From NCBI GenBank assembly GCA_943736015.1, contig OX031062.1, positions 436,501 through 500,500 of the forward strand: DNA of 64,000 nt, given 5' to 3'. The notes beneath the pieces are model-generated. The model was not told where the DNA came from and did no database searches. It saw only the letters and a list, made by a program, of their open reading frames with translations. The position numbers were made by a program, and so were the translations under genes. Source of the stretch: Tridacna crocea. Taxonomy: Eukaryota > Mollusca > Bivalvia > Cardiida > Cardiidae. Shown here in pieces: positions 1-64,000 of the stretch (position 1 is the stretch's first letter; each line of letters opens with the position of its first letter).

Positions 1-557
1 TTTTTTCTCAAAATATGGGGCCATTTGATTGGTGGGCAAATGAGGTTAAACACTAAACCTGCAAAATGTTGAATACTATAATGACATCGCGAGTTTACAT
101 CATTTTACGTCATGAACCAGCAGTTTTACCGTGCTCTGCGTTATGATTGAAATGGACATTAAATAAATACGCAATGTTGGATTTACAAAAAGAAAGACCA
201 GTTAGTATTTTTTAAATGTATATTTGTTGTCAGTGATATTGAATCATACGGAATGAAGAGGTTTTTTTTTGTTTTCATGGAGGTATGAAAGAAACCTAGA
301 CCTAATCACACTTTTGTATGAAACCACTCGCGATGGCGAAGGCCAGATTCTTTCGATCCGCAAACAGTTTTCATTACAATACATGAAGGCTGACAGAAAT
401 CGAAAGTTTCTGTTATAGATTTCGTGCATGTCCAAGGACAGTCTACCTCATGTTTCATCCAGTTGTAATACAAAATGGAGGTAATGGATTCATAATACTG
501 TGATGGAATGCTTGGTGTTACTGCTTCACGAATTTGCTTTCATGTTTTCTTTTATAG
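1..557. other. Intron sequence upstream of the first visible receptor exon
   Basis: No exon, RNA gene or clear repeat recognised. The reading frame of the first exon enters in phase 2, so this must be intron. Confidence 0.6.
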
Positions 558-703
558 GAGAGCGCTGTACTTCAAGTACAACTGTTATCGGCCTATAGTC
601 GGCCAGTATGTTACCATCAGAAACTTTGACGATCCGGACCCGACCCACATAAGCGGAAATAACTTCCGGTTTGAAATTGCTGAGATAGAGGTCCTCGTAA
701 AAC
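558..703 (+). CDS. Receptor exon: end of a fucolectin (FTP)/F5-8C-like lectin domain
   Basis: The exon starts after TTTATAG (phase 2) and ends before GTATGT (phase 1). It codes for [20 protein letters not shown] and a following stretch ending [11 protein letters not shown] cysteine, then G-x-YVTI, then an acidic ExEV strand is the typical end of fucolectin-tachylectin-pentraxin domains, which bind fucose with Ca2+. The start of the domain must lie upstream of the window. A different donor at 697 (GTAAAA, phase 0) exists but would not match the phase of the next exon at 2240. Confidence 0.65.
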
Positions 704-3700
704 GTATGTCATTTCTTTAGCTCTTAACTAGACAATAGACCACTGAAACTCCATTGGTCAATCACAGAACACTAAACATGTTCAATTCTTGATCATCGAA
801 TACCGTCAGTAGAAAAAGCACATTTGTGCTATATTTAGTAACGGTGTCTAATGAAAATTTCGGTCTTTCGTGATAGACTAAAGAGACTTCACAGGTTTGT
901 GACTAGGCAACCACAAGCGTTTACCACACTTGAGAAGACATTTAGAAAACGTGACCAGTATTCTCTTTTTTCCCCACAGTGTTTTCAAAAAACTACTTTG
1001 ACAGGTTCTTGACAACACGGTATTGCTTATGAAAAGATAAGGAAGGATAAAACTTCTTGAACTCTTTTCTAAGGGGCTTCAAATAATGACATTTGTGTAT
1101 GAGGGAGTAGAATTTTGCGACCCTAAACCTTGTAACTAACATTTCCTAACTTCCCTACAATGTCTTCAAACATCTATTTGTCAGCCCAGCCTCGCTGAAC
1201 TTTCTTTCCAGCCTCTTAGGTCTGAAGCATGTGAGAAAATTAGTCGGTGGCTTGGAAAGAAATTGTGTCAGTACTGGGCTCGTATTCACCAACACTTCTG
1301 AAGAACAGCCTCAGCCTTATTCTCCAGAATTTTATACATTTGAAAGTAACACAACTTCTGATTGGCTAAACTAAATGGTTTAGCCAATCAGAAGTTGTGT
1401 TCCTTACAAATTTTGCAAACATTGGAGAATAAGACTAGGAATATTCTCAAGAACGGTTGGTGAATACGGGCCCAGGTCTAAGAAAGCAAGGAAACACATG
1501 AGTACGTCACTTATCGCCATATGACTTAAAATTGCCTTAAACACCAAAAGAAGCGACTAAACAAAACATTTTTGTCGTAGGCTTTAAAAACACTGAGGGT
1601 TATTTGATAAAATGTTAAATAAAGCAAAGCATTTTTAACGCAAAAGCCTTGAGCAAAGAGGACATGTATATAGAAAGCCCATTAAGGCTGTTGAGCTTAG
1701 GACAGAATTTAGGTTTCAAGTCTTGGATATATTGTATGCTGAATATTTAAACTGACAGGTCCCTTAACTTAACCCTTTCCCAAACAGTCCCTGGTTTTTA
1801 CGGGTCAGGAATAGAAGCCTTTTGAAAACATTGTAGGAAAAGGAGAAAATGCTGGTAACTAGCATTTTCTCCTTTTCCCACAATGTTTTCTACCCTATCA
1901 AATAGAAAAAAACATCTTTTTAGCGACTGTTAAGTTGTCATCTGCAGAATGCTATCAGGTTGGTGTGGTCCAAAATTTGCCTTTTGGGAAAGGGTTAACT
2001 GTGGCATACAATAAAACAGGCTTCAGAGTGCTCTTTAAATCAAAGTGACTTTTTCCAGTGCTGGAAAGACAGAAAAGACAATAAGTTAAAAAAAAATAGA
2101 ATTCTCTGCAGAATAAAGGAAAGTGTAGAACTAGGACCAGACTGCACGTCATGTTCAGTGTGATCTTGATTTTACACTATCCCGAGAAAGGCCGTCTGAT
2201 TTTGGTCAGTGTCATCAGCGAAAATAACATTTTTAACAGGTACGATCTGTAGAAGACGTATGGGTCTGGTATCTGGGGCAGTAAGGGACTTCCAACTTGG
2301 AGGTTCCACAGAAACAAACACGAACAGTTACGAAGATGGACGAATATTCAACGTGGGGGAAGGATGGTGCTCTGGACCAAATAGTCAATCATTTTTTGAG
2401 GTACATTTTCTATCCAAAATAACTAATCATACTCTGAGAAGTATTTTATTCCCAAACCGACCAACCATATTTTAGGTATATTTTCTTCCCCAAACGACCA
2501 ATCGTATTTTGAGGAACTTTTTTTCCGAAAACTTCCAATCATGTTTTGAGGAATATTTTCATCTCCAAACCACCAATCATATTTTGGGGAATGTTTTCTT
2601 CCCCGAACTAACCGTAATATTCCAAGAAAGATCTATATTTTCTTATAAAAACGACCAAACATATTTTGAGGCATGTTTTCTTGCCAAAAATCTTATTCCT
2701 CAAACGACCAATCATTTTTTGGAGAATGCTTTTTTCCCCAACCCACCAATCAAATTTTGAGGTATATTACTTTCTTAAAACGAGAAAGTATATTTTGTGG
2801 TATCTTTTCCCCCCCCCCAAACCGACCAATCACATTTTGAAGTATACTTTATTCCCAAAGCAGCACATCAAGCTACATATGAAGTTGATCTTTCCCTAAA
2901 CATGATCAAACTAATATATTACAATATTTTCTATCAAGAAATTGAAGTGATTTATGAGGCACAATAAATAATCCACGAGGGCAAAAACGCAAGTGATTTA
3001 TTCATTGCATCTCGTAAGTAATGACGATAAGCCACAATAGACAAAAGATTATTTCGATTCAAATATTACAACTCTTAATGAAAAGAAAACAGGTTCATAT
3101 TTAAAGTAAAAACGCGGATGCAGATTATATTCCACTGAATAACTTATTTATATAGAGTGACGTCACTCTGCGAGAATACGTACACAGAACAACGTAGAAT
3201 AGCGTATATATATAGTTACTTTACCCACGGATGAGGCGTTAAAATATAACTAGCCGAAACATGTTTGGTTTTATTTAGAATTCATTAAATTCATTACATT
3301 CAAAGGCGTGTGACGTTTTAATATATCAGTTTAACCACCAAACCTTGTGTCGGACCGGCATCTGCCGACCTGTTTTGTTTCTGTCTGTATATGTATATAT
3401 TCCATGTGCCTTTTTTTCAGAAATGTTATGGGTAAAGAAATGTCGCAATTTAGGCTGGAGGAATTTTTCCCCGTCACAGTGAATATTTTCCTCCTGCCGA
3501 AAATCTGGAACTACTTTTTTGTTCTATTTGAGATCGCTAGTTTTAAAAGGTGGCATTCGTTGACAAAATAATCAGAAGATATATAATATATAATTTTTTG
3601 CATCAGTTTGTGGTTAATGTGGGAAAATAATTGCCTCAAAAGGGAAAGGTCCGTGAAAATAACTCGTTATTTTCGTATACCTTTCCCTTTTTAGGCAAAT

Positions 3701-6700
3701 ATTTCCCCATATTAACCACAAGCTGATAAAATAAATTCTATAGAATAAGGTAGATTTTATCACGCTTTAGTTGCAATGTGTTTTTAAAGCCACGTTATGT
3801 TAGAATATATTATAAAGGCCTACAGATATTGATGTTGCTATACAATAAAACAAAGTTATACAAATCATTTTAACTGCTCATCACTAAACTACAAAGATTT
3901 CACAAATACAATTTTTTGGAATTGTACGGTTTATACACATATAATCCCTGATACACCCAAAAGTATGCACTGGCATTAAGTTGGACAAATATTTACTAAA
4001 ATCGTGAAGTTATGCTAACCTAAACTGCGTACAAAATATTTTGTGTGTGTGCAGTTAATTGACAGGCCGCCGAAAGGACCCAAGACGAAGCAAAGTTTCA
4101 AATCTGAGTTGTTCATTCGAGCTCGCAATATTCACAGGTTATGACGTGTATGGTTTCAACAAGAATTTATCTTTAAAACACATTCTTTGTGACTCTATCT
4201 CTGGTACTTTTTCCAAAAGGTGGATATGATTGTTCCAGTCGTAATTGATGGTATAGAGATTCAAGGCTCGAGAGACAGCGGTAACATAAACCTTGTCAGA
4301 GAGTTCTACCTTGAGTTTGGTGTGGAGGATGGAAAGTTTGTCAATTATACAACGCCTACGGGACAAACCAAGGTGATGCTTCCGTTGCTTGTTTAGCGAA
4401 ACGTTTGATAAATTGTCTTGGTTCTTTGAAAACAAAACTCGGGTTTGCTATATCTGAAAAAGTAACAACCAAGGTCAACCTCTGGAACGATGATTTTGTA
4501 ACATTTTGTTTTTTTTAAGTCATTATCTACCTGTATGTTGTCAGATTGATAGTTGGTGTATTAACTCGAATAGTTAATTTGTGGAATGTTCTATTGTTTT
4601 ACAATGAAGATATTCCATGAAAATATTATTTTCGACTTAGTTCAAGATACCAGAAGTCAATACCTTGAAGACAGCTTTGGATTTAGCACTGCCAAAAAGG
4701 TTTAGGAAATCATAGTCAGGTGCTTTATTTGTCATGAAGTAGTTTCTGAAGTATCGGGCAAGCACAAATTACATTTAACACGAAGATGAGATTGGGTTTA
4801 ATTATTTCGAAGAAAAGGTTGAGGTATCTACAAAGCCTTGTCGTCTACATTGTCATCTGCGCCATCGTCATGCCAAAACATTGTTACCATTCTCGCAAAA
4901 CGTGATCATATGGGAACTGCGAAAAGTGTCGACCCTGGTCAGACTGGGCGGATTGTGCACGCTTACCATAATCAAAACTTTTCACTTGATGAAAATCGGT
5001 CATTCCACCTTATTTTACAATCATTTTTGAACTTTTAACTTAAACCGGCCTTTAATTTCTTTGATCTGTTTTCATGTAATTGACGTACGAAATTCCCAGG
5101 TTGTCTCTTTTCCCGCGACGAGTCACATTTACATTTAATAGTATCTCTGTCATTAATGAAAATTGCTTCAACGTCGGAACACTTCTTAATTATCAAAACA
5201 GAAACTCATACAACAGTACGTAACTATCAAAATATTTTTGACTCAGTTTCTTTCGACTAAGAATTTTCACTGCATATTAATCTAACTCTAAAAGAATCTG
5301 AAGCATACCGTAGGTACTCGTATGCGTTGCCCTTCTTTTGCTTTCTCTAGATTTCATTTATTATATTTTCAGATTTTCAGAACCGATCAAAATGCACCAC
5401 TAGAAATGCTTATCAGGTATATGTTTCAAAAACCATTTGTTGCACGAAAATTGCGGCTACAAATTGTCAAGCCTACGAATGATGTTTGTTTAAAACTCGA
5501 AGTGATTGGGTGTCCGAAAAGAGGTGAGAGTATTTTATAGTTTATTTCTTTTGAATTTATTTCATGATAATGAAGTATTTTCACAACTCATATGTAGTAA
5601 GACGATATGTCTTTTTCATTAGAATTCTGTCGAGCCCCAGCCTTGTGCCGGTGAACCTAGGATATACATGAATAAGCGAGGTGTCGCAATGAAGTAATTA
5701 AGATAGTGTTAAAAGTAGCGTAAAACACCCTTCAACCAACCAACCAACCAACCAACCAACCAACCAATCAAACAACCAGTTGATTGATTAGTCTGTCAAA
5801 GATAAATAACATATTACTTTTCAGTTGTTCGAGATCTGTATTGTAAAGATGATGACGTCACTACATACGGATACGAGGCAGTGACAAATACCGTATTTTG
5901 GATAGAAAAAATTCCGAGGTTCTACAACCTCACCGTGGATCAATGTCTTGATCTTTGTGATGGCACGCAGAACTGTATTGGCACACTACACAGCAACAAT
6001 TGGTGTTCCCTGACCGCCTCCTCGCGATACAATCCTCACTACCAACAATGGGTCGTGAAGAAACTGGACGAGCTAGACAGTAGAACTTTTACAAAGCTAT
6101 GTGTTAAAGGTATTTAGTTCTAATTGTGTCAATCCACTCATTTCTTTCTACATTAAACATAGAGTGAAATTCACAATCTTTGACCCTCTACTGTACCTTT
6201 GTTACCAATTCCACAGCATTGGTGTTTGTTTCTTTCAGTTGAAGTACACCAGATGCTGAAAAAATGTTACCTCAACTGTTTTGCCTTTTAAGCTATTTCC
6301 TTTCAAGCGCACAAGGTACCATTTAAAACATTTACGTGATTAAAGACACTTCCTGGTGGTAGATAATGTTCTGTTTTTGTGGACATAGGCAGAAATAGTG
6401 TCCCAAGAATGAACAATCTTGCAGTCAGTTCCCACAAAGATCATCAAATGAACACCAGAAACATGTTCTAAACCTGTTAGTGTATGTGTGAGTTATTCCT
6501 TTTCACTCTCTGTTTTATATTCAGCTTCGGTTATCTTTTCTTCACATCCAGCCTCTGTTAAATCATGCTTACTGGTTGTACACTTTGTTAGAGTTGTACA
6601 TATCATGCATATATCACCTGTTACTTTCTATTGTAACTGATATTAAGCCAATGTTGAATTTTCTGCTAGTTATACAAGGTGTACAATAGATATCATTGTG

Positions 6701-9700
6701 TATAATTTAGCACTTACCTTCTACTATCCCTTTCATATTCGGGCTCGGTTATCATGTTTCCTGATCACACACGGTGCAAGAAGTGTGTTTATCATGTTTA
6801 TTACAGCCTTTACTTCTATTTTTGAGTCGCCTGTTTAGCTCTCATTGTTATCGTCCTGATCTATGGGGTGACGTAAGCATACCTCCGGCCTTGTACTGCT
6901 TCCTGTCCCAAGTTCCGGTTTACGAGATAAAACAGTTTTCTAATAATTCGGTGAACAACCTAGTTTTTTTCTGTTGTAAATAATTTACAATTGTGCCTTT
7001 GTGATAATGAATATGTCTATAAAGACTGAGCTGTTTAACGGTTCAAACCTTTGAAACAATAATTTCGTCCACAAGGGTACACATTAGCCTGATGTCTCTG
7101 TAAGACATCATCTCTAAAAATAGCGCATTACGTATATGTAAAAATAGCTGCCCCGAACTAAACAAGTCTGCGGACACGCTGAGAAATCTTCAACTACAAT
7201 TAAGCATCTTTTCTGCTTCTATTTTTGGACAATTTTCAGTGAAAATTGTTTGATAATTACTTATTAGAAGTACAATCTAACTCTTACAATCTTACAATCC
7301 TAACTGCAAGCCTTATTTCAATTCAACGCTCAACCTGTGATCGGACAGAGAAAGGCGATGCCGAGTTAGCATATTGCTTTTTTTCTCAACTGTAGGCTAA
7401 TTTTTTTAACGAATTTATAACGACATGGAATGGTTGCATTGCCTTCTTAGACATTCTTACACGTTGCTTAATCCCAGCTTTTTAATCTAGACTTTAGATA
7501 CTTTGCACATCCATATTCTAGGTGCACCAGAGATCGTACATAGCGTATGCAATGTACACGGTTCTAGGCTGTACCAAGTTAGCGCTTTGCAGGTGTTTTC
7601 TGGAATGTAGCTTTGCGACAAATATAGATCTTGTAATCACGTGACGTATAAACGTCATTAGCACCACGGAAATCTTTATGAATTTACATATTTATGAATC
7701 AGTCGCTGAACCGGCCTTTACTTTCAGCGTGCACTGACCTATGTAGAGAGAGTGCTCTGAAGTTTACTATATTTAATTGGTTTTTGTTCATAAAGACAGC
7801 CAAATTTGTTAAAGTCTGCTGTTTTTTTTTTTCAATGAGCGATTAACTTAGATCTAGTATTTATTAAACAACAATTTATTAGTGCGGGCGTTAGAGAGCA
7901 AGGTGCTTTTGTAACTGCCAAAATCTGAATTTACACTACTCAGTTCTAACAACCAGCAATCTGAGAAATTGACTTTTTACTCCGCTATTATTCAAATATA
8001 ATAGAACGGATCAGTGTTTACCCGCTCGAACAACAAGTTCTTTATTGGAGTGTTTGCAATCTTGTGAAGGGTTTTTGTAAAGGGTAATAAAGCGAATCGC
8101 AAACATTTAATTTACACCAAAGCAATATACATGTAGACAATTTTCGATTGGTGTAGAAGCACTATAATCCCTGGGACGTTATAAAACGCAGACAAATATT
8201 AAAGGCTGATGATCATGCTGTTGGGTTATAGATTTTATTGAGTTGTAGCAGCCACATTCATAGAGTCCATTGCAGGTCAAAACCTCAACCTGGACAACAA
8301 CAAAAACAAATTATTTCCAAAGGACAGGTAGATCACTGAGTCAAATATTTGTTTGTGCTCCAAAGGCTACAGTTCAGTCCAATGATCATGAAATTGCCCG
8401 GCTGTTTGTCTCAATAATTTCTTTGACAAAACTGAATATAGGTCGCCTGGGGATAAAAGAAAAAGCCTAAGGTTGTCATTAGGTCAAATCAGACGAAACC
8501 GTAATAGAGCTGTAGAATCCATTTATGTTCAGTGTAATACAAGTTTATGAAACTTTGACAGACTGCTAAGATTAGATATGAGCGAGGTGCAAAAGGGCAT
8601 TTTTTGTCTAAAAGTATGTCACTAGATCCTATACCAGAAGATAATCTGGTCTTTATTTGTAAAGGGTTGTTGTCTGTGAGTAAAAAACGTTGAACTTATT
8701 AAAGCTGGTCCTGGTGCCTAAATTTTAATTTCCACCACATTTTTTTAAATGTAAATTTTGATACGGATATTTTGAATTTTAGGATGACAACTCAGAAATA
8801 TGCTTGCATATAATACTGTCTTGTGGTTAAGTTATTTTGTATCTTGAATGCTTTTAATAGATTACAACAAAAAAGGGTGAAAACTTCTAACCCATTACCC
8901 TACAGGCGACTCTCAGGACTATCAGTCCTTTGATTAACTCCCTGCTTCGGTTATCATGGTTGCTGTTTATGCATCGTGTAAAAGTTGTGGATATTATGCC
9001 TATTTTAACCTGTACTATCTATTCTGACCTTTGTTCAGCCTCGGTTATCATTTTTGCTGGTTTTATACACAGTATGATACATAGAGGATAATCAACTGGT
9101 TATTTTTGATATGAAAAGATATCTCACGAGGGTGTGTTGTTAGGTGTTAAAAAACGAGTGCGCAGCTCGAGTTTTTTTAAGCCTTACGACCCATCCGAGT
9201 GAGATATTTTTCATATAAAAAATAAACGGTTGATTATTCTATTTATAATATACTTTATTAACATTACTATTTTTAATTTTTCGTTTGAAAAACAACAAAA
9301 ACTCTCTATTTATAAGTGCTTAACAAAAAAAAGTAGTTCCTAAATTACGGCAGGAAGTGAAAGTTAATATCGTCACTAATGATGATATCAAAATTTATTA
9401 CACTGGGAAATTCCAGGATATCACTGCTAAGTATATAATAATTTATATTCTCTCCAATATTTAGACTCGGTTATCATTGTATACAAGTTGTGGAGATCAT
9501 GTACATTTCAGCCTTTATTCTCTATTCTTATTTTTATATTTTGCCTTGAATATCATATTTGCAGGTTAAACACCGAGTAAAAGTATGTATATTTCGGCAA
9601 TTAACTTTTATTCTAACATTATTATTATACTGCAAAGAAATTTCTCGTGAACTGATTGGTTAATATGCCGGTAACATATATATCATGTACCGTCTGGCAA

Positions 9701-12700
9701 AAACTATGTAAAGCCAGTTTCCCTTTTGAGTGCCCCGTAAACATCACTACACGTGCAACATCCAAAATGACGGCGTCGATCGATCACAAGACTGCACGTT
9801 GATGCAACAAACTGCACGTTTTAGTGACATCAGTTTCCGGTAACGTCAGTTTTCATTGAATTGGGGCACTCTGAAGGGAATTTCTATTGCGTCAGCATAC
9901 TCGATTCGTGAGATTATAAAACATGAAAATTTCGCTTAACGCGCTTTGAAAGGGTAAAACTTTGCAGTATAATGAATTCGTTGTACGGTCAGGTGGTAGG
10001 GGACTTGGAAACGTGATTCACCACAGCCGTGAACAAGTCTCCAAGTCCCCTGCCACCTGACTATACAACTAATAATTTTTCACTCTCTTGCACTCCGGAT
10101 CATTACATTCACCTCTGTAGTGGGCTCAGAAAGTAATTCGTCATTACGTCATATTTTTGTCACATGACCATAACTCAAAATGCCTACACAAACGCTGGTA
10201 AAAGAAAGACCAATATCGATTGTTTCGTGTGCTGTTCAAACAGCATGGGACCAGTCAGACTTAGTGATAGGAAATGAACAAAAGAGGGATTTCCTGAAAA
10301 GCCTACATATCTTTAAAGGACGATAACTTGATGTTTAATCGTTCAAACTTAGATCCAGCGGTGTGCCAAATCAGTTGTCATCATTCAAGGGCGCAGCCAT
10401 TTTTGTTAAAATCGGCGTAAGATTCTGAAAAGTGAAGAGGCTCGAAAATAATAGTTCCATTTTATACAGGTAAATTCATCAGTTTGAACGCACCTATAAT
10501 GTATCTAGAATCATATTTCCTTTGTCTAACTTACAATTTTACATACAGGTATGAAACAGTTAAACAGTAACAAAACATCTTTTTCCTCGGTTTGACAAGA
10601 TTTTTGTCATTTAGCCCATCGCAGAGATGTATGTGAGGTAACGAACGACAACTCTGCTCGGAGATTGATAATTTTTAGCCTCGTTTATCATATCTGCTGG
10701 TTGTAAAACGGTTATCATGTTTATTTCAGACATAGCTGACTATACAAAGTGTAACAGCATCATTATGGAGCCGACGGTTTTAGTTTCACCTTCCTATCCG
10801 CTGTACTATGGTATGTTACTAGATTGTCATTGGGAGATACATTTTCCGGAAGGGTCCTTTGTACGGGTAGAAATACAGGATCTGTACTTACCAAAGCCTG
10901 TCTCAACCACAGAACTCAGAGAGGTACAGTGTGGTCTTTCCTAGGATTGAATTAAGTGATTTATGAACATGTTATCCTGAAACTTCTGGAAGGGCAAGTG
11001 TGTTTGGAATGCTGGTCAATCCCTTTTTGAAACTCTTTACGACTTCAATCTAATTTGTGTAAGGATTTACTTTTTTTCGGACGGCGTTTCCATCAAAACA
11101 AAAACAATACAACAAATCTCCGTAGTTGCTCTATTGAGAGTTTCAAGATAGGCCATATGAATTTTTTGTATTTTCTAGAACAGTTTCTGGTCATGTAATT
11201 AACCCTTACAGGATGTTACACTCGTGTTCACAATATATTGAATTTATTTAACTCGTTATCTATAAGTAGAAAAAAGTCGACAAACCTTGTTTAAATCTTG
11301 TTGATAACTTGTCTAATAATTCAAATACGTACAAGGCCCTATTTTTCTTACAACCATTGATAAATCTACCACTTCTTTCAAACAGGAAATCAAATCATAC
11401 GTTATTATTGATTTGGAAAATCAACAAAATCAGTGTTTTCTCTTTTGTCCAGTAAGATTGGAAAATCATTGTTTTTTAGGGGGTTTAAAAGATATGGGAT
11501 CGTTTGGTGAAGGGTTGCATAAGGGACCTTGTCCTAAACTTCCTTTTCCTTGTAGATCGGGTACTATGACGTCAGTATAGGCAGCTGCACAGACCAGTTA
11601 ATGCTCGACAATCTTATCATTGACCATACAAATCAACATGGCTACAGCCGCTCTCTACTGGTGTCCGAGTCCAACCACTTGGTTATTCAACTGAAGTCCT
11701 GTGCTAGGTACGCCGTAGCAGATGATCTAAGTGGGTTTAGAATGGTTATTTCACAATCAGGTAAATACAATATCAAACTTTTAGCACAGGCACTACCTAA
11801 ACAACGTCACCATAATGCTGGTGCCAAAACATTGTTGCAGTTAGTTTTCAGAGAATATTTTAAGTCTAAAAAGGAACAAAAGCATGTGTTTGTTACCTGC
11901 CTCTATTGTATATTCCCCTTTTTATACAAGTAGTCCGAACTTGAAATAAATATCTCCAGATGTTGTAAAGATATTATAAAATTTCAAAGTTTTGTTTTTA
12001 CATGACGACATCTATGACGACGCTGCAGACGGAGTAGACGTCGACGGTAAGGCTTTGGCAATAACTCGACGTTTTCTCCAAAAACAGCCGAGTTAACTCG
12101 CTGGAAAGCGATATAAACTTTCGATTCTCTTGAGAGATCATTCATAACATACCGAATATATAAGGAAAATATCTGCATCCCTGAACATTTCCTTACTTTC
12201 CGAGGAAAAAGAACTGTATACTGATTTTTTTTCTTGGTATCACTTTAACCCTTTACCAAACAACAAAATTTTAGACTGGTTCAAATTGAAAGCACTTGCA
12301 GACGACAGATTAAACGTAAATCGAAAATTGAAATTCCAGCAGGGTAGAAAACATTGTGGCAAAAGGAGAAAATGCTGGGTACTAGCATTTTCTCCTTTTC
12401 CTACAATGTTTCAAAAGGCTTCTTTCTCAGGGTCGTAAAAAACAGGGATTGTTTGGTAAAGGCTTAACAAATAAGTTTACAGAAAATACATGTTTAGAGA
12501 AAATGAAAAAAAAATCGTATCTGACAATATCAAATACAGTCCTTAAGTGAATGGTGTCTTAGCCCACTTAAGAAATGCTTTCAGATTTACGCCACATTTG
12601 ATTGGTTAAAATTTTACTCCACGCGTAATATTAACCCGCCGTTTATATGAAAAATGTTTTTGCAAACTTTACCGGTATTTGTTTAGATTTCAAATGGCAT

Positions 12701-15700
12701 TGTAACATTATGCAATAATTTTTGTCTAAATGTGTAGGTATGTATTATAAGGAAGATTAAGTAGAAGTTACTGTCCTTGTGCGTATTTGACGCACCATGG
12801 AAATATTTTGATGTCTTGCTCGTACCTTCAGTCTGACGTGACATCGTATTATCCTGTGTAGTTTAAAGCAAATGGTTTACAAGCCCATTGGAAAGTGTCT
12901 GCGAAATAATATTCCGTTTCTATCCTCTTAGAGTACCCAGGATGTGGTATAACAACCAGCCAGTCTCAAAGCACGTGTACCGGAAGTACAGGTATCATTG
13001 TCAATCCGGGATTCCCAACACCCTTCACGGAAACTGCTCTCTGTCGCTGGAAGATTGTTGGACAACCAGGCCAGTACATTGTGATCACGTTTAAGGTAAG
13101 ATTATGTATTTTTAGAAATTATATTCATACATCCTTTAGGCAAGTCTTGTATGGATCATTAGAGGAAACGAATCTAAAGATTACTGGAAAGCCAGAAACG
13201 TTCGCTTTGCGAAGATATCTACAAGCGTACATTTTGACAGCTACAGTAAGGTATATTTCACCTAGACACAGGATCATAGGAGGGCGATTGACTCTGACCA
13301 TTGTTGTCATCAATAAACGCCTTTTTATCAGATTTGACCAGAGTACAGTATAGTGGCCGTTCATGTAGCCAATTTAACATGATTCATCGAAGTTGAAATT
13401 GAAATACAAGTTCGTCTGGCACAATTATCGATGAAATTAAAACAAGTGTAAGCTCAGTATTTGGCCATTTGAAACGTTTTAAACCTGCATTAATATCCAC
13501 TTTTATAGTAACTTCTAAAATTTTGTTTTTTAAAATATAAATCAGCTAAAAAGCCAAAAGGAAAGGTCGGGACAAAACTTGTACCAATGTGTATTCACCC
13601 ACAGGTTCTTGATTTACAAAGTACTACCTCGGATTGTGACGAGGCAAGAGTGATAGTCCGGGATGTTCCCCGTTTCAAATCTGCCAAGACCTCAGATGGA
13701 CTTCTGGGGCGATTCTGTGCACTAAATACACCCGATGGGCCACTGAAGTCCAGCTGGGAGATAATTGAAATCGACTTTGAAACAGATGCGGACCTTTCTG
13801 GTCTTCAAAGACAGGGGAGTGGTTTTATGGCAGAATACGAGATGATTTATCAAGTGCAAGAAGTTACTAACAGCACTGGATTCGGTATCAACTACACTTT
13901 GTTTTTAGTATTACATGCATTTAATTTTATTTTCGTCAGGTATACCATAGGACCAAACTTTGATAAATCAAAAGACGGTCAGTATTCACCAGCCATTCTT
14001 GAATGGATTTCTAGTCATATTTTCTAAGATTTTCTAACTCAAAAAAGAAAAAAGATAAAAAGCTTCTGATTAGAAGCTTTTTTTTAACTTTCGAATCTAG
14101 AAAAAACCTTGGAGAATAAGGCGAGAAATGCTGTTTAGAACGGTCGATGAATATGTACGTAAAGTCAGATTAAACCATTTGAGTAACATTTAATTGTCAT
14201 CTGAACATGTTTTCATTTAGGTCAAGTCTAAACTTTTGGCGTCTGATAGAGGAGTTAACCTTTAGGTTGTTAGACGCGACTCACTGACGTTTTGCGGAAA
14301 GTGTAGATGGGGATCAGACTGCATAGAACGTGTGGTCGAATCTTTGATCTACACTATCCGATAGGAATACATCTTTCTCTCAAAATACATTTGAAAAAGT
14401 AAACTTTTGGCTTTTACTATTGGCTTCAAAGTTTCATGTTAGCTATTTAGCAGAGTAAGGATTAATTAATTCACAGGTTGCCTTGACGACTGGGAAGCCT
14501 ATGGCAATAGTTGCTACAGTCTTTTCTACGAGTTTGACGGTCTGACCTGGGTCGATGCAGAAAGACAGTGTAATCTGTACTCCGGACATCTTGTTAGTTT
14601 ACAGACTCGAAGTGAGGCAAATATTGTACACTACTTATTGACCAGTCAGTGGACAAGAGGCATGAATGATTCGCAAGACTTTTACATAGGTAATTACAAA
14701 TGATGATATCAAATGACAAAGGCTTACATATAAACTTGTATTGAAATTTACATTAGCCTTTTTGCTTCCTTGATACATTTCGGTCGAAAATAGTTCTAGA
14801 GAAACTTGTAGAGAATGCATTATTATTTACTTCAACAAATACCAAAATACGCAACCTTGTAATTATCAACAATTAAGACACTTAATTTCGAAAAAAAAAT
14901 ATTGGTCAGTATTTTTTTTGGATACAGGCGTATGGTTGAGTGATGACCACACCAAGCACTGTTTGCTTGTTTCAAACGTTTGTTTGATAAGACAATTCGT
15001 AATGGCTATATTAAACTGAAAACAATAGACATTTAAGTGATAATAATGAGGTCCTAATAATGAAATACAGTGTATGTAGAAATGCTCTAATCTCATGGTT
15101 TTTTTTTTTTTTCACAGGATTAAGAAAAACTGGAGAAAGTGGATTCTTTGAAGATCTAATCTGGTCAGACGGATCCCCGGTGACGTTTACAGCTTGGTAT
15201 AGAATTTTTTTCTTGTTCACTCCTTTTTTTTTTATTAAGAAAACGTCGAGGTACTATCGTAGCAAACGTTGCCGACTGCGTCGCAATGAAAAAAATCTGT
15301 CCTTTAATCTCATTAAATCTGTCTATTTTTTTCAACCATCAAAAGTGGAACTCCGATGATACAACAAGGATATGTAATTATCAAAGTATTTTTGTAACAG
15401 TTATGCTCCTTTTCAGCTTAGAATTTTCACGGAAAATCAAGAAACTGCAGCTTTGCATTGGTGCTCGCATCCGATGTTCTTTTTCTAAGTGAAATATGAC
15501 ATCATTTTGTCCATTTCGCAGAATCTTTAAGGCAACCATGAAATTTGACATAAGTTGGGTCTTGTCTTTCAACTGAAAATGTTGGATGATCTTTTCGGAG
15601 CTCTAAGAGTTACCGACCTTTTTATTGGCAAAGTTTAAGATCTGCACATTCAGTAAGAACTATGAAAGTTTAGCTTAATGCTCTAAGATTAATAATCTCT

Positions 15701-18700
15701 CACGATAGGAAAAAACTAATTTTGAAACTAGTCTAAAAGCTACCCTCTTTTCCTGTATATTTACCTGGTTTTATAATTCATTTTTTCTGCCAGCGACTCA
15801 CTTTTTGACCGACCGACAGTAATAGGTTACCATCTTTACAATAACTCCAATACTTTTAAAGTGTATGATTTAGAGTTAAGAGAATTGTATTACCCTCATT
15901 AAAGTACTTTTGGCTTCAACTTAGTCTTTAAGTTGTTTTCAATCCAATCGGGCCACCCTAACAGATAACATATTTACTATTTTATAAATACAGGTACCAA
16001 AGTTCTGAGGGAGGTACTAATCAGCCTGATGGGCTGGGGAACGAGAGATGTACGTTCATCAGTCTGTACAGTATCCATTCAATAAACAACTGGCATGACG
16101 TACCGTGTGCCTATGATCAAATCACCAGATTTATTTGTGAATATTCTCAAAACAGCAGCTCTACAGGTAATTTGGTCTCTAGTTTTCAAGTTTTATTACA
16201 CTCATCTCGTAATCGTCTTATTTTTAACACAATTTATTTGAATGTTTGCATGACAAACTTGCCCATAATGCTCAAACCTTTTCATCGCGTATATCTTAAC
16301 TTCGATTTCATTTCTGTTTTCTTATCATTTGCAGTGAAAGTTTTTCATTTAAATATATTCATTTTACACATATAAATGATCAGATTAAAATAAAGACGTT
16401 ACCTATACCTCATACACAACAGATCGGAAAACGTTTTCTGAACCATACATATACTTTGTGTCGGCTTTTCCGTATCATGCATGTACACTGTGTAGGTTTA
16501 TCCGTATCACTTTAGCATGTACTCTTTGCAGAAGATCATCATGTTCACGCACTACCTTTTTGCCTCTTCCCATCTGATATCGGAAAAAGTAGTCCCTGAC
16601 TTTCTTTGATATCTATATAATGTTATGATCCTGTTTTGACAGTTATAAAGAGAATTGATAGGATAAATGATTATTTTATCATTCTGTCTGTCAGTGTGAT
16701 CGGATTTTGTTGTGTTTGTAAGGAGGTATATGTCACATGAGACTACAGGTCGAATGCGATGCAAACTCTTTACACACACAACAAGACCTGGTCCGAACAC
16801 ACAGTTATGTGGACTATTGTTATATTCCATTGAAATGAATACCCTATCTTATAATGATTATCCATTTATCAGTATATACTTATGATGTACGCCAAATCTC
16901 CTTTCCTTTCAGTTAATCACGAAAATCTTCATTGATTTATTCTTACACATTACAGTGACAAGTGACGTAAATCTTGCAACCATTTCTCGGAACACTACAG
17001 TTGTACACCACCCAAATCAGTTTTATTGCGAGAGCGGTGACATCATCAATAGCGTTTATATCTGTGACGGCAATGAGGATTGTATGGACGGAAGTGACGA
17101 GCTATGTGGTGAGTATATATGGTGTGCAACAAGTGAAAAGGGACATTCGGACATCTGCGTAAATTGTCGTCTTGGATTAGCCTGCGCAGTCCGCGCAGGC
17201 TAATCCAAGACGGCACTTTACGACTACATTAGATTTTGTGCTACAGTAGACTTGTGCAAAACAGAAAATTGCATCAAAACGGAAAGTGTCGTGTCGGATT
17301 AGCCTGCGCGGACTTCGCATGCTTATCCGAGACGACACTTTACGCAAATGTCCGAATGTCCCTTTTAGCGTGTTGCGTTCCAATTAAAGGATAATCGACT
17401 GGTTGTGTGTCAAAATCTTACAAGAATGGGTTGAGATGTGGTTAAAAACACAAGTTCAATGGACGAGTTTTTAACTGTATTAACCCTTTCCCAAACAATC
17501 CCTGGTTTTTACGGGTCTGGAAAAGTAGCCTTTTGAAAACATTGTGGGAAAAGGAGAAAATGCTGGTAACCAGCATTTTCTTCTTTTCCCACAATGTTTT
17601 CTACCCTATCATAGACATAAATCATCTTGTCAGCAAGAGTTGAATTGTTGTCTGCAAATGCTTTCAATTTGGTCTAGTCCAAAAGCTTGACGTTTGGGAA
17701 AGGGTTAAACGCCGTTCGAGTAACAGATTTTCAATATTACCCTAAAACAGTCAATTTTCCAATTTAATATACTTCTAATTCACCTTTTTTTTATTTTTAT
17801 AATTACAAAAACTACTACAAAGTGAAAAATATAGGAAAAAGTAGTTCCAGCAAGCATTCTGAAGCTGTATCGTCGCTAGTGATGATACTAAGTTTAAACA
17901 TATCTTATTCATCAGTACATGTATATAACAATTAGCAACAAACTTTAGTCATATTACACATGTACTGAGAAGTGGATCGGAACGGAAGCTACAGCACATT
18001 AAGTCTTCAAATTTCATCTCCATGTATTTCATGGTTAATGCAATAGAAATAATTTCAGAGTAGAAAGAAGTAGAAAGAAAACAATATTAAAAGAACGAAA
18101 GAAAAAAAAAAACATCAGAGGCAGATTGAAACAGAATGGTGTGGTGATGTTATACTTACCATGACAAGTGTAATTATTCACTGTGAAGTCCCATTTAATT
18201 TACCTATAAAAATAAGATAAATGCGGAATATCATGTTGTTTTAATTTTTCTAGTGCTTAAATTTGATTGGAAGAGCGTCAGAAAATTTGATATTGCCAGA
18301 AACCTTTGGTCTCGCGCGATTTCAAAGTTTTTGTACGCAGCGAGAAACATATACAATCACTAAAAAGTTCGTAGGGAATTATGTTTCTTATATTGTGTAT
18401 AAACAAATTTCTACGACAAAGTTTTTGTAATAATTGACATCTTATTCAAAAATAAGAAACAAAATTAAAACAAATAATTGTGTAAGGGTCATTGCTTCGT
18501 TTTAATGAATGGTTGATGGATATCATGGCGTAGAATTTTGACCTATCACATCGCAATTATTCTGTGCGTGAAATACTAGTACGTCATCATTTGGAACCAT
18601 ATTTGACAGTTTAGATACGATTTTTTCTGTGTTGTGTGATATTTCATCAGTATATGACACATTTTTTAAGCAGGAAAAAGTTCAGATATATAATAAGAAA

Positions 18701-21700
18701 AAGAACAGCTGAGTAGAGTCGAACGACAATGATACATAGTTCATGTCAGCCTGTATAGACAGCACAGGCTGATGCAGCATAGTTCATGTCAGCCTGTATA
18801 GAAAGCACAGGCTGATGCAGCATAGTTGACGTCAGCCTGTATAGAAAGCACAGGCTGATGCAGCATAGTTCATGTCAGCCTGTATAGACAGCACAGGCTG
18901 ATGCAGCATAGTTCATGTCAGCCTGTATAGAAAGCACAGGCTGATGCAGGTCGTTACTTCTTACAAATACATTAAAACCAACCTTTTCTACAAAACATTA
19001 CTCAATTATCTTCTGTTTTAGGTAACGAAGAGACGTGTTCTGACTATCAGTTTAGATGTCAAGACGGAGACTGTATCCCCGGAGATCTGCTCTGTGACTT
19101 CAGACAAGATTGTAAAGATGGGTCGGATGAAAGTTTATGTGGTAATTGGCTGCATGTTTTTACGCCGCTTTTAACATTGTTTTAGTCATATCTCTGCTAA
19201 AACACATATTCATGTATTTCCTGGATTTCAGCAGTTCTAGACTTGGGCAGGCTCTGAGGTGTCTTGCCTGGGGGCACTTCAACGAAAACTCAGTGGATCC
19301 AGTTGAGACCCCAATCAGGGTCTACGCGTTACCACATAACCAAGCAGGGTAAACAGTTCATTGCCTATTTCAGGACAATAAAACTCTTCTTCGAGTTTTC
19401 TACTTGGTCTAACTTTTTGTGTTGGTGGAGGTGGGATAAGTGACGCAGTGTTCTTGTCTGCCTTTGATATAACGAAATGTTGAAAACGTCCATACAATAT
19501 TTGATTATGCTTTCATATACTTGAACCATAAGTGTTTTCCCGGTATAGAATTTTCATTCGTGAGTTGCAATGGAGAAAAAAACATCCGATTACAAAAAAC
19601 TTCTTACTATTGTTTACAACATGATTTCTTCACTTTTAAATCTACGGACCGGCATTTGCCAGTCGAGTGATCTAGGGCTAGATGTGTCATCTGTTCTGTT
19701 CTGTTCTATTGGATGTTATGAAACGTGTAGTAGGATTATCTTACTTTGGATACGATATATTAACCCTTTCCGATACAATCCTTGGTTTTTACGGGTCTGG
19801 AATAGAAGCCTTTTGAAAACATTGTGGGAAAAGGAGAAAATGCTGGTAACCAGCATTTTCTCCTTTTCCCACAATGTTTTCTACCCTATTATGGACAGTA
19901 ATTGTCTTTTCAGCAAGAGTTGAATTGTCGTCTGCAAATGCTTTCAGTTTGGTCTGGTACAAAAGTTTGTCGTGTGGGAAAAGGGTAAATACTTAGGCTG
20001 CTAAGTGCGATGATTCAATGACCTTTTACGGATACTGTAGATCAAGATCAGACTGTACAGAACAAGCACCGTCCGATGAGGAGATATTTTTGCCCCTAAA
20101 ATATCTTTGAAATAACTATATTTGGGCTTCTTATTATCTTTTTCTTTTTTTTTTTAGTTGTATTTAACCCTTTACCTGATATGCAAATTTTAGGCTCTTC
20201 CATTTCAGTAGCAAATACAGATATGATGTCAAAAATATGGACAAATGAGGATACAAATATCTGATTCAGTGGAAAACATTGTGGGAAAAGGAGAAAATGC
20301 TCGTTACGAGCAATTTCTCCTTTTCCCTCAATGTTTTCAAAAGCTGTCTATTGTCGATACGTCAAAATGAGTATCTATGGAGTAAAGGGTTAACTTATTT
20401 AGCAGATTAAGGGTTAAATAGCGACAGTAACATGTTTGTATGATGCATGTGCAGCAGTGATATTATTATCCTTACATCTTCCACCATGTTTCAAAGACGG
20501 CAATATCTCATAGACCAATTTATTTCTTTTCCTCTCTTTCTCAAACAACCCACAACTCCATCCTGAAAATTCCTTTCCAATCTCTTAGCCCGAAATTACC
20601 GAGGGAAATACCTGCTTCTATAGCATTCCAGTCTGTACAAAGGTTGTTTCTATTGTAATTATAGTTTCCTGGCCCTTCCTTATTTATTCTATAAACCGTT
20701 AAAGCAGAACCAAATTTTTGCTTCAGACCACACTCTATTTTAATGTTACATTTTTCTTGCATCTTTCAAGAATACAGAGACTGTGACAATCACGAATGGA
20801 AGTGCAAATCTGGGCAGTGTATTCCACAACAGAACAGATGCGATGTTAAAACAGATTGTTTTGATGGATCGGACGAAGATATGTGTGGTACGTCAAAGAG
20901 CTTTCATCTATCTTTACATTCAATTTGTCTTTTTTATTTCAAATTTCAATGTTGCATTTCTACAGTATCGGACAACGATTGACATGTTAATAAACCGTCC
21001 TGAAATTTGAACTGGAAAAACAATGCATACCATTACTAAGTTTATAATTAAAAGCTTCAAACTTGAGTTAGAATACGGCATTTATCGCTACTTTGATGCC
21101 ATTAATTAAGAAATAATGTTTTTTCTATCGTGGTTTATCGTTCAATAAACCACAGTTGTGAGTTATGAGGCACAATAAATAATCCACGAGGGCGATAGCC
21201 CGAGTGGGTTATTCATTGCGCCTCATAACTCACACGATAGAAAGATGATTATTTCGATTCTAACATTGCCAATTCTTAATGAAAGGAAAACAAGTTCAAA
21301 CTAAGAGTAAAAACGCGGATGAAGATTATGTTCCATTGAATGACGTCACTCTACATGGATTGTAGCAGATTTAACCACGTTTTCCTTGTATTGTGTTTAT
21401 AGAGCCAAAGTCGCGTGTCATGTTAGAATATATCTTTAACAACAAACCGGTATCAGAACACAGCATTATAACGCTAAGATGAGACATATTAGCATTTAAA
21501 GTCTTAATTTAGAGACAAGTCTTTGGTAGATGTAAGTTTCTGGCAAACAATTATCAAATTTTATGTCGTCGTTTTAAGTCTAGAATGAGGCACTAAACAG
21601 GAAATTAAACAGCATCATTATAATTCGATACAATATCTGAATCTCAAGTTATCGGTTTGTCTTCAATCAATAGATTTGTGTCAAGTCACAGCTTTCCAGT

Positions 21701-21840
21701 GTTACGATGAAACTTGTACCTCCCACGCTAGGGTGTGTGACAATTACTATGATTGCAGTGGACGTTTCTATGAGGATGAAATTCAAGAGGACTGCAATTT
21801 AAATTCTCGGTATTTATCTATTTTACTCCATTTACTTATC

Positions 21841-21887
<47 letters not shown>

Positions 21888-24800
21888 ATCATCAACATTA
21901 TAATAATTATTGTTATAAAAGAGTACAAGACGTCATGAGAAAAGGAGAAAAAGATGTTTCTTCGTTTCCTTCCTTTCACACATTGATGTTAAACAACTGT
22001 CTCCCTAGGGTTGAGACAATATACATGGATTTTGGTTTGTCGATGGTTTAGTATGAGAGTGTCCAATAAATGGTAAACCTCCAAGTAATCAATAAATAGT
22101 TAACCTTTACAGCTAATACTGATCTATAAATAGTTGAATCCCATTACTTGCGGTGATCGGTAAATGGCTAAACCCCAAAGTGATCAACAAATGGTATAAA
22201 CTCCACAATTTAGAATGATTATTTGATTATTAGCCCTCACTGAAAATAGAGAAAATAGATTGTTAAACGTTAAAGCAATCAATAAACAAAGAAGTAGGGA
22301 TATAATTAAAAAAAATGTCTTTTATTTTCCTCTTTATTTTGCTAGTAATGTTTCAGTTTATTACATTATTAGGTTACCCTCCTGTGCATCCTGGTACTCT
22401 ATCGGTCGTACAACAAACGGGAGTTACTCTGTGTTACTTGGCACAAACAGTAAGCATCTTTACCGATAAGTTAGTTTTAAGACCTCAAGTAGTTTCTTCA
22501 CATGATGTTACTCTGTTGCTCTCGACTAAATATGATTGATTGATTGTGTGGTATTTACCGCCGTTCTCAAAATTTATTTCAGTTGTATTGCGGATGCCGG
22601 TGCACCTATCCATACTTACTGGAGTCTCTTTTACCATTACTTCGCACAATATTCTTTCCGAGCTCCTGGCTGCTTTTCCAGATGATTATCGTCGAAATTA
22701 TGATCAGCAGTGACAGAGGAATAAATCATATCGCAATGACTATCATTAACCTTCAGAAAGAAATTGGTCGTGCCTAGGATCAAGTCAGCGACCCCCTGTT
22801 TTTAAGTCCAGTACGCTACCGATTGTGTTTATTTTAGACAAAGTTACCACTGCTATCACGCTTAAATATTCATGCATTCTAGATCCGTTCATGACGGATA
22901 AAAGTGGAAAGTTTCAGACATATTTATTCCATACACAAAGTTGCTATGATTCTTTGAACAACGATCATAATGGCTACACGCCGACCTTCATATTATTTGA
23001 CGGTATCAGGACATTTGCCCCCTGGACATCTGCCCCCCGGACTTCTGCCCCCGGACTTTTGCCCCCTTAGGACATATGCCCCCTGGACATCTGCCCCCTG
23101 GACATCTGCCCCCCGGACTTCTGCCCCCGGACTTTTGCCCCCTTAGGACATATGCCCCCTGGACATCTGCCCCCTGGACATCTGCCCTCCGGACATTTGC
23201 CCCCGTAGGATATCTGCCCCTAGGACATCTGCCCCTGGACATCTGTCCCCTGGACATTTGCTCCCGTAGGACATCTGCCCCCCTTAGGACATCTGCCGTC
23301 TGGACATTTGTCCCCGTAGGACATCTGCCCCCCTAGAATATCTGCCCCTGGACATCTGCCCCCCCGGACATTTGCCCCCGTAGGATATCTGCCCCCTTAG
23401 GACATCTGTCCCCGGACATTTGCCCCCATAGGACATCCGCCCCCGGACATTTGCCCCCTGGACATCTGCCCCCGGACATTTGCCCCCCTTACATTTGCCC
23501 CGGTAGGACATCTGCACCCGGATATATGCCCCTGTAGGACAACTGCCCCTTGGGAAAAGATAAGCCTAGCCTAAATGATGTTGAAGAACTAATAACACCT
23601 TGAATTTTGCTTTATTTTTCTTAAAATGCAAGAAAAAATAAAAAAAAATATAATCGGGGTTTACAGCAGGCGTGCCAGATCAGTAACTTACTCTGTCATA
23701 CTGGAAGTTTGATATTAAAACTGAAATCAATTAATCAGGTGAAGATTTTCAGCAAAATAGCCCTCAACGATACAGCAGCTGAGAAGTCTTTTTTATAGTG
23801 CCGGTCAAAATTACAATGTACAATATACATGTATATCTCAAAGTTGCTTTTTTTGAGATTGTCCATTAAAAGAGCTCGATGTCCAAGTTGTAAGCAAACT
23901 GTTTTTTTTACAAACATGGTCGGACAACTAGTTTTATTCCTTCGTGCAGGTGGCAGCACCAGTAGCGCTCAGTGATCGTTAGACTGGTGCCCCATCCAAT
24001 GCAACTCGCCAATGATATTCACGTCAGTACATATCACCGACAATAGGTGGCAGCACCGCAGGCGTCGCGTGGATAGAGAACCAGTGACTGAGTGTTTACA
24101 ACTTGGACGTCCAGCTCCTTTAAATGCGTTTTGGAAATACAGTATAAACACTGTTTCGCATGTCAGATGAGAAACTGACTTGTAAATTGCTTGTTACGAG
24201 TCAGGCGTAACTATAAAGAAGAAGCCAGCAACAAACTATAACAATTAACAGAATTTATTAACAAAAATATCAAATAAACAGTGACAAATATTACAATAAT
24301 ACAAAACAATACCTAAGACGTTAAATTCAGAAGACAAACTATTCCAGTCTTAATTCCAATCTGATCCTGATCCAAACTGAATGTAATCCAAGCACACGAA
24401 ATAATCCTCACTATAGTCTGGTCTGATCCGAATCCAAACTGAATGTAATCCAAGCACTAATTATATGACACAAACACAAGATAATCCCCACTGTAGTCTG
24501 GCAATCATGTATTAACTAGTGAACCCTGAGATGAAAAAAGCTTTTCCTTTTATAATAACAGAGAAACTTCCAGAAAATTCATGTTAAAATCAGTTGCATA
24601 ATTCTTAGTAATCAAATTGTAACAAGGCCCGGAAACTTCTAGAGCAATATTCCACAATCCAGTAATCCAGTTCTAAAAATAGCAAAAGGGAAAACCATTC
24701 AAAAATAGATAAACACATGAACAAAGGTAGGAAAAACTGGGTATGTACATAACATGCTGTACTGAAAGTTTGATTTGGATAGTAAAACTGCATTGAATCT

Positions 24801-27800
24801 TCGGCTGGTTAAATTGAATTCAGTTTAACTATCCAAATCAAACCATCAGTACAGCAATTTACAAGTCTGTTTCTCATCTGGCACGCGAAACAGTGTTTAA
24901 AATGAATTTCTAAAGCGCCTTTAAAGGTCAATCTCAAAAAAGCAACTTTGAGATATATAGAGGATATATGTTTTTTTCGGTGAAAGATCCAAATTTATTT
25001 CATTGAGTGAACACCATTGGTAATATTTTCTCGAGTGGCACAGCCACGAGTGGAAATATTACCGATGGTGTTCACAAGATGAAATAAATTTCGATCTTTC
25101 ACCGACAAAAACAAATATTCTATTTATTTCATGCCTTTAACCCTTTTTAGAAGGAGCTTTATTAAAATCCCGTCGATTTCTTTTCCGTTATTCCCCGTGG
25201 CGTACCTCTCCCGCATAGCAACGCATTACAATATGACGTCAAGCGCGTGAAATATAGGGTATATGACGTCATATTTCCTATCTGGTTGTGAGGCACGCGC
25301 AATTTACCCAGGCAACAAGAACGTGAAAATCGGTATTTTCACTTGTGGTACCAGTGTAAGATCGAAAAATATTTTCACTGGTATTTCTCGATATCCTACC
25401 GGAAAGCATGAAATAAACACGTTTGTAAAGATATTCGGTTTTAATGCGCCACTCGTGAAAATATTACCGATGGTGTCCACTCGATGAAATAGATTTCGAT
25501 CTTACACCGAAAAAAACAAATATCCTCTGTATATTGTACATTGTTATTTTGACCAGCACTATGAAAAGCTGATTAACTGATTTCAGTTTTAATATAAACT
25601 TCCAGTATGATAACTATAGAGTCAGTTACTCATCTGGCACGCCTGCTGTAAACCCCGATTAAAATTGGGTGGTTTTTTTTTTTTTGCATTTTAAGAAAAA
25701 TAAAGCAAAAATTCAAGGTGTTATTAGTTCTTCAACATCATTTAGTGTGTTCGTCCGTGTGTCCGTCGTTTCTCAGGAGGCAGATGTCCTACGCGGCAAA
25801 CGTCCAGGGGGCAGATGTCCTAAGGAGGCAGATGTCCTACGCGGCAAACGTCCAGGGGGCAGATGTCCTATGAGGGCAGATGTCCTACGGGGCAAATGTC
25901 TGGGGGGCACATGTCCTAAGGGGCAGATGTCCTAAGGGGGCAGGTGTCTGGGGGCAGATGTCCTAGGTTGGCAGATGTCCGTGGGGCAAACGTTCAGGGA
26001 GCAGGTGTCCTAAGGGGGCAAAAGTCTGGGGGCACAAGTCCGGGGGGGCAAAAGTCCAGGGGGCAAATGTCCTAGACCCTATTTGACATCGGCCTCACTA
26101 GTCTATACATAATAATTATAGATATGTTCTCTTTTTGTGAAGATTGAAATTTGCGCAACTCGTGAAAATATTACGGATGTTGTTCAGTCGACGAAATAAA
26201 TTTCCATCTTTCACCGAAAAAAAAATCTTTTATGTATGTGCTAAAAGTAACTTATGATGTGCAAATGAAATAGTGGTATCTAATTGTACTGATTTACTTT
26301 TTTTTTCAGCTGGAGTAAGCGTTGAATGTCGCTTTGTAGATAAAGCTGGTGACGTTTATGCAGAGACTGTTATACACCACCATTTAGAATCTGAAGTGAT
26401 ACACACTTCTAGCGAGATGTGGCATTTCCCGCAGTACAAAGCTGATGATATGCAAATCATGTTCGTGAAACACAACAGTGCTTCATGCAGACAGCACACC
26501 CGGTTTGCGTGTTCGTACACAAGGTCCTTTACGGCCTTTTGGACGGGGGATGATGGAATGGATTACGGAAATTCAAAAAATATATCCAACCAGTGCGCAT
26601 GTCCGTATGTGAACAGCTGTGATGGTACCAGAGGGTAATGTTGAATTGTGCTGCTAGCCTGTTCTTCTTCAATAATTTTTAACCTTAAAGCGATAGGACA
26701 TTTATTGACCCTTAACATGCTCAATAACTAATATTATTGCATAAAACGTGCCTTTTCGGGCCGTTATAAGCATGTATTAACGGGTAAAATTCGGGCGGTT
26801 AACGGGAGAAAACGTTTATTAATCAGAAAATTCACGCGCTGTTAACGACCGGCTTTGTACTATCAATATCCTCGATTCGGGCTTACTTCGTAAACAACGT
26901 CTGTCCTTGTCAGATTTTCCCTAGACTCCGACATCAAACTGTAGAAATTTGTACCATATTAGATCCTTTTCACGGCATGTCTTTGATGATATTAATACAC
27001 CACGAACAAAATTTTGCACAGGATCTCAGTGTAATCGAGATCTGAACAAAACTTCACCCGTGAAATGTACTCTTAACCAGCTACATCCCACCCACTTTTT
27101 GACGTGATCGGTCCGCCTCGCTTGATGCCGATCGAACCCACTATCGTCTTCCAGCTACAGAAATCCGTATGGACCACTCATTCATCCTAGGTGTAATCGT
27201 CCAAACGTGTGCAAGTTTATTCGACATAAGTCCAGTGTGTTTTAAAAATCAACTGAAGTGTATTTACACCGAGAGAATCAAAACTGGCATACAGGATTAA
27301 CGGCCCTTTCCTTATCGTAACAAAAATTTCTTCGCCGACTTCCGGTTTTGACCATTTACGTACAGTACATTTGAAGTTCGCTTACTGCATTTCTATGGAA
27401 GTATTTTTGCAATCTGTGCAAATTATTGTTAAATACCTAGAGTATTCTGGTCTTGATCTGCAAAGTCTGCAAATGGCAGTCCTAGCTTCATCTAAATGGC
27501 TTGTGAGAATAACTTAGGCCCAACACCTTCATGTTATGTGTTGTCAACTTTAAAAGTGGATATTTAGAATTTTTACAACTCACCAAATTAAAAAATATTT
27601 ATATCACTGAAATTTATATGAAAAAATAATACAAATCATTAATAATTGAGACTGATAAAATCACTAAAAATAATTTTTTTTAATGGTGTTCCCTTAAAAG
27701 GCTACGTATCCTCCTAGTGTATTTTTAGATTTCGCGCCAAAAATCAATAAAGCATTGTGGGAATGTCAAGTGACTGGCATGTGACTAATAACGCTTAAAT

Positions 27801-30800
27801 TCCATTACATAGCAAACATGTAATAATCATTTTCCAAAATGTCTTCTTCAGACGCTATGTTTGAAACTTTGTCTGTGTATTCCTGTATGTAAATGAGAGA
27901 ATTGATCATCTAAAAATAGAACAATTCTCCCGTTGGTGTCAACCTAGGCCGTAGTAAATCTCTAATTTCTCGTGTTGTCGGATGGTTTTCGACAACTGGT
28001 GTTTTATGAATGCGAATTAAAAGGCTTTGGGAGTATAAGGATGGTTTATTTTCATTATTGTAAAATTTTCGTCCCAAAATCTGAAGGGCCACCTTTAAGA
28101 CTTTCTGAGGTTTTCGGCCTGCTCAGGCCCTTGTGCTGGCTTCACTATGAAAAATCGTGGATAACAATTGAGCTTTATTGCTATCAAAAATAAACAAAGC
28201 CAAAACAATGTTAAATCCGTTTCAATTTAAATCATAACCCAGAGCTCCAGATAGAGGGAGTGATTTTGATTTCAAAGTTGAAAATATGAATGATTCTTAA
28301 CTAATCCCTATGTTGTGGGTACTCATTAGAATCGTCTCGTCGAGACGATTCTAATGAGTACCCACAACATAGGGTTTAGAAGAGAAATAATGGATTTAGA
28401 ATTCAATCACTCCCTCTTATCTGGAGCCCTGATAACCCTTTAGAAATATGGAAGGTATTGTGGCACGGCCGGTCCCAGTGTTAGTCGTGCGCAGGAAAGT
28501 TAACTTTAAAACTAGGCCAAACCTGCCGGTTCACTATGTCTTCTGTTAACTCTTAGCCATATTTTGAAATTAGATAATTATACTGCAAGCAACTATCATT
28601 TGCAACGACCACACAATAAACGATTATCATCACCGCTGATTCAGATAAATAAAAACTTCTTTTTCTGTGTGAAATTAAATTTCTAAGCAATTTGGAGAAA
28701 AAAAAACAGTCCAGATTGTTCCATGGCAGTATTGGTTTTAGTCGTTTTCTCCATTCCTACCACTTCATCGGCGAAAGTTTTAGTTTACACATTGTGTATT
28801 AATATTTATCCTCTATATGATATGTCTGCGTCATAGCAGACATGTTGAATCTTCGAAGAATATGACATGCGCAGACAACGCATTATAAACTGATTGTTTC
28901 TGACAGGTGTAACTGTGGCGTCCAGAACTTGACAGAATGGTACGGCCAGGAACATGACGTTTATTTGACTGATGAAGGTTATATTACAGACATGGATGCC
29001 TTGCCTATCCGTGCTGTTTATATAGACGATATCATATCAAGCTTTAAACCTGTTATCAAAATGCAACTTGGTCCCCTCATCTGCGAGGAAAGTAAGTTTG
29101 GAATTGATTCATTTATTTGTCTACAATAAGTGTGTGATACTTCGGTAAAAAGGTACAAAATGTACTCTGTAATGCCACTCGTCACAACTCGGTCAATTCC
29201 TTCATCTAACCTCGTCCGAATAATGAAGATTACCATTTTGTACTGCGAAGCACGTGATCTTTTAGATGACGGCGTCCATCTAAATCGGTAAGAAATGACA
29301 TAAACAACCGTGTCAACTGAAGTATTCACATCTATCCTTCTACGATGAAGCTCCCAACGGATTTGATAAATTTATGTATATATTTTTGTTGAGTTTCTTA
29401 CATTCATCGATATCTTTCAGAGATCGAGTATTTCACAGAGCAACCATTTATGTAAGATAACGGAGTGCTGGGCCTCGCAGTTAGCGTATGTAAGATGTAT
29501 TTAGATTCAATGTCGTGCAACCATTGATGTTTTTCAGAGATCGAATATTTCACAGAAGACTCTATTGTGTGTGACAACGGAGTTTTGGGCCCTGCAGACA
29601 GCCTATGTAAAATGCACTTTGACGTATATGGAGACATTGTTGGTTGTCGTGACCTTTCTCATCTTGAACAATGTGGTGAGTGGTTGATCCAAAAACGAAA
29701 GTTTGAAATTTAAAAATACAGTACCCAGTAAGTCTCTCTCTCTATTCCTTTGGTCTTGAATCGAATAATGGTTTACAAATTTTGCGAGTACAAACTTTAT
29801 AATACATAATGCCAGTGTTTCATTTTTTTAACATTTCTGAATTCGCAGACACAGCCGATTGGGGTCTCCATTAGTTGGTCTGACTATCATTAAGAACCAT
29901 CTGTAGTCATCTTTATATACTGTATTAAAGACCTTTATTACAGGCTCTGTTGGCTGAAACTATACAGTGCCAGTAACAAAATACATTTAGATTTAAATCA
30001 TATCATTGAAAAGAAGCATGGCGTGATCGCCGGCATAAAAATGAATTTCGAAATCATACAAAAAGAAAACAAAAAATAGAGGGACTCGGCAACCTTAGAT
30101 CTAGTTTTGAATCTATTGCTCTACCACCGACTACATCTGGAACAACGGCACCATAACAGATTTTTATCTCTTCAGAAATTTCAATACTTTCAGATAGAAT
30201 GATTTGATCTATAATGCATTTTAACCCTTTACCAAACAATCCCTGGTTTTTAAGGATCAGGAATAGAAGCCTTTTGAAAACATTGTGGAAAAAGGAGAAA
30301 ATTCTGGTAACGAGCATTTTCTCCTTTTTCCACAATGTTTTCTACCCTGTCATATAGAAAAATCATCTTTTTAGCAACTGTTGATTAATCATCTGCAAAA
30401 TGCTTTCAATTCGGTCTAGTCCAAAATTTGCCGTTTGGGAAAAGGTTTATGCCCACATTGTTCACTTTTGGCTCTGACTGGGCTTTTAAATACCGCTCGG
30501 GTTTAGTCCTAATTATCAAATTTAGTCGTCTGACCCACTAAAATCATAAACATAAATAAAACAAATGACTATTGTTGTAATCTAGATTTTATTTAAGAAT
30601 GATTACCAAATATTGACCTAGATGTAGTTCTGTTTTTCCCACATTTTTATTTCGTATTCTTTTCAATCAACTTTTTCCTTATGTCAGCGGTCATTGTCGA
30701 TACAAGACCAGACTGCATGTTTTGTGCAGTCTGGTCTTGGGTACAGTCTGGCCGCAAAAACAACTAAATTGTCGGAGGTAAATTCAAGTTCAATTTATAA

Positions 30801-33800
30801 ACATGTCTTCCAGTGTAAACTGGTTGTCAAGCTGGGTTTACAAAATGTCCAAACTCCTACTATATATGTAACGAAGGTGTCAGGCGTTTTGCACAGTCTG
30901 GGTCCGTATTTACCAACCATTCTTCAGAATGTTCTTAGTCTTCAAGATTTTCTGACTGTGAAAGTAGCAGAACTTCTGACTGCCTAAACTAAATGTTTTA
31001 GTCAATCAGAAGTTCTGTTACTTTCACGTTGATGAAATTCTGAAGAATAAGACTGAGAAGGTTCTGAAGAATGGTTAGTTTAGTTTAAACATATTTATTT
31101 TCCCTCAAATTTACATGGAAATGGGGTTGGGTCACAAGTTATAACAACTTAGAAATCGACCCTCCCCCTACAATATAATGAATTTACAAGTGTTCCACAA
31201 CAATTATAATACACAAGAAAGAGATATAGAGAGAAGGAGAGACAGACAGATAGACAGACAGACAGACAGTCAGAACGACAGACAGACAGACATACAAACA
31301 AACAGACAGACATAGATTTTGTCCATTTGCTCACTATAGTAAATAGGAAAAATCAGAGCATACGACACTATGTTTATATCAAGTAAATCGGCCAGTTTTT
31401 TTTAACATACTCCTGGACTGATACAAATAATTCTGAATTTTCTCGATCTGTTAGGGATGGTTTGCCAAAAAGATCATCTACATTCAATGGATTAAGGTGC
31501 TGAATAGAATTAAATAAGTGCAGTCTTTGGATAACAAAAAGATTGCATCTGAAAAAATAGTGTTCAGCGTCTTCAGGTTCCACCGAGCAAGTGCAAAGCT
31601 GACTGTTACGAAGATAATTATGAAACAAATCACTATTTAGTCCACTGCATTTATTCCTAATCCGGGCATGCATAACTGATAAGAAACGATTGCCTTCAAG
31701 GTAATAGGCGGGACAGGGGTTAATGGGAACCTACTTGAAAAATGGTTGGTGAATACAGACCCAGATTGTGCAAAACGCCTGACACCATTTCGTTACAAAT
31801 ATAGCAGGAGTTTGGACATTTTGTTAACCCAGCTTGACAACCAGTTTACTCTGAAAGATCTCAGATCTACACTGAATTAAAAAAAGACTCAATTTATTCA
31901 AGTAACATTCACAATTACGTCCTTCAGAGCATACGGACTGTCAGACCGGGTTTACAAAATGTCCGAACTCCTACTGTATTTGGAATGGTTTGGTGTGTGA
32001 CGGCGTCAGCCATTGTCCCAGCGGTGAAGATGAAATTGATTGTGGTTAGTATGTTACCTATATCCCTTTATACACGTAAGCCTATGTTTAATACATCTTG
32101 AACTACATTTCTTGAGATACGGTTATAGAATAGAAAAAAGAAAACATCTGACATTCGTAGGCTTTGAAGTATTCTTTATTTACATGTAGGTCGTCCATAA
32201 ACAATGCTCTTAATTAAACTACCAAAAGCTTTCTTAATAACACTTCTAGACTCGTTTGACATAATTTCTTCTCAAATGCTCATGTCAGATCCGATGATAG
32301 ATGCGTTTCAACTTCTTGGCAGCCATTCATCTGAATCTGTACGTTGATTCAGAGTTTCAAGACTCTCAGATGTTTGCATCCAAGCTAAAAAATATATTGT
32401 ACTTTTGGTGTATCAGTCATATTAGCACTGAGTATCTGTCGTCTATTTAAACCATTTAGCGAGGATCTCTGGTCACTCCTTATGACCATTCTAGTTAGAA
32501 CTTACCGTCCCATAGTTGTACTGTATTGTCAGTTTACTTCCAAAAACCTCGTAACTATAACTTGTAACAAGCTGTAGTTACGATGTTTTCGAAGTAAATC
32601 GACGGTATGTATCAAATGAAGTACAACGCAATACTGTTTTCCATCCTTCCTTTATCCCGATTCCCTGCATGCCTTTCAACAATCAATCTTTCTCTGTTTT
32701 ATCATTATTATTTTCTTTGTTTCCATGCACACGACAGTACTGTTTAGAATCCTTTCATTGTAGCAAATCACCTCTCTACCAAACGAAAACTTACTAGGAT
32801 TTAAAAACGTAAATCATATATATATATTATTATTTTATAATTAAAGTTATAAAATCAAACTAGTGAATTTATCCATTTTTCTCCAGGTACACGACAGTAC
32901 TGTTTGGACTCATTCCATTGTCGCGAATCTGCTCTCTGCCTACCAACATCCAATGTTTGTGATGATGTGGTACATTGTCCTCTGGCTGATGACGAGCTAC
33001 TATGTAACATCTCCTGTCCCATTGGCTGCACTTGTGATAAACGCTCAATGATCTGTGACGACCTTATCTTTCAAAACATGTCTCTAACTGCAAGCTTCAG
33101 TAGAAGTATATCGGAAACTCGGATTTTGAAAGTGCAATTGTCTTTTGATCTAGGTCATTTAAGTAGATTTATAGGTTTAACTCACCTTGATCTGTCATCT
33201 TCAGGGCTCTCCAGATTAGTGTCGGGACAATTTCGATTTGCAAATAATCTTATTTATCTGGACCTGAGTCACAATTATATCACTGAAATACCACCAGCTA
33301 CTTTTGATGGTTTATCTAAACTCTCGACTCTGAACCTTATTGGAAACCCATTGACAAGATTAACGTTTAACGCATTTATTGGTCTTACAGCTCTAACAGA
33401 GCTTGACTTATCTGGTTTTTCTCTTGGTGAACTAAGAACTGAGATGTTTGCAGGTTTGATATCGCTTCGACGGCTGAATCTAAGTTCTAGTAATATTGAT
33501 GAGGCAGACGATAACACTTTCGAGCCTCTACAGTCTCTAGAGACACTTGATCTTCGACAAAATGAAATACTAAACTTTGGGAAATATATGTTTTATGGCC
33601 TAGATTCTTTGGGCTACCTCTATGTCGACTCCTTCACACTGTGTTGTATTAAACCAGCCGACCTTCCAGATGAGCAATGTGTTTCACCTAAGAATGAATT
33701 CTCTTCTTGCAGTGATTTGTTGCGAAACGACATTCTGTCTGTCTGTATTTGGATCATTGGAATACTAGCTACTGTCGGAAATACAATTGTTTTAGTGATA

Positions 33801-36800
33801 AGGTTTGTACTGGATAAAGATGGCTTGAAAAAGACGTATAACGTTTTTGTTTGTAATTTGAGTATCGCTGACTGTTTCATGGGGGTTTATCTCATTATCT
33901 TGGGCATTGCTGACGCTGTGTTTAGAGGCGAGTACACGTGGAATGATTTCCAATGGCGGAATGGAACAGCTTGCAAACTAGCTGGTATTATTTCAACAAT
34001 TGCCAGCGAAGGCTCTGTCATTTTTCTTTGCCTTATCACGATCGATAGACTTCTTGTGGTGAAGTTTCCATTCGGTAATGTAAGAATAAGACGGTCTATG
34101 AGTATATACCTGTCTTTGTTAATCTGGGTTGCGGTTCTATTATTAGCTTGTATTCCCTTAATTGGGGAAGCATATTATGATTGGTCCTTTTATTCACGGT
34201 CCGCTGTATGCTTGCCCCTACCACTGACCAGAGATCGACCAATCGGATACGAGTATGGTGTTGGTCTGTTCATTGTCTTCAATTTCATCGCGTTTCTACT
34301 GATTGCTACGGCTCAGGTTGTTATTTACCTTGAAATATCCTCCACAAGAAACAGCGTGGCTTCGAAAGGACGTCGAGTTGATATCTCAGTGGCCAGAAAA
34401 CTCTTCTTCGTCGCTATAACTGACTTCATGTGCTGGTTTCCAATCGGCCTAATGGGTAGGTGCTGTTTATCTTCACAAATACTGCAAAGCTATTCGTTAG
34501 GTAACATATGGAAGGATAAAAAAATCCGATTTAGTGTCAGGGCTTTCAGATTAAATAAAGAAAACATACCACATTTAAAACTGTGCTAAAAGCTAATGAC
34601 ATAAAGCTGTAGGCCCTATTCAAATCAATAAATTTTGTCAAACCTGTACCGACGGTAGTTTTTCGTCAAAAGGTGCACCCTTTCTGGCCGAAACTTCAAA
34701 TTTATTAATACGCTCAAAAAGCTTCTAATTTTTTGTTATCAGTGGTTCGTAGGTCTTTAAGGATATGTATAATAAGACTTGGTATCAATTTTTATATTCT
34801 CAACGTCTAAATATCCCGAAATGTTTTGTGCTAATTTTTTCATCATTATCAAGTAGCATGATCGTTAATTGAAAGGTGATTTAAGGTGAACTTTACGCCT
34901 TGATAGCAGTGATTCTCCTGCCTATGTTCTTAATACTTGAAAAATTGATGCTAAAGGTTTACGTGGAACTAATATATCAGATTTATACTGTATAAAGGGG
35001 GCTTAATTCATCTGCAAAAAGTATCGACTCAGGTCAGCCTGCTTCCTGAGTCAAATTTGCTATTTGAAGACTTTCTGTTTGTTCAAAGATCATTCTACCT
35101 AGCGATTCACTTACTTGTTAGATAGATTGGATTTAGTAGATACAGAATTATGTGATAGTTTGTTTGGTTTAAAGCATCACTGAAGTGCTTAAACCTCCTT
35201 TTGCCAGAGCTCATACACTTTTCTTATACTGTTTTTACATTTCGTCGGTTTACTTTAAGAACATTGTAACTAGAGCTTGTAATAAGCCATAGTTACGAGG
35301 TTTTAGAAGTAAACCGCCTATTTGTTTGATTATTACAAGGTATCATTGACCCTAGATGGATGGATTATTTCAGGTAAAAGGTACACCTGAGTGGGTGTTT
35401 TTGTTCTGTCCACTGAGTTGGAAATGAATCTCTTTTTTTAAAAAATGATATGTTAGATGTAAGAGAAAAAAATGATCAAAGACATTATTTTATTTTTGTT
35501 ATCACCAGGTATCATGGCCCCAAACAGGTGATATCAGGTGATGTGTGCACCTGGAAAGAAGTATTCTTCCCACCATCTTAATCAGCTATGAATTCTTTTA
35601 CTGGCTGACTTTTTAAGAGTAAGTGCAACAAATTATCAAATGCATTGTTTCATTTTTGTTCAATCATTATCAGGTATCATGGCCCTAAATGGACAGGTTA
35701 TATCAGGCGAGGTGTATGCTTGGATAGCAGTGTTTGTTTTGCCTATCAACTCAGCTCTGAATCCATTCCTCTACACACTGGGATCCTCCATATCGCAAAT
35801 GGTAAGATTTACAATATTATCAATATATCTGTCAAGCCACATGGTGTTTCATAGGTAGTTTGTTTGTGTATCGCTTGGTGCAGAGCCTGTATACACCAGA
35901 GACTCCAAACTGCATTTTCACTCTTGAGCGTTTTTGAAATTTCAAAGCAAAACAACTTGTGATAGGCTAAACCAATTGGTTGGCCAGTCAAAAATGCGTT
36001 TCTTTCAAAATTTCAGATAATGATTGAATAAGACAATGGAGTGGTAGTGAATACAAACTGAAACAATCATTTTCCGGTGTAATCTGCAGACATAATCGTT
36101 CATGAATACTTGAAATATGATTGAATTATAATTGGAAAGAACTTCGCCGGAAGTGGTATATACCGCATAAAATACCTGAAATTGTTGTTGTTTCATGTTT
36201 TCTTTTTTATTTCTTTGTGTTTTTGTTTGTTTATTATTTCTTTACTTTTTTAGAGGGGAGGCGGAGAGGGGCATGGAACTTTGTGCAATCGGGAAAATAA
36301 TGTGAAAATAGTTTCAGATCTGGAAAAAGATATCTAAGTAGTTAAAAGACGCATTTGTCGCAAGAAAAGCATTGAATAGTTTATATTTTCATTTTTCAAT
36401 TGTGTTGGATATAACTGCCTATGGATCACCAAGAAAAGTTTATACCTTTACAAAAAGGACGTGTTTTATCGATAACATTGTAGAGAAAGAAGTAAATCCA
36501 GGTAACCTGTATGATCTTTTTTCCTCCATTACTTTTTGTACCTCATGAAAATAGACATTATTATTTGAGCACCATTTTATATGTGACTGCAAATATTATG
36601 CATTTGGACGTATATAAATTGCTTTTTTCGTTTAGTAGAGAAAGAAACATATGCTAAACAGGAAGCTACTTTATGTTTCAGGTAAACAGGATGGAGGGAA
36701 AATTGACACGAACAAAATCATCAAGGAAAGGTTCGTATATTTTATTTACATTAAACCTTTAACTCTTTCCCAAACAATCCCTGGTTTTTACGGGTCTGGA

Positions 36801-39800
36801 ATAGTAACCTTTTGAAAACACTTTGGGAAAAGGAGAAAATGCTGATAACCAGCATTTTCTCCTTTTCCCACAATGTTCTCTACCCTATCATAGACAGAAA
36901 TAATCTTTTCAGCAAGAGTTGAATTGTCATCTGCAAATGCTTTCAATTTGGTCTAGTCCAAAAGTTTGTCGTTTGGGAAAGGGTTAATGTAGGGTGAAGA
37001 CTGCGCATGTTCATGTGGGTCGCTATATATTTTGACTAAAAGTGTAATTTATACAAGTTTTTTGAGCACGGCCCCTGATCACCGAGTATGATACTTTTTT
37101 TTTTTAAATAGATGCTTCTCTTTTTCCAATATACGCTTGTAAATATCTGTTCAGTATATTTTCAGAGGCGTCCTTCGTGGCTTAGAGATAATGTGTGGGA
37201 CTCTTAAACCCTTAGGCTGCTAAGTGCGACACACTGACCTTTTGCGGACGGTGTAGATCAAGATCAGACTGCATAGAACGTGCAGTCTGATCTTGGATCT
37301 ACATTGTCCGATTAGGAGATACTATTCCCTAAAAAACATTATTTTAAGATACCAATATTTGTGTTTTTATGGTGGAATTAAAAATTTCAGTTTAGTAATC
37401 CAGCAGGATAAGGGTGAACCTGAAAACCCTGGTTAGAGCCTCACTGGACGCAACACCTTGGCCACGTTTTACTAAGGTATTTACGGACAAAAATGGCCTA
37501 AGTTTTACGCAACTATAATAAAGTGGCATTAATTTGCCACGAGATACAACTATAATACAGTGGCATTAATTTATTACGAGATACAACTATAATACAGTGG
37601 CATTAATTTGCCACGAGATACAACTATAATACAGTGGCATTAATTTGTCACGAGATATATGATAGCTATCATGGTCATTTTAGAAAACTAAATCAAAGTA
37701 TCCTGGGAATTTTATCTTTTCATTTTATCCAGAAAAAATTCCCAGAAACTTTGATTTATCGCAATAGTTTTCTAAAATGACCACAATACTTATCTTGTAT
37801 CTCGAGGCAGATCAATTTTTGTTCGTAGCTACCTAAGTAAAACGGGGCCCAATGATTTTTATGGAAGTATCTTTGAGCGCTACCAAAGTACTGGTGAAAT
37901 CCAGTATATACATGGATATGTGAGTTGTCGCTGTGATATGACTGAAATATTGAAACCGTTGTAACACTCTTATCAAATAAATATTTATATTTCAGAAAGG
38001 GATACCAAATCGATGTCGGATGTTGTTAGCAGTGACATGTTTGTGTTCGGGAACTTTGACGCACGAGATAAACGAAAGATGACCCTAGCACGATTTCTTG
38101 ACAAAAACAGGGTGTGCACAATGGTATGTATTCCTTTCATCGATAAACTGTTCATTATTAGTATATATCGTCGGTTCACTTCAAAAACCTCGTAACTACA
38201 GCTTGTAACAAGCCATAGCCATCTTGACAAAACATAGTGAACACGTTGGTATGTAGTTCTTGTGAAAAAGGAAATAATTCATGGTGTGATCCGAATACAC
38301 ATTTCAGTAGTCTTGATCTTGATGTATTCTGTTTGCAAAGGCTACTCTAGTTGAAAAGTCATATGTAAGAGACTTTGTCGATAAACAAGACGAGTGGAAA
38401 AAAGACTTGGTCCCATTTAGTTATCTCGACATGTATGGTTTTAGCTTTACCGTACATGTAAAGACTGTTAAAGACTGTTTAACTATTGTCAAGAATCAGC
38501 TTAGCTGACGATTTGGATCATAGACAAGTCTAAAGCTTAGATACCCAGGATGCAAGGTAGGCAAAATAGGAAATACAACTGTTTTCTTTTTTAATTTTGT
38601 CTTTCTTCTTTATTAATGATTTGCCGTCTTTCTCTCATTTATCTCAATGATAAATACTTTGATCATTTTCGTGAGCTTATTAAACACTGAAACGCTCGCT
38701 GTAATAATCAACATTTCATATAATAAAACACATTTGTTTATCATTCTTACATGACACGCGAATTCGGCTCTATAAACACAGTGCAACGAAACCGTGGTAA
38801 ATCTACGACATTCCATGTAGAGTGAGGTCATTTTATATCGAGTGACCTCATTCTGTATAAAGTTAAGTAAGTGAGTTATTCAATGGAGCATAATCTTCAT
38901 CCGCGTTTTTTACTCTAAGTTTGTACTTGTTTTTCATTCTTTAAAAAGTGGTCATGTTAGAATCGAAATAATCTTCCTTTTATCTTGGTTTATCGTGCAG
39001 TAAATCATTTTGTGAGTTATGAGGCACATTAAAGAATCCACTGTGGCGATAGCCCGATTGGTTTATATATTGTGGTCCGAGTGGATTATTTACTGTGCCT
39101 CATAACTCACAACTGTGGCTAATTGTATGATAAACAACTAAAGAAAAAAATTTCCTAATTGTAGGATGTATACAGGATAGCACGGCATGTGAGTAAAGCG
39201 TTAGAGATGTTGCACTCAACAGAAATGGTTCACGGAAGGATTTCCACGGAAACCGTTATGATTACGACATTGAGTGGGGTAAAATGTTTGTTTTTTCAAC
39301 TGTTACAAAATATAGATCTGTGATTTTGAAAACATGATGGGATACCAGCATTTTCTTCTGTTTGGGGAGATTTTTCTTCACTTCTGACAGAAGCAAAATC
39401 TTAATATATTGTCTGCAAGTACTTCAAAGATGAACAAAATTTTTTCGTCTGGCATAAGAGAAGCATGACCTAGTACATGTGCAATTCTGTCTATATGTTG
39501 TTTTTTTCCCCATATGTAGCTTTTGTATTTTTTTCTTTATGCAAGGCTATATTACAGTTTTCATTCATCAAACTTCAGTTCGATAGTACTAATTTTACAT
39601 TGTATATGTTAGATATTATTGTTTAAGTCGTTTTTCTTGCTTGCTCTGGGTTAGCAGGTTCAGCATAACGTTATGTGCATGTACCGGCTGTTACCATTCT
39701 TGTTTCGACTGAAGTTAGCCTGCACGAGGCTAACCCGTATCGATATCTTTTTCCAGATGCACTAAACCTAATCTTCACAGGGCACGGCTGTGTCTGGTTA

Positions 39801-40465
39801 AACGTGAACACATCAGAACTGAGATTTATCAACATAAAATGTTGTTAGTCAAGTTTCCACTCAATAATCTTTGGTCCGTATTCACAAACTGTTCTTTAAG
39901 ATATTCTTTGTCTTATTTTCCGTGATTTTCTAAAGTTGCAATTAATATAACTTCTGATTGACTAAACCGTTTGGTTAACCAAATCAGAAATTGTGTTACT
40001 TTCAAAATAAGATTATCAGAACATAATACGCTGAGGGCGACTCACTGATCTTTTGCGGACAGTGTAGATCAAGATCAGACTGCACAGAACATGCAGTCTG
40101 ATCTTTGATCTGCACTGTCCGATAAGTAGATATTATTATACAAAACATAACTCTGAAGTATTAGTATTTCAGTTTTTACTGTCGAGTAGAAAATTTTACT
40201 TTAGTTATTTAGAAGGATAAGTACTAAAGAATGGTCGGTGAATATAGAGCCTGGTTATATCTGGTTTATCAACATAAAATGGGTCTGTTTGTTTGGACTA
40301 AATGTCAGTGTTCTTTCTTTTTTTTTTATCTCACTTCAGAAAATCAACCGGGTCATGTTGAGAAGTTCCCCGTTAGTTTGTATGGATGAAGAGGACTTTA
40401 AGAAAGACATAGAAGATTTTGGGTGTATGCTTCGTGGACTGATCCGACAGGTCGATAAAAACTAA
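558..40465 (+). CDS. Multidomain GRL101/LGR-type G-protein-coupled receptor (5' incomplete, 27 exons)
   Basis: Exons: 558-703, 2240-2400, 4220-4372, 5373-5523, 5825-6109, 10730-10923, 11556-11760, 12932-13095, 13605-13884, 14477-14689, 15118-15196, 15994-16166, 16956-17108, 19022-19141, 20771-20887, 21674-21809, 22373-22449, 26310-26634, 28907-29091, 29538-29675, 31928-32044, 32887-34455, 35674-35801, 36682-36730, 37996-38123, 39165-39278, 40340-40465. Every junction has AG/GT borders and matching phase, and the joined frame is open for 1,894 residues to TAA. Known family: Lymnaea GRL101 combines LDLa modules, LRRs and a 7TM region, and relaxin receptors are relatives. The extra F5/8C, PAN, CUB, C-type lectin and fibrinogen-like modules upstream are what is unusual. 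Inference: a plasma-membrane receptor that binds glycans, lipoproteins or microbes and signals through G proteins. Ligand unknown; start codon and signal peptide lie upstream of the window. Confidence 0.88.
1276..1473. mobile_element. Hairpin MITE family 4 (GTATTCACCAACC ends)
   Basis: Ends CTCGTATTCACCAAC and GGTTGGTGAATACGGG are inverted; inside, AACACAACTTCTGATTGGCT and AGCCAATCAGAAGTTGTGTT form the hairpin arms. Related copies: 30905-31080 (split by a LINE), 39874-40020, 43940-44095, 44684-44866, 45665-45835, 49985-50105 (half) and 55028-55221. Confidence 0.75.
1773..1994. mobile_element. TTAA-flanked hairpin MITE copy
   Basis: TTAA at 1769-1772 and 1995-1998; ends CCCTTTCCCAAAC / inverted GGGAAAGGG; core GTAGGAAAAGGAGAAAATGC...CTCCTTTTCCCACAATG. 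Confidence 0.8.
2240..5523 (+). CDS. Receptor exons: F5/8 type C (discoidin) domain
   Basis: Three exons, 2240-2400, 4220-4372 and 5373-5523, joined in phase 0, give one F5/8C domain of about 155 residues. The first carries the opening motif ([18 protein letters not shown]) and a Trp-Cys (GWCSG). The second continues with a [13 protein letters not shown] strand, equivalent to the QVDL...v.GI.iQG core, and an [12 protein letters not shown] strand. The third ends [20 protein letters not shown] followed by VIGC, the usual closing cysteine. Discoidin domains bind phospholipids or glycans. The middle exon is easy to miss because it has no ATG and the opposite strand is open there over a longer stretch. 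Confidence 0.8.
2381..2860 (+). repeat. 37-38-bp degenerate minisatellite grown from an exon/intron junction
   Basis: About 12 diverged units begin with forms of CCAATCAT, run through TTTTGAGGTATATTTTC and end in CCCCAAAC. Starts are near 2384, 2421, 2458, 2497, 2533, 2570, 2608, 2652, 2705, 2743, 2781 and 2823. The first unit spans the end of the F5/8C exon (CAATCATTTTTTGAG) and its splice donor (GTACATTTTC), so the array contains repeated donor-like sites. Confidence 0.75.
3595..3740. mobile_element. Hairpin family 6 (GGTTAATGTGGGAAAATA arms)
   Basis: TTGTGGTTAATGTGGG and, at the far end, CCCCATATTAACCACAAG pair; AAAAGGGAAAGGTCCG and the complement lie inside. Flanks (AAATGTTATGGGTAAAGAAA; TAATCAGAAGA) recur at 54235-54560, where only one arm is kept. 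Confidence 0.65.
5733..5770 (+). repeat. (CCAA)n microsatellite
   Basis: About nine CCAA units at the end of what looks like a SINE tail (GTAGCGTAAAACACCC just before). Confidence 0.85.
5825..6109 (+). CDS. Receptor exon: PAN/apple-like domain
   Basis: A single 285-nt exon, phase 1 at both ends, between TTTTCAG and GTATTT. It encodes about 95 residues with cysteines spaced as in PAN/apple domains: YCKDDD at the start, then a helix [26 protein letters not shown], and a final TKLCVK. The helix pattern C-x3-C-x5-C is typical. PAN domains bind protein or carbohydrate ligands. Being symmetric (1-1), the exon is a self-contained module that could be shuffled. Confidence 0.7.
9105..9440. repeat. 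Dispersed palindromic repeat, copy 1
   Basis: ATGAAAAGATATCTCACGAG and its complement (GAGTGAGATATTTTTCATAT) form a hairpin, followed by an A/T-rich part and AGGAAGTGAAAGTTAATATC. The same arrangement lies reversed at 60480-60830, and a worn relative at about 17390-17900. Confidence 0.65.
9630..9967. mobile_element. TA-flanked MITE, CTGCAAAG ends, copy 1
   Basis: The element runs from CTGCAAAG to CTTTGCAG with TA on each side. A second copy lies at 61003-61388 in the opposite orientation, with shared inner blocks (CATCCAAAATG; GTCGATCGATCA-like). TA flanks fit mariner/Tc1-type insertion. Confidence 0.75.
10079..10671. repeat. About 590-bp dispersed repeat, copy 1
   Basis: From TCACTCTCTTGCACTCCGG to AACTCTGCTCGGAGATTG this segment matches 58798-59368 on the opposite strand along its whole length with only scattered differences. 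Shared blocks include GGTGTGCCAAATCAGTTGTC and ATTTTTGTCATTTAGCCCAT. No coding potential seen. Confidence 0.8.
10730..11760 (+). CDS. Receptor exons: CUB domain 1
   Basis: Exons 10730-10923 and 11556-11760 meet in phase 0 at [13 protein letters not shown]. The protein has CNSII...[20 protein letters not shown]: a first cysteine, the 'SP.YP..Y' turn and the C.W.I strand of CUB domains. It then has VRVEIQDL, a TDQLML acidic turn, HLVIQLKSC and [11 protein letters not shown] domains are beta-sandwiches common in developmental and complement proteins. A Ca2+ site (Glu/Asp/Asp) is plausible but not certain from the sequence. Confidence 0.75.
12249..12463. mobile_element. TTAA-flanked hairpin MITE copy
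   Basis: TTAA flanks at 12245-12248 and 12464-12467; same core palindrome, opposite orientation to the copy at 1773. It lies in the intron between the two CUB domains. Confidence 0.78.
12932..13884 (+). CDS. Receptor exons: CUB domain 2
   Basis: Exons 12932-13095 and 13605-13884 join in phase 0 at IVITFK|VLDLQS. The first gives [20 protein letters not shown] and [20 protein letters not shown], a clear CUB opening (C..., NPGFP.P..., CRWKI). The second supplies [12 protein letters not shown], the [12 protein letters not shown] loop and a terminal [12 protein letters not shown] strand. The first exon has no ATG in its true frame; in another frame the same bases are open for longer, which hides it. 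The last 12 residues (EVTNSTGFG) are a linker to the lectin domain. Confidence 0.8.
14477..16166 (+). CDS. Receptor exons: C-type lectin domain with QPD motif
   Basis: Exons 14477-14689, 15118-15196 and 15994-16166 (phases 1, 2) give a long-form CTLD. It starts [19 protein letters not shown], has the [20 protein letters not shown] helix, [38 protein letters not shown] and ends RFICEY. QPD is the loop that in vertebrate and invertebrate lectins marks galactose-type, Ca2+-dependent binding. The WND triad is here WHD, so one Ca2+ ligand is changed. NSSST after the domain is a likely N-glycosylated linker. Confidence 0.85.
16956..17108 (+). CDS. Receptor exon: LDLa module 1 (lacks Cys1 and Cys3)
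   Basis: The exon is phase 1-1 and codes for [20 protein letters not shown] followed by [12 protein letters not shown]. The Ca2+ cage residues (D..DC.DGSDE) are intact, but only four of the six LDLa cysteines are present. The two missing, Cys1 and Cys3, normally pair with each other, so the remaining pairs (2-5, 4-6) can still form. A palindromic element begins about 12 nt into the next intron. Confidence 0.85.
17121..17384. mobile_element. Palindromic element with GGATTAGCCTGCGCAG hairpins, copy 1
   Basis: Inverted outer ends (GTGTGCAAC... / ...GTGTTGCGTTCC; GGGACATTCGGACAT) enclose two inner hairpins built on GATTAGCCTGCGCAGTCCGC. It starts about 12 nt after the LDLa-1 exon's splice donor. 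A second copy lies at 42687-42952. Confidence 0.75.
17484..17704. mobile_element. TTAA-flanked hairpin MITE copy
   Basis: Intact TTAA flanks (17480-17483; 17705-17708) and ends CCCTTTCCCAAAC / GTTTGGGAAAGGG; core palindrome nearly perfect. Confidence 0.82.
18735..18949 (+). repeat. Minisatellite: five 43-bp units, each a small hairpin
   Basis: Exactly five 43-bp units starting CATAGTTCATGTCAGCCTGT. Each contains TCAGCCTGT...ACAGGCTGA, an inverted repeat, with few changes between units (GACA/AAAG in the loop; one TTGACG). It ends 72 nt before the LDLa-2 exon. Confidence 0.9.
19022..19141 (+). CDS. Receptor exon: LDLa module 2
   Basis: The exon, phase 1-1, encodes [20 protein letters not shown] followed by [18 protein letters not shown]. 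All six cysteines and the acidic Ca2+ cage (D..DCKDGSDE) are canonical. It is a typical 39-40-residue lipoprotein/ligand-binding module coded by one symmetric exon. Confidence 0.92.
19764..19985. mobile_element. TTAA-flanked hairpin MITE copy (right flank decayed)
   Basis: TTAA at 19760-19763; the right flank reads GTAA. Core GTGGGAAAAGGAGAAAATGC plus its complement is intact. Confidence 0.75.
20168..20389. mobile_element. TTAA-flanked hairpin MITE, variant subfamily
   Basis: TTAA at both ends (20164-20167; 20390-20393). The loop is CTCGTTACGAGCA rather than CTGGTAACCAGCA, as in the copy at 59805, so at least two subfamilies exist. Confidence 0.75.
20771..20887 (+). CDS. Receptor exon: LDLa module 3
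   Basis: The exon (phase 1-1) codes for [20 protein letters not shown] then [19 protein letters not shown]. It has six cysteines and a complete DCFDGSDE Ca2+ cage. The basic side chains before the cage suggest it is not a classic acidic-face lipoprotein binder, but this is inference. Confidence 0.92.
21105..21460. mobile_element. Hairpin family 5 copy
   Basis: The palindrome 21125-21245 (GAGTTATGAGGCACAATAAA ... CGCCTCATAACTCAC) is followed by the usual tail with AAAACGCGGATGAAGATTATG and GACGTCACTCTA. It lies in the intron between LDLa modules 3 and 4. Confidence 0.68.
21674..21809 (+). CDS. Receptor exon: LDLa module 4 (degenerate cage)
   Basis: The exon starts in phase 1 and ends in phase 2 before GTATTT. 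It encodes [20 protein letters not shown] then [20 protein letters not shown]. Six cysteines are present but the DGSDE cage is replaced by a longer [11 protein letters not shown] stretch, so Ca2+ binding is doubtful. The change of phase (1 to 2) marks the switch from tandem LDLa exons to the fibrinogen-like domain. An (ATT)n microsatellite follows about 35 nt into the intron. Confidence 0.82.
21846..21905 (+). repeat. (ATT)n microsatellite
   Basis: A run of ATT units with interruptions, 36 nt into the intron after LDLa module 4. Confidence 0.85.
22373..29091 (+). CDS. Receptor exons: fibrinogen-like domain of neurexin-IV/CNTNAP type
   Basis: Exons 22373-22449, 26310-26634 and 28907-29091 join in phases 1 and 2. 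The product opens [20 protein letters not shown], then [85 protein letters not shown] and [10 protein letters not shown]. The order V-x-C-F, V-I-x-H-x-x-E, C-x-Q...C, C-x-C...C-x-C, LP(V/I)..V...D and GPL.C matches the fibrinogen-like domain of neurexin IV/contactin-associated proteins. The first intron holds a 3.08-kb foldback element and a SINE-like repeat, so the 77-nt opening exon lies 3.9 kb from the rest. Confidence 0.75.
22536..22830 (-). repeat. tRNA-derived SINE, minus strand, diverged
   Basis: It shares the body of the copy at 45365 (plus-strand words GATTGTGTGGT, GTGCACCT, CTGGCTGCTTTTCCA and GAAAGAAATTGGTCG) but the tRNA-like head is worn (ATCGGTAGCGTACTGG; TTGATCCTAGG). Confidence 0.6.
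23002..26079. mobile_element. Foldback element with minisatellite arms and 8-bp target duplication
   Basis: TATTTGAC flanks the element at 22994-23001 and 26080-26087. The ends are inverted (GG....AGGACATTTGCCCC on both sides). Each arm starts with a degenerate array of GGACATCTGCCCC-type units (23002-23545; 25775-26079 in reverse) and continues into a non-repetitive inverted segment to about 23830 and from about 25530. The middle holds further nested palindromes (24140/24880; 24765-24860; 25010-25080) and no ORF that looks like a transposase, so it is non-autonomous. An 8-bp duplication fits hAT- or P-like integration. It sits in the intron of the fibrinogen-like domain. Confidence 0.85.
26635..28906. 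other. Receptor intron, mostly featureless
   Basis: Inside the fibrinogen-like domain. Apart from the MITE at 28240-28431 nothing is recognised. Confidence 0.6.
28240..28431. mobile_element. MITE with perfect 67-bp core palindrome
   Basis: Outer inverted ends GCTCCAGATAGAGGGAGTGA / CACTCCCTCTTATCTGGAGC. The core, 28307-28373, is a perfect inverted repeat with a single-base centre (arm CCTATGTTGTGGGTACTCAT, then TAGAATCGTCTCG). No second copy is seen in this window. Confidence 0.75.
29401..29515 (+). pseudogene. Dead tandem copy of the LDLa-5 exon
   Basis: The segment repeats the next 115 nt, including the acceptor (CTTTCAGAGATCGA). It reads [10 protein letters not shown] and then TAA, where the live exon has a cysteine codon, followed by [14 protein letters not shown]. 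The offset between copies is 117 nt. The stop and the lost cysteine show it is not a usable exon. Confidence 0.85.
29538..29675 (+). CDS. Receptor exon: atypical LDLa-like module 5
   Basis: The exon (phase 1-1) encodes a [20 protein letters not shown] stretch, then [20 protein letters not shown] and EQCG. The spacing fits an LDLa module lacking Cys1 and Cys3, as in module 1, with CRDLSHLE in place of C.DGSDE. A dead copy of the same exon lies directly upstream (29401-29515). Assignment to LDLa is by pattern and position only. Confidence 0.7.
30225..30446. mobile_element. TTAA-flanked hairpin MITE copy
   Basis: TTAA at 30221-30224; right flank decayed (TTTA). Core present with mismatches. Confidence 0.72.
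30805..30905 (+). pseudogene. Decayed copy of the LDLa-6 exon (plus orientation)
   Basis: Bases around GGGTTTACAAAATGTCC and AACTCCTACT match the live exon at 31928 closely; in that frame it would read [12 protein letters not shown]. Downstream similarity fades after GGTGTCAGGCG. It sits directly against the left end of a hairpin element. Confidence 0.7.
30905..31080. mobile_element. Hairpin MITE family 4 copy, interrupted at its right end
   Basis: The left end (CCGTATTTACCAACCATTC) is complete; the right end stops at CTGAAGAATGGTTAG and resumes at 31735 (AAAATGGTTGGTGAATACAG) after a LINE insertion. Outside both ends lie inverted copies of an LDLa exon. Confidence 0.72.
31239..31312 (+). 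repeat. (GACA)n microsatellite
   Basis: Interrupted GACA/GATA/CAGA run at the 3' side of the minus-strand LINE fragment; it may be the remnant of its tail. Confidence 0.8.
31374..31731 (-). mobile_element. 3' end of a non-LTR retrotransposon (LINE) reverse-transcriptase ORF
   Basis: Minus-strand reading gives [53 protein letters not shown] and ends at a stop at 31374. The pattern LHaRLR..CS.Ln.DLf followed by C.C...ED..H.FF.C is the zinc-knuckle-like C-terminus seen at the end of many LINE reverse transcriptases. The rest of the element is missing; a 3' tail with a (GACA)n run follows to about 31090. It splits a hairpin element. Confidence 0.7.
31753..31858 (-). pseudogene. Decayed copy of the LDLa-6 exon (minus orientation)
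   Basis: Read on the minus strand, this segment has an acceptor-like CTTTCAGAG, a TAA just inside, then a stretch matching the live exon at 31928 and, more closely, the copy at 30805 (shared TAAACTGGTTGTCAAGCTGG). With 30805-30905 it forms the outer arms of a large inverted repeat around a hairpin element and a LINE fragment. Confidence 0.75.
31928..32044 (+). CDS. Receptor exon: LDLa module 6
   Basis: The exon, phase 1-1, encodes [20 protein letters not shown] then [17 protein letters not shown]. Six cysteines; the cage reads D..HCPSGEDE, so most acidic ligands are kept. It has no ATG in the true frame. Two decayed copies of it lie in opposite orientations 1.1 kb and 0.1 kb upstream. Confidence 0.85.
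32523..32608. mobile_element. Hairpin family 3 copy
   Basis: Palindrome with the centre ACCTCGTAACTATAACTTGT; lies in the intron before the LRR/7TM exon. Confidence 0.65.
32719..32785 (+). pseudogene. Truncated copy of the start of the LDLa-7 exon
   Basis: ACACGACAGTACTGTTT, then a CATTGT and a CTCTCTACCAA stretch, match the start of the live exon at 32887. The acceptor is lost (CCAGGT has become CCATGC) and the frame [17 protein letters not shown] runs into a TAG. The match ends after about 65 nt. Confidence 0.8.
32887..34455 (+). CDS. Receptor exon: LDLa 7, LRR N-cap, six LRRs, hinge and TM1-TM6
   Basis: A 1,569-nt exon holds most of the receptor core. In order: LDLa 7 ([14 protein letters not shown]...[10 protein letters not shown]), an LRR N-cap ([14 protein letters not shown]), six LRRs of about 24 residues (for example [19 protein letters not shown]), and a hinge [18 protein letters not shown] as in relaxin/LGR receptors. 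TM1 has GN; TM2 has NLSIAD; TM3 ends [12 protein letters not shown], where DRL replaces the DRY motif; TM4 has the family Trp; TM6 ends [11 protein letters not shown] with the CW.P switch. The exon ends in phase 1 just after TM6 (ATG G|GTAGGT). If that intron were kept, translation would run to a stop at 34589 and lose TM7 and the tail. Confidence 0.93.
35340..35432 (+). pseudogene. Dead copy 1 of the TM7 exon
   Basis: GGTATCATTGACCCTAGATGG and the following GGTACACC, GTGTTTTTGTTCTGTC and GAAATGAATCTC stretches align along the whole length of the live TM7 exon at 35674. In frame it hits TAA after ...MDYFR. The acceptor context (TTACAAG) is weak. Confidence 0.7.
35509..35612 (+). pseudogene. 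Dead copy 2 of the TM7 exon
   Basis: It begins GTATCATGGCCCCAAACAGG after ATCACCAG, and its upstream intron end (TTATTTTATTTTTGTT) also resembles that of the live exon. A small deletion brings TGA into frame after GIMAPNR. Later parts (ATCAGCTATGAATTCTTTTA) match the NSALNPFLY region of the live exon at reduced identity. Confidence 0.82.
35674..35801 (+). CDS. Receptor exon: TM7 with NPFLY motif
   Basis: The exon (phase 1 to 0) encodes [20 protein letters not shown] then [20 protein letters not shown] and QM. NPFLY is the NPxxY activation motif of rhodopsin-like receptors. It lies between CATTATCAG and GTAAGA. Two dead copies of the same exon precede it at 35340 and 35509. Confidence 0.93.
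36682..40465 (+). CDS. Receptor exons: C-terminal tail, kinase-C-lobe-like
   Basis: Exons 36682-36730, 37996-38123, 39165-39278 and 40340-40465 code for the cytoplasmic tail of about 138 residues. It begins with a basic stretch ([10 protein letters not shown]), then [12 protein letters not shown] and [11 protein letters not shown]. Next come [33 protein letters not shown] and finally [15 protein letters not shown] before TAA. The run from RIA..VSKAL..LHS..MVHG to DI.DFG.ML resembles the alphaE helix, catalytic loop and alphaF helix of protein kinases, with the HRD motif changed to HGR. Seen: the motif pattern. Inferred: a kinase-like fold without an N-lobe, surely inactive. Confidence 0.72.
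36763..36983. mobile_element. TTAA-flanked hairpin MITE copy
   Basis: TTAA at 36759-36762 and 36984-36987; ends and core as in the family. It lies 30 nt downstream of a 49-nt tail exon of the receptor. Confidence 0.78.
37208..37415. mobile_element. Hairpin MITE family 2 (GATCAAGATCAGACTGCA core)
   Basis: Inverted ends CCCTTAGGCTGCTAAG / ...CAGCAGGATAAGGG and a core palindrome GATCAGACTGCATAGAACGT-GCAGTCTGATC. Related copies: about 14272-14470, 20010-20110, 30690-30745 (core only), 40030-40221, 47483-47670 (reverse), 53343-53554, 63400-63450, 63545-63615 and 63720-63785. Confidence 0.72.
37455..37851. mobile_element. Inverted-repeat element with internal 37-bp tandem repeats
   Basis: Ends GGCCACGTTTTACTAAGGTA and (reverse) GGGCCCCGTTTTACTTAGGT. 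Inside lie four 37-bp units (37510-37657; CAACTATAATACAGTGGCAT...) and a palindrome around GTCATTTTAGAAAACTA and TAGTTTTCTAAAATGACC. Confidence 0.7.
38620..39140. mobile_element. Hairpin family 5 copy, reverse orientation
   Basis: The tail segments come first (CATAATCTTCATCCGCGTTT at about 38890), then the palindrome around GTTATGAGGCACATTAAAGA, ending CATAACTCACAACTGTGGC. Confidence 0.65.
40030..40221. mobile_element. Hairpin MITE family 2 copy
   Basis: GATCAAGATCAGACTGCACA and its complement form the core; the right part (TTATTTAGAAGGATAAG) matches the family end. It lies in the last intron of the receptor. Confidence 0.68.
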
Positions 40466-40471
40466 TACTTG

Positions 40472-40477
40472 AATAAA
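40472..40477 (+). promoter_or_regulatory. Polyadenylation signal of the receptor gene
   Basis: AATAAA lies 7 nt after the TAA stop of the receptor. It is the nearest canonical signal; the very short 3' UTR this implies makes later signals equally possible. Confidence 0.4.
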
Positions 40478-41097
40478 CTGAACACGATAAACACCAACCA
40501 CCTGAATCAATCAATCAACCTTGAATCGCTTCATCCACAGTTCGTTCTCTCACCTGAGCCCTATAGCACACGTTAGCAAAAACAGTGTCTGTAATATAAC
40601 AACTTTATTCATGCTTTCCGGTAGGATATTGAGAAATTGCAGTGAAAATAGTTTTCGAAATTCCACGGGTACGACAGGTATAAATACTGATTTTTTACAT
40701 TCTAGTTACCTAGGTAAAATGCACGCGACTTCACAACCAGATGGAAATATGACGTTATTTACCTTACATTTCTTGAACTTGATGTAATATTGTATTGCGT
40801 TGCTATACGGGAGGGGTACGCCACGGGGAATAACTGAAAAAAAACTGTACTGGATTTTGATAAAGCTCCTTCCAGAAAGGGTTAAAAACACGAAAAGAAT
40901 AGAATATTTGTTTTTTTACAGTGAAAGATCAAAATTGGCCTGGGTTTATGTTTTCAAAGAACCGGCACTGTTAAACAAATAGAAACAAATAGAATTACCC
41001 CACATTATACAAACAAAGAAGATAGGATTGTGGTTTGCATTATAAGCCCTGATTGGTTGATGATAGATGATGGTTGACAGGACAAATAAATGTGATT

Positions 41098-41140
41098 GGT
41101 AGGATACTTCGTGGACTGATCCAATTGGTTGACAGGACTA
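41098..41140 (+). pseudogene. Fragment of the receptor's last exon
   Basis: A 16-nt identical run (CTTCGTGGACTGATCC) plus a weaker match beyond it repeats the end of the last coding exon (40435 on). A second, weaker match (TTGATAAAAACTAATA) lies near 41637. Together they suggest local duplication of the 3' end. Confidence 0.45.
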
Positions 41141-41494
41141 TTGGTTGTACAAGGAACGCGAATTTGAATGGTTGTTTGCACTATGAGTTCCTTCGATTTT
41201 TTAAAGTTATACAACCTATTGCTTTATGTTGTCCTATTCGATCGCATGTGAGATGCTAATGGTTATATACAAGAAAAGTTTTTTTTTTATTTCCTTACTT
41301 TTATTTAGCGTTTATACCTGTGTCTGTGCTATTCTGTTGTATTTTGTCACATTATCTCCCTTGATTTAGTCAGTGCGTTTTTTCTTTCACATTTTTGGGG
41401 CTTGCATAATGCGACGTCATACTCTTATGACGTCATTTTATACTTTTTCAGAGAAGTTAATCTGGTTTTCTCCAGAGAAATTAACGCGTCTGCA

Positions 41495-41577
41495 TATCGT
41501 CGGTTTACTTCAAAAACCTCGTAACTACAGCTTGAAAAAAGCTGTAGTTACGAGGTTTTGGAAATAAACCGACGATA
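41495..41577. mobile_element. Hairpin family 3 (TCGGTTTACTTC...GAAGTAAACCGA)
   Basis: An 80-bp palindrome: TATCGTCGGTTTACTTC, then AACCTCGTAACTACAGCTT, its complement, and GAAATAAACCGACGATA. Other copies: 32523-32608, 35246-35318, 38164-38220 (half) and 50666-50749. Confidence 0.7.
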
Positions 41578-42397
41578 TATTGTATTTGTTATTTTGACAG
41601 ACGTGGTTGTCTGCATTATGACTTTCTTCGACTTGTTGATAAAAACTAATATTTACACTAAACGAGTGAATGGTATCGGTTTATGCTTCATTGCCCGATT
41701 TTGGTTTCTCGTGCGATGCCAGTGGTTATACAAGAAAAGATTATCCTTATTTATAAGCCTTCATTTATGCTGTTTCTCATGTTTCAAGTGATATATACCC
41801 ATTTATGAATTTTAATTACGAGTGGCTTTTTTTTTTTTTTTTTTTATCTTAAACATCTTTGAGATCAATAGCATTGTGTGACGTCATTCTCATATAAGAT
41901 GTCGTTTTTCGTGTAGTGAACAGTTTTATTTATGGTAATTACCTAGTGTGCATTAATGCTTTTTTATTATTTTACTGACAATTCGTGACTTTGAAAATAA
42001 AAACCTGACAATTTTTGGCGTTTGATTTAATATTTTGTCTATTTGGTCTATAACGATGGCTCCTCTAACAGCGCCTTTCGAGTCTCGTTTAATACGATTT
42101 TATCTGAAATGCCAAAACATGTCAGATTCTCTATACCTATTGTCACTGACCTTTTTTTGTAGCCTAGGTTGAGGTCCGTTTTTTTCCCTTTTCTATCATT
42201 CGGATGTTACATTCTTAAAAAGGGTAATAACAGAATCGATAAACAGATTGCTGCAAAAGATCAATAGCCGACAGCAATTAGGAGAGCGTGATTCAGAATA
42301 TTTAAGAAATTATTTCTGCTTGGACCAAGACTAACACTTTTGATATAAAGACTCTTTTGGAGAGTGAAATATTTATTTAAGAAATAATTTTCTTTCT

Positions 42398-42543
42398 ATC
42401 GTGGTTTTATCATTCAATAAATATCGTTAGGAGTTATGAGGCACAATAAATAATCCACTAGGGCGACAGCCCGACCCCTTTATTCATTGCACCTAATAAC
42501 TCACAACGTGGTTTTACTGAACGATAAACCGCGATAGAAAGAG
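42398..42543. mobile_element. Hairpin family 5 (GAGGCACAATAAATAATCCA core)
   Basis: CTATCGTGGTTTTATC and its complement enclose TTATGAGGCACAATAAATAA and its complement, with a GGCGACAGCCCG centre. The family continues on both sides with AACAAGTTCA...AAAACGCGGATG and TGACGTCACTC segments (to about 43060). Other copies: 2945-3260, 21105-21460, 38620-39140 (reverse) and 51000-51365. Confidence 0.68.
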
Positions 42544-42686
42544 GATTATTTCGATTTTAACATGACCAATTCTTATTGAAAGGAAAACAAGTTCATACTT
42601 AAAGTAAAACCGCGGATGCAGATCATATTCCATTGAATAACTTACACACTTATTTCATACAGAAAGACGTCACTCTATGATAATAA

Positions 42687-42952
42687 TGGAGTGCAACACG
42701 CGAAAAGGTGCATTCGGACATTTGCGTAAAGTGTCGTCCCGGATTAGCCTGCGCAGTCCGCGCAGGCCAATCCGAGACGGCACTTTACGACTAAATTAAA
42801 TTTTGTGCTACAGTAGACTTGCGTAAAACAGAAAATCACATAAAATTGGAAAGTGTCGCTTCGGATTAGCCTGTGCAGACTGCGCAGGCTAATCCGGGAC
42901 GACACTTTACGCAAATGTCCGAATGCACCTTTTCCCGTGTTGCACTCCATTA
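42687..42952. mobile_element. Palindromic element with GGATTAGCCTGCGCAG hairpins, copy 2
   Basis: Outer ends AATGGAGTGCAACACGCG and CGTGTTGCACTCCATT are inverted; two internal hairpins as in copy 1. It is inserted inside a family-5 copy, whose GACGTCACTC tail resumes afterwards, so it is the younger of the two. Confidence 0.78.
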
Positions 42953-43539
42953 TTATTATAGAATGACGTCACTCGATATAGAATAACGTAGATCTTACCA
43001 TTCTTTCGTTGCACTGTGTTTATAGTGCCTAATACACGCGTCATGTTTGAATTGTAAAATGGACTTTTTTTAGTCTATTATAGGTACAAGACCGTTTCAA
43101 ATTAGCAATCATTTTGATCTTATAATATAAGGTAGTGGATGGTGTAGATCAAAGATCGGATTGCACAGAATGTGGACAGAAGTATTTAAGCTAATTTCGA
43201 AATTAGGAGTTGTTGAATTTTATGACTATCTTGGATATTTCCAGAATATTTTAAATTTCTACATTCAGAACAGTTTCTTGCACTCCTAAATTTTTACACG
43301 CTAGTTCCAAACCATGCTGAATTTAGGCCCTACTAATCGTAAAAAATGGTGTCTCATAACATTATTACTTTAAATTTCCAAATTTTATGAATGTATTCCT
43401 ACATTTTTCCCCAAACCCTAAGTCCCGACTGCGGAAAAAAATAAAGAAGAAAACAGCTCCTGAGACAGAAAGTAGAAAAGACAAACTTAATACTTGACAG
43501 TATATCTAATACAGACATGTTTACAATTAAACGGAAATG

Positions 43540-46141
43540 TTAATCATCACAACAATAAAAGAGAGCATCATTCAGAGCTGTATCATCAAACTTCAGAACC
43601 GAACCTATGTCCTGTTTTGGCTCGACTTTTGTGCTCAGGCCGCAGATACCCGAGTTTTCTGGACAGTACGTGGACCATTGACCCCAAGTGCCGTAGGGAG
43701 CTTCTTTGCCGCCATCAAGATCTTGCTCCGTGCCGCCACTTTTGTCTCTACATCTAAACCGCACGCCATCGACGGCTGTGTCGTCTCCCGTCAACTGTTA
43801 AAATATTGATCATTGTTCGTTATTGTAATATGATTATGTACTTCTAGCTGAATTCTTTAGCTCTTCCACAGTCATTTTGCTAGTTTTCGCGGACATCGTA
43901 GATCAAAATAAGACTGCAAAGAAACTCTATGGTCAATACAACCATTCGTAAGACCATTTAAAGTATTATTCTTAAGAAGTTTCCAAACGGTTGGCTGAAC
44001 CATTTGGTTTAACCAATCAGAGGCTGTGTTACTTCATGATTCAAATCTTAGACCAAGAACAAAATTAAGAATAATCGGTGAATTATTACGGGTCCTGAAA
44101 ACATCATGGCGTTTTCTGTCTAAACTAAAGACCACCCTTTGCCGATAGAACAACAGATTTTATCGATATCCACCAGGGAAGGAGTACATATCTTCTACCT
44201 ACATGTATTGACTTTAAGGCATGGACGACGGACGAACAGCTGGACGGATGGTACAAATGAAGCATGATATCCATCCGACTTTAGCTCGGGAATACAACCG
44301 GATTAACCCATTACCACACAATACCGACTTTAAAGCACTCTGGGAAAGAAGCCTTTCGAAAAGATTGTTGGAAAAGCTAAAAATAAAAAAGATGAACATA
44401 CCTGGCCTTTTTCCACTTTGAGTTGAAATCGACTGAGGACCTGTTGATTTGTGCAAGCGGCCAGTGGTTGCCACGTTCCCCATTCGCTGACGCTCGAGGT
44501 CACGTTCCCGAAGGATTCAGATCTGGCGAGGGCGGTACAGGTGAGAGCAATTCCGTTCACTCCAGTCTCGTCGTCATCTGTATTTGGTTCTTGTATCTAC
44601 AACAGAAATTCCGTTCTAGTGTAAGGATCAGCGGTACACCTTGACACTTTACCTGGTTATAATATTTTGAACGAGTCCTTCCTGGGTCTGTATTCACTAA
44701 CCATTCCTAAGAACATTCTTAGTCTTATTCTTCAAAATTTTGTTTATGTGAAAGAAACAGAACTTCTGATTAGCCAATCAGAAGTTCTGTTTCTTTCACA
44801 GTCAAGAAATCTTGAGGAATAAGACAAAGAAACGTTCTTAAGAATGGTTGGTGAATACAAATCCAGATTGAAAGCATTAAAGTTTATAAATGACAGATTA
44901 GCTATAGCTAAAGTAAGCAAAATTTCCTTTCAAATGGTGGAGAAACAGCATGTATTCCCCTTTTTCCCACAATGATTTTTTTTAAAAGGCTTCTTCTTCA
45001 GGCCTTTAAATGCGGAATCGTCTAATAAAGGGTCAGGCTTATGGAAAAAGGCACTACTGTCCCTCAGTTCTTTATAGGAGTAAAATCTTTGTGGGAGCGT
45101 TCGGAATGGGTGAATTATGAAAACCCATTCTCTTTACTTTGTGGACGGTGTAAAGCAAAGATCGTTCAGCATATATGTGCAGGCTCATCTTGACCTTTGC
45201 CATTTGCAAAAGGCTTTTAGATATTGACTAGATATCAAAAAGTTAAAATTCAAGCAGCTTTCCATCTTTACCAATACATCTTGATCATATTTCAGACCCT
45301 AGAGTGGGATCAATCGACGGATTTTGCAGCTTTTTGGTATCTTTTCATCAACCATTCTATTGTCTTTTGATTGATTGTGTGGTGTTTAATGCCGTTTTCA
45401 TAAATATTTCAGTTATATCACAGTGGTCAGTGCACCTGTACATGCTTTACAGGAGTTCCCTGCTACCAATACTCAACACACTATTCATTTAAAGCTACTG
45501 GCTGCTTTTCCATATACCCATCTTCTAAACAATGGTTAGCGGGAAGGGAATCCTGTTGCATTGACTAAGATCAAACCTAGGAAAGAAATTGGTCGAAATT
45601 GGTCGGGGATCGAGCCTGCGTCCTGCACGCTATCAACTGGGCTAGTGAGGCTCGATCTAACTATTCTAAAGATAATTTCCATGCAGTCCTGTTCTCAATT
45701 TTCTAAATTCTCAAGTAACACAACTTCCGACTGGCTGAACCAAAATGGTATAACCAACCAGACGTTGTGTTACTTCAAAATCTACAATTATACCAGAAAT
45801 ATTCAGATGAATAGTTGGTAACTTCGGACCCTGCTCTTATTTTCCATTGTCTTCTGTACAAAAGGAAAAATAATTCTCAATAAAAAGAAGAAAAAAACCT
45901 CGGCAACAACTTTGTTATCAAACCACTGAAAACAAGAAGAAATAAGCCCTACCTTTAGACGGAATCCCGTGGCATACGTTCCATTCAAACAGAACTCCGG
46001 AGCACCAAACTTTCCCCAGACCTGTCCATTGCCCACAGTGAGTATCTGCACCACGTTTCTATCTGCTCGACTCACATCTAGGAGGAACCCATCAGAAACT
46101 ACTGTCAGGAGGCCGAACACAAGCAGAGCTGTTACCACCAT
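43540..46141 (-). CDS. VMO1-type (vitelline membrane outer layer) secreted protein A
   Basis: Exons on the minus strand: 46141-45953, 44596-44402 and 43794-43540, both introns phase 0, 212 residues. ATG is in an AAAATGG context and opens a signal peptide (MVVTALLVFGLLTVVSDG). Conserved blocks follow: RADRNVVQILTVGNGQVWGK, EFCLNGTYATGFRLK, DDDETGVNGIALTC, FQLKVE, GDDTAVDGVRFRC, YGTWGQWSTYCP, ICGLSTKVEP and DDTALNDALFYCCDD. These are the three repeated beta-sheet units of the VMO-I beta-prism. In hens VMO-I coats the egg vitelline membrane; in molluscs the role is not established. Exon 2 is the shortest of the three local paralogues (65 codons). The gene is tail-to-tail with the receptor. Confidence 0.92.
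44684..44866. mobile_element. Hairpin MITE family 4 copy
   Basis: Starts GGGTCTGTATTCACTAACC, ends GGTTGGTGAATACA, with AACAGAACTTCTGATTAGCC and its complement at the centre; lies in intron 1 of VMO1-type gene A. Confidence 0.72.
45365..45660 (-). repeat. tRNA-derived SINE, minus strand
   Basis: On the minus strand a tRNA-like head (CTAGCCCAGTTGATAGCGTG, then GGCTCGATCCCCGACC) is followed by a body containing GTGCACTGACCACTGTGATA. A related copy lies at 22536-22830. Confidence 0.68.
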
Positions 46142-48625
46142 TTTTACAGATGAAGGTTTTGTCAGTCCGGGATGATACGAAGTTAAGCACTGACCAGTGA
46201 TAGTGCTGACTATGTCCTGCTTTCGACTTTGGAATATTTTTGTCGCTTTAGATGTTACGTCAAACCAAGTGTCAGAGGTCAGATCCGATTTCATGATAGC
46301 TTGGTTGTTATGTTTACACCGCGACAGATAAGACGCGTAATCTTGACGTTATGATGAACTTGATCCTTTACCAGACGACAAACATTTTAGAGATTCGTTT
46401 AAACTGAAATAATATGCAGATAAAAATAGATGTGGCTCGAATAATTGATTTTTTGATCTGTTATCAGAAAAGTCTGGTTCGTCCAAGCTTAGCGGTCATG
46501 CACTATCCTCAAGCAAAACGCAATGTTCTGTTCTGCTGAAACCTAGAAAATATTGAAGGGTAGTCAGGGGAGGTATTCTACAATGAATCATTAAATTAGC
46601 AAAAATACCAGAACAAATCTCTTGAAAAGAATATCAAACAAAATGAGTCGACTTGGATACCAAATGAAATGTTCTTAAAAGTTACACGAAAGCAAATAAC
46701 CGAAAAAAAGGGGGTGTCTCTGAAGACAGAAAACAAAACTATACAAAGTCAGAATAGCAAGAAGCAATATATTTGTGAATAGATGGGCACTGAATCTATT
46801 GATAGGCAAACGAACAAGTGTCTATTTGCAAGCAAAAAATAAATGACAAATCATCATCATAGACAGACGAAAACAACATCGATACACACTTATCCGAACA
46901 CACTTTCGCAGCAAGAGAAACACATAACCTAAAGCCAAGTTGAAGAACTCTTAATAAATAAGTAAACAAAAATCTATTTATAAAGATATGAATAAAGATA
47001 TTTTTTGAATGTAGGAAAAGTTGCCCTTTTACCTATAGTACGCGAAGACAAAGTTTATTTATGTATTTCCAAATACACAAAAAACAAAACCATGTAAAAT
47101 AACAAAATCTAGTTACAAATTTACTTAAAACAAATTTATATACAAGTATACAAAAAACAAAATCAAATCAATTTACAAGTTTAATGAAAACAAATTCTAT
47201 CAACAAGTACTCGTATACTATAAATGGAGTATATTTACAAATCTACCCAAAACAAAACCTGTTAACAAGCATACTCAAAATAAGATATATTTACAGATAA
47301 AGAGTATAAAAATCTATTTGCAAGTATGATAAAATCAAACATATTTTCAAGCATGCTAAAAGTTTTTTTGAGCATACTTAAAACAACTCTTTTTTATAAA
47401 TAAACTAATATCAAAATCTATTCATAGATGTTGAGTCTATTAGAAAGAAAATTAAAAATCTATTTACAGCTATACTTAACTTTTATCCTGCTAAATACCT
47501 AAAAAGGAGTTTCAATTTCATGGTGACACCCCAAGTATTGCTATTTTAAAGTTATGCTATCTCCTTATCGAACAGTGTAGATCCAAGATCAGACTGCACG
47601 TTCTGTGCAGTCTGATCTTGATCTATACTGTTCGCAAAAGGTCAGTAAGTCCCGCTTAGCAGCCTAAGGGTTAAACAAAATAAATTTACTAAATAATTCT
47701 GGTAAATTCGCTTTGACCTTTCATTCAAACAGTTTCCTGTTTTAGGACCCTGAAGAAGAACCTCTTTGAATATTTGGCAGAAGAAAGACCCAGTACAGGT
47801 AGCCAGTCAAACTGAATCGTTCAAACTATATTTGATTTGATTTGTAGTCTCCAAATCGTTTTAATTTAGCGAAATAGAGATTCTGTGGTTTGTTAAAAAG
47901 TTAATAATCTTTTATGAGGGTCGAAGATATTTCGAAAGTCTGTGAAAATATTACGAAATTACTGCATGAGGCGATCTTTTGTCTGACTTACAATGACTTG
48001 CCCATTTCGTAGAAATTCAAAATGAAAGTAGCCTACTCCTTGTTTTTAACGGACCGGATTAAAAGGATTTTGAAAATGTTGTGAGAAAATGCAGGTAACC
48101 GACATTTTCTCATTTTCCTTCAACGTTTTTATATATACCTTTTCATAGAAAATTCCCATCACTTGAGCCAGATTTCAATTGCCATCTGCAAATACTTTCT
48201 AAGAGCATGAGTCTTAAATTCAGTTGTTTGGTACAATAAGTTGATATTTGTCTGCCGGGCTTACTCTCCCTATTTTGATGCCATTAAGTTCGTTTTCTTA
48301 GAAGTCTAGACAAAGATTTCCTTATCGAACAATTTATCTTATCATTTTAACTCTTAAACCAGACGGCGGGATTTTAGACATGTCCATAGTTAATTAAAAC
48401 ATTTGGAGACAAATCGAACGTGGCTCAAAACATGGGATTCATCCATTCTATGATAGAAAACATTCTGAAGGATGGGGGTTACAGAATGTAATTGCAATGA
48501 GCATTTTCCTTCCTCCGTAAAAGTTTTCAAAAATCCTCTTATTTAGGATTGTGGAATCATGAGGTCGCCCGGTGAAGCGTTAAAAGGGAGTATTTCCGTA
48601 ACATTCAGCTCATTTTCAGACAAAC
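46142..48625. other. Divergent spacer between VMO1-type genes A and B
   Basis: About 2.5 kb that must hold both promoters. It is AT-rich, with loosely repetitive ATTTACAAGTAT-like words (47050-47460), a family-2 MITE (47483-47670) and worn TTAA-type MITE remnants (48020-48210; 48345-48590). No clear TATA box or paired promoter motif could be assigned. Confidence 0.55.
47483..47670. mobile_element. Hairpin MITE family 2, reverse copy
   Basis: TTATCCTGCTAAAT start and TTAGCAGCCTAAGGG end, followed by TTAA at 47671. The core GATCAGACTGCACGTTCTGT palindrome is perfect. It lies in the divergent spacer between VMO1-type genes A and B. Confidence 0.72.
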
Positions 48626-50515
48626 ATGATGATTATACACATCGCATTGTTTGCCCATTTTTTCTTAGTTTCCGATACTTTTATACTGGAACAAGAAGAC
48701 ACAGATCGCAACGTCGTCACCCGGTTATTTGTATCGAACGGCGGGCAATGGGGCGACTGGAGACATGCCGAATTCTGTCCAAATGGTTCATACGCTAAAA
48801 GTTTTGCTTTGAAGGTAGGTGTTTCCTTGGACTTGTAATTATTTTACTGTCATCAGCGTCATAACTAATTTTTTGCAGACAGTTTAGATAAATATCAGTG
48901 TGCAAAGAATGTGAAAACTGACCTTGTTTATACGCTGTCTGCACAAGTACTAAAAGTCTGGCTTACAATGCTGAGGATTACAGTTTATCATGCAGACGGA
49001 GGTAGCGGTAGCGGCGGCGCTATGGTTTCATTCGCTGTGGAATTACTTGTTTGCCTTTGTGTTTCTGCAGACAGTTGCTACTGTTTGTCGTTCCTTAAAT
49101 CATAAATGCACCTCGTCATGTGATTTCATCCTTAAAGTTGGCATGGGAAGATTAGTGATCAAATGATTTAAGGTATTACCAAGGATAAGGCCAAAATCGC
49201 CGTCTCCGCTTTAAACATCGAATGGGCAACTTTCATTAGGGTTGTAAAGAATTTTGTTTACAGATCCGCCGTGGGCTTGATGCTTTGCATCGATACTTCC
49301 TTGTTCAAAATATTAACTACAGGTGGAGTACCCACAAGGAGACGGAGACGACACGGCTGTAAATGGAATTCGTCTGGATTGCTTCACCCGACCATCTGCA
49401 AATGGTGGAAGCCCTACACAATCGTCTTTTTACTCGACAACATACTACTATTACACTACGGCCTCTCGTGGCCTAGACCAGGGACCAATACGTTCTGGTG
49501 AGGCCCCTTGGGGCTCCTATCCATATTTTTATGGAACGGCATGCAATGGTCAGGATGACTTTTTGACGTCGTTCAGCCTGAAGGTGGAACCCAACCAGGT
49601 TTGTAACTAGTCTTATCAACGTTCTTTGTTACATGAGATGCTTTTGTAAATGGTATATACCAAGGCCCACCAAGATAGATCTTAAAGTCTTTCAGAGTGA
49701 AAAAAAAAAAAGAAATTGAAAATTGCAAAATCTGTGTTTCTACTGGAACACAGGCTATCACAGATCTGCAGTTGTCATAAAACCAACATTGTCACTAAAT
49801 GCCGCGTGCATCAACTTGTTCCCTTTCGAACGTTTTCAACCAAATGAGATGAAACACGAATGAAGGCCTTCCGACCCAGGGAACTTGTGCATTATTATCA
49901 TTATTATTACTATTATTATTATTTGATCACTAACATATGCATTATGATATTTTTTTTTATATATTTTACGAAAGTCGGTGAAGATCTAGTAAAAATACAG
50001 CTGTGTGGTTTAGCCAATCAGAAGTTCTGTTATTTTCACTCTGACAAAATTCTGAACAATACGACTTAAATTGTTATTAAGAATGGTTGGTGAATACAAA
50101 CCCCGGTGGGGTGAGGTTGTGGTTTTCAATTTAAATGTAACACATCTAGTTTAAGCTGTATCAGAGTGTCATTTGCGAACCCTTGCTGATGAACAAAACT
50201 TAAATTATGTCTTGTTCGGGGTTTTAGAGGGCCTCCTGTTTACTATTTGATTTTCTGTATCACCAGAATTTTGGAGACGATACTGCTGTCAACGACGCCA
50301 AGTTCAAATGCCGAAATTTCGACGGTGGTAGTCAGTATGAGCTGGTCGGCCAGTCTCCTACCCAGTGGGGATTCTGGGGCACCTACAGTCTCTCATGCCC
50401 AGCCGAGAGTGCCATCTGCGGCCTGAGCACCAAAATTGAATCGTCACAAAATGTCGGGGCTATCAAGGTTGACGACACTGCATTGAATGACGTAATTTTC
50501 TACTGCTGTACCTGA
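48626..50515 (+). CDS. VMO1-type secreted protein B
   Basis: Exons 48626-48814, 49323-49598 and 50267-50515, phase 0 introns, 237 residues. It opens with a signal peptide (MMIIHIALFAHFFLVSDT), then DTDRNVVTRLFVSNGGQWGD and EFCPNGSYAKSFALK. Exon 2 (92 codons, the longest of the cluster) has GDDTAVNGIRLDC and a Tyr/Thr/Ser-rich insert before FLTSFSLKVEPNQ. Exon 3 has GDDTAVNDAKFKC, WGFWGTYSLSCP, ICGLSTKIE and DDTALNDVIFYCCT-stop; it has no ATG. A TTTTCAG just before the start codon may end a 5'-UTR intron. A decayed TTAA-type MITE lies immediately upstream (about 48345-48590). Confidence 0.92.
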
Positions 50516-50665
50516 GCTTGGGAACTATCTTTAAAAATAGAAATGATATGAAATGGACAAGAAATTATTGTTTATTTTACTGCGCTACCTGGGCTAGGCT
50601 TTCAGTTTTTAAAGATATATCTACACTCGCTTGCAGGCAACTAAAAGCCAGATTTTAATCCATAT

Positions 50666-50749
50666 AATCGTCGGTTTACTTCAAAAAATTTCGTAACTAC
50701 AGCTTGTTTCAAGCTGTAATTACGAGGATTTCTGAAGTAAACCGACATT
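50666..50749. mobile_element. Hairpin family 3 copy
   Basis: Near-perfect palindrome with CGTAACTACAGCTTGTTTCA at its centre, 150 nt after the stop of VMO1-type gene B, so it may be in that gene's 3' UTR. Confidence 0.68.
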
Positions 50750-50999
50750 ATTTCAATTTTATAATCAGTCATGTATCTTCCTACCCAGAATTTCCCCTGA
50801 TGGCTGCAATGTAGCACAGAAAATGACGAATAGGAAAATGCACTTCTTCATCTTTTGCAGCCCTTCAAAGCAATTGCTGATGTCGTTTCCGGTTTTGAAT
50901 GAGGACAAGCCTCTAGTGTTTTTCTATCCTTTACAACAAATATACTGGCAATCAATTCATGCTTTCCGGTAGGATATCGAGAAATAGCGGTGAAAACAT

Positions 51000-51365
51000 T
51001 TAAGAAATAATCCTTTTTCTATCGTGGTCTATCGTTCAATGAACCATGAGGCACAATAAATAATCCACGAGGGCGATAGAACGAGTGGTTTATTCATTGC
51101 CCCTCATAACTCACGAATTGGTTTATTGAACGATAAACCACGATAGAAAGAAGATTATTTCGATTTTGCCATGGCCAACTCTTAATGGAAAGAAAACAAG
51201 TTGAAACTTGGAGTAAAACGCGGATGAAGATTATGTTCTTTTTAATAACTCACTCATTGAATGACGTCACTCGATATAGAATGACGTCACTCTAGATGGA
51301 TTGTCACAGATTTTACCACTTTTTCCTTCCACTGTGTTTACAGAGTCGAATACATGTTAGAATTT
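51000..51365. mobile_element. Hairpin family 5 copy
   Basis: CTATCGTGGTCTATCGTTCA at the left, ATGAGGCACAATAAATAATC in the arm, TTGAACGATAAACCACGATA after it, then the common tail with two GACGTCACTC repeats. Confidence 0.68.
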
Positions 51366-52502
51366 TCGATATTCCAAGGGTACGACTAGTGAAAATACCG
51401 ATTTTTTATACACTAGTTACTTAGCTAAAAATGCACGTGACTCACAACCGCATGGAAATATGACGTCATTTACCTGACATTTCTCACGCTTGACGTAATA
51501 CATTGTAATGTGTTGCTATGCGAAGGGGATACGCCACGGAGGATAACTGCCACCCGTGGAAATATCATCGATTGTGTTCACTCTTTAAAATACATTTCGA
51601 TCTTTCACCGAGAAAAACAAATATCCTGCATTTTATCGATGCTTACACATTTAAGCCATTCTGTACACTTTCAAGTTTTTTACATTTTTTTTTAAACAGC
51701 GATTACGTAATCGCTCTTTTAATAATATTGGGTTATATTGTTTGGATTTGCCGTTTGATAAGCACTCCCTGGCGACGAAAATTCGCTTTCCTCCTCTGTT
51801 TTTGAAATCCAAATTTACCGGGCCTGCATGTACTTTTGTTCATTGATATATAACCTGCCTTGGTATTTTAACGCAATCTTTCTCCCCGATTCATTAATTA
51901 CACGACAAATTATTTCTTTAAAACAGGAGCAATAGCAAAAATCTTGTTTTTAATCTAACAGTAAGTATGTATCTTGAAGTCACATTTAGTTTGTAGTCTG
52001 CAAATGCTTTCAGTTTGAGCAAATCTAAAATTTTGTCGTTTGGAAAGAGGTTAAAATCAACTTCAATCTTTCGTAGTGCTCAGCAAGCATCGTAAAAGAT
52101 GTTGGTCTTTGTTATGTAACATTCTGGTGTACGCCCAAAAGCACAGTTTCTGTCTCCTTTAGTATCAGACCATTATATCCTCCCACTAGAAACTTTGACC
52201 AACCATAAGTGACCTACCTTTTGAACCTTTGACTCTTCTCTCCATATCAGACAGTCCCGACTTTTAACGCCCCTGAGATAGAAGCCTTATGAAAACATTG
52301 TGGAAAAAAGAGAAAATGCTGGTAACCAGCATTTTCTCCTTTTCCAACATTGTTTTCTACTTACCTGGAAACAAAGTTCAGTTTTTGAGTTACCTATGAT
52401 TTGTCGTCTGCAAGTGCTTTAAATTTGAAGTAGTCTAAAATTGTAAGTAAAATTGTTATTTCTTGGGCTGCTAGGCGCTACTCAAAGAACTTTAGGGGTA
52501 AT

Positions 52503-52805
52503 GTTACACTGAGGTGTAGGATAAATGGTAGAGCGTAGGTTTTCTTTAGAAACAAAAATTCTTGGGTCAGTTAAGGCTGTGGATTCGATCCCCACGTCTG
52601 GCCATTTAATATTACTAAAAGTCTTTCAAGTGAGACGTTAAACTGGAGTCCCCTGTGCCGATGCTATACACCGAGCGCGTTGAAAAACAATGTAATTATT
52701 TTGTACTGTTCCCAATGACATGATATTATCTGATAGTCTGCATAGGGCGTCGCCCATTTGGGCAAATATGGGCAATGTTAAATAAACGCTAATTAAACTT
52801 ACTGG
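52503..52805 (+). repeat. tRNA-derived SINE
   Basis: A-box-like TGGTAGAGCGTAGG and B-box-like GTGGATTCGATCCCC lie about 60 nt apart, followed by a body (GTGAGACGTTAAACTGGAGTC...) and a tail ending GTTAAATAAACGC. This is the layout of a pol III-driven SINE. Confidence 0.72.
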
Positions 52806-53342
52806 TTTACGAGTACTATACTGCAATATTTTGGACTGAACTTAATTGAAATCATTAACTGGGGACGTCTTAAATATAGCTCAAAAGATGATGCTTATCA
52901 TTGAATATGTAGGAAACATTGTGGGAAAAGGAGAAACTGTTGGTTACCAGTTTCGACAAATGTCAGCCTACGCCGACTGCACCGGCTGATATGGGTTGAT
53001 ACTGTTTGCAGGTGCATTAAACCCCCTTTCCAGCGAGCAGGAATCAACATATTTGGCACTGAAAGAGACCACTGTCCATATAGCCAATGACCTTTGACCC
53101 CGGTTTCTGTTGACAACGGAGAAATTTTAATGTTCATTTGGACTTTCACACGTATCAGCGCTATTAGAAGTGTGTGTCCACTGAATTCCACTGTTAGTAA
53201 GCTAGTAACTATGATTGTTTGAACTGTGGGGGTAATAATGCTAATGTGGTACAGTGCTGGGCTGGCTTAAGTGAAACAAACAAAACGAAACAGCAGCAAC
53301 TTTAAAGAGACATCTCTGCAGCCATAGATTATATAAACGCTG

Positions 53343-53554
53343 ATAACCCTTTGACTGCTAATTGCAACACACTCACCTTTTGCGGACTGTGCAAATCAAG
53401 ATCAGACTGCACAAAACGTGCAGTTTGATCTTGGATCTACACTGTCCGATAAGGAGATATTGTTCCACAAAATATTCCTTTAAAATGGGTAATATTTTGG
53501 TTTTTACTGTTGAATAGAAAATTTCATCCTAGTTATTTAGCAGGATAAGGGTTG
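53343..53554. mobile_element. Hairpin MITE family 2 copy
   Basis: Starts TAACCCTTTGACTGCTAA and ends TTTAGCAGGATAAGGGTT with the AGATCAGACTGCAC hairpin inside; 80 nt before a TTAA-type MITE. Confidence 0.7.
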
Positions 53555-53637
53555 AAATTCTACGATGTTATAATCCAGTCATCTGTGTACATAAAATCAT
53601 GGGGTAAAGAAACTGTAAGGAATTATCTTTGATTTAA

Positions 53638-53858
53638 CTCATTACCAAACGACACTATTTTTGGCTTGTCCAAATCGAAAGCATTTACAGACGACAAAAT
53701 AAAAGTGATTAAAAATTTGAAATTTGTTTTGTGAAGGGCAGAAAACATTGTGGGAAAAGGAGAAAATGCTGGTTACCAGCATTTTCTCCTTTTCCCACAA
53801 TGTTTTCTAAAAGCTTCTTTCTCAGAGGCGTCATAAGTAGGGATTGTGTGGTAATGTG
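53638..53858. mobile_element. TTAA-flanked MITE (piggyBac-like) with perfect 68-bp palindrome
   Basis: TTAA lies on both sides (53634-53637; 53859-53862). The ends resemble (C)CCTTTCCCAAAC in inverted form. The centre, 53740-53807, is a perfect palindrome built on GTGGGAAAAGGAGAAAATGC and its complement. Exact TTAA duplication is the hallmark of piggyBac-type integration. This is the cleanest core among at least 11 copies in the window. Confidence 0.8.
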
Positions 53859-54721
53859 TTAAACCGGAAACTGAAGTCGTTATGTCTACGGCTAGCCACA
53901 GTATAATGAAATGCATTTTCTATCTGCCGTAATCTGTACAATCTTGCAAACATCAGGGGCAATATTTGGCATGAGGATACAAGAGTGATTATAGTTTCAT
54001 AAAATTAAAGGGGGGGGGGGGAAGAACTGGATGAAAAATAGCGATTATTTATTTTAAACTGTTTTTTTTTTTCCCCTGCGGAAGGAGCCTAGGACATCCA
54101 CAGTTGTATTCGTGCATGGTCTTAATTTAAAATGTTATTTAACGTCATTAGGTGGTAAAACTCCTAATTTCCATCATGGGAATTCTTTCGCTTAAATGGT
54201 GAGTTTAAATTATATTATATTTCATGTGTCTATTTTTAGAAATGTTATTGGTAAAGAAATGTCGTAATTTAAGCTTTGGGGAATTATTTCCCCGTCACAG
54301 TGAATAGTTTCCTCCTACCGAATATCTGGAACTACCTTTTTTGAAAATATCGGTTATACGGTTAATTGACTTGAGATCACTAGTTTTAAATGTGGCATTC
54401 GTTGACAAAATAATCAGAAGAAATATAATATATACAAGTAATTTATTTCGTCAGCTTGTGGTTAATATGGGGAAATATTTGCCTCAAAAGGGAAAGGTCC
54501 GCGAAAATAACTGGTGCCTTACGGCACGCGTAATTTTCGGAAACTTCGAAAATTTAAACACTGTAGGTCAAGTAAAGTAAAGAATAGCCACCGACTGAAA
54601 ATGTCTGATTCGTTTTGTAACGTTAATTAGTCAACTTGCGCATTTTCGTGACTGTAAAAATGCCAAGCACATTAAAGCACTTTTCTATGACTACAGTCCA
54701 TTCGATCAAACAGCTGTGGTC

Positions 54722-57407
54722 ATGGCTTCATACATAAGCCTCGCGTTTCTGTTCGGGCTGCTTTTCCATGCCGAAAGTTTTATTCTGAGCACGGACGATG
54801 AAACGGACCGCCATGTTGTACATCGTATTTGGGTATCTAATGGCGCCATCTGGGGAACGTGGATGGATCCAGAATTCTGTCCAAATGGAACGTATGCAAG
54901 GGGCTTCCATTTGAAGGTAAAAGACTCTTTATTAAATTTTATTTCTTACAAGTGTTAGCTTTATTCAGTAAAGGAAAACAAGAGTAAACCAGATATAACG
55001 AGAGGCCAAGAGACTGAAACTCCAAGGTTCGTATTCACCAAACATTCTTAAGAACAGTCTCAGTTTTATTCTACAGAAATTTCTACATTGGACTGTAACA
55101 TGGCCTCCGATTGGCTAAATCAAATGGTTTAGCCAATCACAAGTTGTGTTACCTTCAAACGCAGAAAATTTTGTAGAATAAAACAAAGACTATTCTTAAG
55201 AATGGTTAGTAAATACGGACCCAGATGTAGCATTTTTTGCGTGGCAATTTGCATACTCTTCGTAGATTTAATTCTTTCATGTATATGATACGGGCCGAAA
55301 ACTATTTGTCCTTTTTTTGAAAATTATCACCCTATACTTTTAAGAAGAATCTGTTGCACCATCCTCGGATACCCCGGGTTCACTATTTGCTACGCTACAT
55401 CGACCCCTGGGACGATTAGTTGAATTTCCTTCGCTTTACCGCTGGCCGAATGCTGGCTTTTCATTGGTTCCATCATCATTTTGTGATGGGCGAGTGTACT
55501 GTACGCTATGACGTTTCGTATCGATTTTCGGCGACTCGCTTTACCGCTGGTCGAATGCTGGCTTTTCATCGGTTCTATCATCATTTTGTGATAGGCGAGT
55601 GTACTGTACGGTATGACGTTTAGTATCGATTTTCGGCGGCTGATTCAAAGTTTTATTAGTCAATTGTCCCAGGGTCGATGTAGCGTAGCAAATAGGGAGA
55701 CCCTGGGGTATCCGAGGATGCTGTTGCACTCTATACAGCATATTCTGCTAGGATCTATTTACCAACAATTGGCCATCCCTTGGTTTGGTTTGTCTGTATC
55801 AGTACAGATCGAAATAATTGATTGTAATGTAAGGAATTAAATATTTACGGAAGATATTTCAGATTCATAGTTTTAAGGTACAAACTTGATTTTTTCCGAT
55901 ATATTCACATGGTTTCCCTTTCTATCCATCGTGCATCCTTCAGGCAAGGGACGGTACTCTTGACTCATCCTAAAATCAAAGGGAGACTACCAATACACGA
56001 ATAAACCTAACTTTGTCATGGGTACTCTCCCTTCAACCAAGAAGGTATTCATTTGCTCAGTAGGTTGACTTTTAAGTCAATATTTGAACAATATTTCTCT
56101 TCTTCTTTGAAATGATTTATTCCACACTATATCTTCCTTGACAAATACCACTTCAGCGTTCTCAAAGCTTTGATTTATTTGTGGTTTGTTTGTTTAAAAA
56201 ACATACTAAACAAAAATTCCTCCGAGTGTTCGGATCCACGATCTTCAAAACCATAGTATACAATGTGCCACTGAGAAATGTTAAATGAACTTATTTCTTT
56301 CGAAAACAATTATACCATTAGTAACAGAATAGAAAATTCTACAGTAAAAGCATGAACAACTCGTTAATTTTTGTGTTTTCTTCGCGGGTGTCTGCTCATA
56401 TTTTAATTCTATATCTAACTTTTCACCCAAATGAAAAGAAAGTGTCTTTGTTTAGATCTTCTAGAAATGAATTTTCAGAGCAAAATGCAGTTCAAAGTCT
56501 TTTTAAATTGTACAGATCGAAGACTTCCAAGGTGACGGTGACGACACCGAGGTTAATGGGATACAACTGAGCTGTTACAGGGCTAGAAATACGTACCCAG
56601 GGGACTACCCCAGGGGCAGCATTAGATCGGGAGAAGGCCCCTGGGGTCATACAAATTACCCATCCTACGAAGGGGTCACGTGCAAATCCTACGACGAGTT
56701 CTTCACAGCCTTTAGCATGAATGTTCAACCTCAACAGGTATGATGGAATCTTAACCGTGCTCTTATATCGCACTGTCTCACGAGAAATTGGGGGCGAATA
56801 TGGGGGTTGAATTCATCTGCAAAAAGTATCGACTCAGGTCAGCCTGCACCGACTGCGCAGGCTGACCTAAGTCAATACTTTCTGCTTTTTGTATTTTTTC
56901 TGTATGTTCAAGTACATGTACTATATTGTTATTATTCTTCGTCTTATTATTATTATTATTTTTATATTATTATTATCATCATTATTATTGTTTTTGTAAT
57001 TAGATCTATGATGATGATGACGACAACGACATCGACGATGACGACAACAATGATGATGAGGAGGAGGACGACGACCACGACTTGGACGACGACAACGATG
57101 ATGATGATGATGATGATAATGATGATGATGATGATGATGATATTTTATTTTCAAATATTTTCAGGACGTTGCAGACGATTCCGCAGTGAACAATGTTCGT
57201 TTTGATTGCAGAGAATTTAGCAACGGCACAGAATATGAACTGAGTTATCCTAAAAACGGTCCCGATCTTGGCATGTGGGGACCCAAGAGCTTTAGTTGCC
57301 CTGACAACTCGGCTATCTGTGGTCTCAGTACGAGAATCGAAGCTCCACTTCTAACCGGTGACGACACAGCTCTGAATGACGTCATCTTTTATTGTTGTGA
57401 TGATTAG
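54722..57407 (+). CDS. VMO1-type secreted protein C
   Basis: Exons 54722-54916, 56516-56737 and 57165-57407, phase 0, 219 residues. Signal peptide MASYISLAFLFGLLFHAES; then ETDRHVVHRIWVSNGAIWGT, EFCPNGTYARGFHLK, GDGDDTEVNGIQLSC, EGPWGH, FFTAFSMNVQPQQ, DDSAVNNVRFDC, ICGLSTRIE and DDTALNDVIFYCCDD-stop. It lies in tandem with protein B, 4.2 kb downstream. Intron 1 carries a hairpin MITE (55028-55221) and a 361-bp element with a 9-bp target duplication; intron 2 carries long ATT and GAT microsatellites up to 28 nt before exon 3. Confidence 0.92.
55028..55221. mobile_element. Hairpin MITE family 4 copy
   Basis: TTCGTATTCACCAAACATTC at the left and GAATGGTTAGTAAATACGGA at the right are inverted; AATGGTTTAGCCAATCAC lies in the centre. 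It is in intron 1 of VMO1-type gene C. Confidence 0.72.
55360..55720. mobile_element. 361-bp MULE-like MITE with 9-bp target duplication
   Basis: CTGTTGCAC occurs at 55351-55359 and 55721-55729. The inverted ends start CATCCTCGGATACCCC and stay similar for about 60 bp. Inside, a 105-bp unit is repeated in tandem (55431-55535 and 55536 on). A 9-bp duplication with long inverted ends is typical of Mutator-like elements. Confidence 0.82.
56938..57140 (+). repeat. Compound (ATT)n and (GAT/GAC)n microsatellite
   Basis: An ATT-rich run (56938-56990) is followed by GATGAC/GAC/GAT triplets (57008-57140). It ends about 25 nt before exon 3 of VMO1-type gene C. The long open frames on both strands here (poly-acidic, poly-Met/Thr or poly-His) are products of the repeat. 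Confidence 0.88.
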
Positions 57408-57556
57408 ACATTAACTTATGACGTAACTCTTCCAAAAGGCCACGGTCAAAATTCTAACGAAAACGAAAACATTTGCAGACAGAGTGAAATATGATTCGAA
57501 TGTGAGATCGACATTGAAGGATAGAAAAAACACTCAGGAATCGCTTGATAAAAGCT

Positions 57557-57572
57557 AATAAAAGCTAATAAA
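57557..57572 (+). promoter_or_regulatory. Polyadenylation signals of VMO1-type gene C
   Basis: Two AATAAA hexamers, 10 nt apart, lie about 150 nt after the stop codon of protein C. Either could be used; no others are nearer. Confidence 0.5.
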
Positions 57573-57748
57573 TACAGGGTGTCACAGAAGTCGAGCACCA
57601 TAGATCTACGGGTTTCCGTAAAAAAGTGAAACAGCTTTATTGACATCAGTCTTGACGGTTCGCGAATTCCGGGACACCCTTTATATTAAAAGCTGAATGT
57701 ATAGACCTACTTACACATTTGAAAGTAGTTCTAATACTATCGATTTAA

Positions 57749-57901
57749 TTCATTACCAAACGACAATATTTTAGTCTTGTCCAAATCGAAAGCATTTCCA
57801 GACGACAAAATAAAAATGACTGAAAAATTGAATTTTGTTTTTTGAAGGGTAGAAAACATTGTGGGAAAGGTCGTCAAAAGTAGCCCTTATGTGGTAATGG
57901 G
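57749..57901. mobile_element. TTAA-flanked MITE with half of the hairpin deleted
   Basis: TTAA flanks at 57745-57748 and 57902-57905, but the core stops after GTGGGAAAGG and goes straight to the opposite end, so one palindrome arm is gone. Confidence 0.72.
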
Positions 57902-58475
57902 TTAAAACTGAACTATTCTTTTGTAATAAAATTATCTGTAATAGAGAACTTCTTTTTCTAACTATTACATTTACGGCGGAAACAGTAGTTTCCCGAGCTC
58001 TAGTTACCTAGGTAACATGTACATGCCACTCACCCAAATGGAACTATGACGTTATTGACCCTACATTTTTCACGTTTTACGTAATATTATATAACGCTTT
58101 GGGGGTACGCCACGGGGAGTCACCGAAAATAATTGCACTAGATTTTGATGAAAGACCAACTCACCCTCAGCCTCAAAAACACACTTCCCAAACACACACA
58201 CTAAACACGATTAGAATCATGAAATAAATAGGACTCGTGAAAATATTACCGACGATGTTCACTCTGTGAATTCCATCTAAATAAACAAATGTCCTCTATT
58301 TCCATGTGTGGATTTCTTCAAAATGAAGGCGTATTTAGACCTGCTACCAGGACCATGCGTAAACAAATATCAGTTTTATCATATATGAAGTACAAGCAAA
58401 TCAGCCGTAGCATCTGTACTGACAGAGTTATGTTTTATTGCCTATTATGAAAGAATGATAATATGAAAACTTTAA

Positions 58476-58698
58476 CCCATTACCACACAATCCCTACTTT
58501 GGACGCCTCTGAGAAAGAAGCCTTTAGAAAACATTGTGGGAAAAGGAGAAAATGCTGGTAACCAGCATTTTCTCCTTTTCCCACCATGTTTTCTACCCTT
58601 CACAAAACAAATTTCAACTTTTCAGTCACTTTCATTTTGTCGTCTGCAAATGTTGTCGATTTGGACAAACCTAGAATTTTGTTGTTTGGTAATAAGGT
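58476..58698. mobile_element. TTAA-flanked hairpin MITE copy
   Basis: TTAA at 58472-58475; right flank decayed (GTAA). Core nearly perfect, with one change (CCCACCATG). Confidence 0.75.
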
Positions 58699-58797
58699 AA
58701 TAGACTTAATAAAAGCTGCATCCCATTCAAATATGCCTTTGATAAAATTGACGGCTGCATTTGGATGTACTTCAGATATTTTTCCACAATCTCCAAG

Positions 58798-59368
58798 CAG
58801 AGTTGTCGTTCGTTACCTCACATACATCTCTGCGATGGGCTAAATGACAAGAATCTTGTCAAACCGAGGAAAAGATGTTTTGTCACTGTTTAGCTGTTTC
58901 ATATGTAAAATTGTAAGTTAGACAAAGGAAATATGATTCTGGATACATTATAGGTGCTTTCAAACGGATGAATTTACCTGTATTAAATGGAACTGTCTTT
59001 TTCGAGCCTCTTCACTTTTCAGAATCTTACGCCGATTTTAACAAAAATGGCTGGGCCCATGAATGATGACAACTGATTTGACACACCGCTGGATCTAAGT
59101 TTGTACCATTAAAAATCAAGTTATCGTCCTTTAAAGATATTTAGGCTTTTCAGAAAATCCCTCTATTGTTCATTTCCTATCACTAAGTCTGATTGGTCCC
59201 ATGCTGTTTGAACAGCACACGAAACAATCGATATTGGTCTTTCTTTCACCAGCGTTTGTGTAGCCATTTGGAGTTATGGTCATGTGACAAAAATATGACT
59301 TAATGACGGACTACTTTCTGAGCCCACTACAGAGGTGAATGTTATGATCCGGAGTGCAAGAGAGTGAT
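58798..59368. repeat. About 570-bp dispersed repeat, copy 2
   Basis: Reverse complement of the repeat at 10079-10671, with few changes, suggesting recent spread. It lies between TTAA-type MITEs. Confidence 0.8.
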
Positions 59369-59804
59369 TTTTCCACTGAGATTCGATGACGTCTTGTCCT
59401 AGTGGCAGGTCTAAACTCGCCTTCAATTTAAAGAGTTAATGACAATAAGAAGTGTTGTGAGGGTTCCCTCCCCCCTCCCCCCACCCCCAACCCCCAACCC
59501 CATAAAAACACAACCCTGATGCAATTTGGCTTTGAGTTGTTATTAGTAGAGAAGCCAAATTCGTTGGTAACAAACTTCATGTTCGGAGCTGATGGCTCAG
59601 ACCAGAAAATGTTGTGTTGATCTTCCGGTTCTGAAAGTATCGGCTCGAGATAAAACCACAGAAAACAGGTAGCCTTGTTACACTTCGTAACTTTAATTTT
59701 TTTCTTTGATATTCCCAAAAAGAGAATAGAATGCAATACTCTAGTTTTTCATCGTGTTTTTCTACAGTGCGAAAAAAATCAGAATGTGTATGGTATTGTC
59801 TTAA

Positions 59805-60025
59805 CCCTTTACTCCATAGATACTCGTTTCTGCGCATTGCTTGTAGGAGCCTTTTGAAAACATTGTGACAAAAGGTGAAATTGCTCGTGACGAGCAATTT
59901 CACCTTTTGTCACAATGTTTTCTATGCTATCAAAAGGTGTCATATACACATAAGAAACGGCTTCATCCTTGCTGTTATTTAGGTTCAATTAGAGATACCA
60001 TAGAAATGCCTTATGGGGTAAAGGG
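59805..60025. mobile_element. TTAA-flanked hairpin MITE, variant subfamily
   Basis: TTAA at 59801-59804 and 60026-60029. Core ACAAAAGGTGAAATTGCTCG and its complement; same subfamily as the copy at 20168. A further decayed relative lies at about 60100-60296. Confidence 0.75.
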
Positions 60026-60479
60026 TTAATCATTGGTGCTTTATATTGATCGTAGTCGCAACGATATGTATAAAACTGTATTCACCAAAGTTATAGACTC
60101 GTCCAAATTTAAAGCTTTTGCAGACGACAAAGTGTGCGTGACTGAAAAATGGAAATTTCATTTGGGAAAGGTAGAGAAAACATTGTGGGAAAAGGAGAAA
60201 ATGTTGGTTTTCAGCATTTTCTAATTTTCCCTACAACTTTTTAATAGGCTTCTCTCTCAGGGTCATCAAAAGCGGTCATTTTAGGTAAAGGATTAATTGG
60301 CCATTGGGTCAGAATATGATGTTTCCTACTCGTAAATCTGCAAATATTATTTACAAATCCTGAATCATCAACCTTACTTGGCAAATTAAATGGAAGATTA
60401 ATTGTTTAAAATGTGACAAATACGAGAAAATCAGTGTCCACCTATGTTGAATCTTAAAGTAAAACCCTTTATTATATAC

Positions 60480-60830
60480 CTAGCAGTGAAATCTTGGAAT
60501 TTCCCAGTGTAATAAATTTTGAAATCATCACTAGTGACGTTATCAACTTTCACTTTCACTTCCTGCCGTAAATTGGGAACTACTTTTTTTTTTTCGACTA
60601 CATTTTTTTCGACTTTCAAACGCAAAATTACAAATAATGATGTTAATAAGGTATATAATAAATGGAATAATCAACTGGGAAATTTTTATATGAAAAATAT
60701 TTCACTCGGATGCGTCGTAAGGCGTTAAAAAAACTCTTGCTGCGCACTCCTTTTCTCAACGCCTAACAACGCATCCTCGTGAGATATTTTTCATATAAAA
60801 AACAACCAGTTGATTATCCTCTATTTACAA
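60480..60830. repeat. Dispersed palindromic repeat, copy 2
   Basis: Reverse copy of the unit at 9105; shared words AAATTCC(A/C)AG, CACTTCCTGCCGTAAATT and the GAGATATTTTTCATATAAAA hairpin. Confidence 0.65.
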
Positions 60831-61002
60831 CACCATCTCGTGTTTAAACGACACAGAATAAGAAGGCTTTTAAAGCATTCGTTGGAAAAGGAGAAAATGC
60901 TTTGAACAAACATTTTCTTTTCCCTCAATAATCGCTGTCCTTTCACTGCTTAATTTCGATGTTAAAATTTGGCAAGTCTGACCGTAAAACGAATTTATCA
61001 TA

Positions 61003-61388
61003 CTGCAAAGGTTTACCATTCCAACGTTTGTTAAGCGAATTTTACTTTCTATTTTTGTTGTTGTTGTTTGAAAAAACTGAATTTGCTGAAGAAGTAGAAT
61101 TTTCCTTCTGAGTGTTCTGAGTGCCCCAATTCTACGAAAACTGACATCATTGGGAACTGACGTCACCGAAACCTTGGTATTACGTGCTAAAACGTGCAGC
61201 TTGGCGCATAATATTCATGTTTATCTTGATCGACGCCACCATTTTGGATGTTGCGTGTATACTGTAATCATGTACACGGGGCTCCCGAAAGGGGAACTGC
61301 TTTTAAGTTGATTTTGCCAGTGTACATGATATATATATATATGTTTGGGGTATATTATCCAATCAGATAACGAGAAATTTCTTTGCAG
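61003..61388. mobile_element. TA-flanked MITE, CTGCAAAG ends, copy 2
   Basis: Same inverted ends (CTGCAAAG...CTTTGCAG) and TA flanks as the copy at 9630, reversed and 386 bp long. The inner segment near CCATTTTGGATGTTG matches copy 1 on the other strand. Confidence 0.75.
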
Positions 61389-62059
61389 TATAATAAAAGA
61401 TTTTGTTCTACAGGAGACTTAGGCAAAACAGAAACTTATTTAAAAACGGAAAATGGCGTGTCGGATGATGCACACTTGTCCTCTGACTTAAAGAGAATTT
61501 AGGAAATGCAAAAACTGCCCCTACTGTGCAATCTGATCCTTTCTCTTTTGATAGTTTCTGCAGATGTATTAACCCCCCCCCCTTTTTTTTTTTTTACACA
61601 GCATGGCTCGAGTGTCTTGCAGGATATTAACTCTTTTATCAGACGATAAATTTTGTACTCGACCAAACTGGAAGAACTGACAAACAATAGATTGAATGTA
61701 TCTCAAAAGGTTGTTATATTTCTTTCATGTGTTTGAAAACATTGTGGGAAAAGGAGAAAATGCTGGTAACCACAATTTTTTCAAAAGCATCTTATATAAA
61801 ATCGTATCAAACTCGGGTTTGTGTGGTAAAGAGTTAACATTTGGTTACCTGTCTAAAGGCACTGATCCGCGGATGAAGAATTGATAACCGTGTTTTTACC
61901 GACAGACTATTTGTCCAAAATGTAGTCCGTTTCCGATAAACAGGTAATAAAAATGAATGGGATTGGCCTCCTACGTCACGTGACAACTTTCATTCGTTGA
62001 CCTTGGTAAATGTTTTAGCTGACCTTGGTGCAGGTGCCCTTACTTGCGAAACACACGGA

Positions 62060-62280
62060 CTATTTTTTTGTGGGGGGGGGGGGGGGGGCAAAATTTCTCT
62101 TGTTCAACCTGATCTTTGAGAGAGTTGTCTAGCTGTACCACCTTCCAGACCCCCTTCTCTTCTCCCCACATCCTGCACCCCCCCCCCCCCCCCCTCTTCT
62201 CTTCTACCCACATCCCGCCCCTTCCTCTCCTTCTCTTCTCCCCACATCCCGGCCCCCCTTCTCTTCTCCCCACATCCCGG
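62060..62280. repeat. Homopolymer (G)n/(C)n and CT-rich low-complexity tract
   Basis: A run of about 18 G near 62070 and of C near 62180 enclose several CTTCTCTTCTCCCCACATCC units; open frames across it are low-complexity. Confidence 0.8.
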
Positions 62281-62549
62281 TCCCCAGTGCTTTTACTAGT
62301 ATTTTCGTAATCCTTATCTTCAAAAGAAAAAAAAGGTCGTTGTTTCTATTTTGGCCTGCTTCGTCCCCCTCCCCACAATTAGATACATAGAAGAAAAGAA
62401 CGGATCAGAGAATAATAAAGGTCTGAAGTTTGGACCCAAACAGTTTTTTTTTTTCATTCCAACGCACAAAGCGGAACATTTCATGACCGCGATGAATGGA
62501 TTGAAAAAGTCTGGTTGAATAGAGACTACTTAACAAGCCTCTTTGAGTC

Positions 62550-63035
62550 AACAACACGGAAAGTAGTACGTCCGTCAGTTCCTGTCGATTCATTCATAAA
62601 ACAATTACGTCGTACTTTGTAAAGTTTACAAGTTGTCTGCACACGTCATATGCTTCGAAGATTCGACCCGTATGCTATGACGCTTCACTCATGTCATATA
62701 CAGGGCAAATGTAGGACTCATACCAAAGCTATTATCCAAGCATGTAGGGGCTGTTTTAATAAATGGCAGGTGCATGCTAGCAAATCACAGCTGAATGAAT
62801 TGCACCGGGTAGCGTTATATTCAGTAAACCTTTATTTTCATATTGAAATTCGAAGTAACACAGTTGTCGTTTTGAAAAGTTGTCCTGTTCTGCACCCAGA
62901 GTGCCTAAACCAGATAGATGCGTATTTGTAGATTGCCATCTAGTATTCAAGTCAACAGAGCGGAAAGTAGTCCGACTTTTCCGGTCGTTTCATTCATAAA
63001 ATAATTGCGTCATACTTTCGAAAGTTTCCAGATTT
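62550..63035 (+). repeat. About 85-bp direct repeats flanking a 310-bp segment
   Basis: GGAAAGTAGT...TTCATTCATAAAA(C/T)AATT(A/G)CG and the following GTACTTT..AAAGTTT occur at about 62555-62640 and 62960-63035. Between them lies a 93-codon open frame (62650-62931, ATG to TAG) with no recognisable domain; it could be chance. Confidence 0.55.
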
Positions 63036-63399
63036 ATTCGTTGTTGGTTTCATTGAATCAAAGGGTGCGTAAAGTTCAGCAAAGTAATACACTGAAATGA
63101 ATTTTAAGAAACCATACATAAACAAATGTATAATTAACTTTGCATTTAATAATATTATGTTAAGAAGCGAAGTAATACTAGAGGTGAAGTAGGGTCAACG
63201 TCTCCTCACATTCATCCGCCCGAGTAACCATGTGAGATTTGATTTATTTCGAAATTCACAAAACGCCACATAAATCAGCTGACAGTTTCCTATGACCGAA
63301 GGAAGTCATTCAAATATTGTGGGAGAAACGTAGTAAACGTATGGTATTTTATTCATGGAAACTGTAATGTCTTTTTACGCCATATTTAGGTGAAAAGTC

Positions 63400-63785
63400 G
63401 GTCTTTGAGGACAGCATAGATCAAGATCAGACTGCACAGAACGTCCATTAATTTAATCAAGCCGTTTATACGAGATAATTTTTAGTGTTTTTATGGAGTG
63501 TTCTTTTTTTTCCAAATGTGGAAATAGGTCACATTGATAGCGTTGTGGCTGACGGCACAGATTAGGATAAGACTCCATAGAACATGCAGACCGATCTTAG
63601 ATCTATACTGTCCAATAATCTAATCAAACCTACATAGTAAAAATATTTTTAAATGTTTTTCATAGGGTGTTTTTTTTTTCAGCCATGGAAATAGGTCGAG
63701 TTGAAAGCGTTTTGCTGAGGGCATGATTAAGATCAGACTGCACGTTCTGTGCAGTCTGATCTTAATCAGTGCCATCAGCCAAAGA
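63400..63785. repeat. Cluster of three family-2 hairpin cores
   Basis: Around 63415, 63560 and 63730 the GATCAGACTGCA core recurs, each time after a similar GGAAATAGGTC(A/G) spacer, so this is a tandem of a 150-160-bp unit containing the hairpin. The last core is a perfect inverted repeat. Confidence 0.6.
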
Positions 63786-64000
63786 CATAAAGATATGAGA
63801 CGGCTTGAGTTTTTTCATAGATTGTTTTTTATTTCAACCGTGCAAATAGGTCTAGTTAATGACGCTTAAGCGCTAAATAGGTAATAAAAAGTCCAATAGT
63901 GAAATACGAGGTTAAGTCTTGTGCAGAAAGTTGCCGTTATTTCGGACGAATATATTTCAAGAACTATGGATGTACAGAGCTTTGTGTGCGACCCTTGTAA

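Follow-up and report, generated by a model that had tools for sequence, protein, structure and literature searches.

Type C2 LGRs, among them GRL101 of Lymnaea, combine several LDLa modules (up to 12) with LRRs and a class A 7TM bundle, and the available text of the sources describes no other modules in them (PMC8286064, PMC11863921, PMC4079206). RXFP1 (PDB 7tmw) has an LRR-hinge-7TM core, with LDLa placed before the LRRs in the accessible part of PMC4561518; it has one LDLa and no lectin-like modules. The nearest published design that we found is that of the GRL101-like receptors in the SudRes2 region of Biomphalaria sudanica, which the available text of PMC12297450 presents as clustered paralogues, LRR GPCRs with LDLa and an N-terminal C-type lectin (CTL) domain, and calls unique for that domain. 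The same text proposes that they recognize pathogens and links the region, which holds other genes too, to schistosome resistance; it describes no ApeC, kringle, FTP, F5/8C, PAN, CUB or fibrinogen-like block in them. ApeC-containing proteins are reported from molluscs and amphioxus (PMC9585378, PMC8361754, in the parts available), and those of mollusc groups 8 and 9 exceed ten domains (PMC9585378). The main text of that paper never uses the terms GPCR, 7tm or transmembrane; these two groups might nevertheless include the receptor described here, which is the main risk to its novelty. Lastly, amphioxus has GPCRs of the adhesion family, with a GPS domain, that carry CUB, LDLa, kringle or lectin domains (PMC2246102, available text).

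Here we analyzed a window of 64,000 bases from the bivalve Tridacna crocea (C7:436501-500500 of a 1.05 Gb assembly), in which an earlier note had read a many-domain GPCR gene. That reading was confirmed, and the gene, hereafter gene A, is larger than first described. Its predicted ectodomain of ∼1900 residues runs in the order EGF-like, ApeC, kringle, FTP, F5/8C, PAN, two CUBs, C-type lectin, four LDLa, a questionable fibrinogen-like block, three LDLa and LRRs, followed by the 7TM. Gene A thus shares the several LDLa, LRRs and class A 7TM of GRL101, the LRR-hinge-7TM core of RXFP1 (7TM identity 32%), the C-type lectin domain and clustered paralogues of the SudRes2 receptors, the ApeC domain of the ApeC proteins, and some modules of the amphioxus adhesion GPCRs; unlike the last, it is class A and gave no GPS match. 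What sets it apart is the extreme ectodomain on a known type C LGR (GRL101-like) design, and we regard this ectodomain, with about ten types of fold ahead of a class A 7TM, as a clear case of construction by exon shuffling. The earlier note knew of no described receptor with this order, and we found none in the literature covered (mostly titles and abstract openings, few subscription papers, with the main ApeC survey, Li et al. 2021, outside it); however, a GRL101-like receptor with CTL, LDL and LRR has been published (PMC12297450, available text).

To define the gene in the window, we tabulated splice sites and frames for each candidate exon; the missing first F5/8C exon was then located at 2240-2400. 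The exon-by-exon listing gave 24 exons on the + strand over 558-40465, not the 27 counted earlier, although the claim of one open, phase-consistent frame held: every exon joint is in phase, and the frame encodes 1797 aa with a single terminal stop at 40465. The earlier coordinates fit the window, and gene A itself begins at least 17.6 kb to the left of it. All 24 exons are matched colinearly in a paralogue, gene B (E 1.5e-4 or better, 32-81% identity). The exons are as follows, with percentages giving identity to B and E values giving profile or sequence matches.

558..703, + strand: C-terminal end of an FTP (F5/8C-like) domain; 58%; the whole 4-exon FTP matches F5_F8_type_C at 3.6e-5, below cut-off
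2240..2400, + strand: F5/8C a; 54%
4220..4372, + strand: F5/8C b; 42%
5373..5523, + strand: F5/8C c; 45%; whole domain matches Pfam F5_F8_type_C at 2.7e-10
5825..6109, + strand: PAN/apple-like; 33%, 6/6 Cys kept; PAN_1 6.2e-4 in B, only PAN_3 0.25 in gene A
10730..10923, + strand: CUB1 a; 42%; CUB 2e-4 on the joined piece
11556..11760, + strand: CUB1 b; 42%
12932..13095, + strand: CUB2 a; CUB 1.5e-11 on the joined piece
13605..13884, + strand: CUB2 b; 32%
14477..14689, + strand: C-type lectin a; Lectin_C 6.3e-13 on the joined piece
15118..15196, + strand: C-type lectin b; 63%
15994..16166, + strand: C-type lectin c (QPD ... WHD, motifs read off the sequence); 55%
16956..17108, + strand: LDLa 1; 51% over 43 aa
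19022..19141, + strand: LDLa 2, the best Ldl_recept_a stretch; 46%
20771..20887, + strand: LDLa 3; 63%
21674..21809, + strand: LDLa 4, with a phase-2 end; 48%
22373..22449, + strand: fibrinogen-like (?) 1, labelled by motif only; 43% over 21 aa, E 1.5e-4
26310..26634, + strand: fibrinogen-like (?) 2, no profile match; 38%, 1.6e-17
28907..29091, + strand: fibrinogen-like (?) 3; 33%, 8.5e-11
29538..29675, + strand: LDLa 5, degenerate; 56%
31928..32044, + strand: LDLa 6; 61%, and 54% to a third copy, C
32887..34455, + strand: LDLa 7, LRRs, hinge and TM1-TM6; 55-56%; with the TM7 exon, RXFP1 2.2e-77
35674..35801, + strand: TM7; 79-81%; the 7tm_1 match spans the whole bundle
40340..40465, + strand: cytoplasmic tail and stop; 53%, 2.4e-9

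Profile searches supported most of the domain order in the earlier note. The whole 1797-aa window protein matched Pfam LRR_8 (3.2e-28), Ldl_recept_a (3.6e-28, six stretches, whereas we read seven LDLa-like units), 7tm_1 (1.9e-27, profile positions 3-260 of 260), CUB (3.6e-15, two stretches) and F5_F8_type_C (4.7e-9); Lectin_C was absent from this whole-protein list and was found on the CTLD piece, as it was in B (2.3e-11). F5/8C, CUB x2, CTLD, LDLa, LRR and 7TM therefore stood by Pfam. PAN is weak by profile in gene A and reached 6.2e-4 in B, just below cut-off, and 9.7e-5 in C with PAN_1, and the FTP end and fibrinogen-like block have no profile match in gene A. The 49-aa FTP end alone gave no Pfam match; joined to its three upstream exons, the whole FTP matched F5_F8_type_C below the Pfam cut-off in both A (3.6e-5) and B (7e-6). 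The block between LDLa 4 and LDLa 5 gave no Pfam match in A or B, no NCBIfam match in A and nothing credible against the PDB by single sequence or A+B profile, and an AlphaFold model of one of its exons had a mean pLDDT of 39.5, too poor for a fold match; the label "fibrinogen-like", given by motif, is tentative. No hydrophobic segment (KD19 of 1.6 or more) was found outside the 7TM in A or B. The earlier proposal of symmetric-exon shuffling is supported: the modules are flanked on both sides by phase-1 introns, the exception being LDLa4 and the fibrinogen-like block, which have a phase-2 intron between them and form a symmetric unit only when taken together.

The gene extends beyond the window. 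A search of 110 kb to the left, with the upstream regions of A and B compared, revealed nine more 5' exons, encoding an EGF-like module, four exons of ApeC, a kringle and three of FTP; the ectodomain as read earlier was thus too small, since EGF-like, ApeC and kringle are also in it. Full gene A has 33 exons and 2261 aa (C7:418916-476965), with no internal stop or frame break. Its ApeC matched Pfam at 7.8e-20 over profile positions 1-208 of 208 (8.8e-24 in B, full profile), and 8/8 of its cysteines are common to B, in agreement with the eight conserved cysteines by which ApeC proteins are recognized; the three relatively conserved DXED motifs of ApeC number none in A and one in B. The kringle matched at 4.4e-11 in A and at 9.8e-8, just below cut-off, in B. 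The EGF-like exon gave no significant Pfam match, and six cysteines in it are common to A and B. A signal-peptide first exon of gene A was not found upstream, and a candidate in B had no credible partner in A. Genes A and B lie head to head, their EGF-like exons 22 kb apart (C7:396464-418916), so both starts are probably there.

Gene B was first traced by a relative of the LRR-TM exon at C7:339443-340987 (minus strand, 56% identity). It occupies the minus strand from C7:396464 down to 336089, with 33 exons and 2246 aa, and has counterparts of 33/33 gene A exons in the same order at 49% identity overall, ranging from 33% in CUB2 to 79-81% in TM7. The weakest exon is FTP1 (E 0.15 in the genome fit, 6.9e-4 in a restricted comparison). 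Because the phases of A were imposed in fitting B, shared phase is not independent evidence; a fairer measure is the share of B exons for which the alignment predicted the exact position of both splice sites, 22/33. The donor of the EGF exon in B was assigned manually to GC, as the GT picked by the script gave a stop; with it, gene B has no internal stop or frame break. All of A's cysteines are kept in B in 15 of the 18 Cys-bearing blocks, the misses being CUB2 (4/5), the LRR-TM exon (18/22) and the tail (1/2). Across 14 blocks, synonymous sites between A and B are saturated (pS 0.75-1.08, exceeding 1 in the 41-codon tail), whereas pN lies at 0.31-0.48 per block and at 0.36 overall. The odd modules have thus been kept as protein rather than debris, under long selective retention. 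Inside gene B, the third ApeC exon has a second, partly decayed copy in inverted orientation (C7:392822-393043, +, 39% identity to A, one stop).

A third copy, locus C, lies on the minus strand at C7:6.92 Mb, 6.5 Mb away, with 48% identity to A in the 7TM; tblastn matched its CTLD, LDLa and LRR-7TM. From tblastn on the first 30 kb we had supposed that ApeC to CUB were added only in A and B; this was overturned when A+B exon profiles were run on 60 kb (C7:6922001-6982000) and placed EGF, ApeC, F5/8C and PAN in C. The control was the best opposite-strand match, at 0.031, with 44 such matches up to E 1. Profiles of 12/33 exons beat it at colinear places: EGF (3.3e-6), ApeC1 (4.9e-5), F5/8C b (1.1e-4), F5/8C c (9.5e-8), PAN (0.0039), CTLD a (0.0038), CTLD c (0.0012) and LDLa 1, 2, 3, 5 and 6. 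The tblastn matches to LRR-TM1-6 and TM7 bring the count to 14/33. LDLa 4, at its own place, ties with the control (0.031); F5/8C a (0.037), ApeC2, ApeC3, FTP1, the FTP end, CUB2 a and b and fibrinogen-like 1 are in the right order and not significant alone. This 60 kb search gave no significant colinear match for the kringle (not seen), FTP2, FTP3, CUB1b, CTLD b, fibrinogen-like 3, ApeC4 or the tail, and out-of-order matches as good as the control occurred for the FTP end (0.02), FTP3 (0.03) and a second EGF (0.03). Pfam on pieces of C was above cut-off for F5/8C (1.3e-9), ApeC (4.1e-8) and PAN_1, and below it for Lectin_C (3.4e-4) and CUB (0.013, with CUB1 present as a CUB-like frame only). 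Between the LDLa6 and LDLa7 exons of C there is a 241-aa open frame (C7:6924664, minus) with no Pfam match, which may be a further module or an unrelated element.

These genes probably form an old family of at least three members in the T. crocea genome, and the two related copies make the unusual domain combination of A look real and old rather than a misreading. Own-genome searches with the A ectodomain gave no further locus with this domain set among the matches listed; C itself was missing from one of these lists, which leaves room for more diverged copies. LGR-like loci were also seen at C16:14.36 Mb (six LDLa-like stretches in 10 kb), more distantly at C3:48.5 Mb, and as matches at C12:43.5 Mb. 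Viral contigs gave two pattern matches, none a relative, and bacterial genome contigs gave six, one of them a relative by LRRs only, in a Bacteriovorax bin.

We next considered the receptor class. The LDLa7-LRR-7TM part has RXFP1 as its best PDB match (E 2.2e-77), which bears out the earlier assignment to the GRL101/relaxin type, and chains of RXFP1, LGR4, LHCGR, TSHR and FSHR matched the 7TM among the best 60 of 462 PDB matches. With its 7tm_1 bundle, the product is a class A (rhodopsin) GPCR; the LRR ectodomain and LGR-type 7TM make it an LGR; LDLa7 within the LRR exon, with six more upstream, makes it type C; and it has the several LDLa modules that mark type C2 and GRL101. It is not an adhesion GPCR, as no GPS/GAIN or 7tm_2 match was obtained for the window protein (Pfam, E up to 10) or for paralogue B (E up to 1). 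A 7-row tree that included RXFP1 and another multi-LDLa gene from this genome, with long branches flagged and no named GRL101 among the rows, joined A, B and C in a clade (100/99) without fixing the position of this clade relative to those two. The best place for the gene, we suggest, is among the type C LGRs (GRL101-like), as a member whose ectodomain is extreme.

That the locus is one receptor gene of this architecture is highly probable. A single gene with a single transcript is supported by module order, phase, the lack of an internal start exon common to A and B, and conservation between the paralogues. We weighed this against a mistaken join of two or more neighboring genes, such as one for a secreted lectin-like protein next to another for an LDLa-LRR receptor, to which we give only a small chance. 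Most inter-module joints are phase 1, so that phase alone is no proof of a join and such joints could link by chance; gene A is known from genomic sequence alone, its first exon was not found, and segmental copies of two adjacent genes would keep their order too. However, gene A has short introns at the critical joints and gene B moderate ones (CUB2-CTLD 592 and 1249 bases, CTLD-LDLa1 789 and 846, fibrinogen-like-LDLa5 446 and 1208), and a phase-2 intron links LDLa4 to the following block. A scan of introns for signal-peptide-like exons, confined to phase-1 donors, gave one in A and eight in B against five and five in antisense controls, none of them in the same intron of both. The shared order in B and C also argues against an accidental join: the earlier note would have counted homologues with the CUB/CTLD part as a separate gene against itself, but B has all blocks in order and C has ApeC, F5/8C, PAN and CTLD in order, with weak CUBs. 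Even less credible is a pseudogene or assembly artefact. Next to the intact TM7 and LDLa6 exons there are indeed additional, decayed copies; yet the 33 exons of A, and those of B with its one GC donor, are free of internal stops and frame breaks, and replacement sites have changed far less than silent sites throughout, so that this reading is already largely refuted.

As to how the receptor works, the explanation that we favor, at roughly even odds, is that of one type C (relaxin/GRL101-like) LGR whose distal modules capture and whose LDLa7-LRR-hinge unit signals. Distal modules would capture surface glycans, lipids or proteins and bring microbes or ligand to the receptor, and the membrane-proximal LDLa7-LRR-hinge unit would convert capture into G-protein activation, as proposed for RXFP1. 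LDLa7, LRRs, hinge and TM1-6 share one exon, so the switch is likely intact. We infer a surface location, a class of ligand and this activation route; after the RXFP1 model, the LDLa may act as a tethered agonist. The available text of PMC4561518 reports the LDLa of RXFP1/2 as an activator, not a ligand binder, and possibly a tethered ligand.

A chief role in sensing microbes or glycans has, in our estimate, slightly less than an even chance. CTLD, FTP and F5/8C domains can bind sugar or lipid, and WND is canonical in the CTLD, where gene A reads WHD. Amphioxus and mollusc ApeC proteins are reported to bind peptidoglycan (PMC8361754, PMC9585378), with amphioxus ACP3/5 bound to only one peptidoglycan type (PMC8361754), and QPD and EPN are given as the galactose and mannose motifs of C-type lectins (PMC5379193), all in the accessible parts of these papers. 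The CTLD motif is QPD in A, QPN in B and QPS in C, so sugar specificity may differ between copies; the few DXED motifs in ApeC and the WHD in the CTLD mean that peptidoglycan or sugar binding is not assured. To our knowledge, GPCRs are not usually regarded as receptors that directly recognize bacterial cell wall or microbial glycans. More tentatively still, the product could be the G-protein-coupled pattern-recognition receptor that the earlier note inferred, in which a peptidoglycan-type ApeC, a C-type lectin and several other folds that may bind glycans or lipids are wired in one polypeptide through the LDLa/LRR switch to a class A 7TM and microbe contact is read directly as a G-protein signal. 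A conserved receptor with ApeC and a C-type lectin ahead of a relaxin-receptor-type switch would make GPCR sensing of microbes directly testable and would suggest a class of ligands for the orphan GRL101-like receptors. It also bears on the snail locus, where GRL101-like receptors with a CTL domain are part of the region tied to schistosome resistance (PMC12297450, available text).

Against sensing, the nearest receptors with known ligands bind relaxin-like peptides, and a hormone receptor is a less likely alternative: the ligand of the LRRs would be an insulin/relaxin/IGF-like peptide, as it is in RXFP1 or has been suggested for GRL101, and the additional modules would serve only to anchor the receptor to matrix or modulate it. 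Consistent with this, the best PDB match over LRR and 7TM is RXFP1, GRL101 is posited as an IGF receptor in the available text of PMC8286064, and the LRR-TM part ranks among the most conserved (dN 0.40). The ApeC, CTLD and FTP blocks, however, are kept about equally (dN 0.40-0.43), which counts against a spacer role, since an idle spacer would not need such conservation, and the relaxin and GRL101 receptors are described with LDLa and LRR only in the parts available of PMC8286064, PMC11863921 and PMC4079206. We consider it rather improbable that the gene encodes a cell-adhesion, self/non-self, gamete or matrix receptor whose modules bind host cells or extracellular matrix. In keeping with such a role, adhesion and matrix proteins often carry F5/8C, CUB, PAN, kringle and EGF. 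Apextrin itself is reported from an apical extracellular matrix (PMC8361754, available text). Nothing specific tells against an adhesion role, which is indistinguishable from microbial sensing by sequence alone.

Several minor features of the window were also noted. Between the TM1-6 exon and the intact TM7 exon lie decayed TM7 exon copies at 34835-34925 and 35455-35546 (74-77% DNA identity to the exon region), with further copies seen by tblastn at 35346-35438 and 35525-35599; the reads examined contain in-frame stops. Introns adjacent to LDLa6 hold fragments of its exon, one inverted, and of the LDLa7 exon start (30825-30865; 31793-31855, inverted; 32716-32777; 79-88% DNA identity). The intron between fibrinogen-like exons 1 and 2 contains two inverted minisatellite arrays, 23009-23553 and 25774-26075, 2.2 kb apart, with the unit GGACATCTGCCCCCT and its complement, a pair that we take to resemble a foldback element. 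A short palindromic repeat, probably a MITE, recurs on both strands in the window (e.g., 1800-1900, 17446-17640, 19564-19920 and 44218-44516) and at the other loci analyzed. Downstream of the gene, an open frame on the minus strand at 45806-46348 has, by eye, a signal-peptide-like start; an 81-aa piece of it weakly matched vitelline membrane outer layer protein I (VOMI 0.0023, below cut-off), and the frames at 48619-48843 and 54709-54945 look similar to it.
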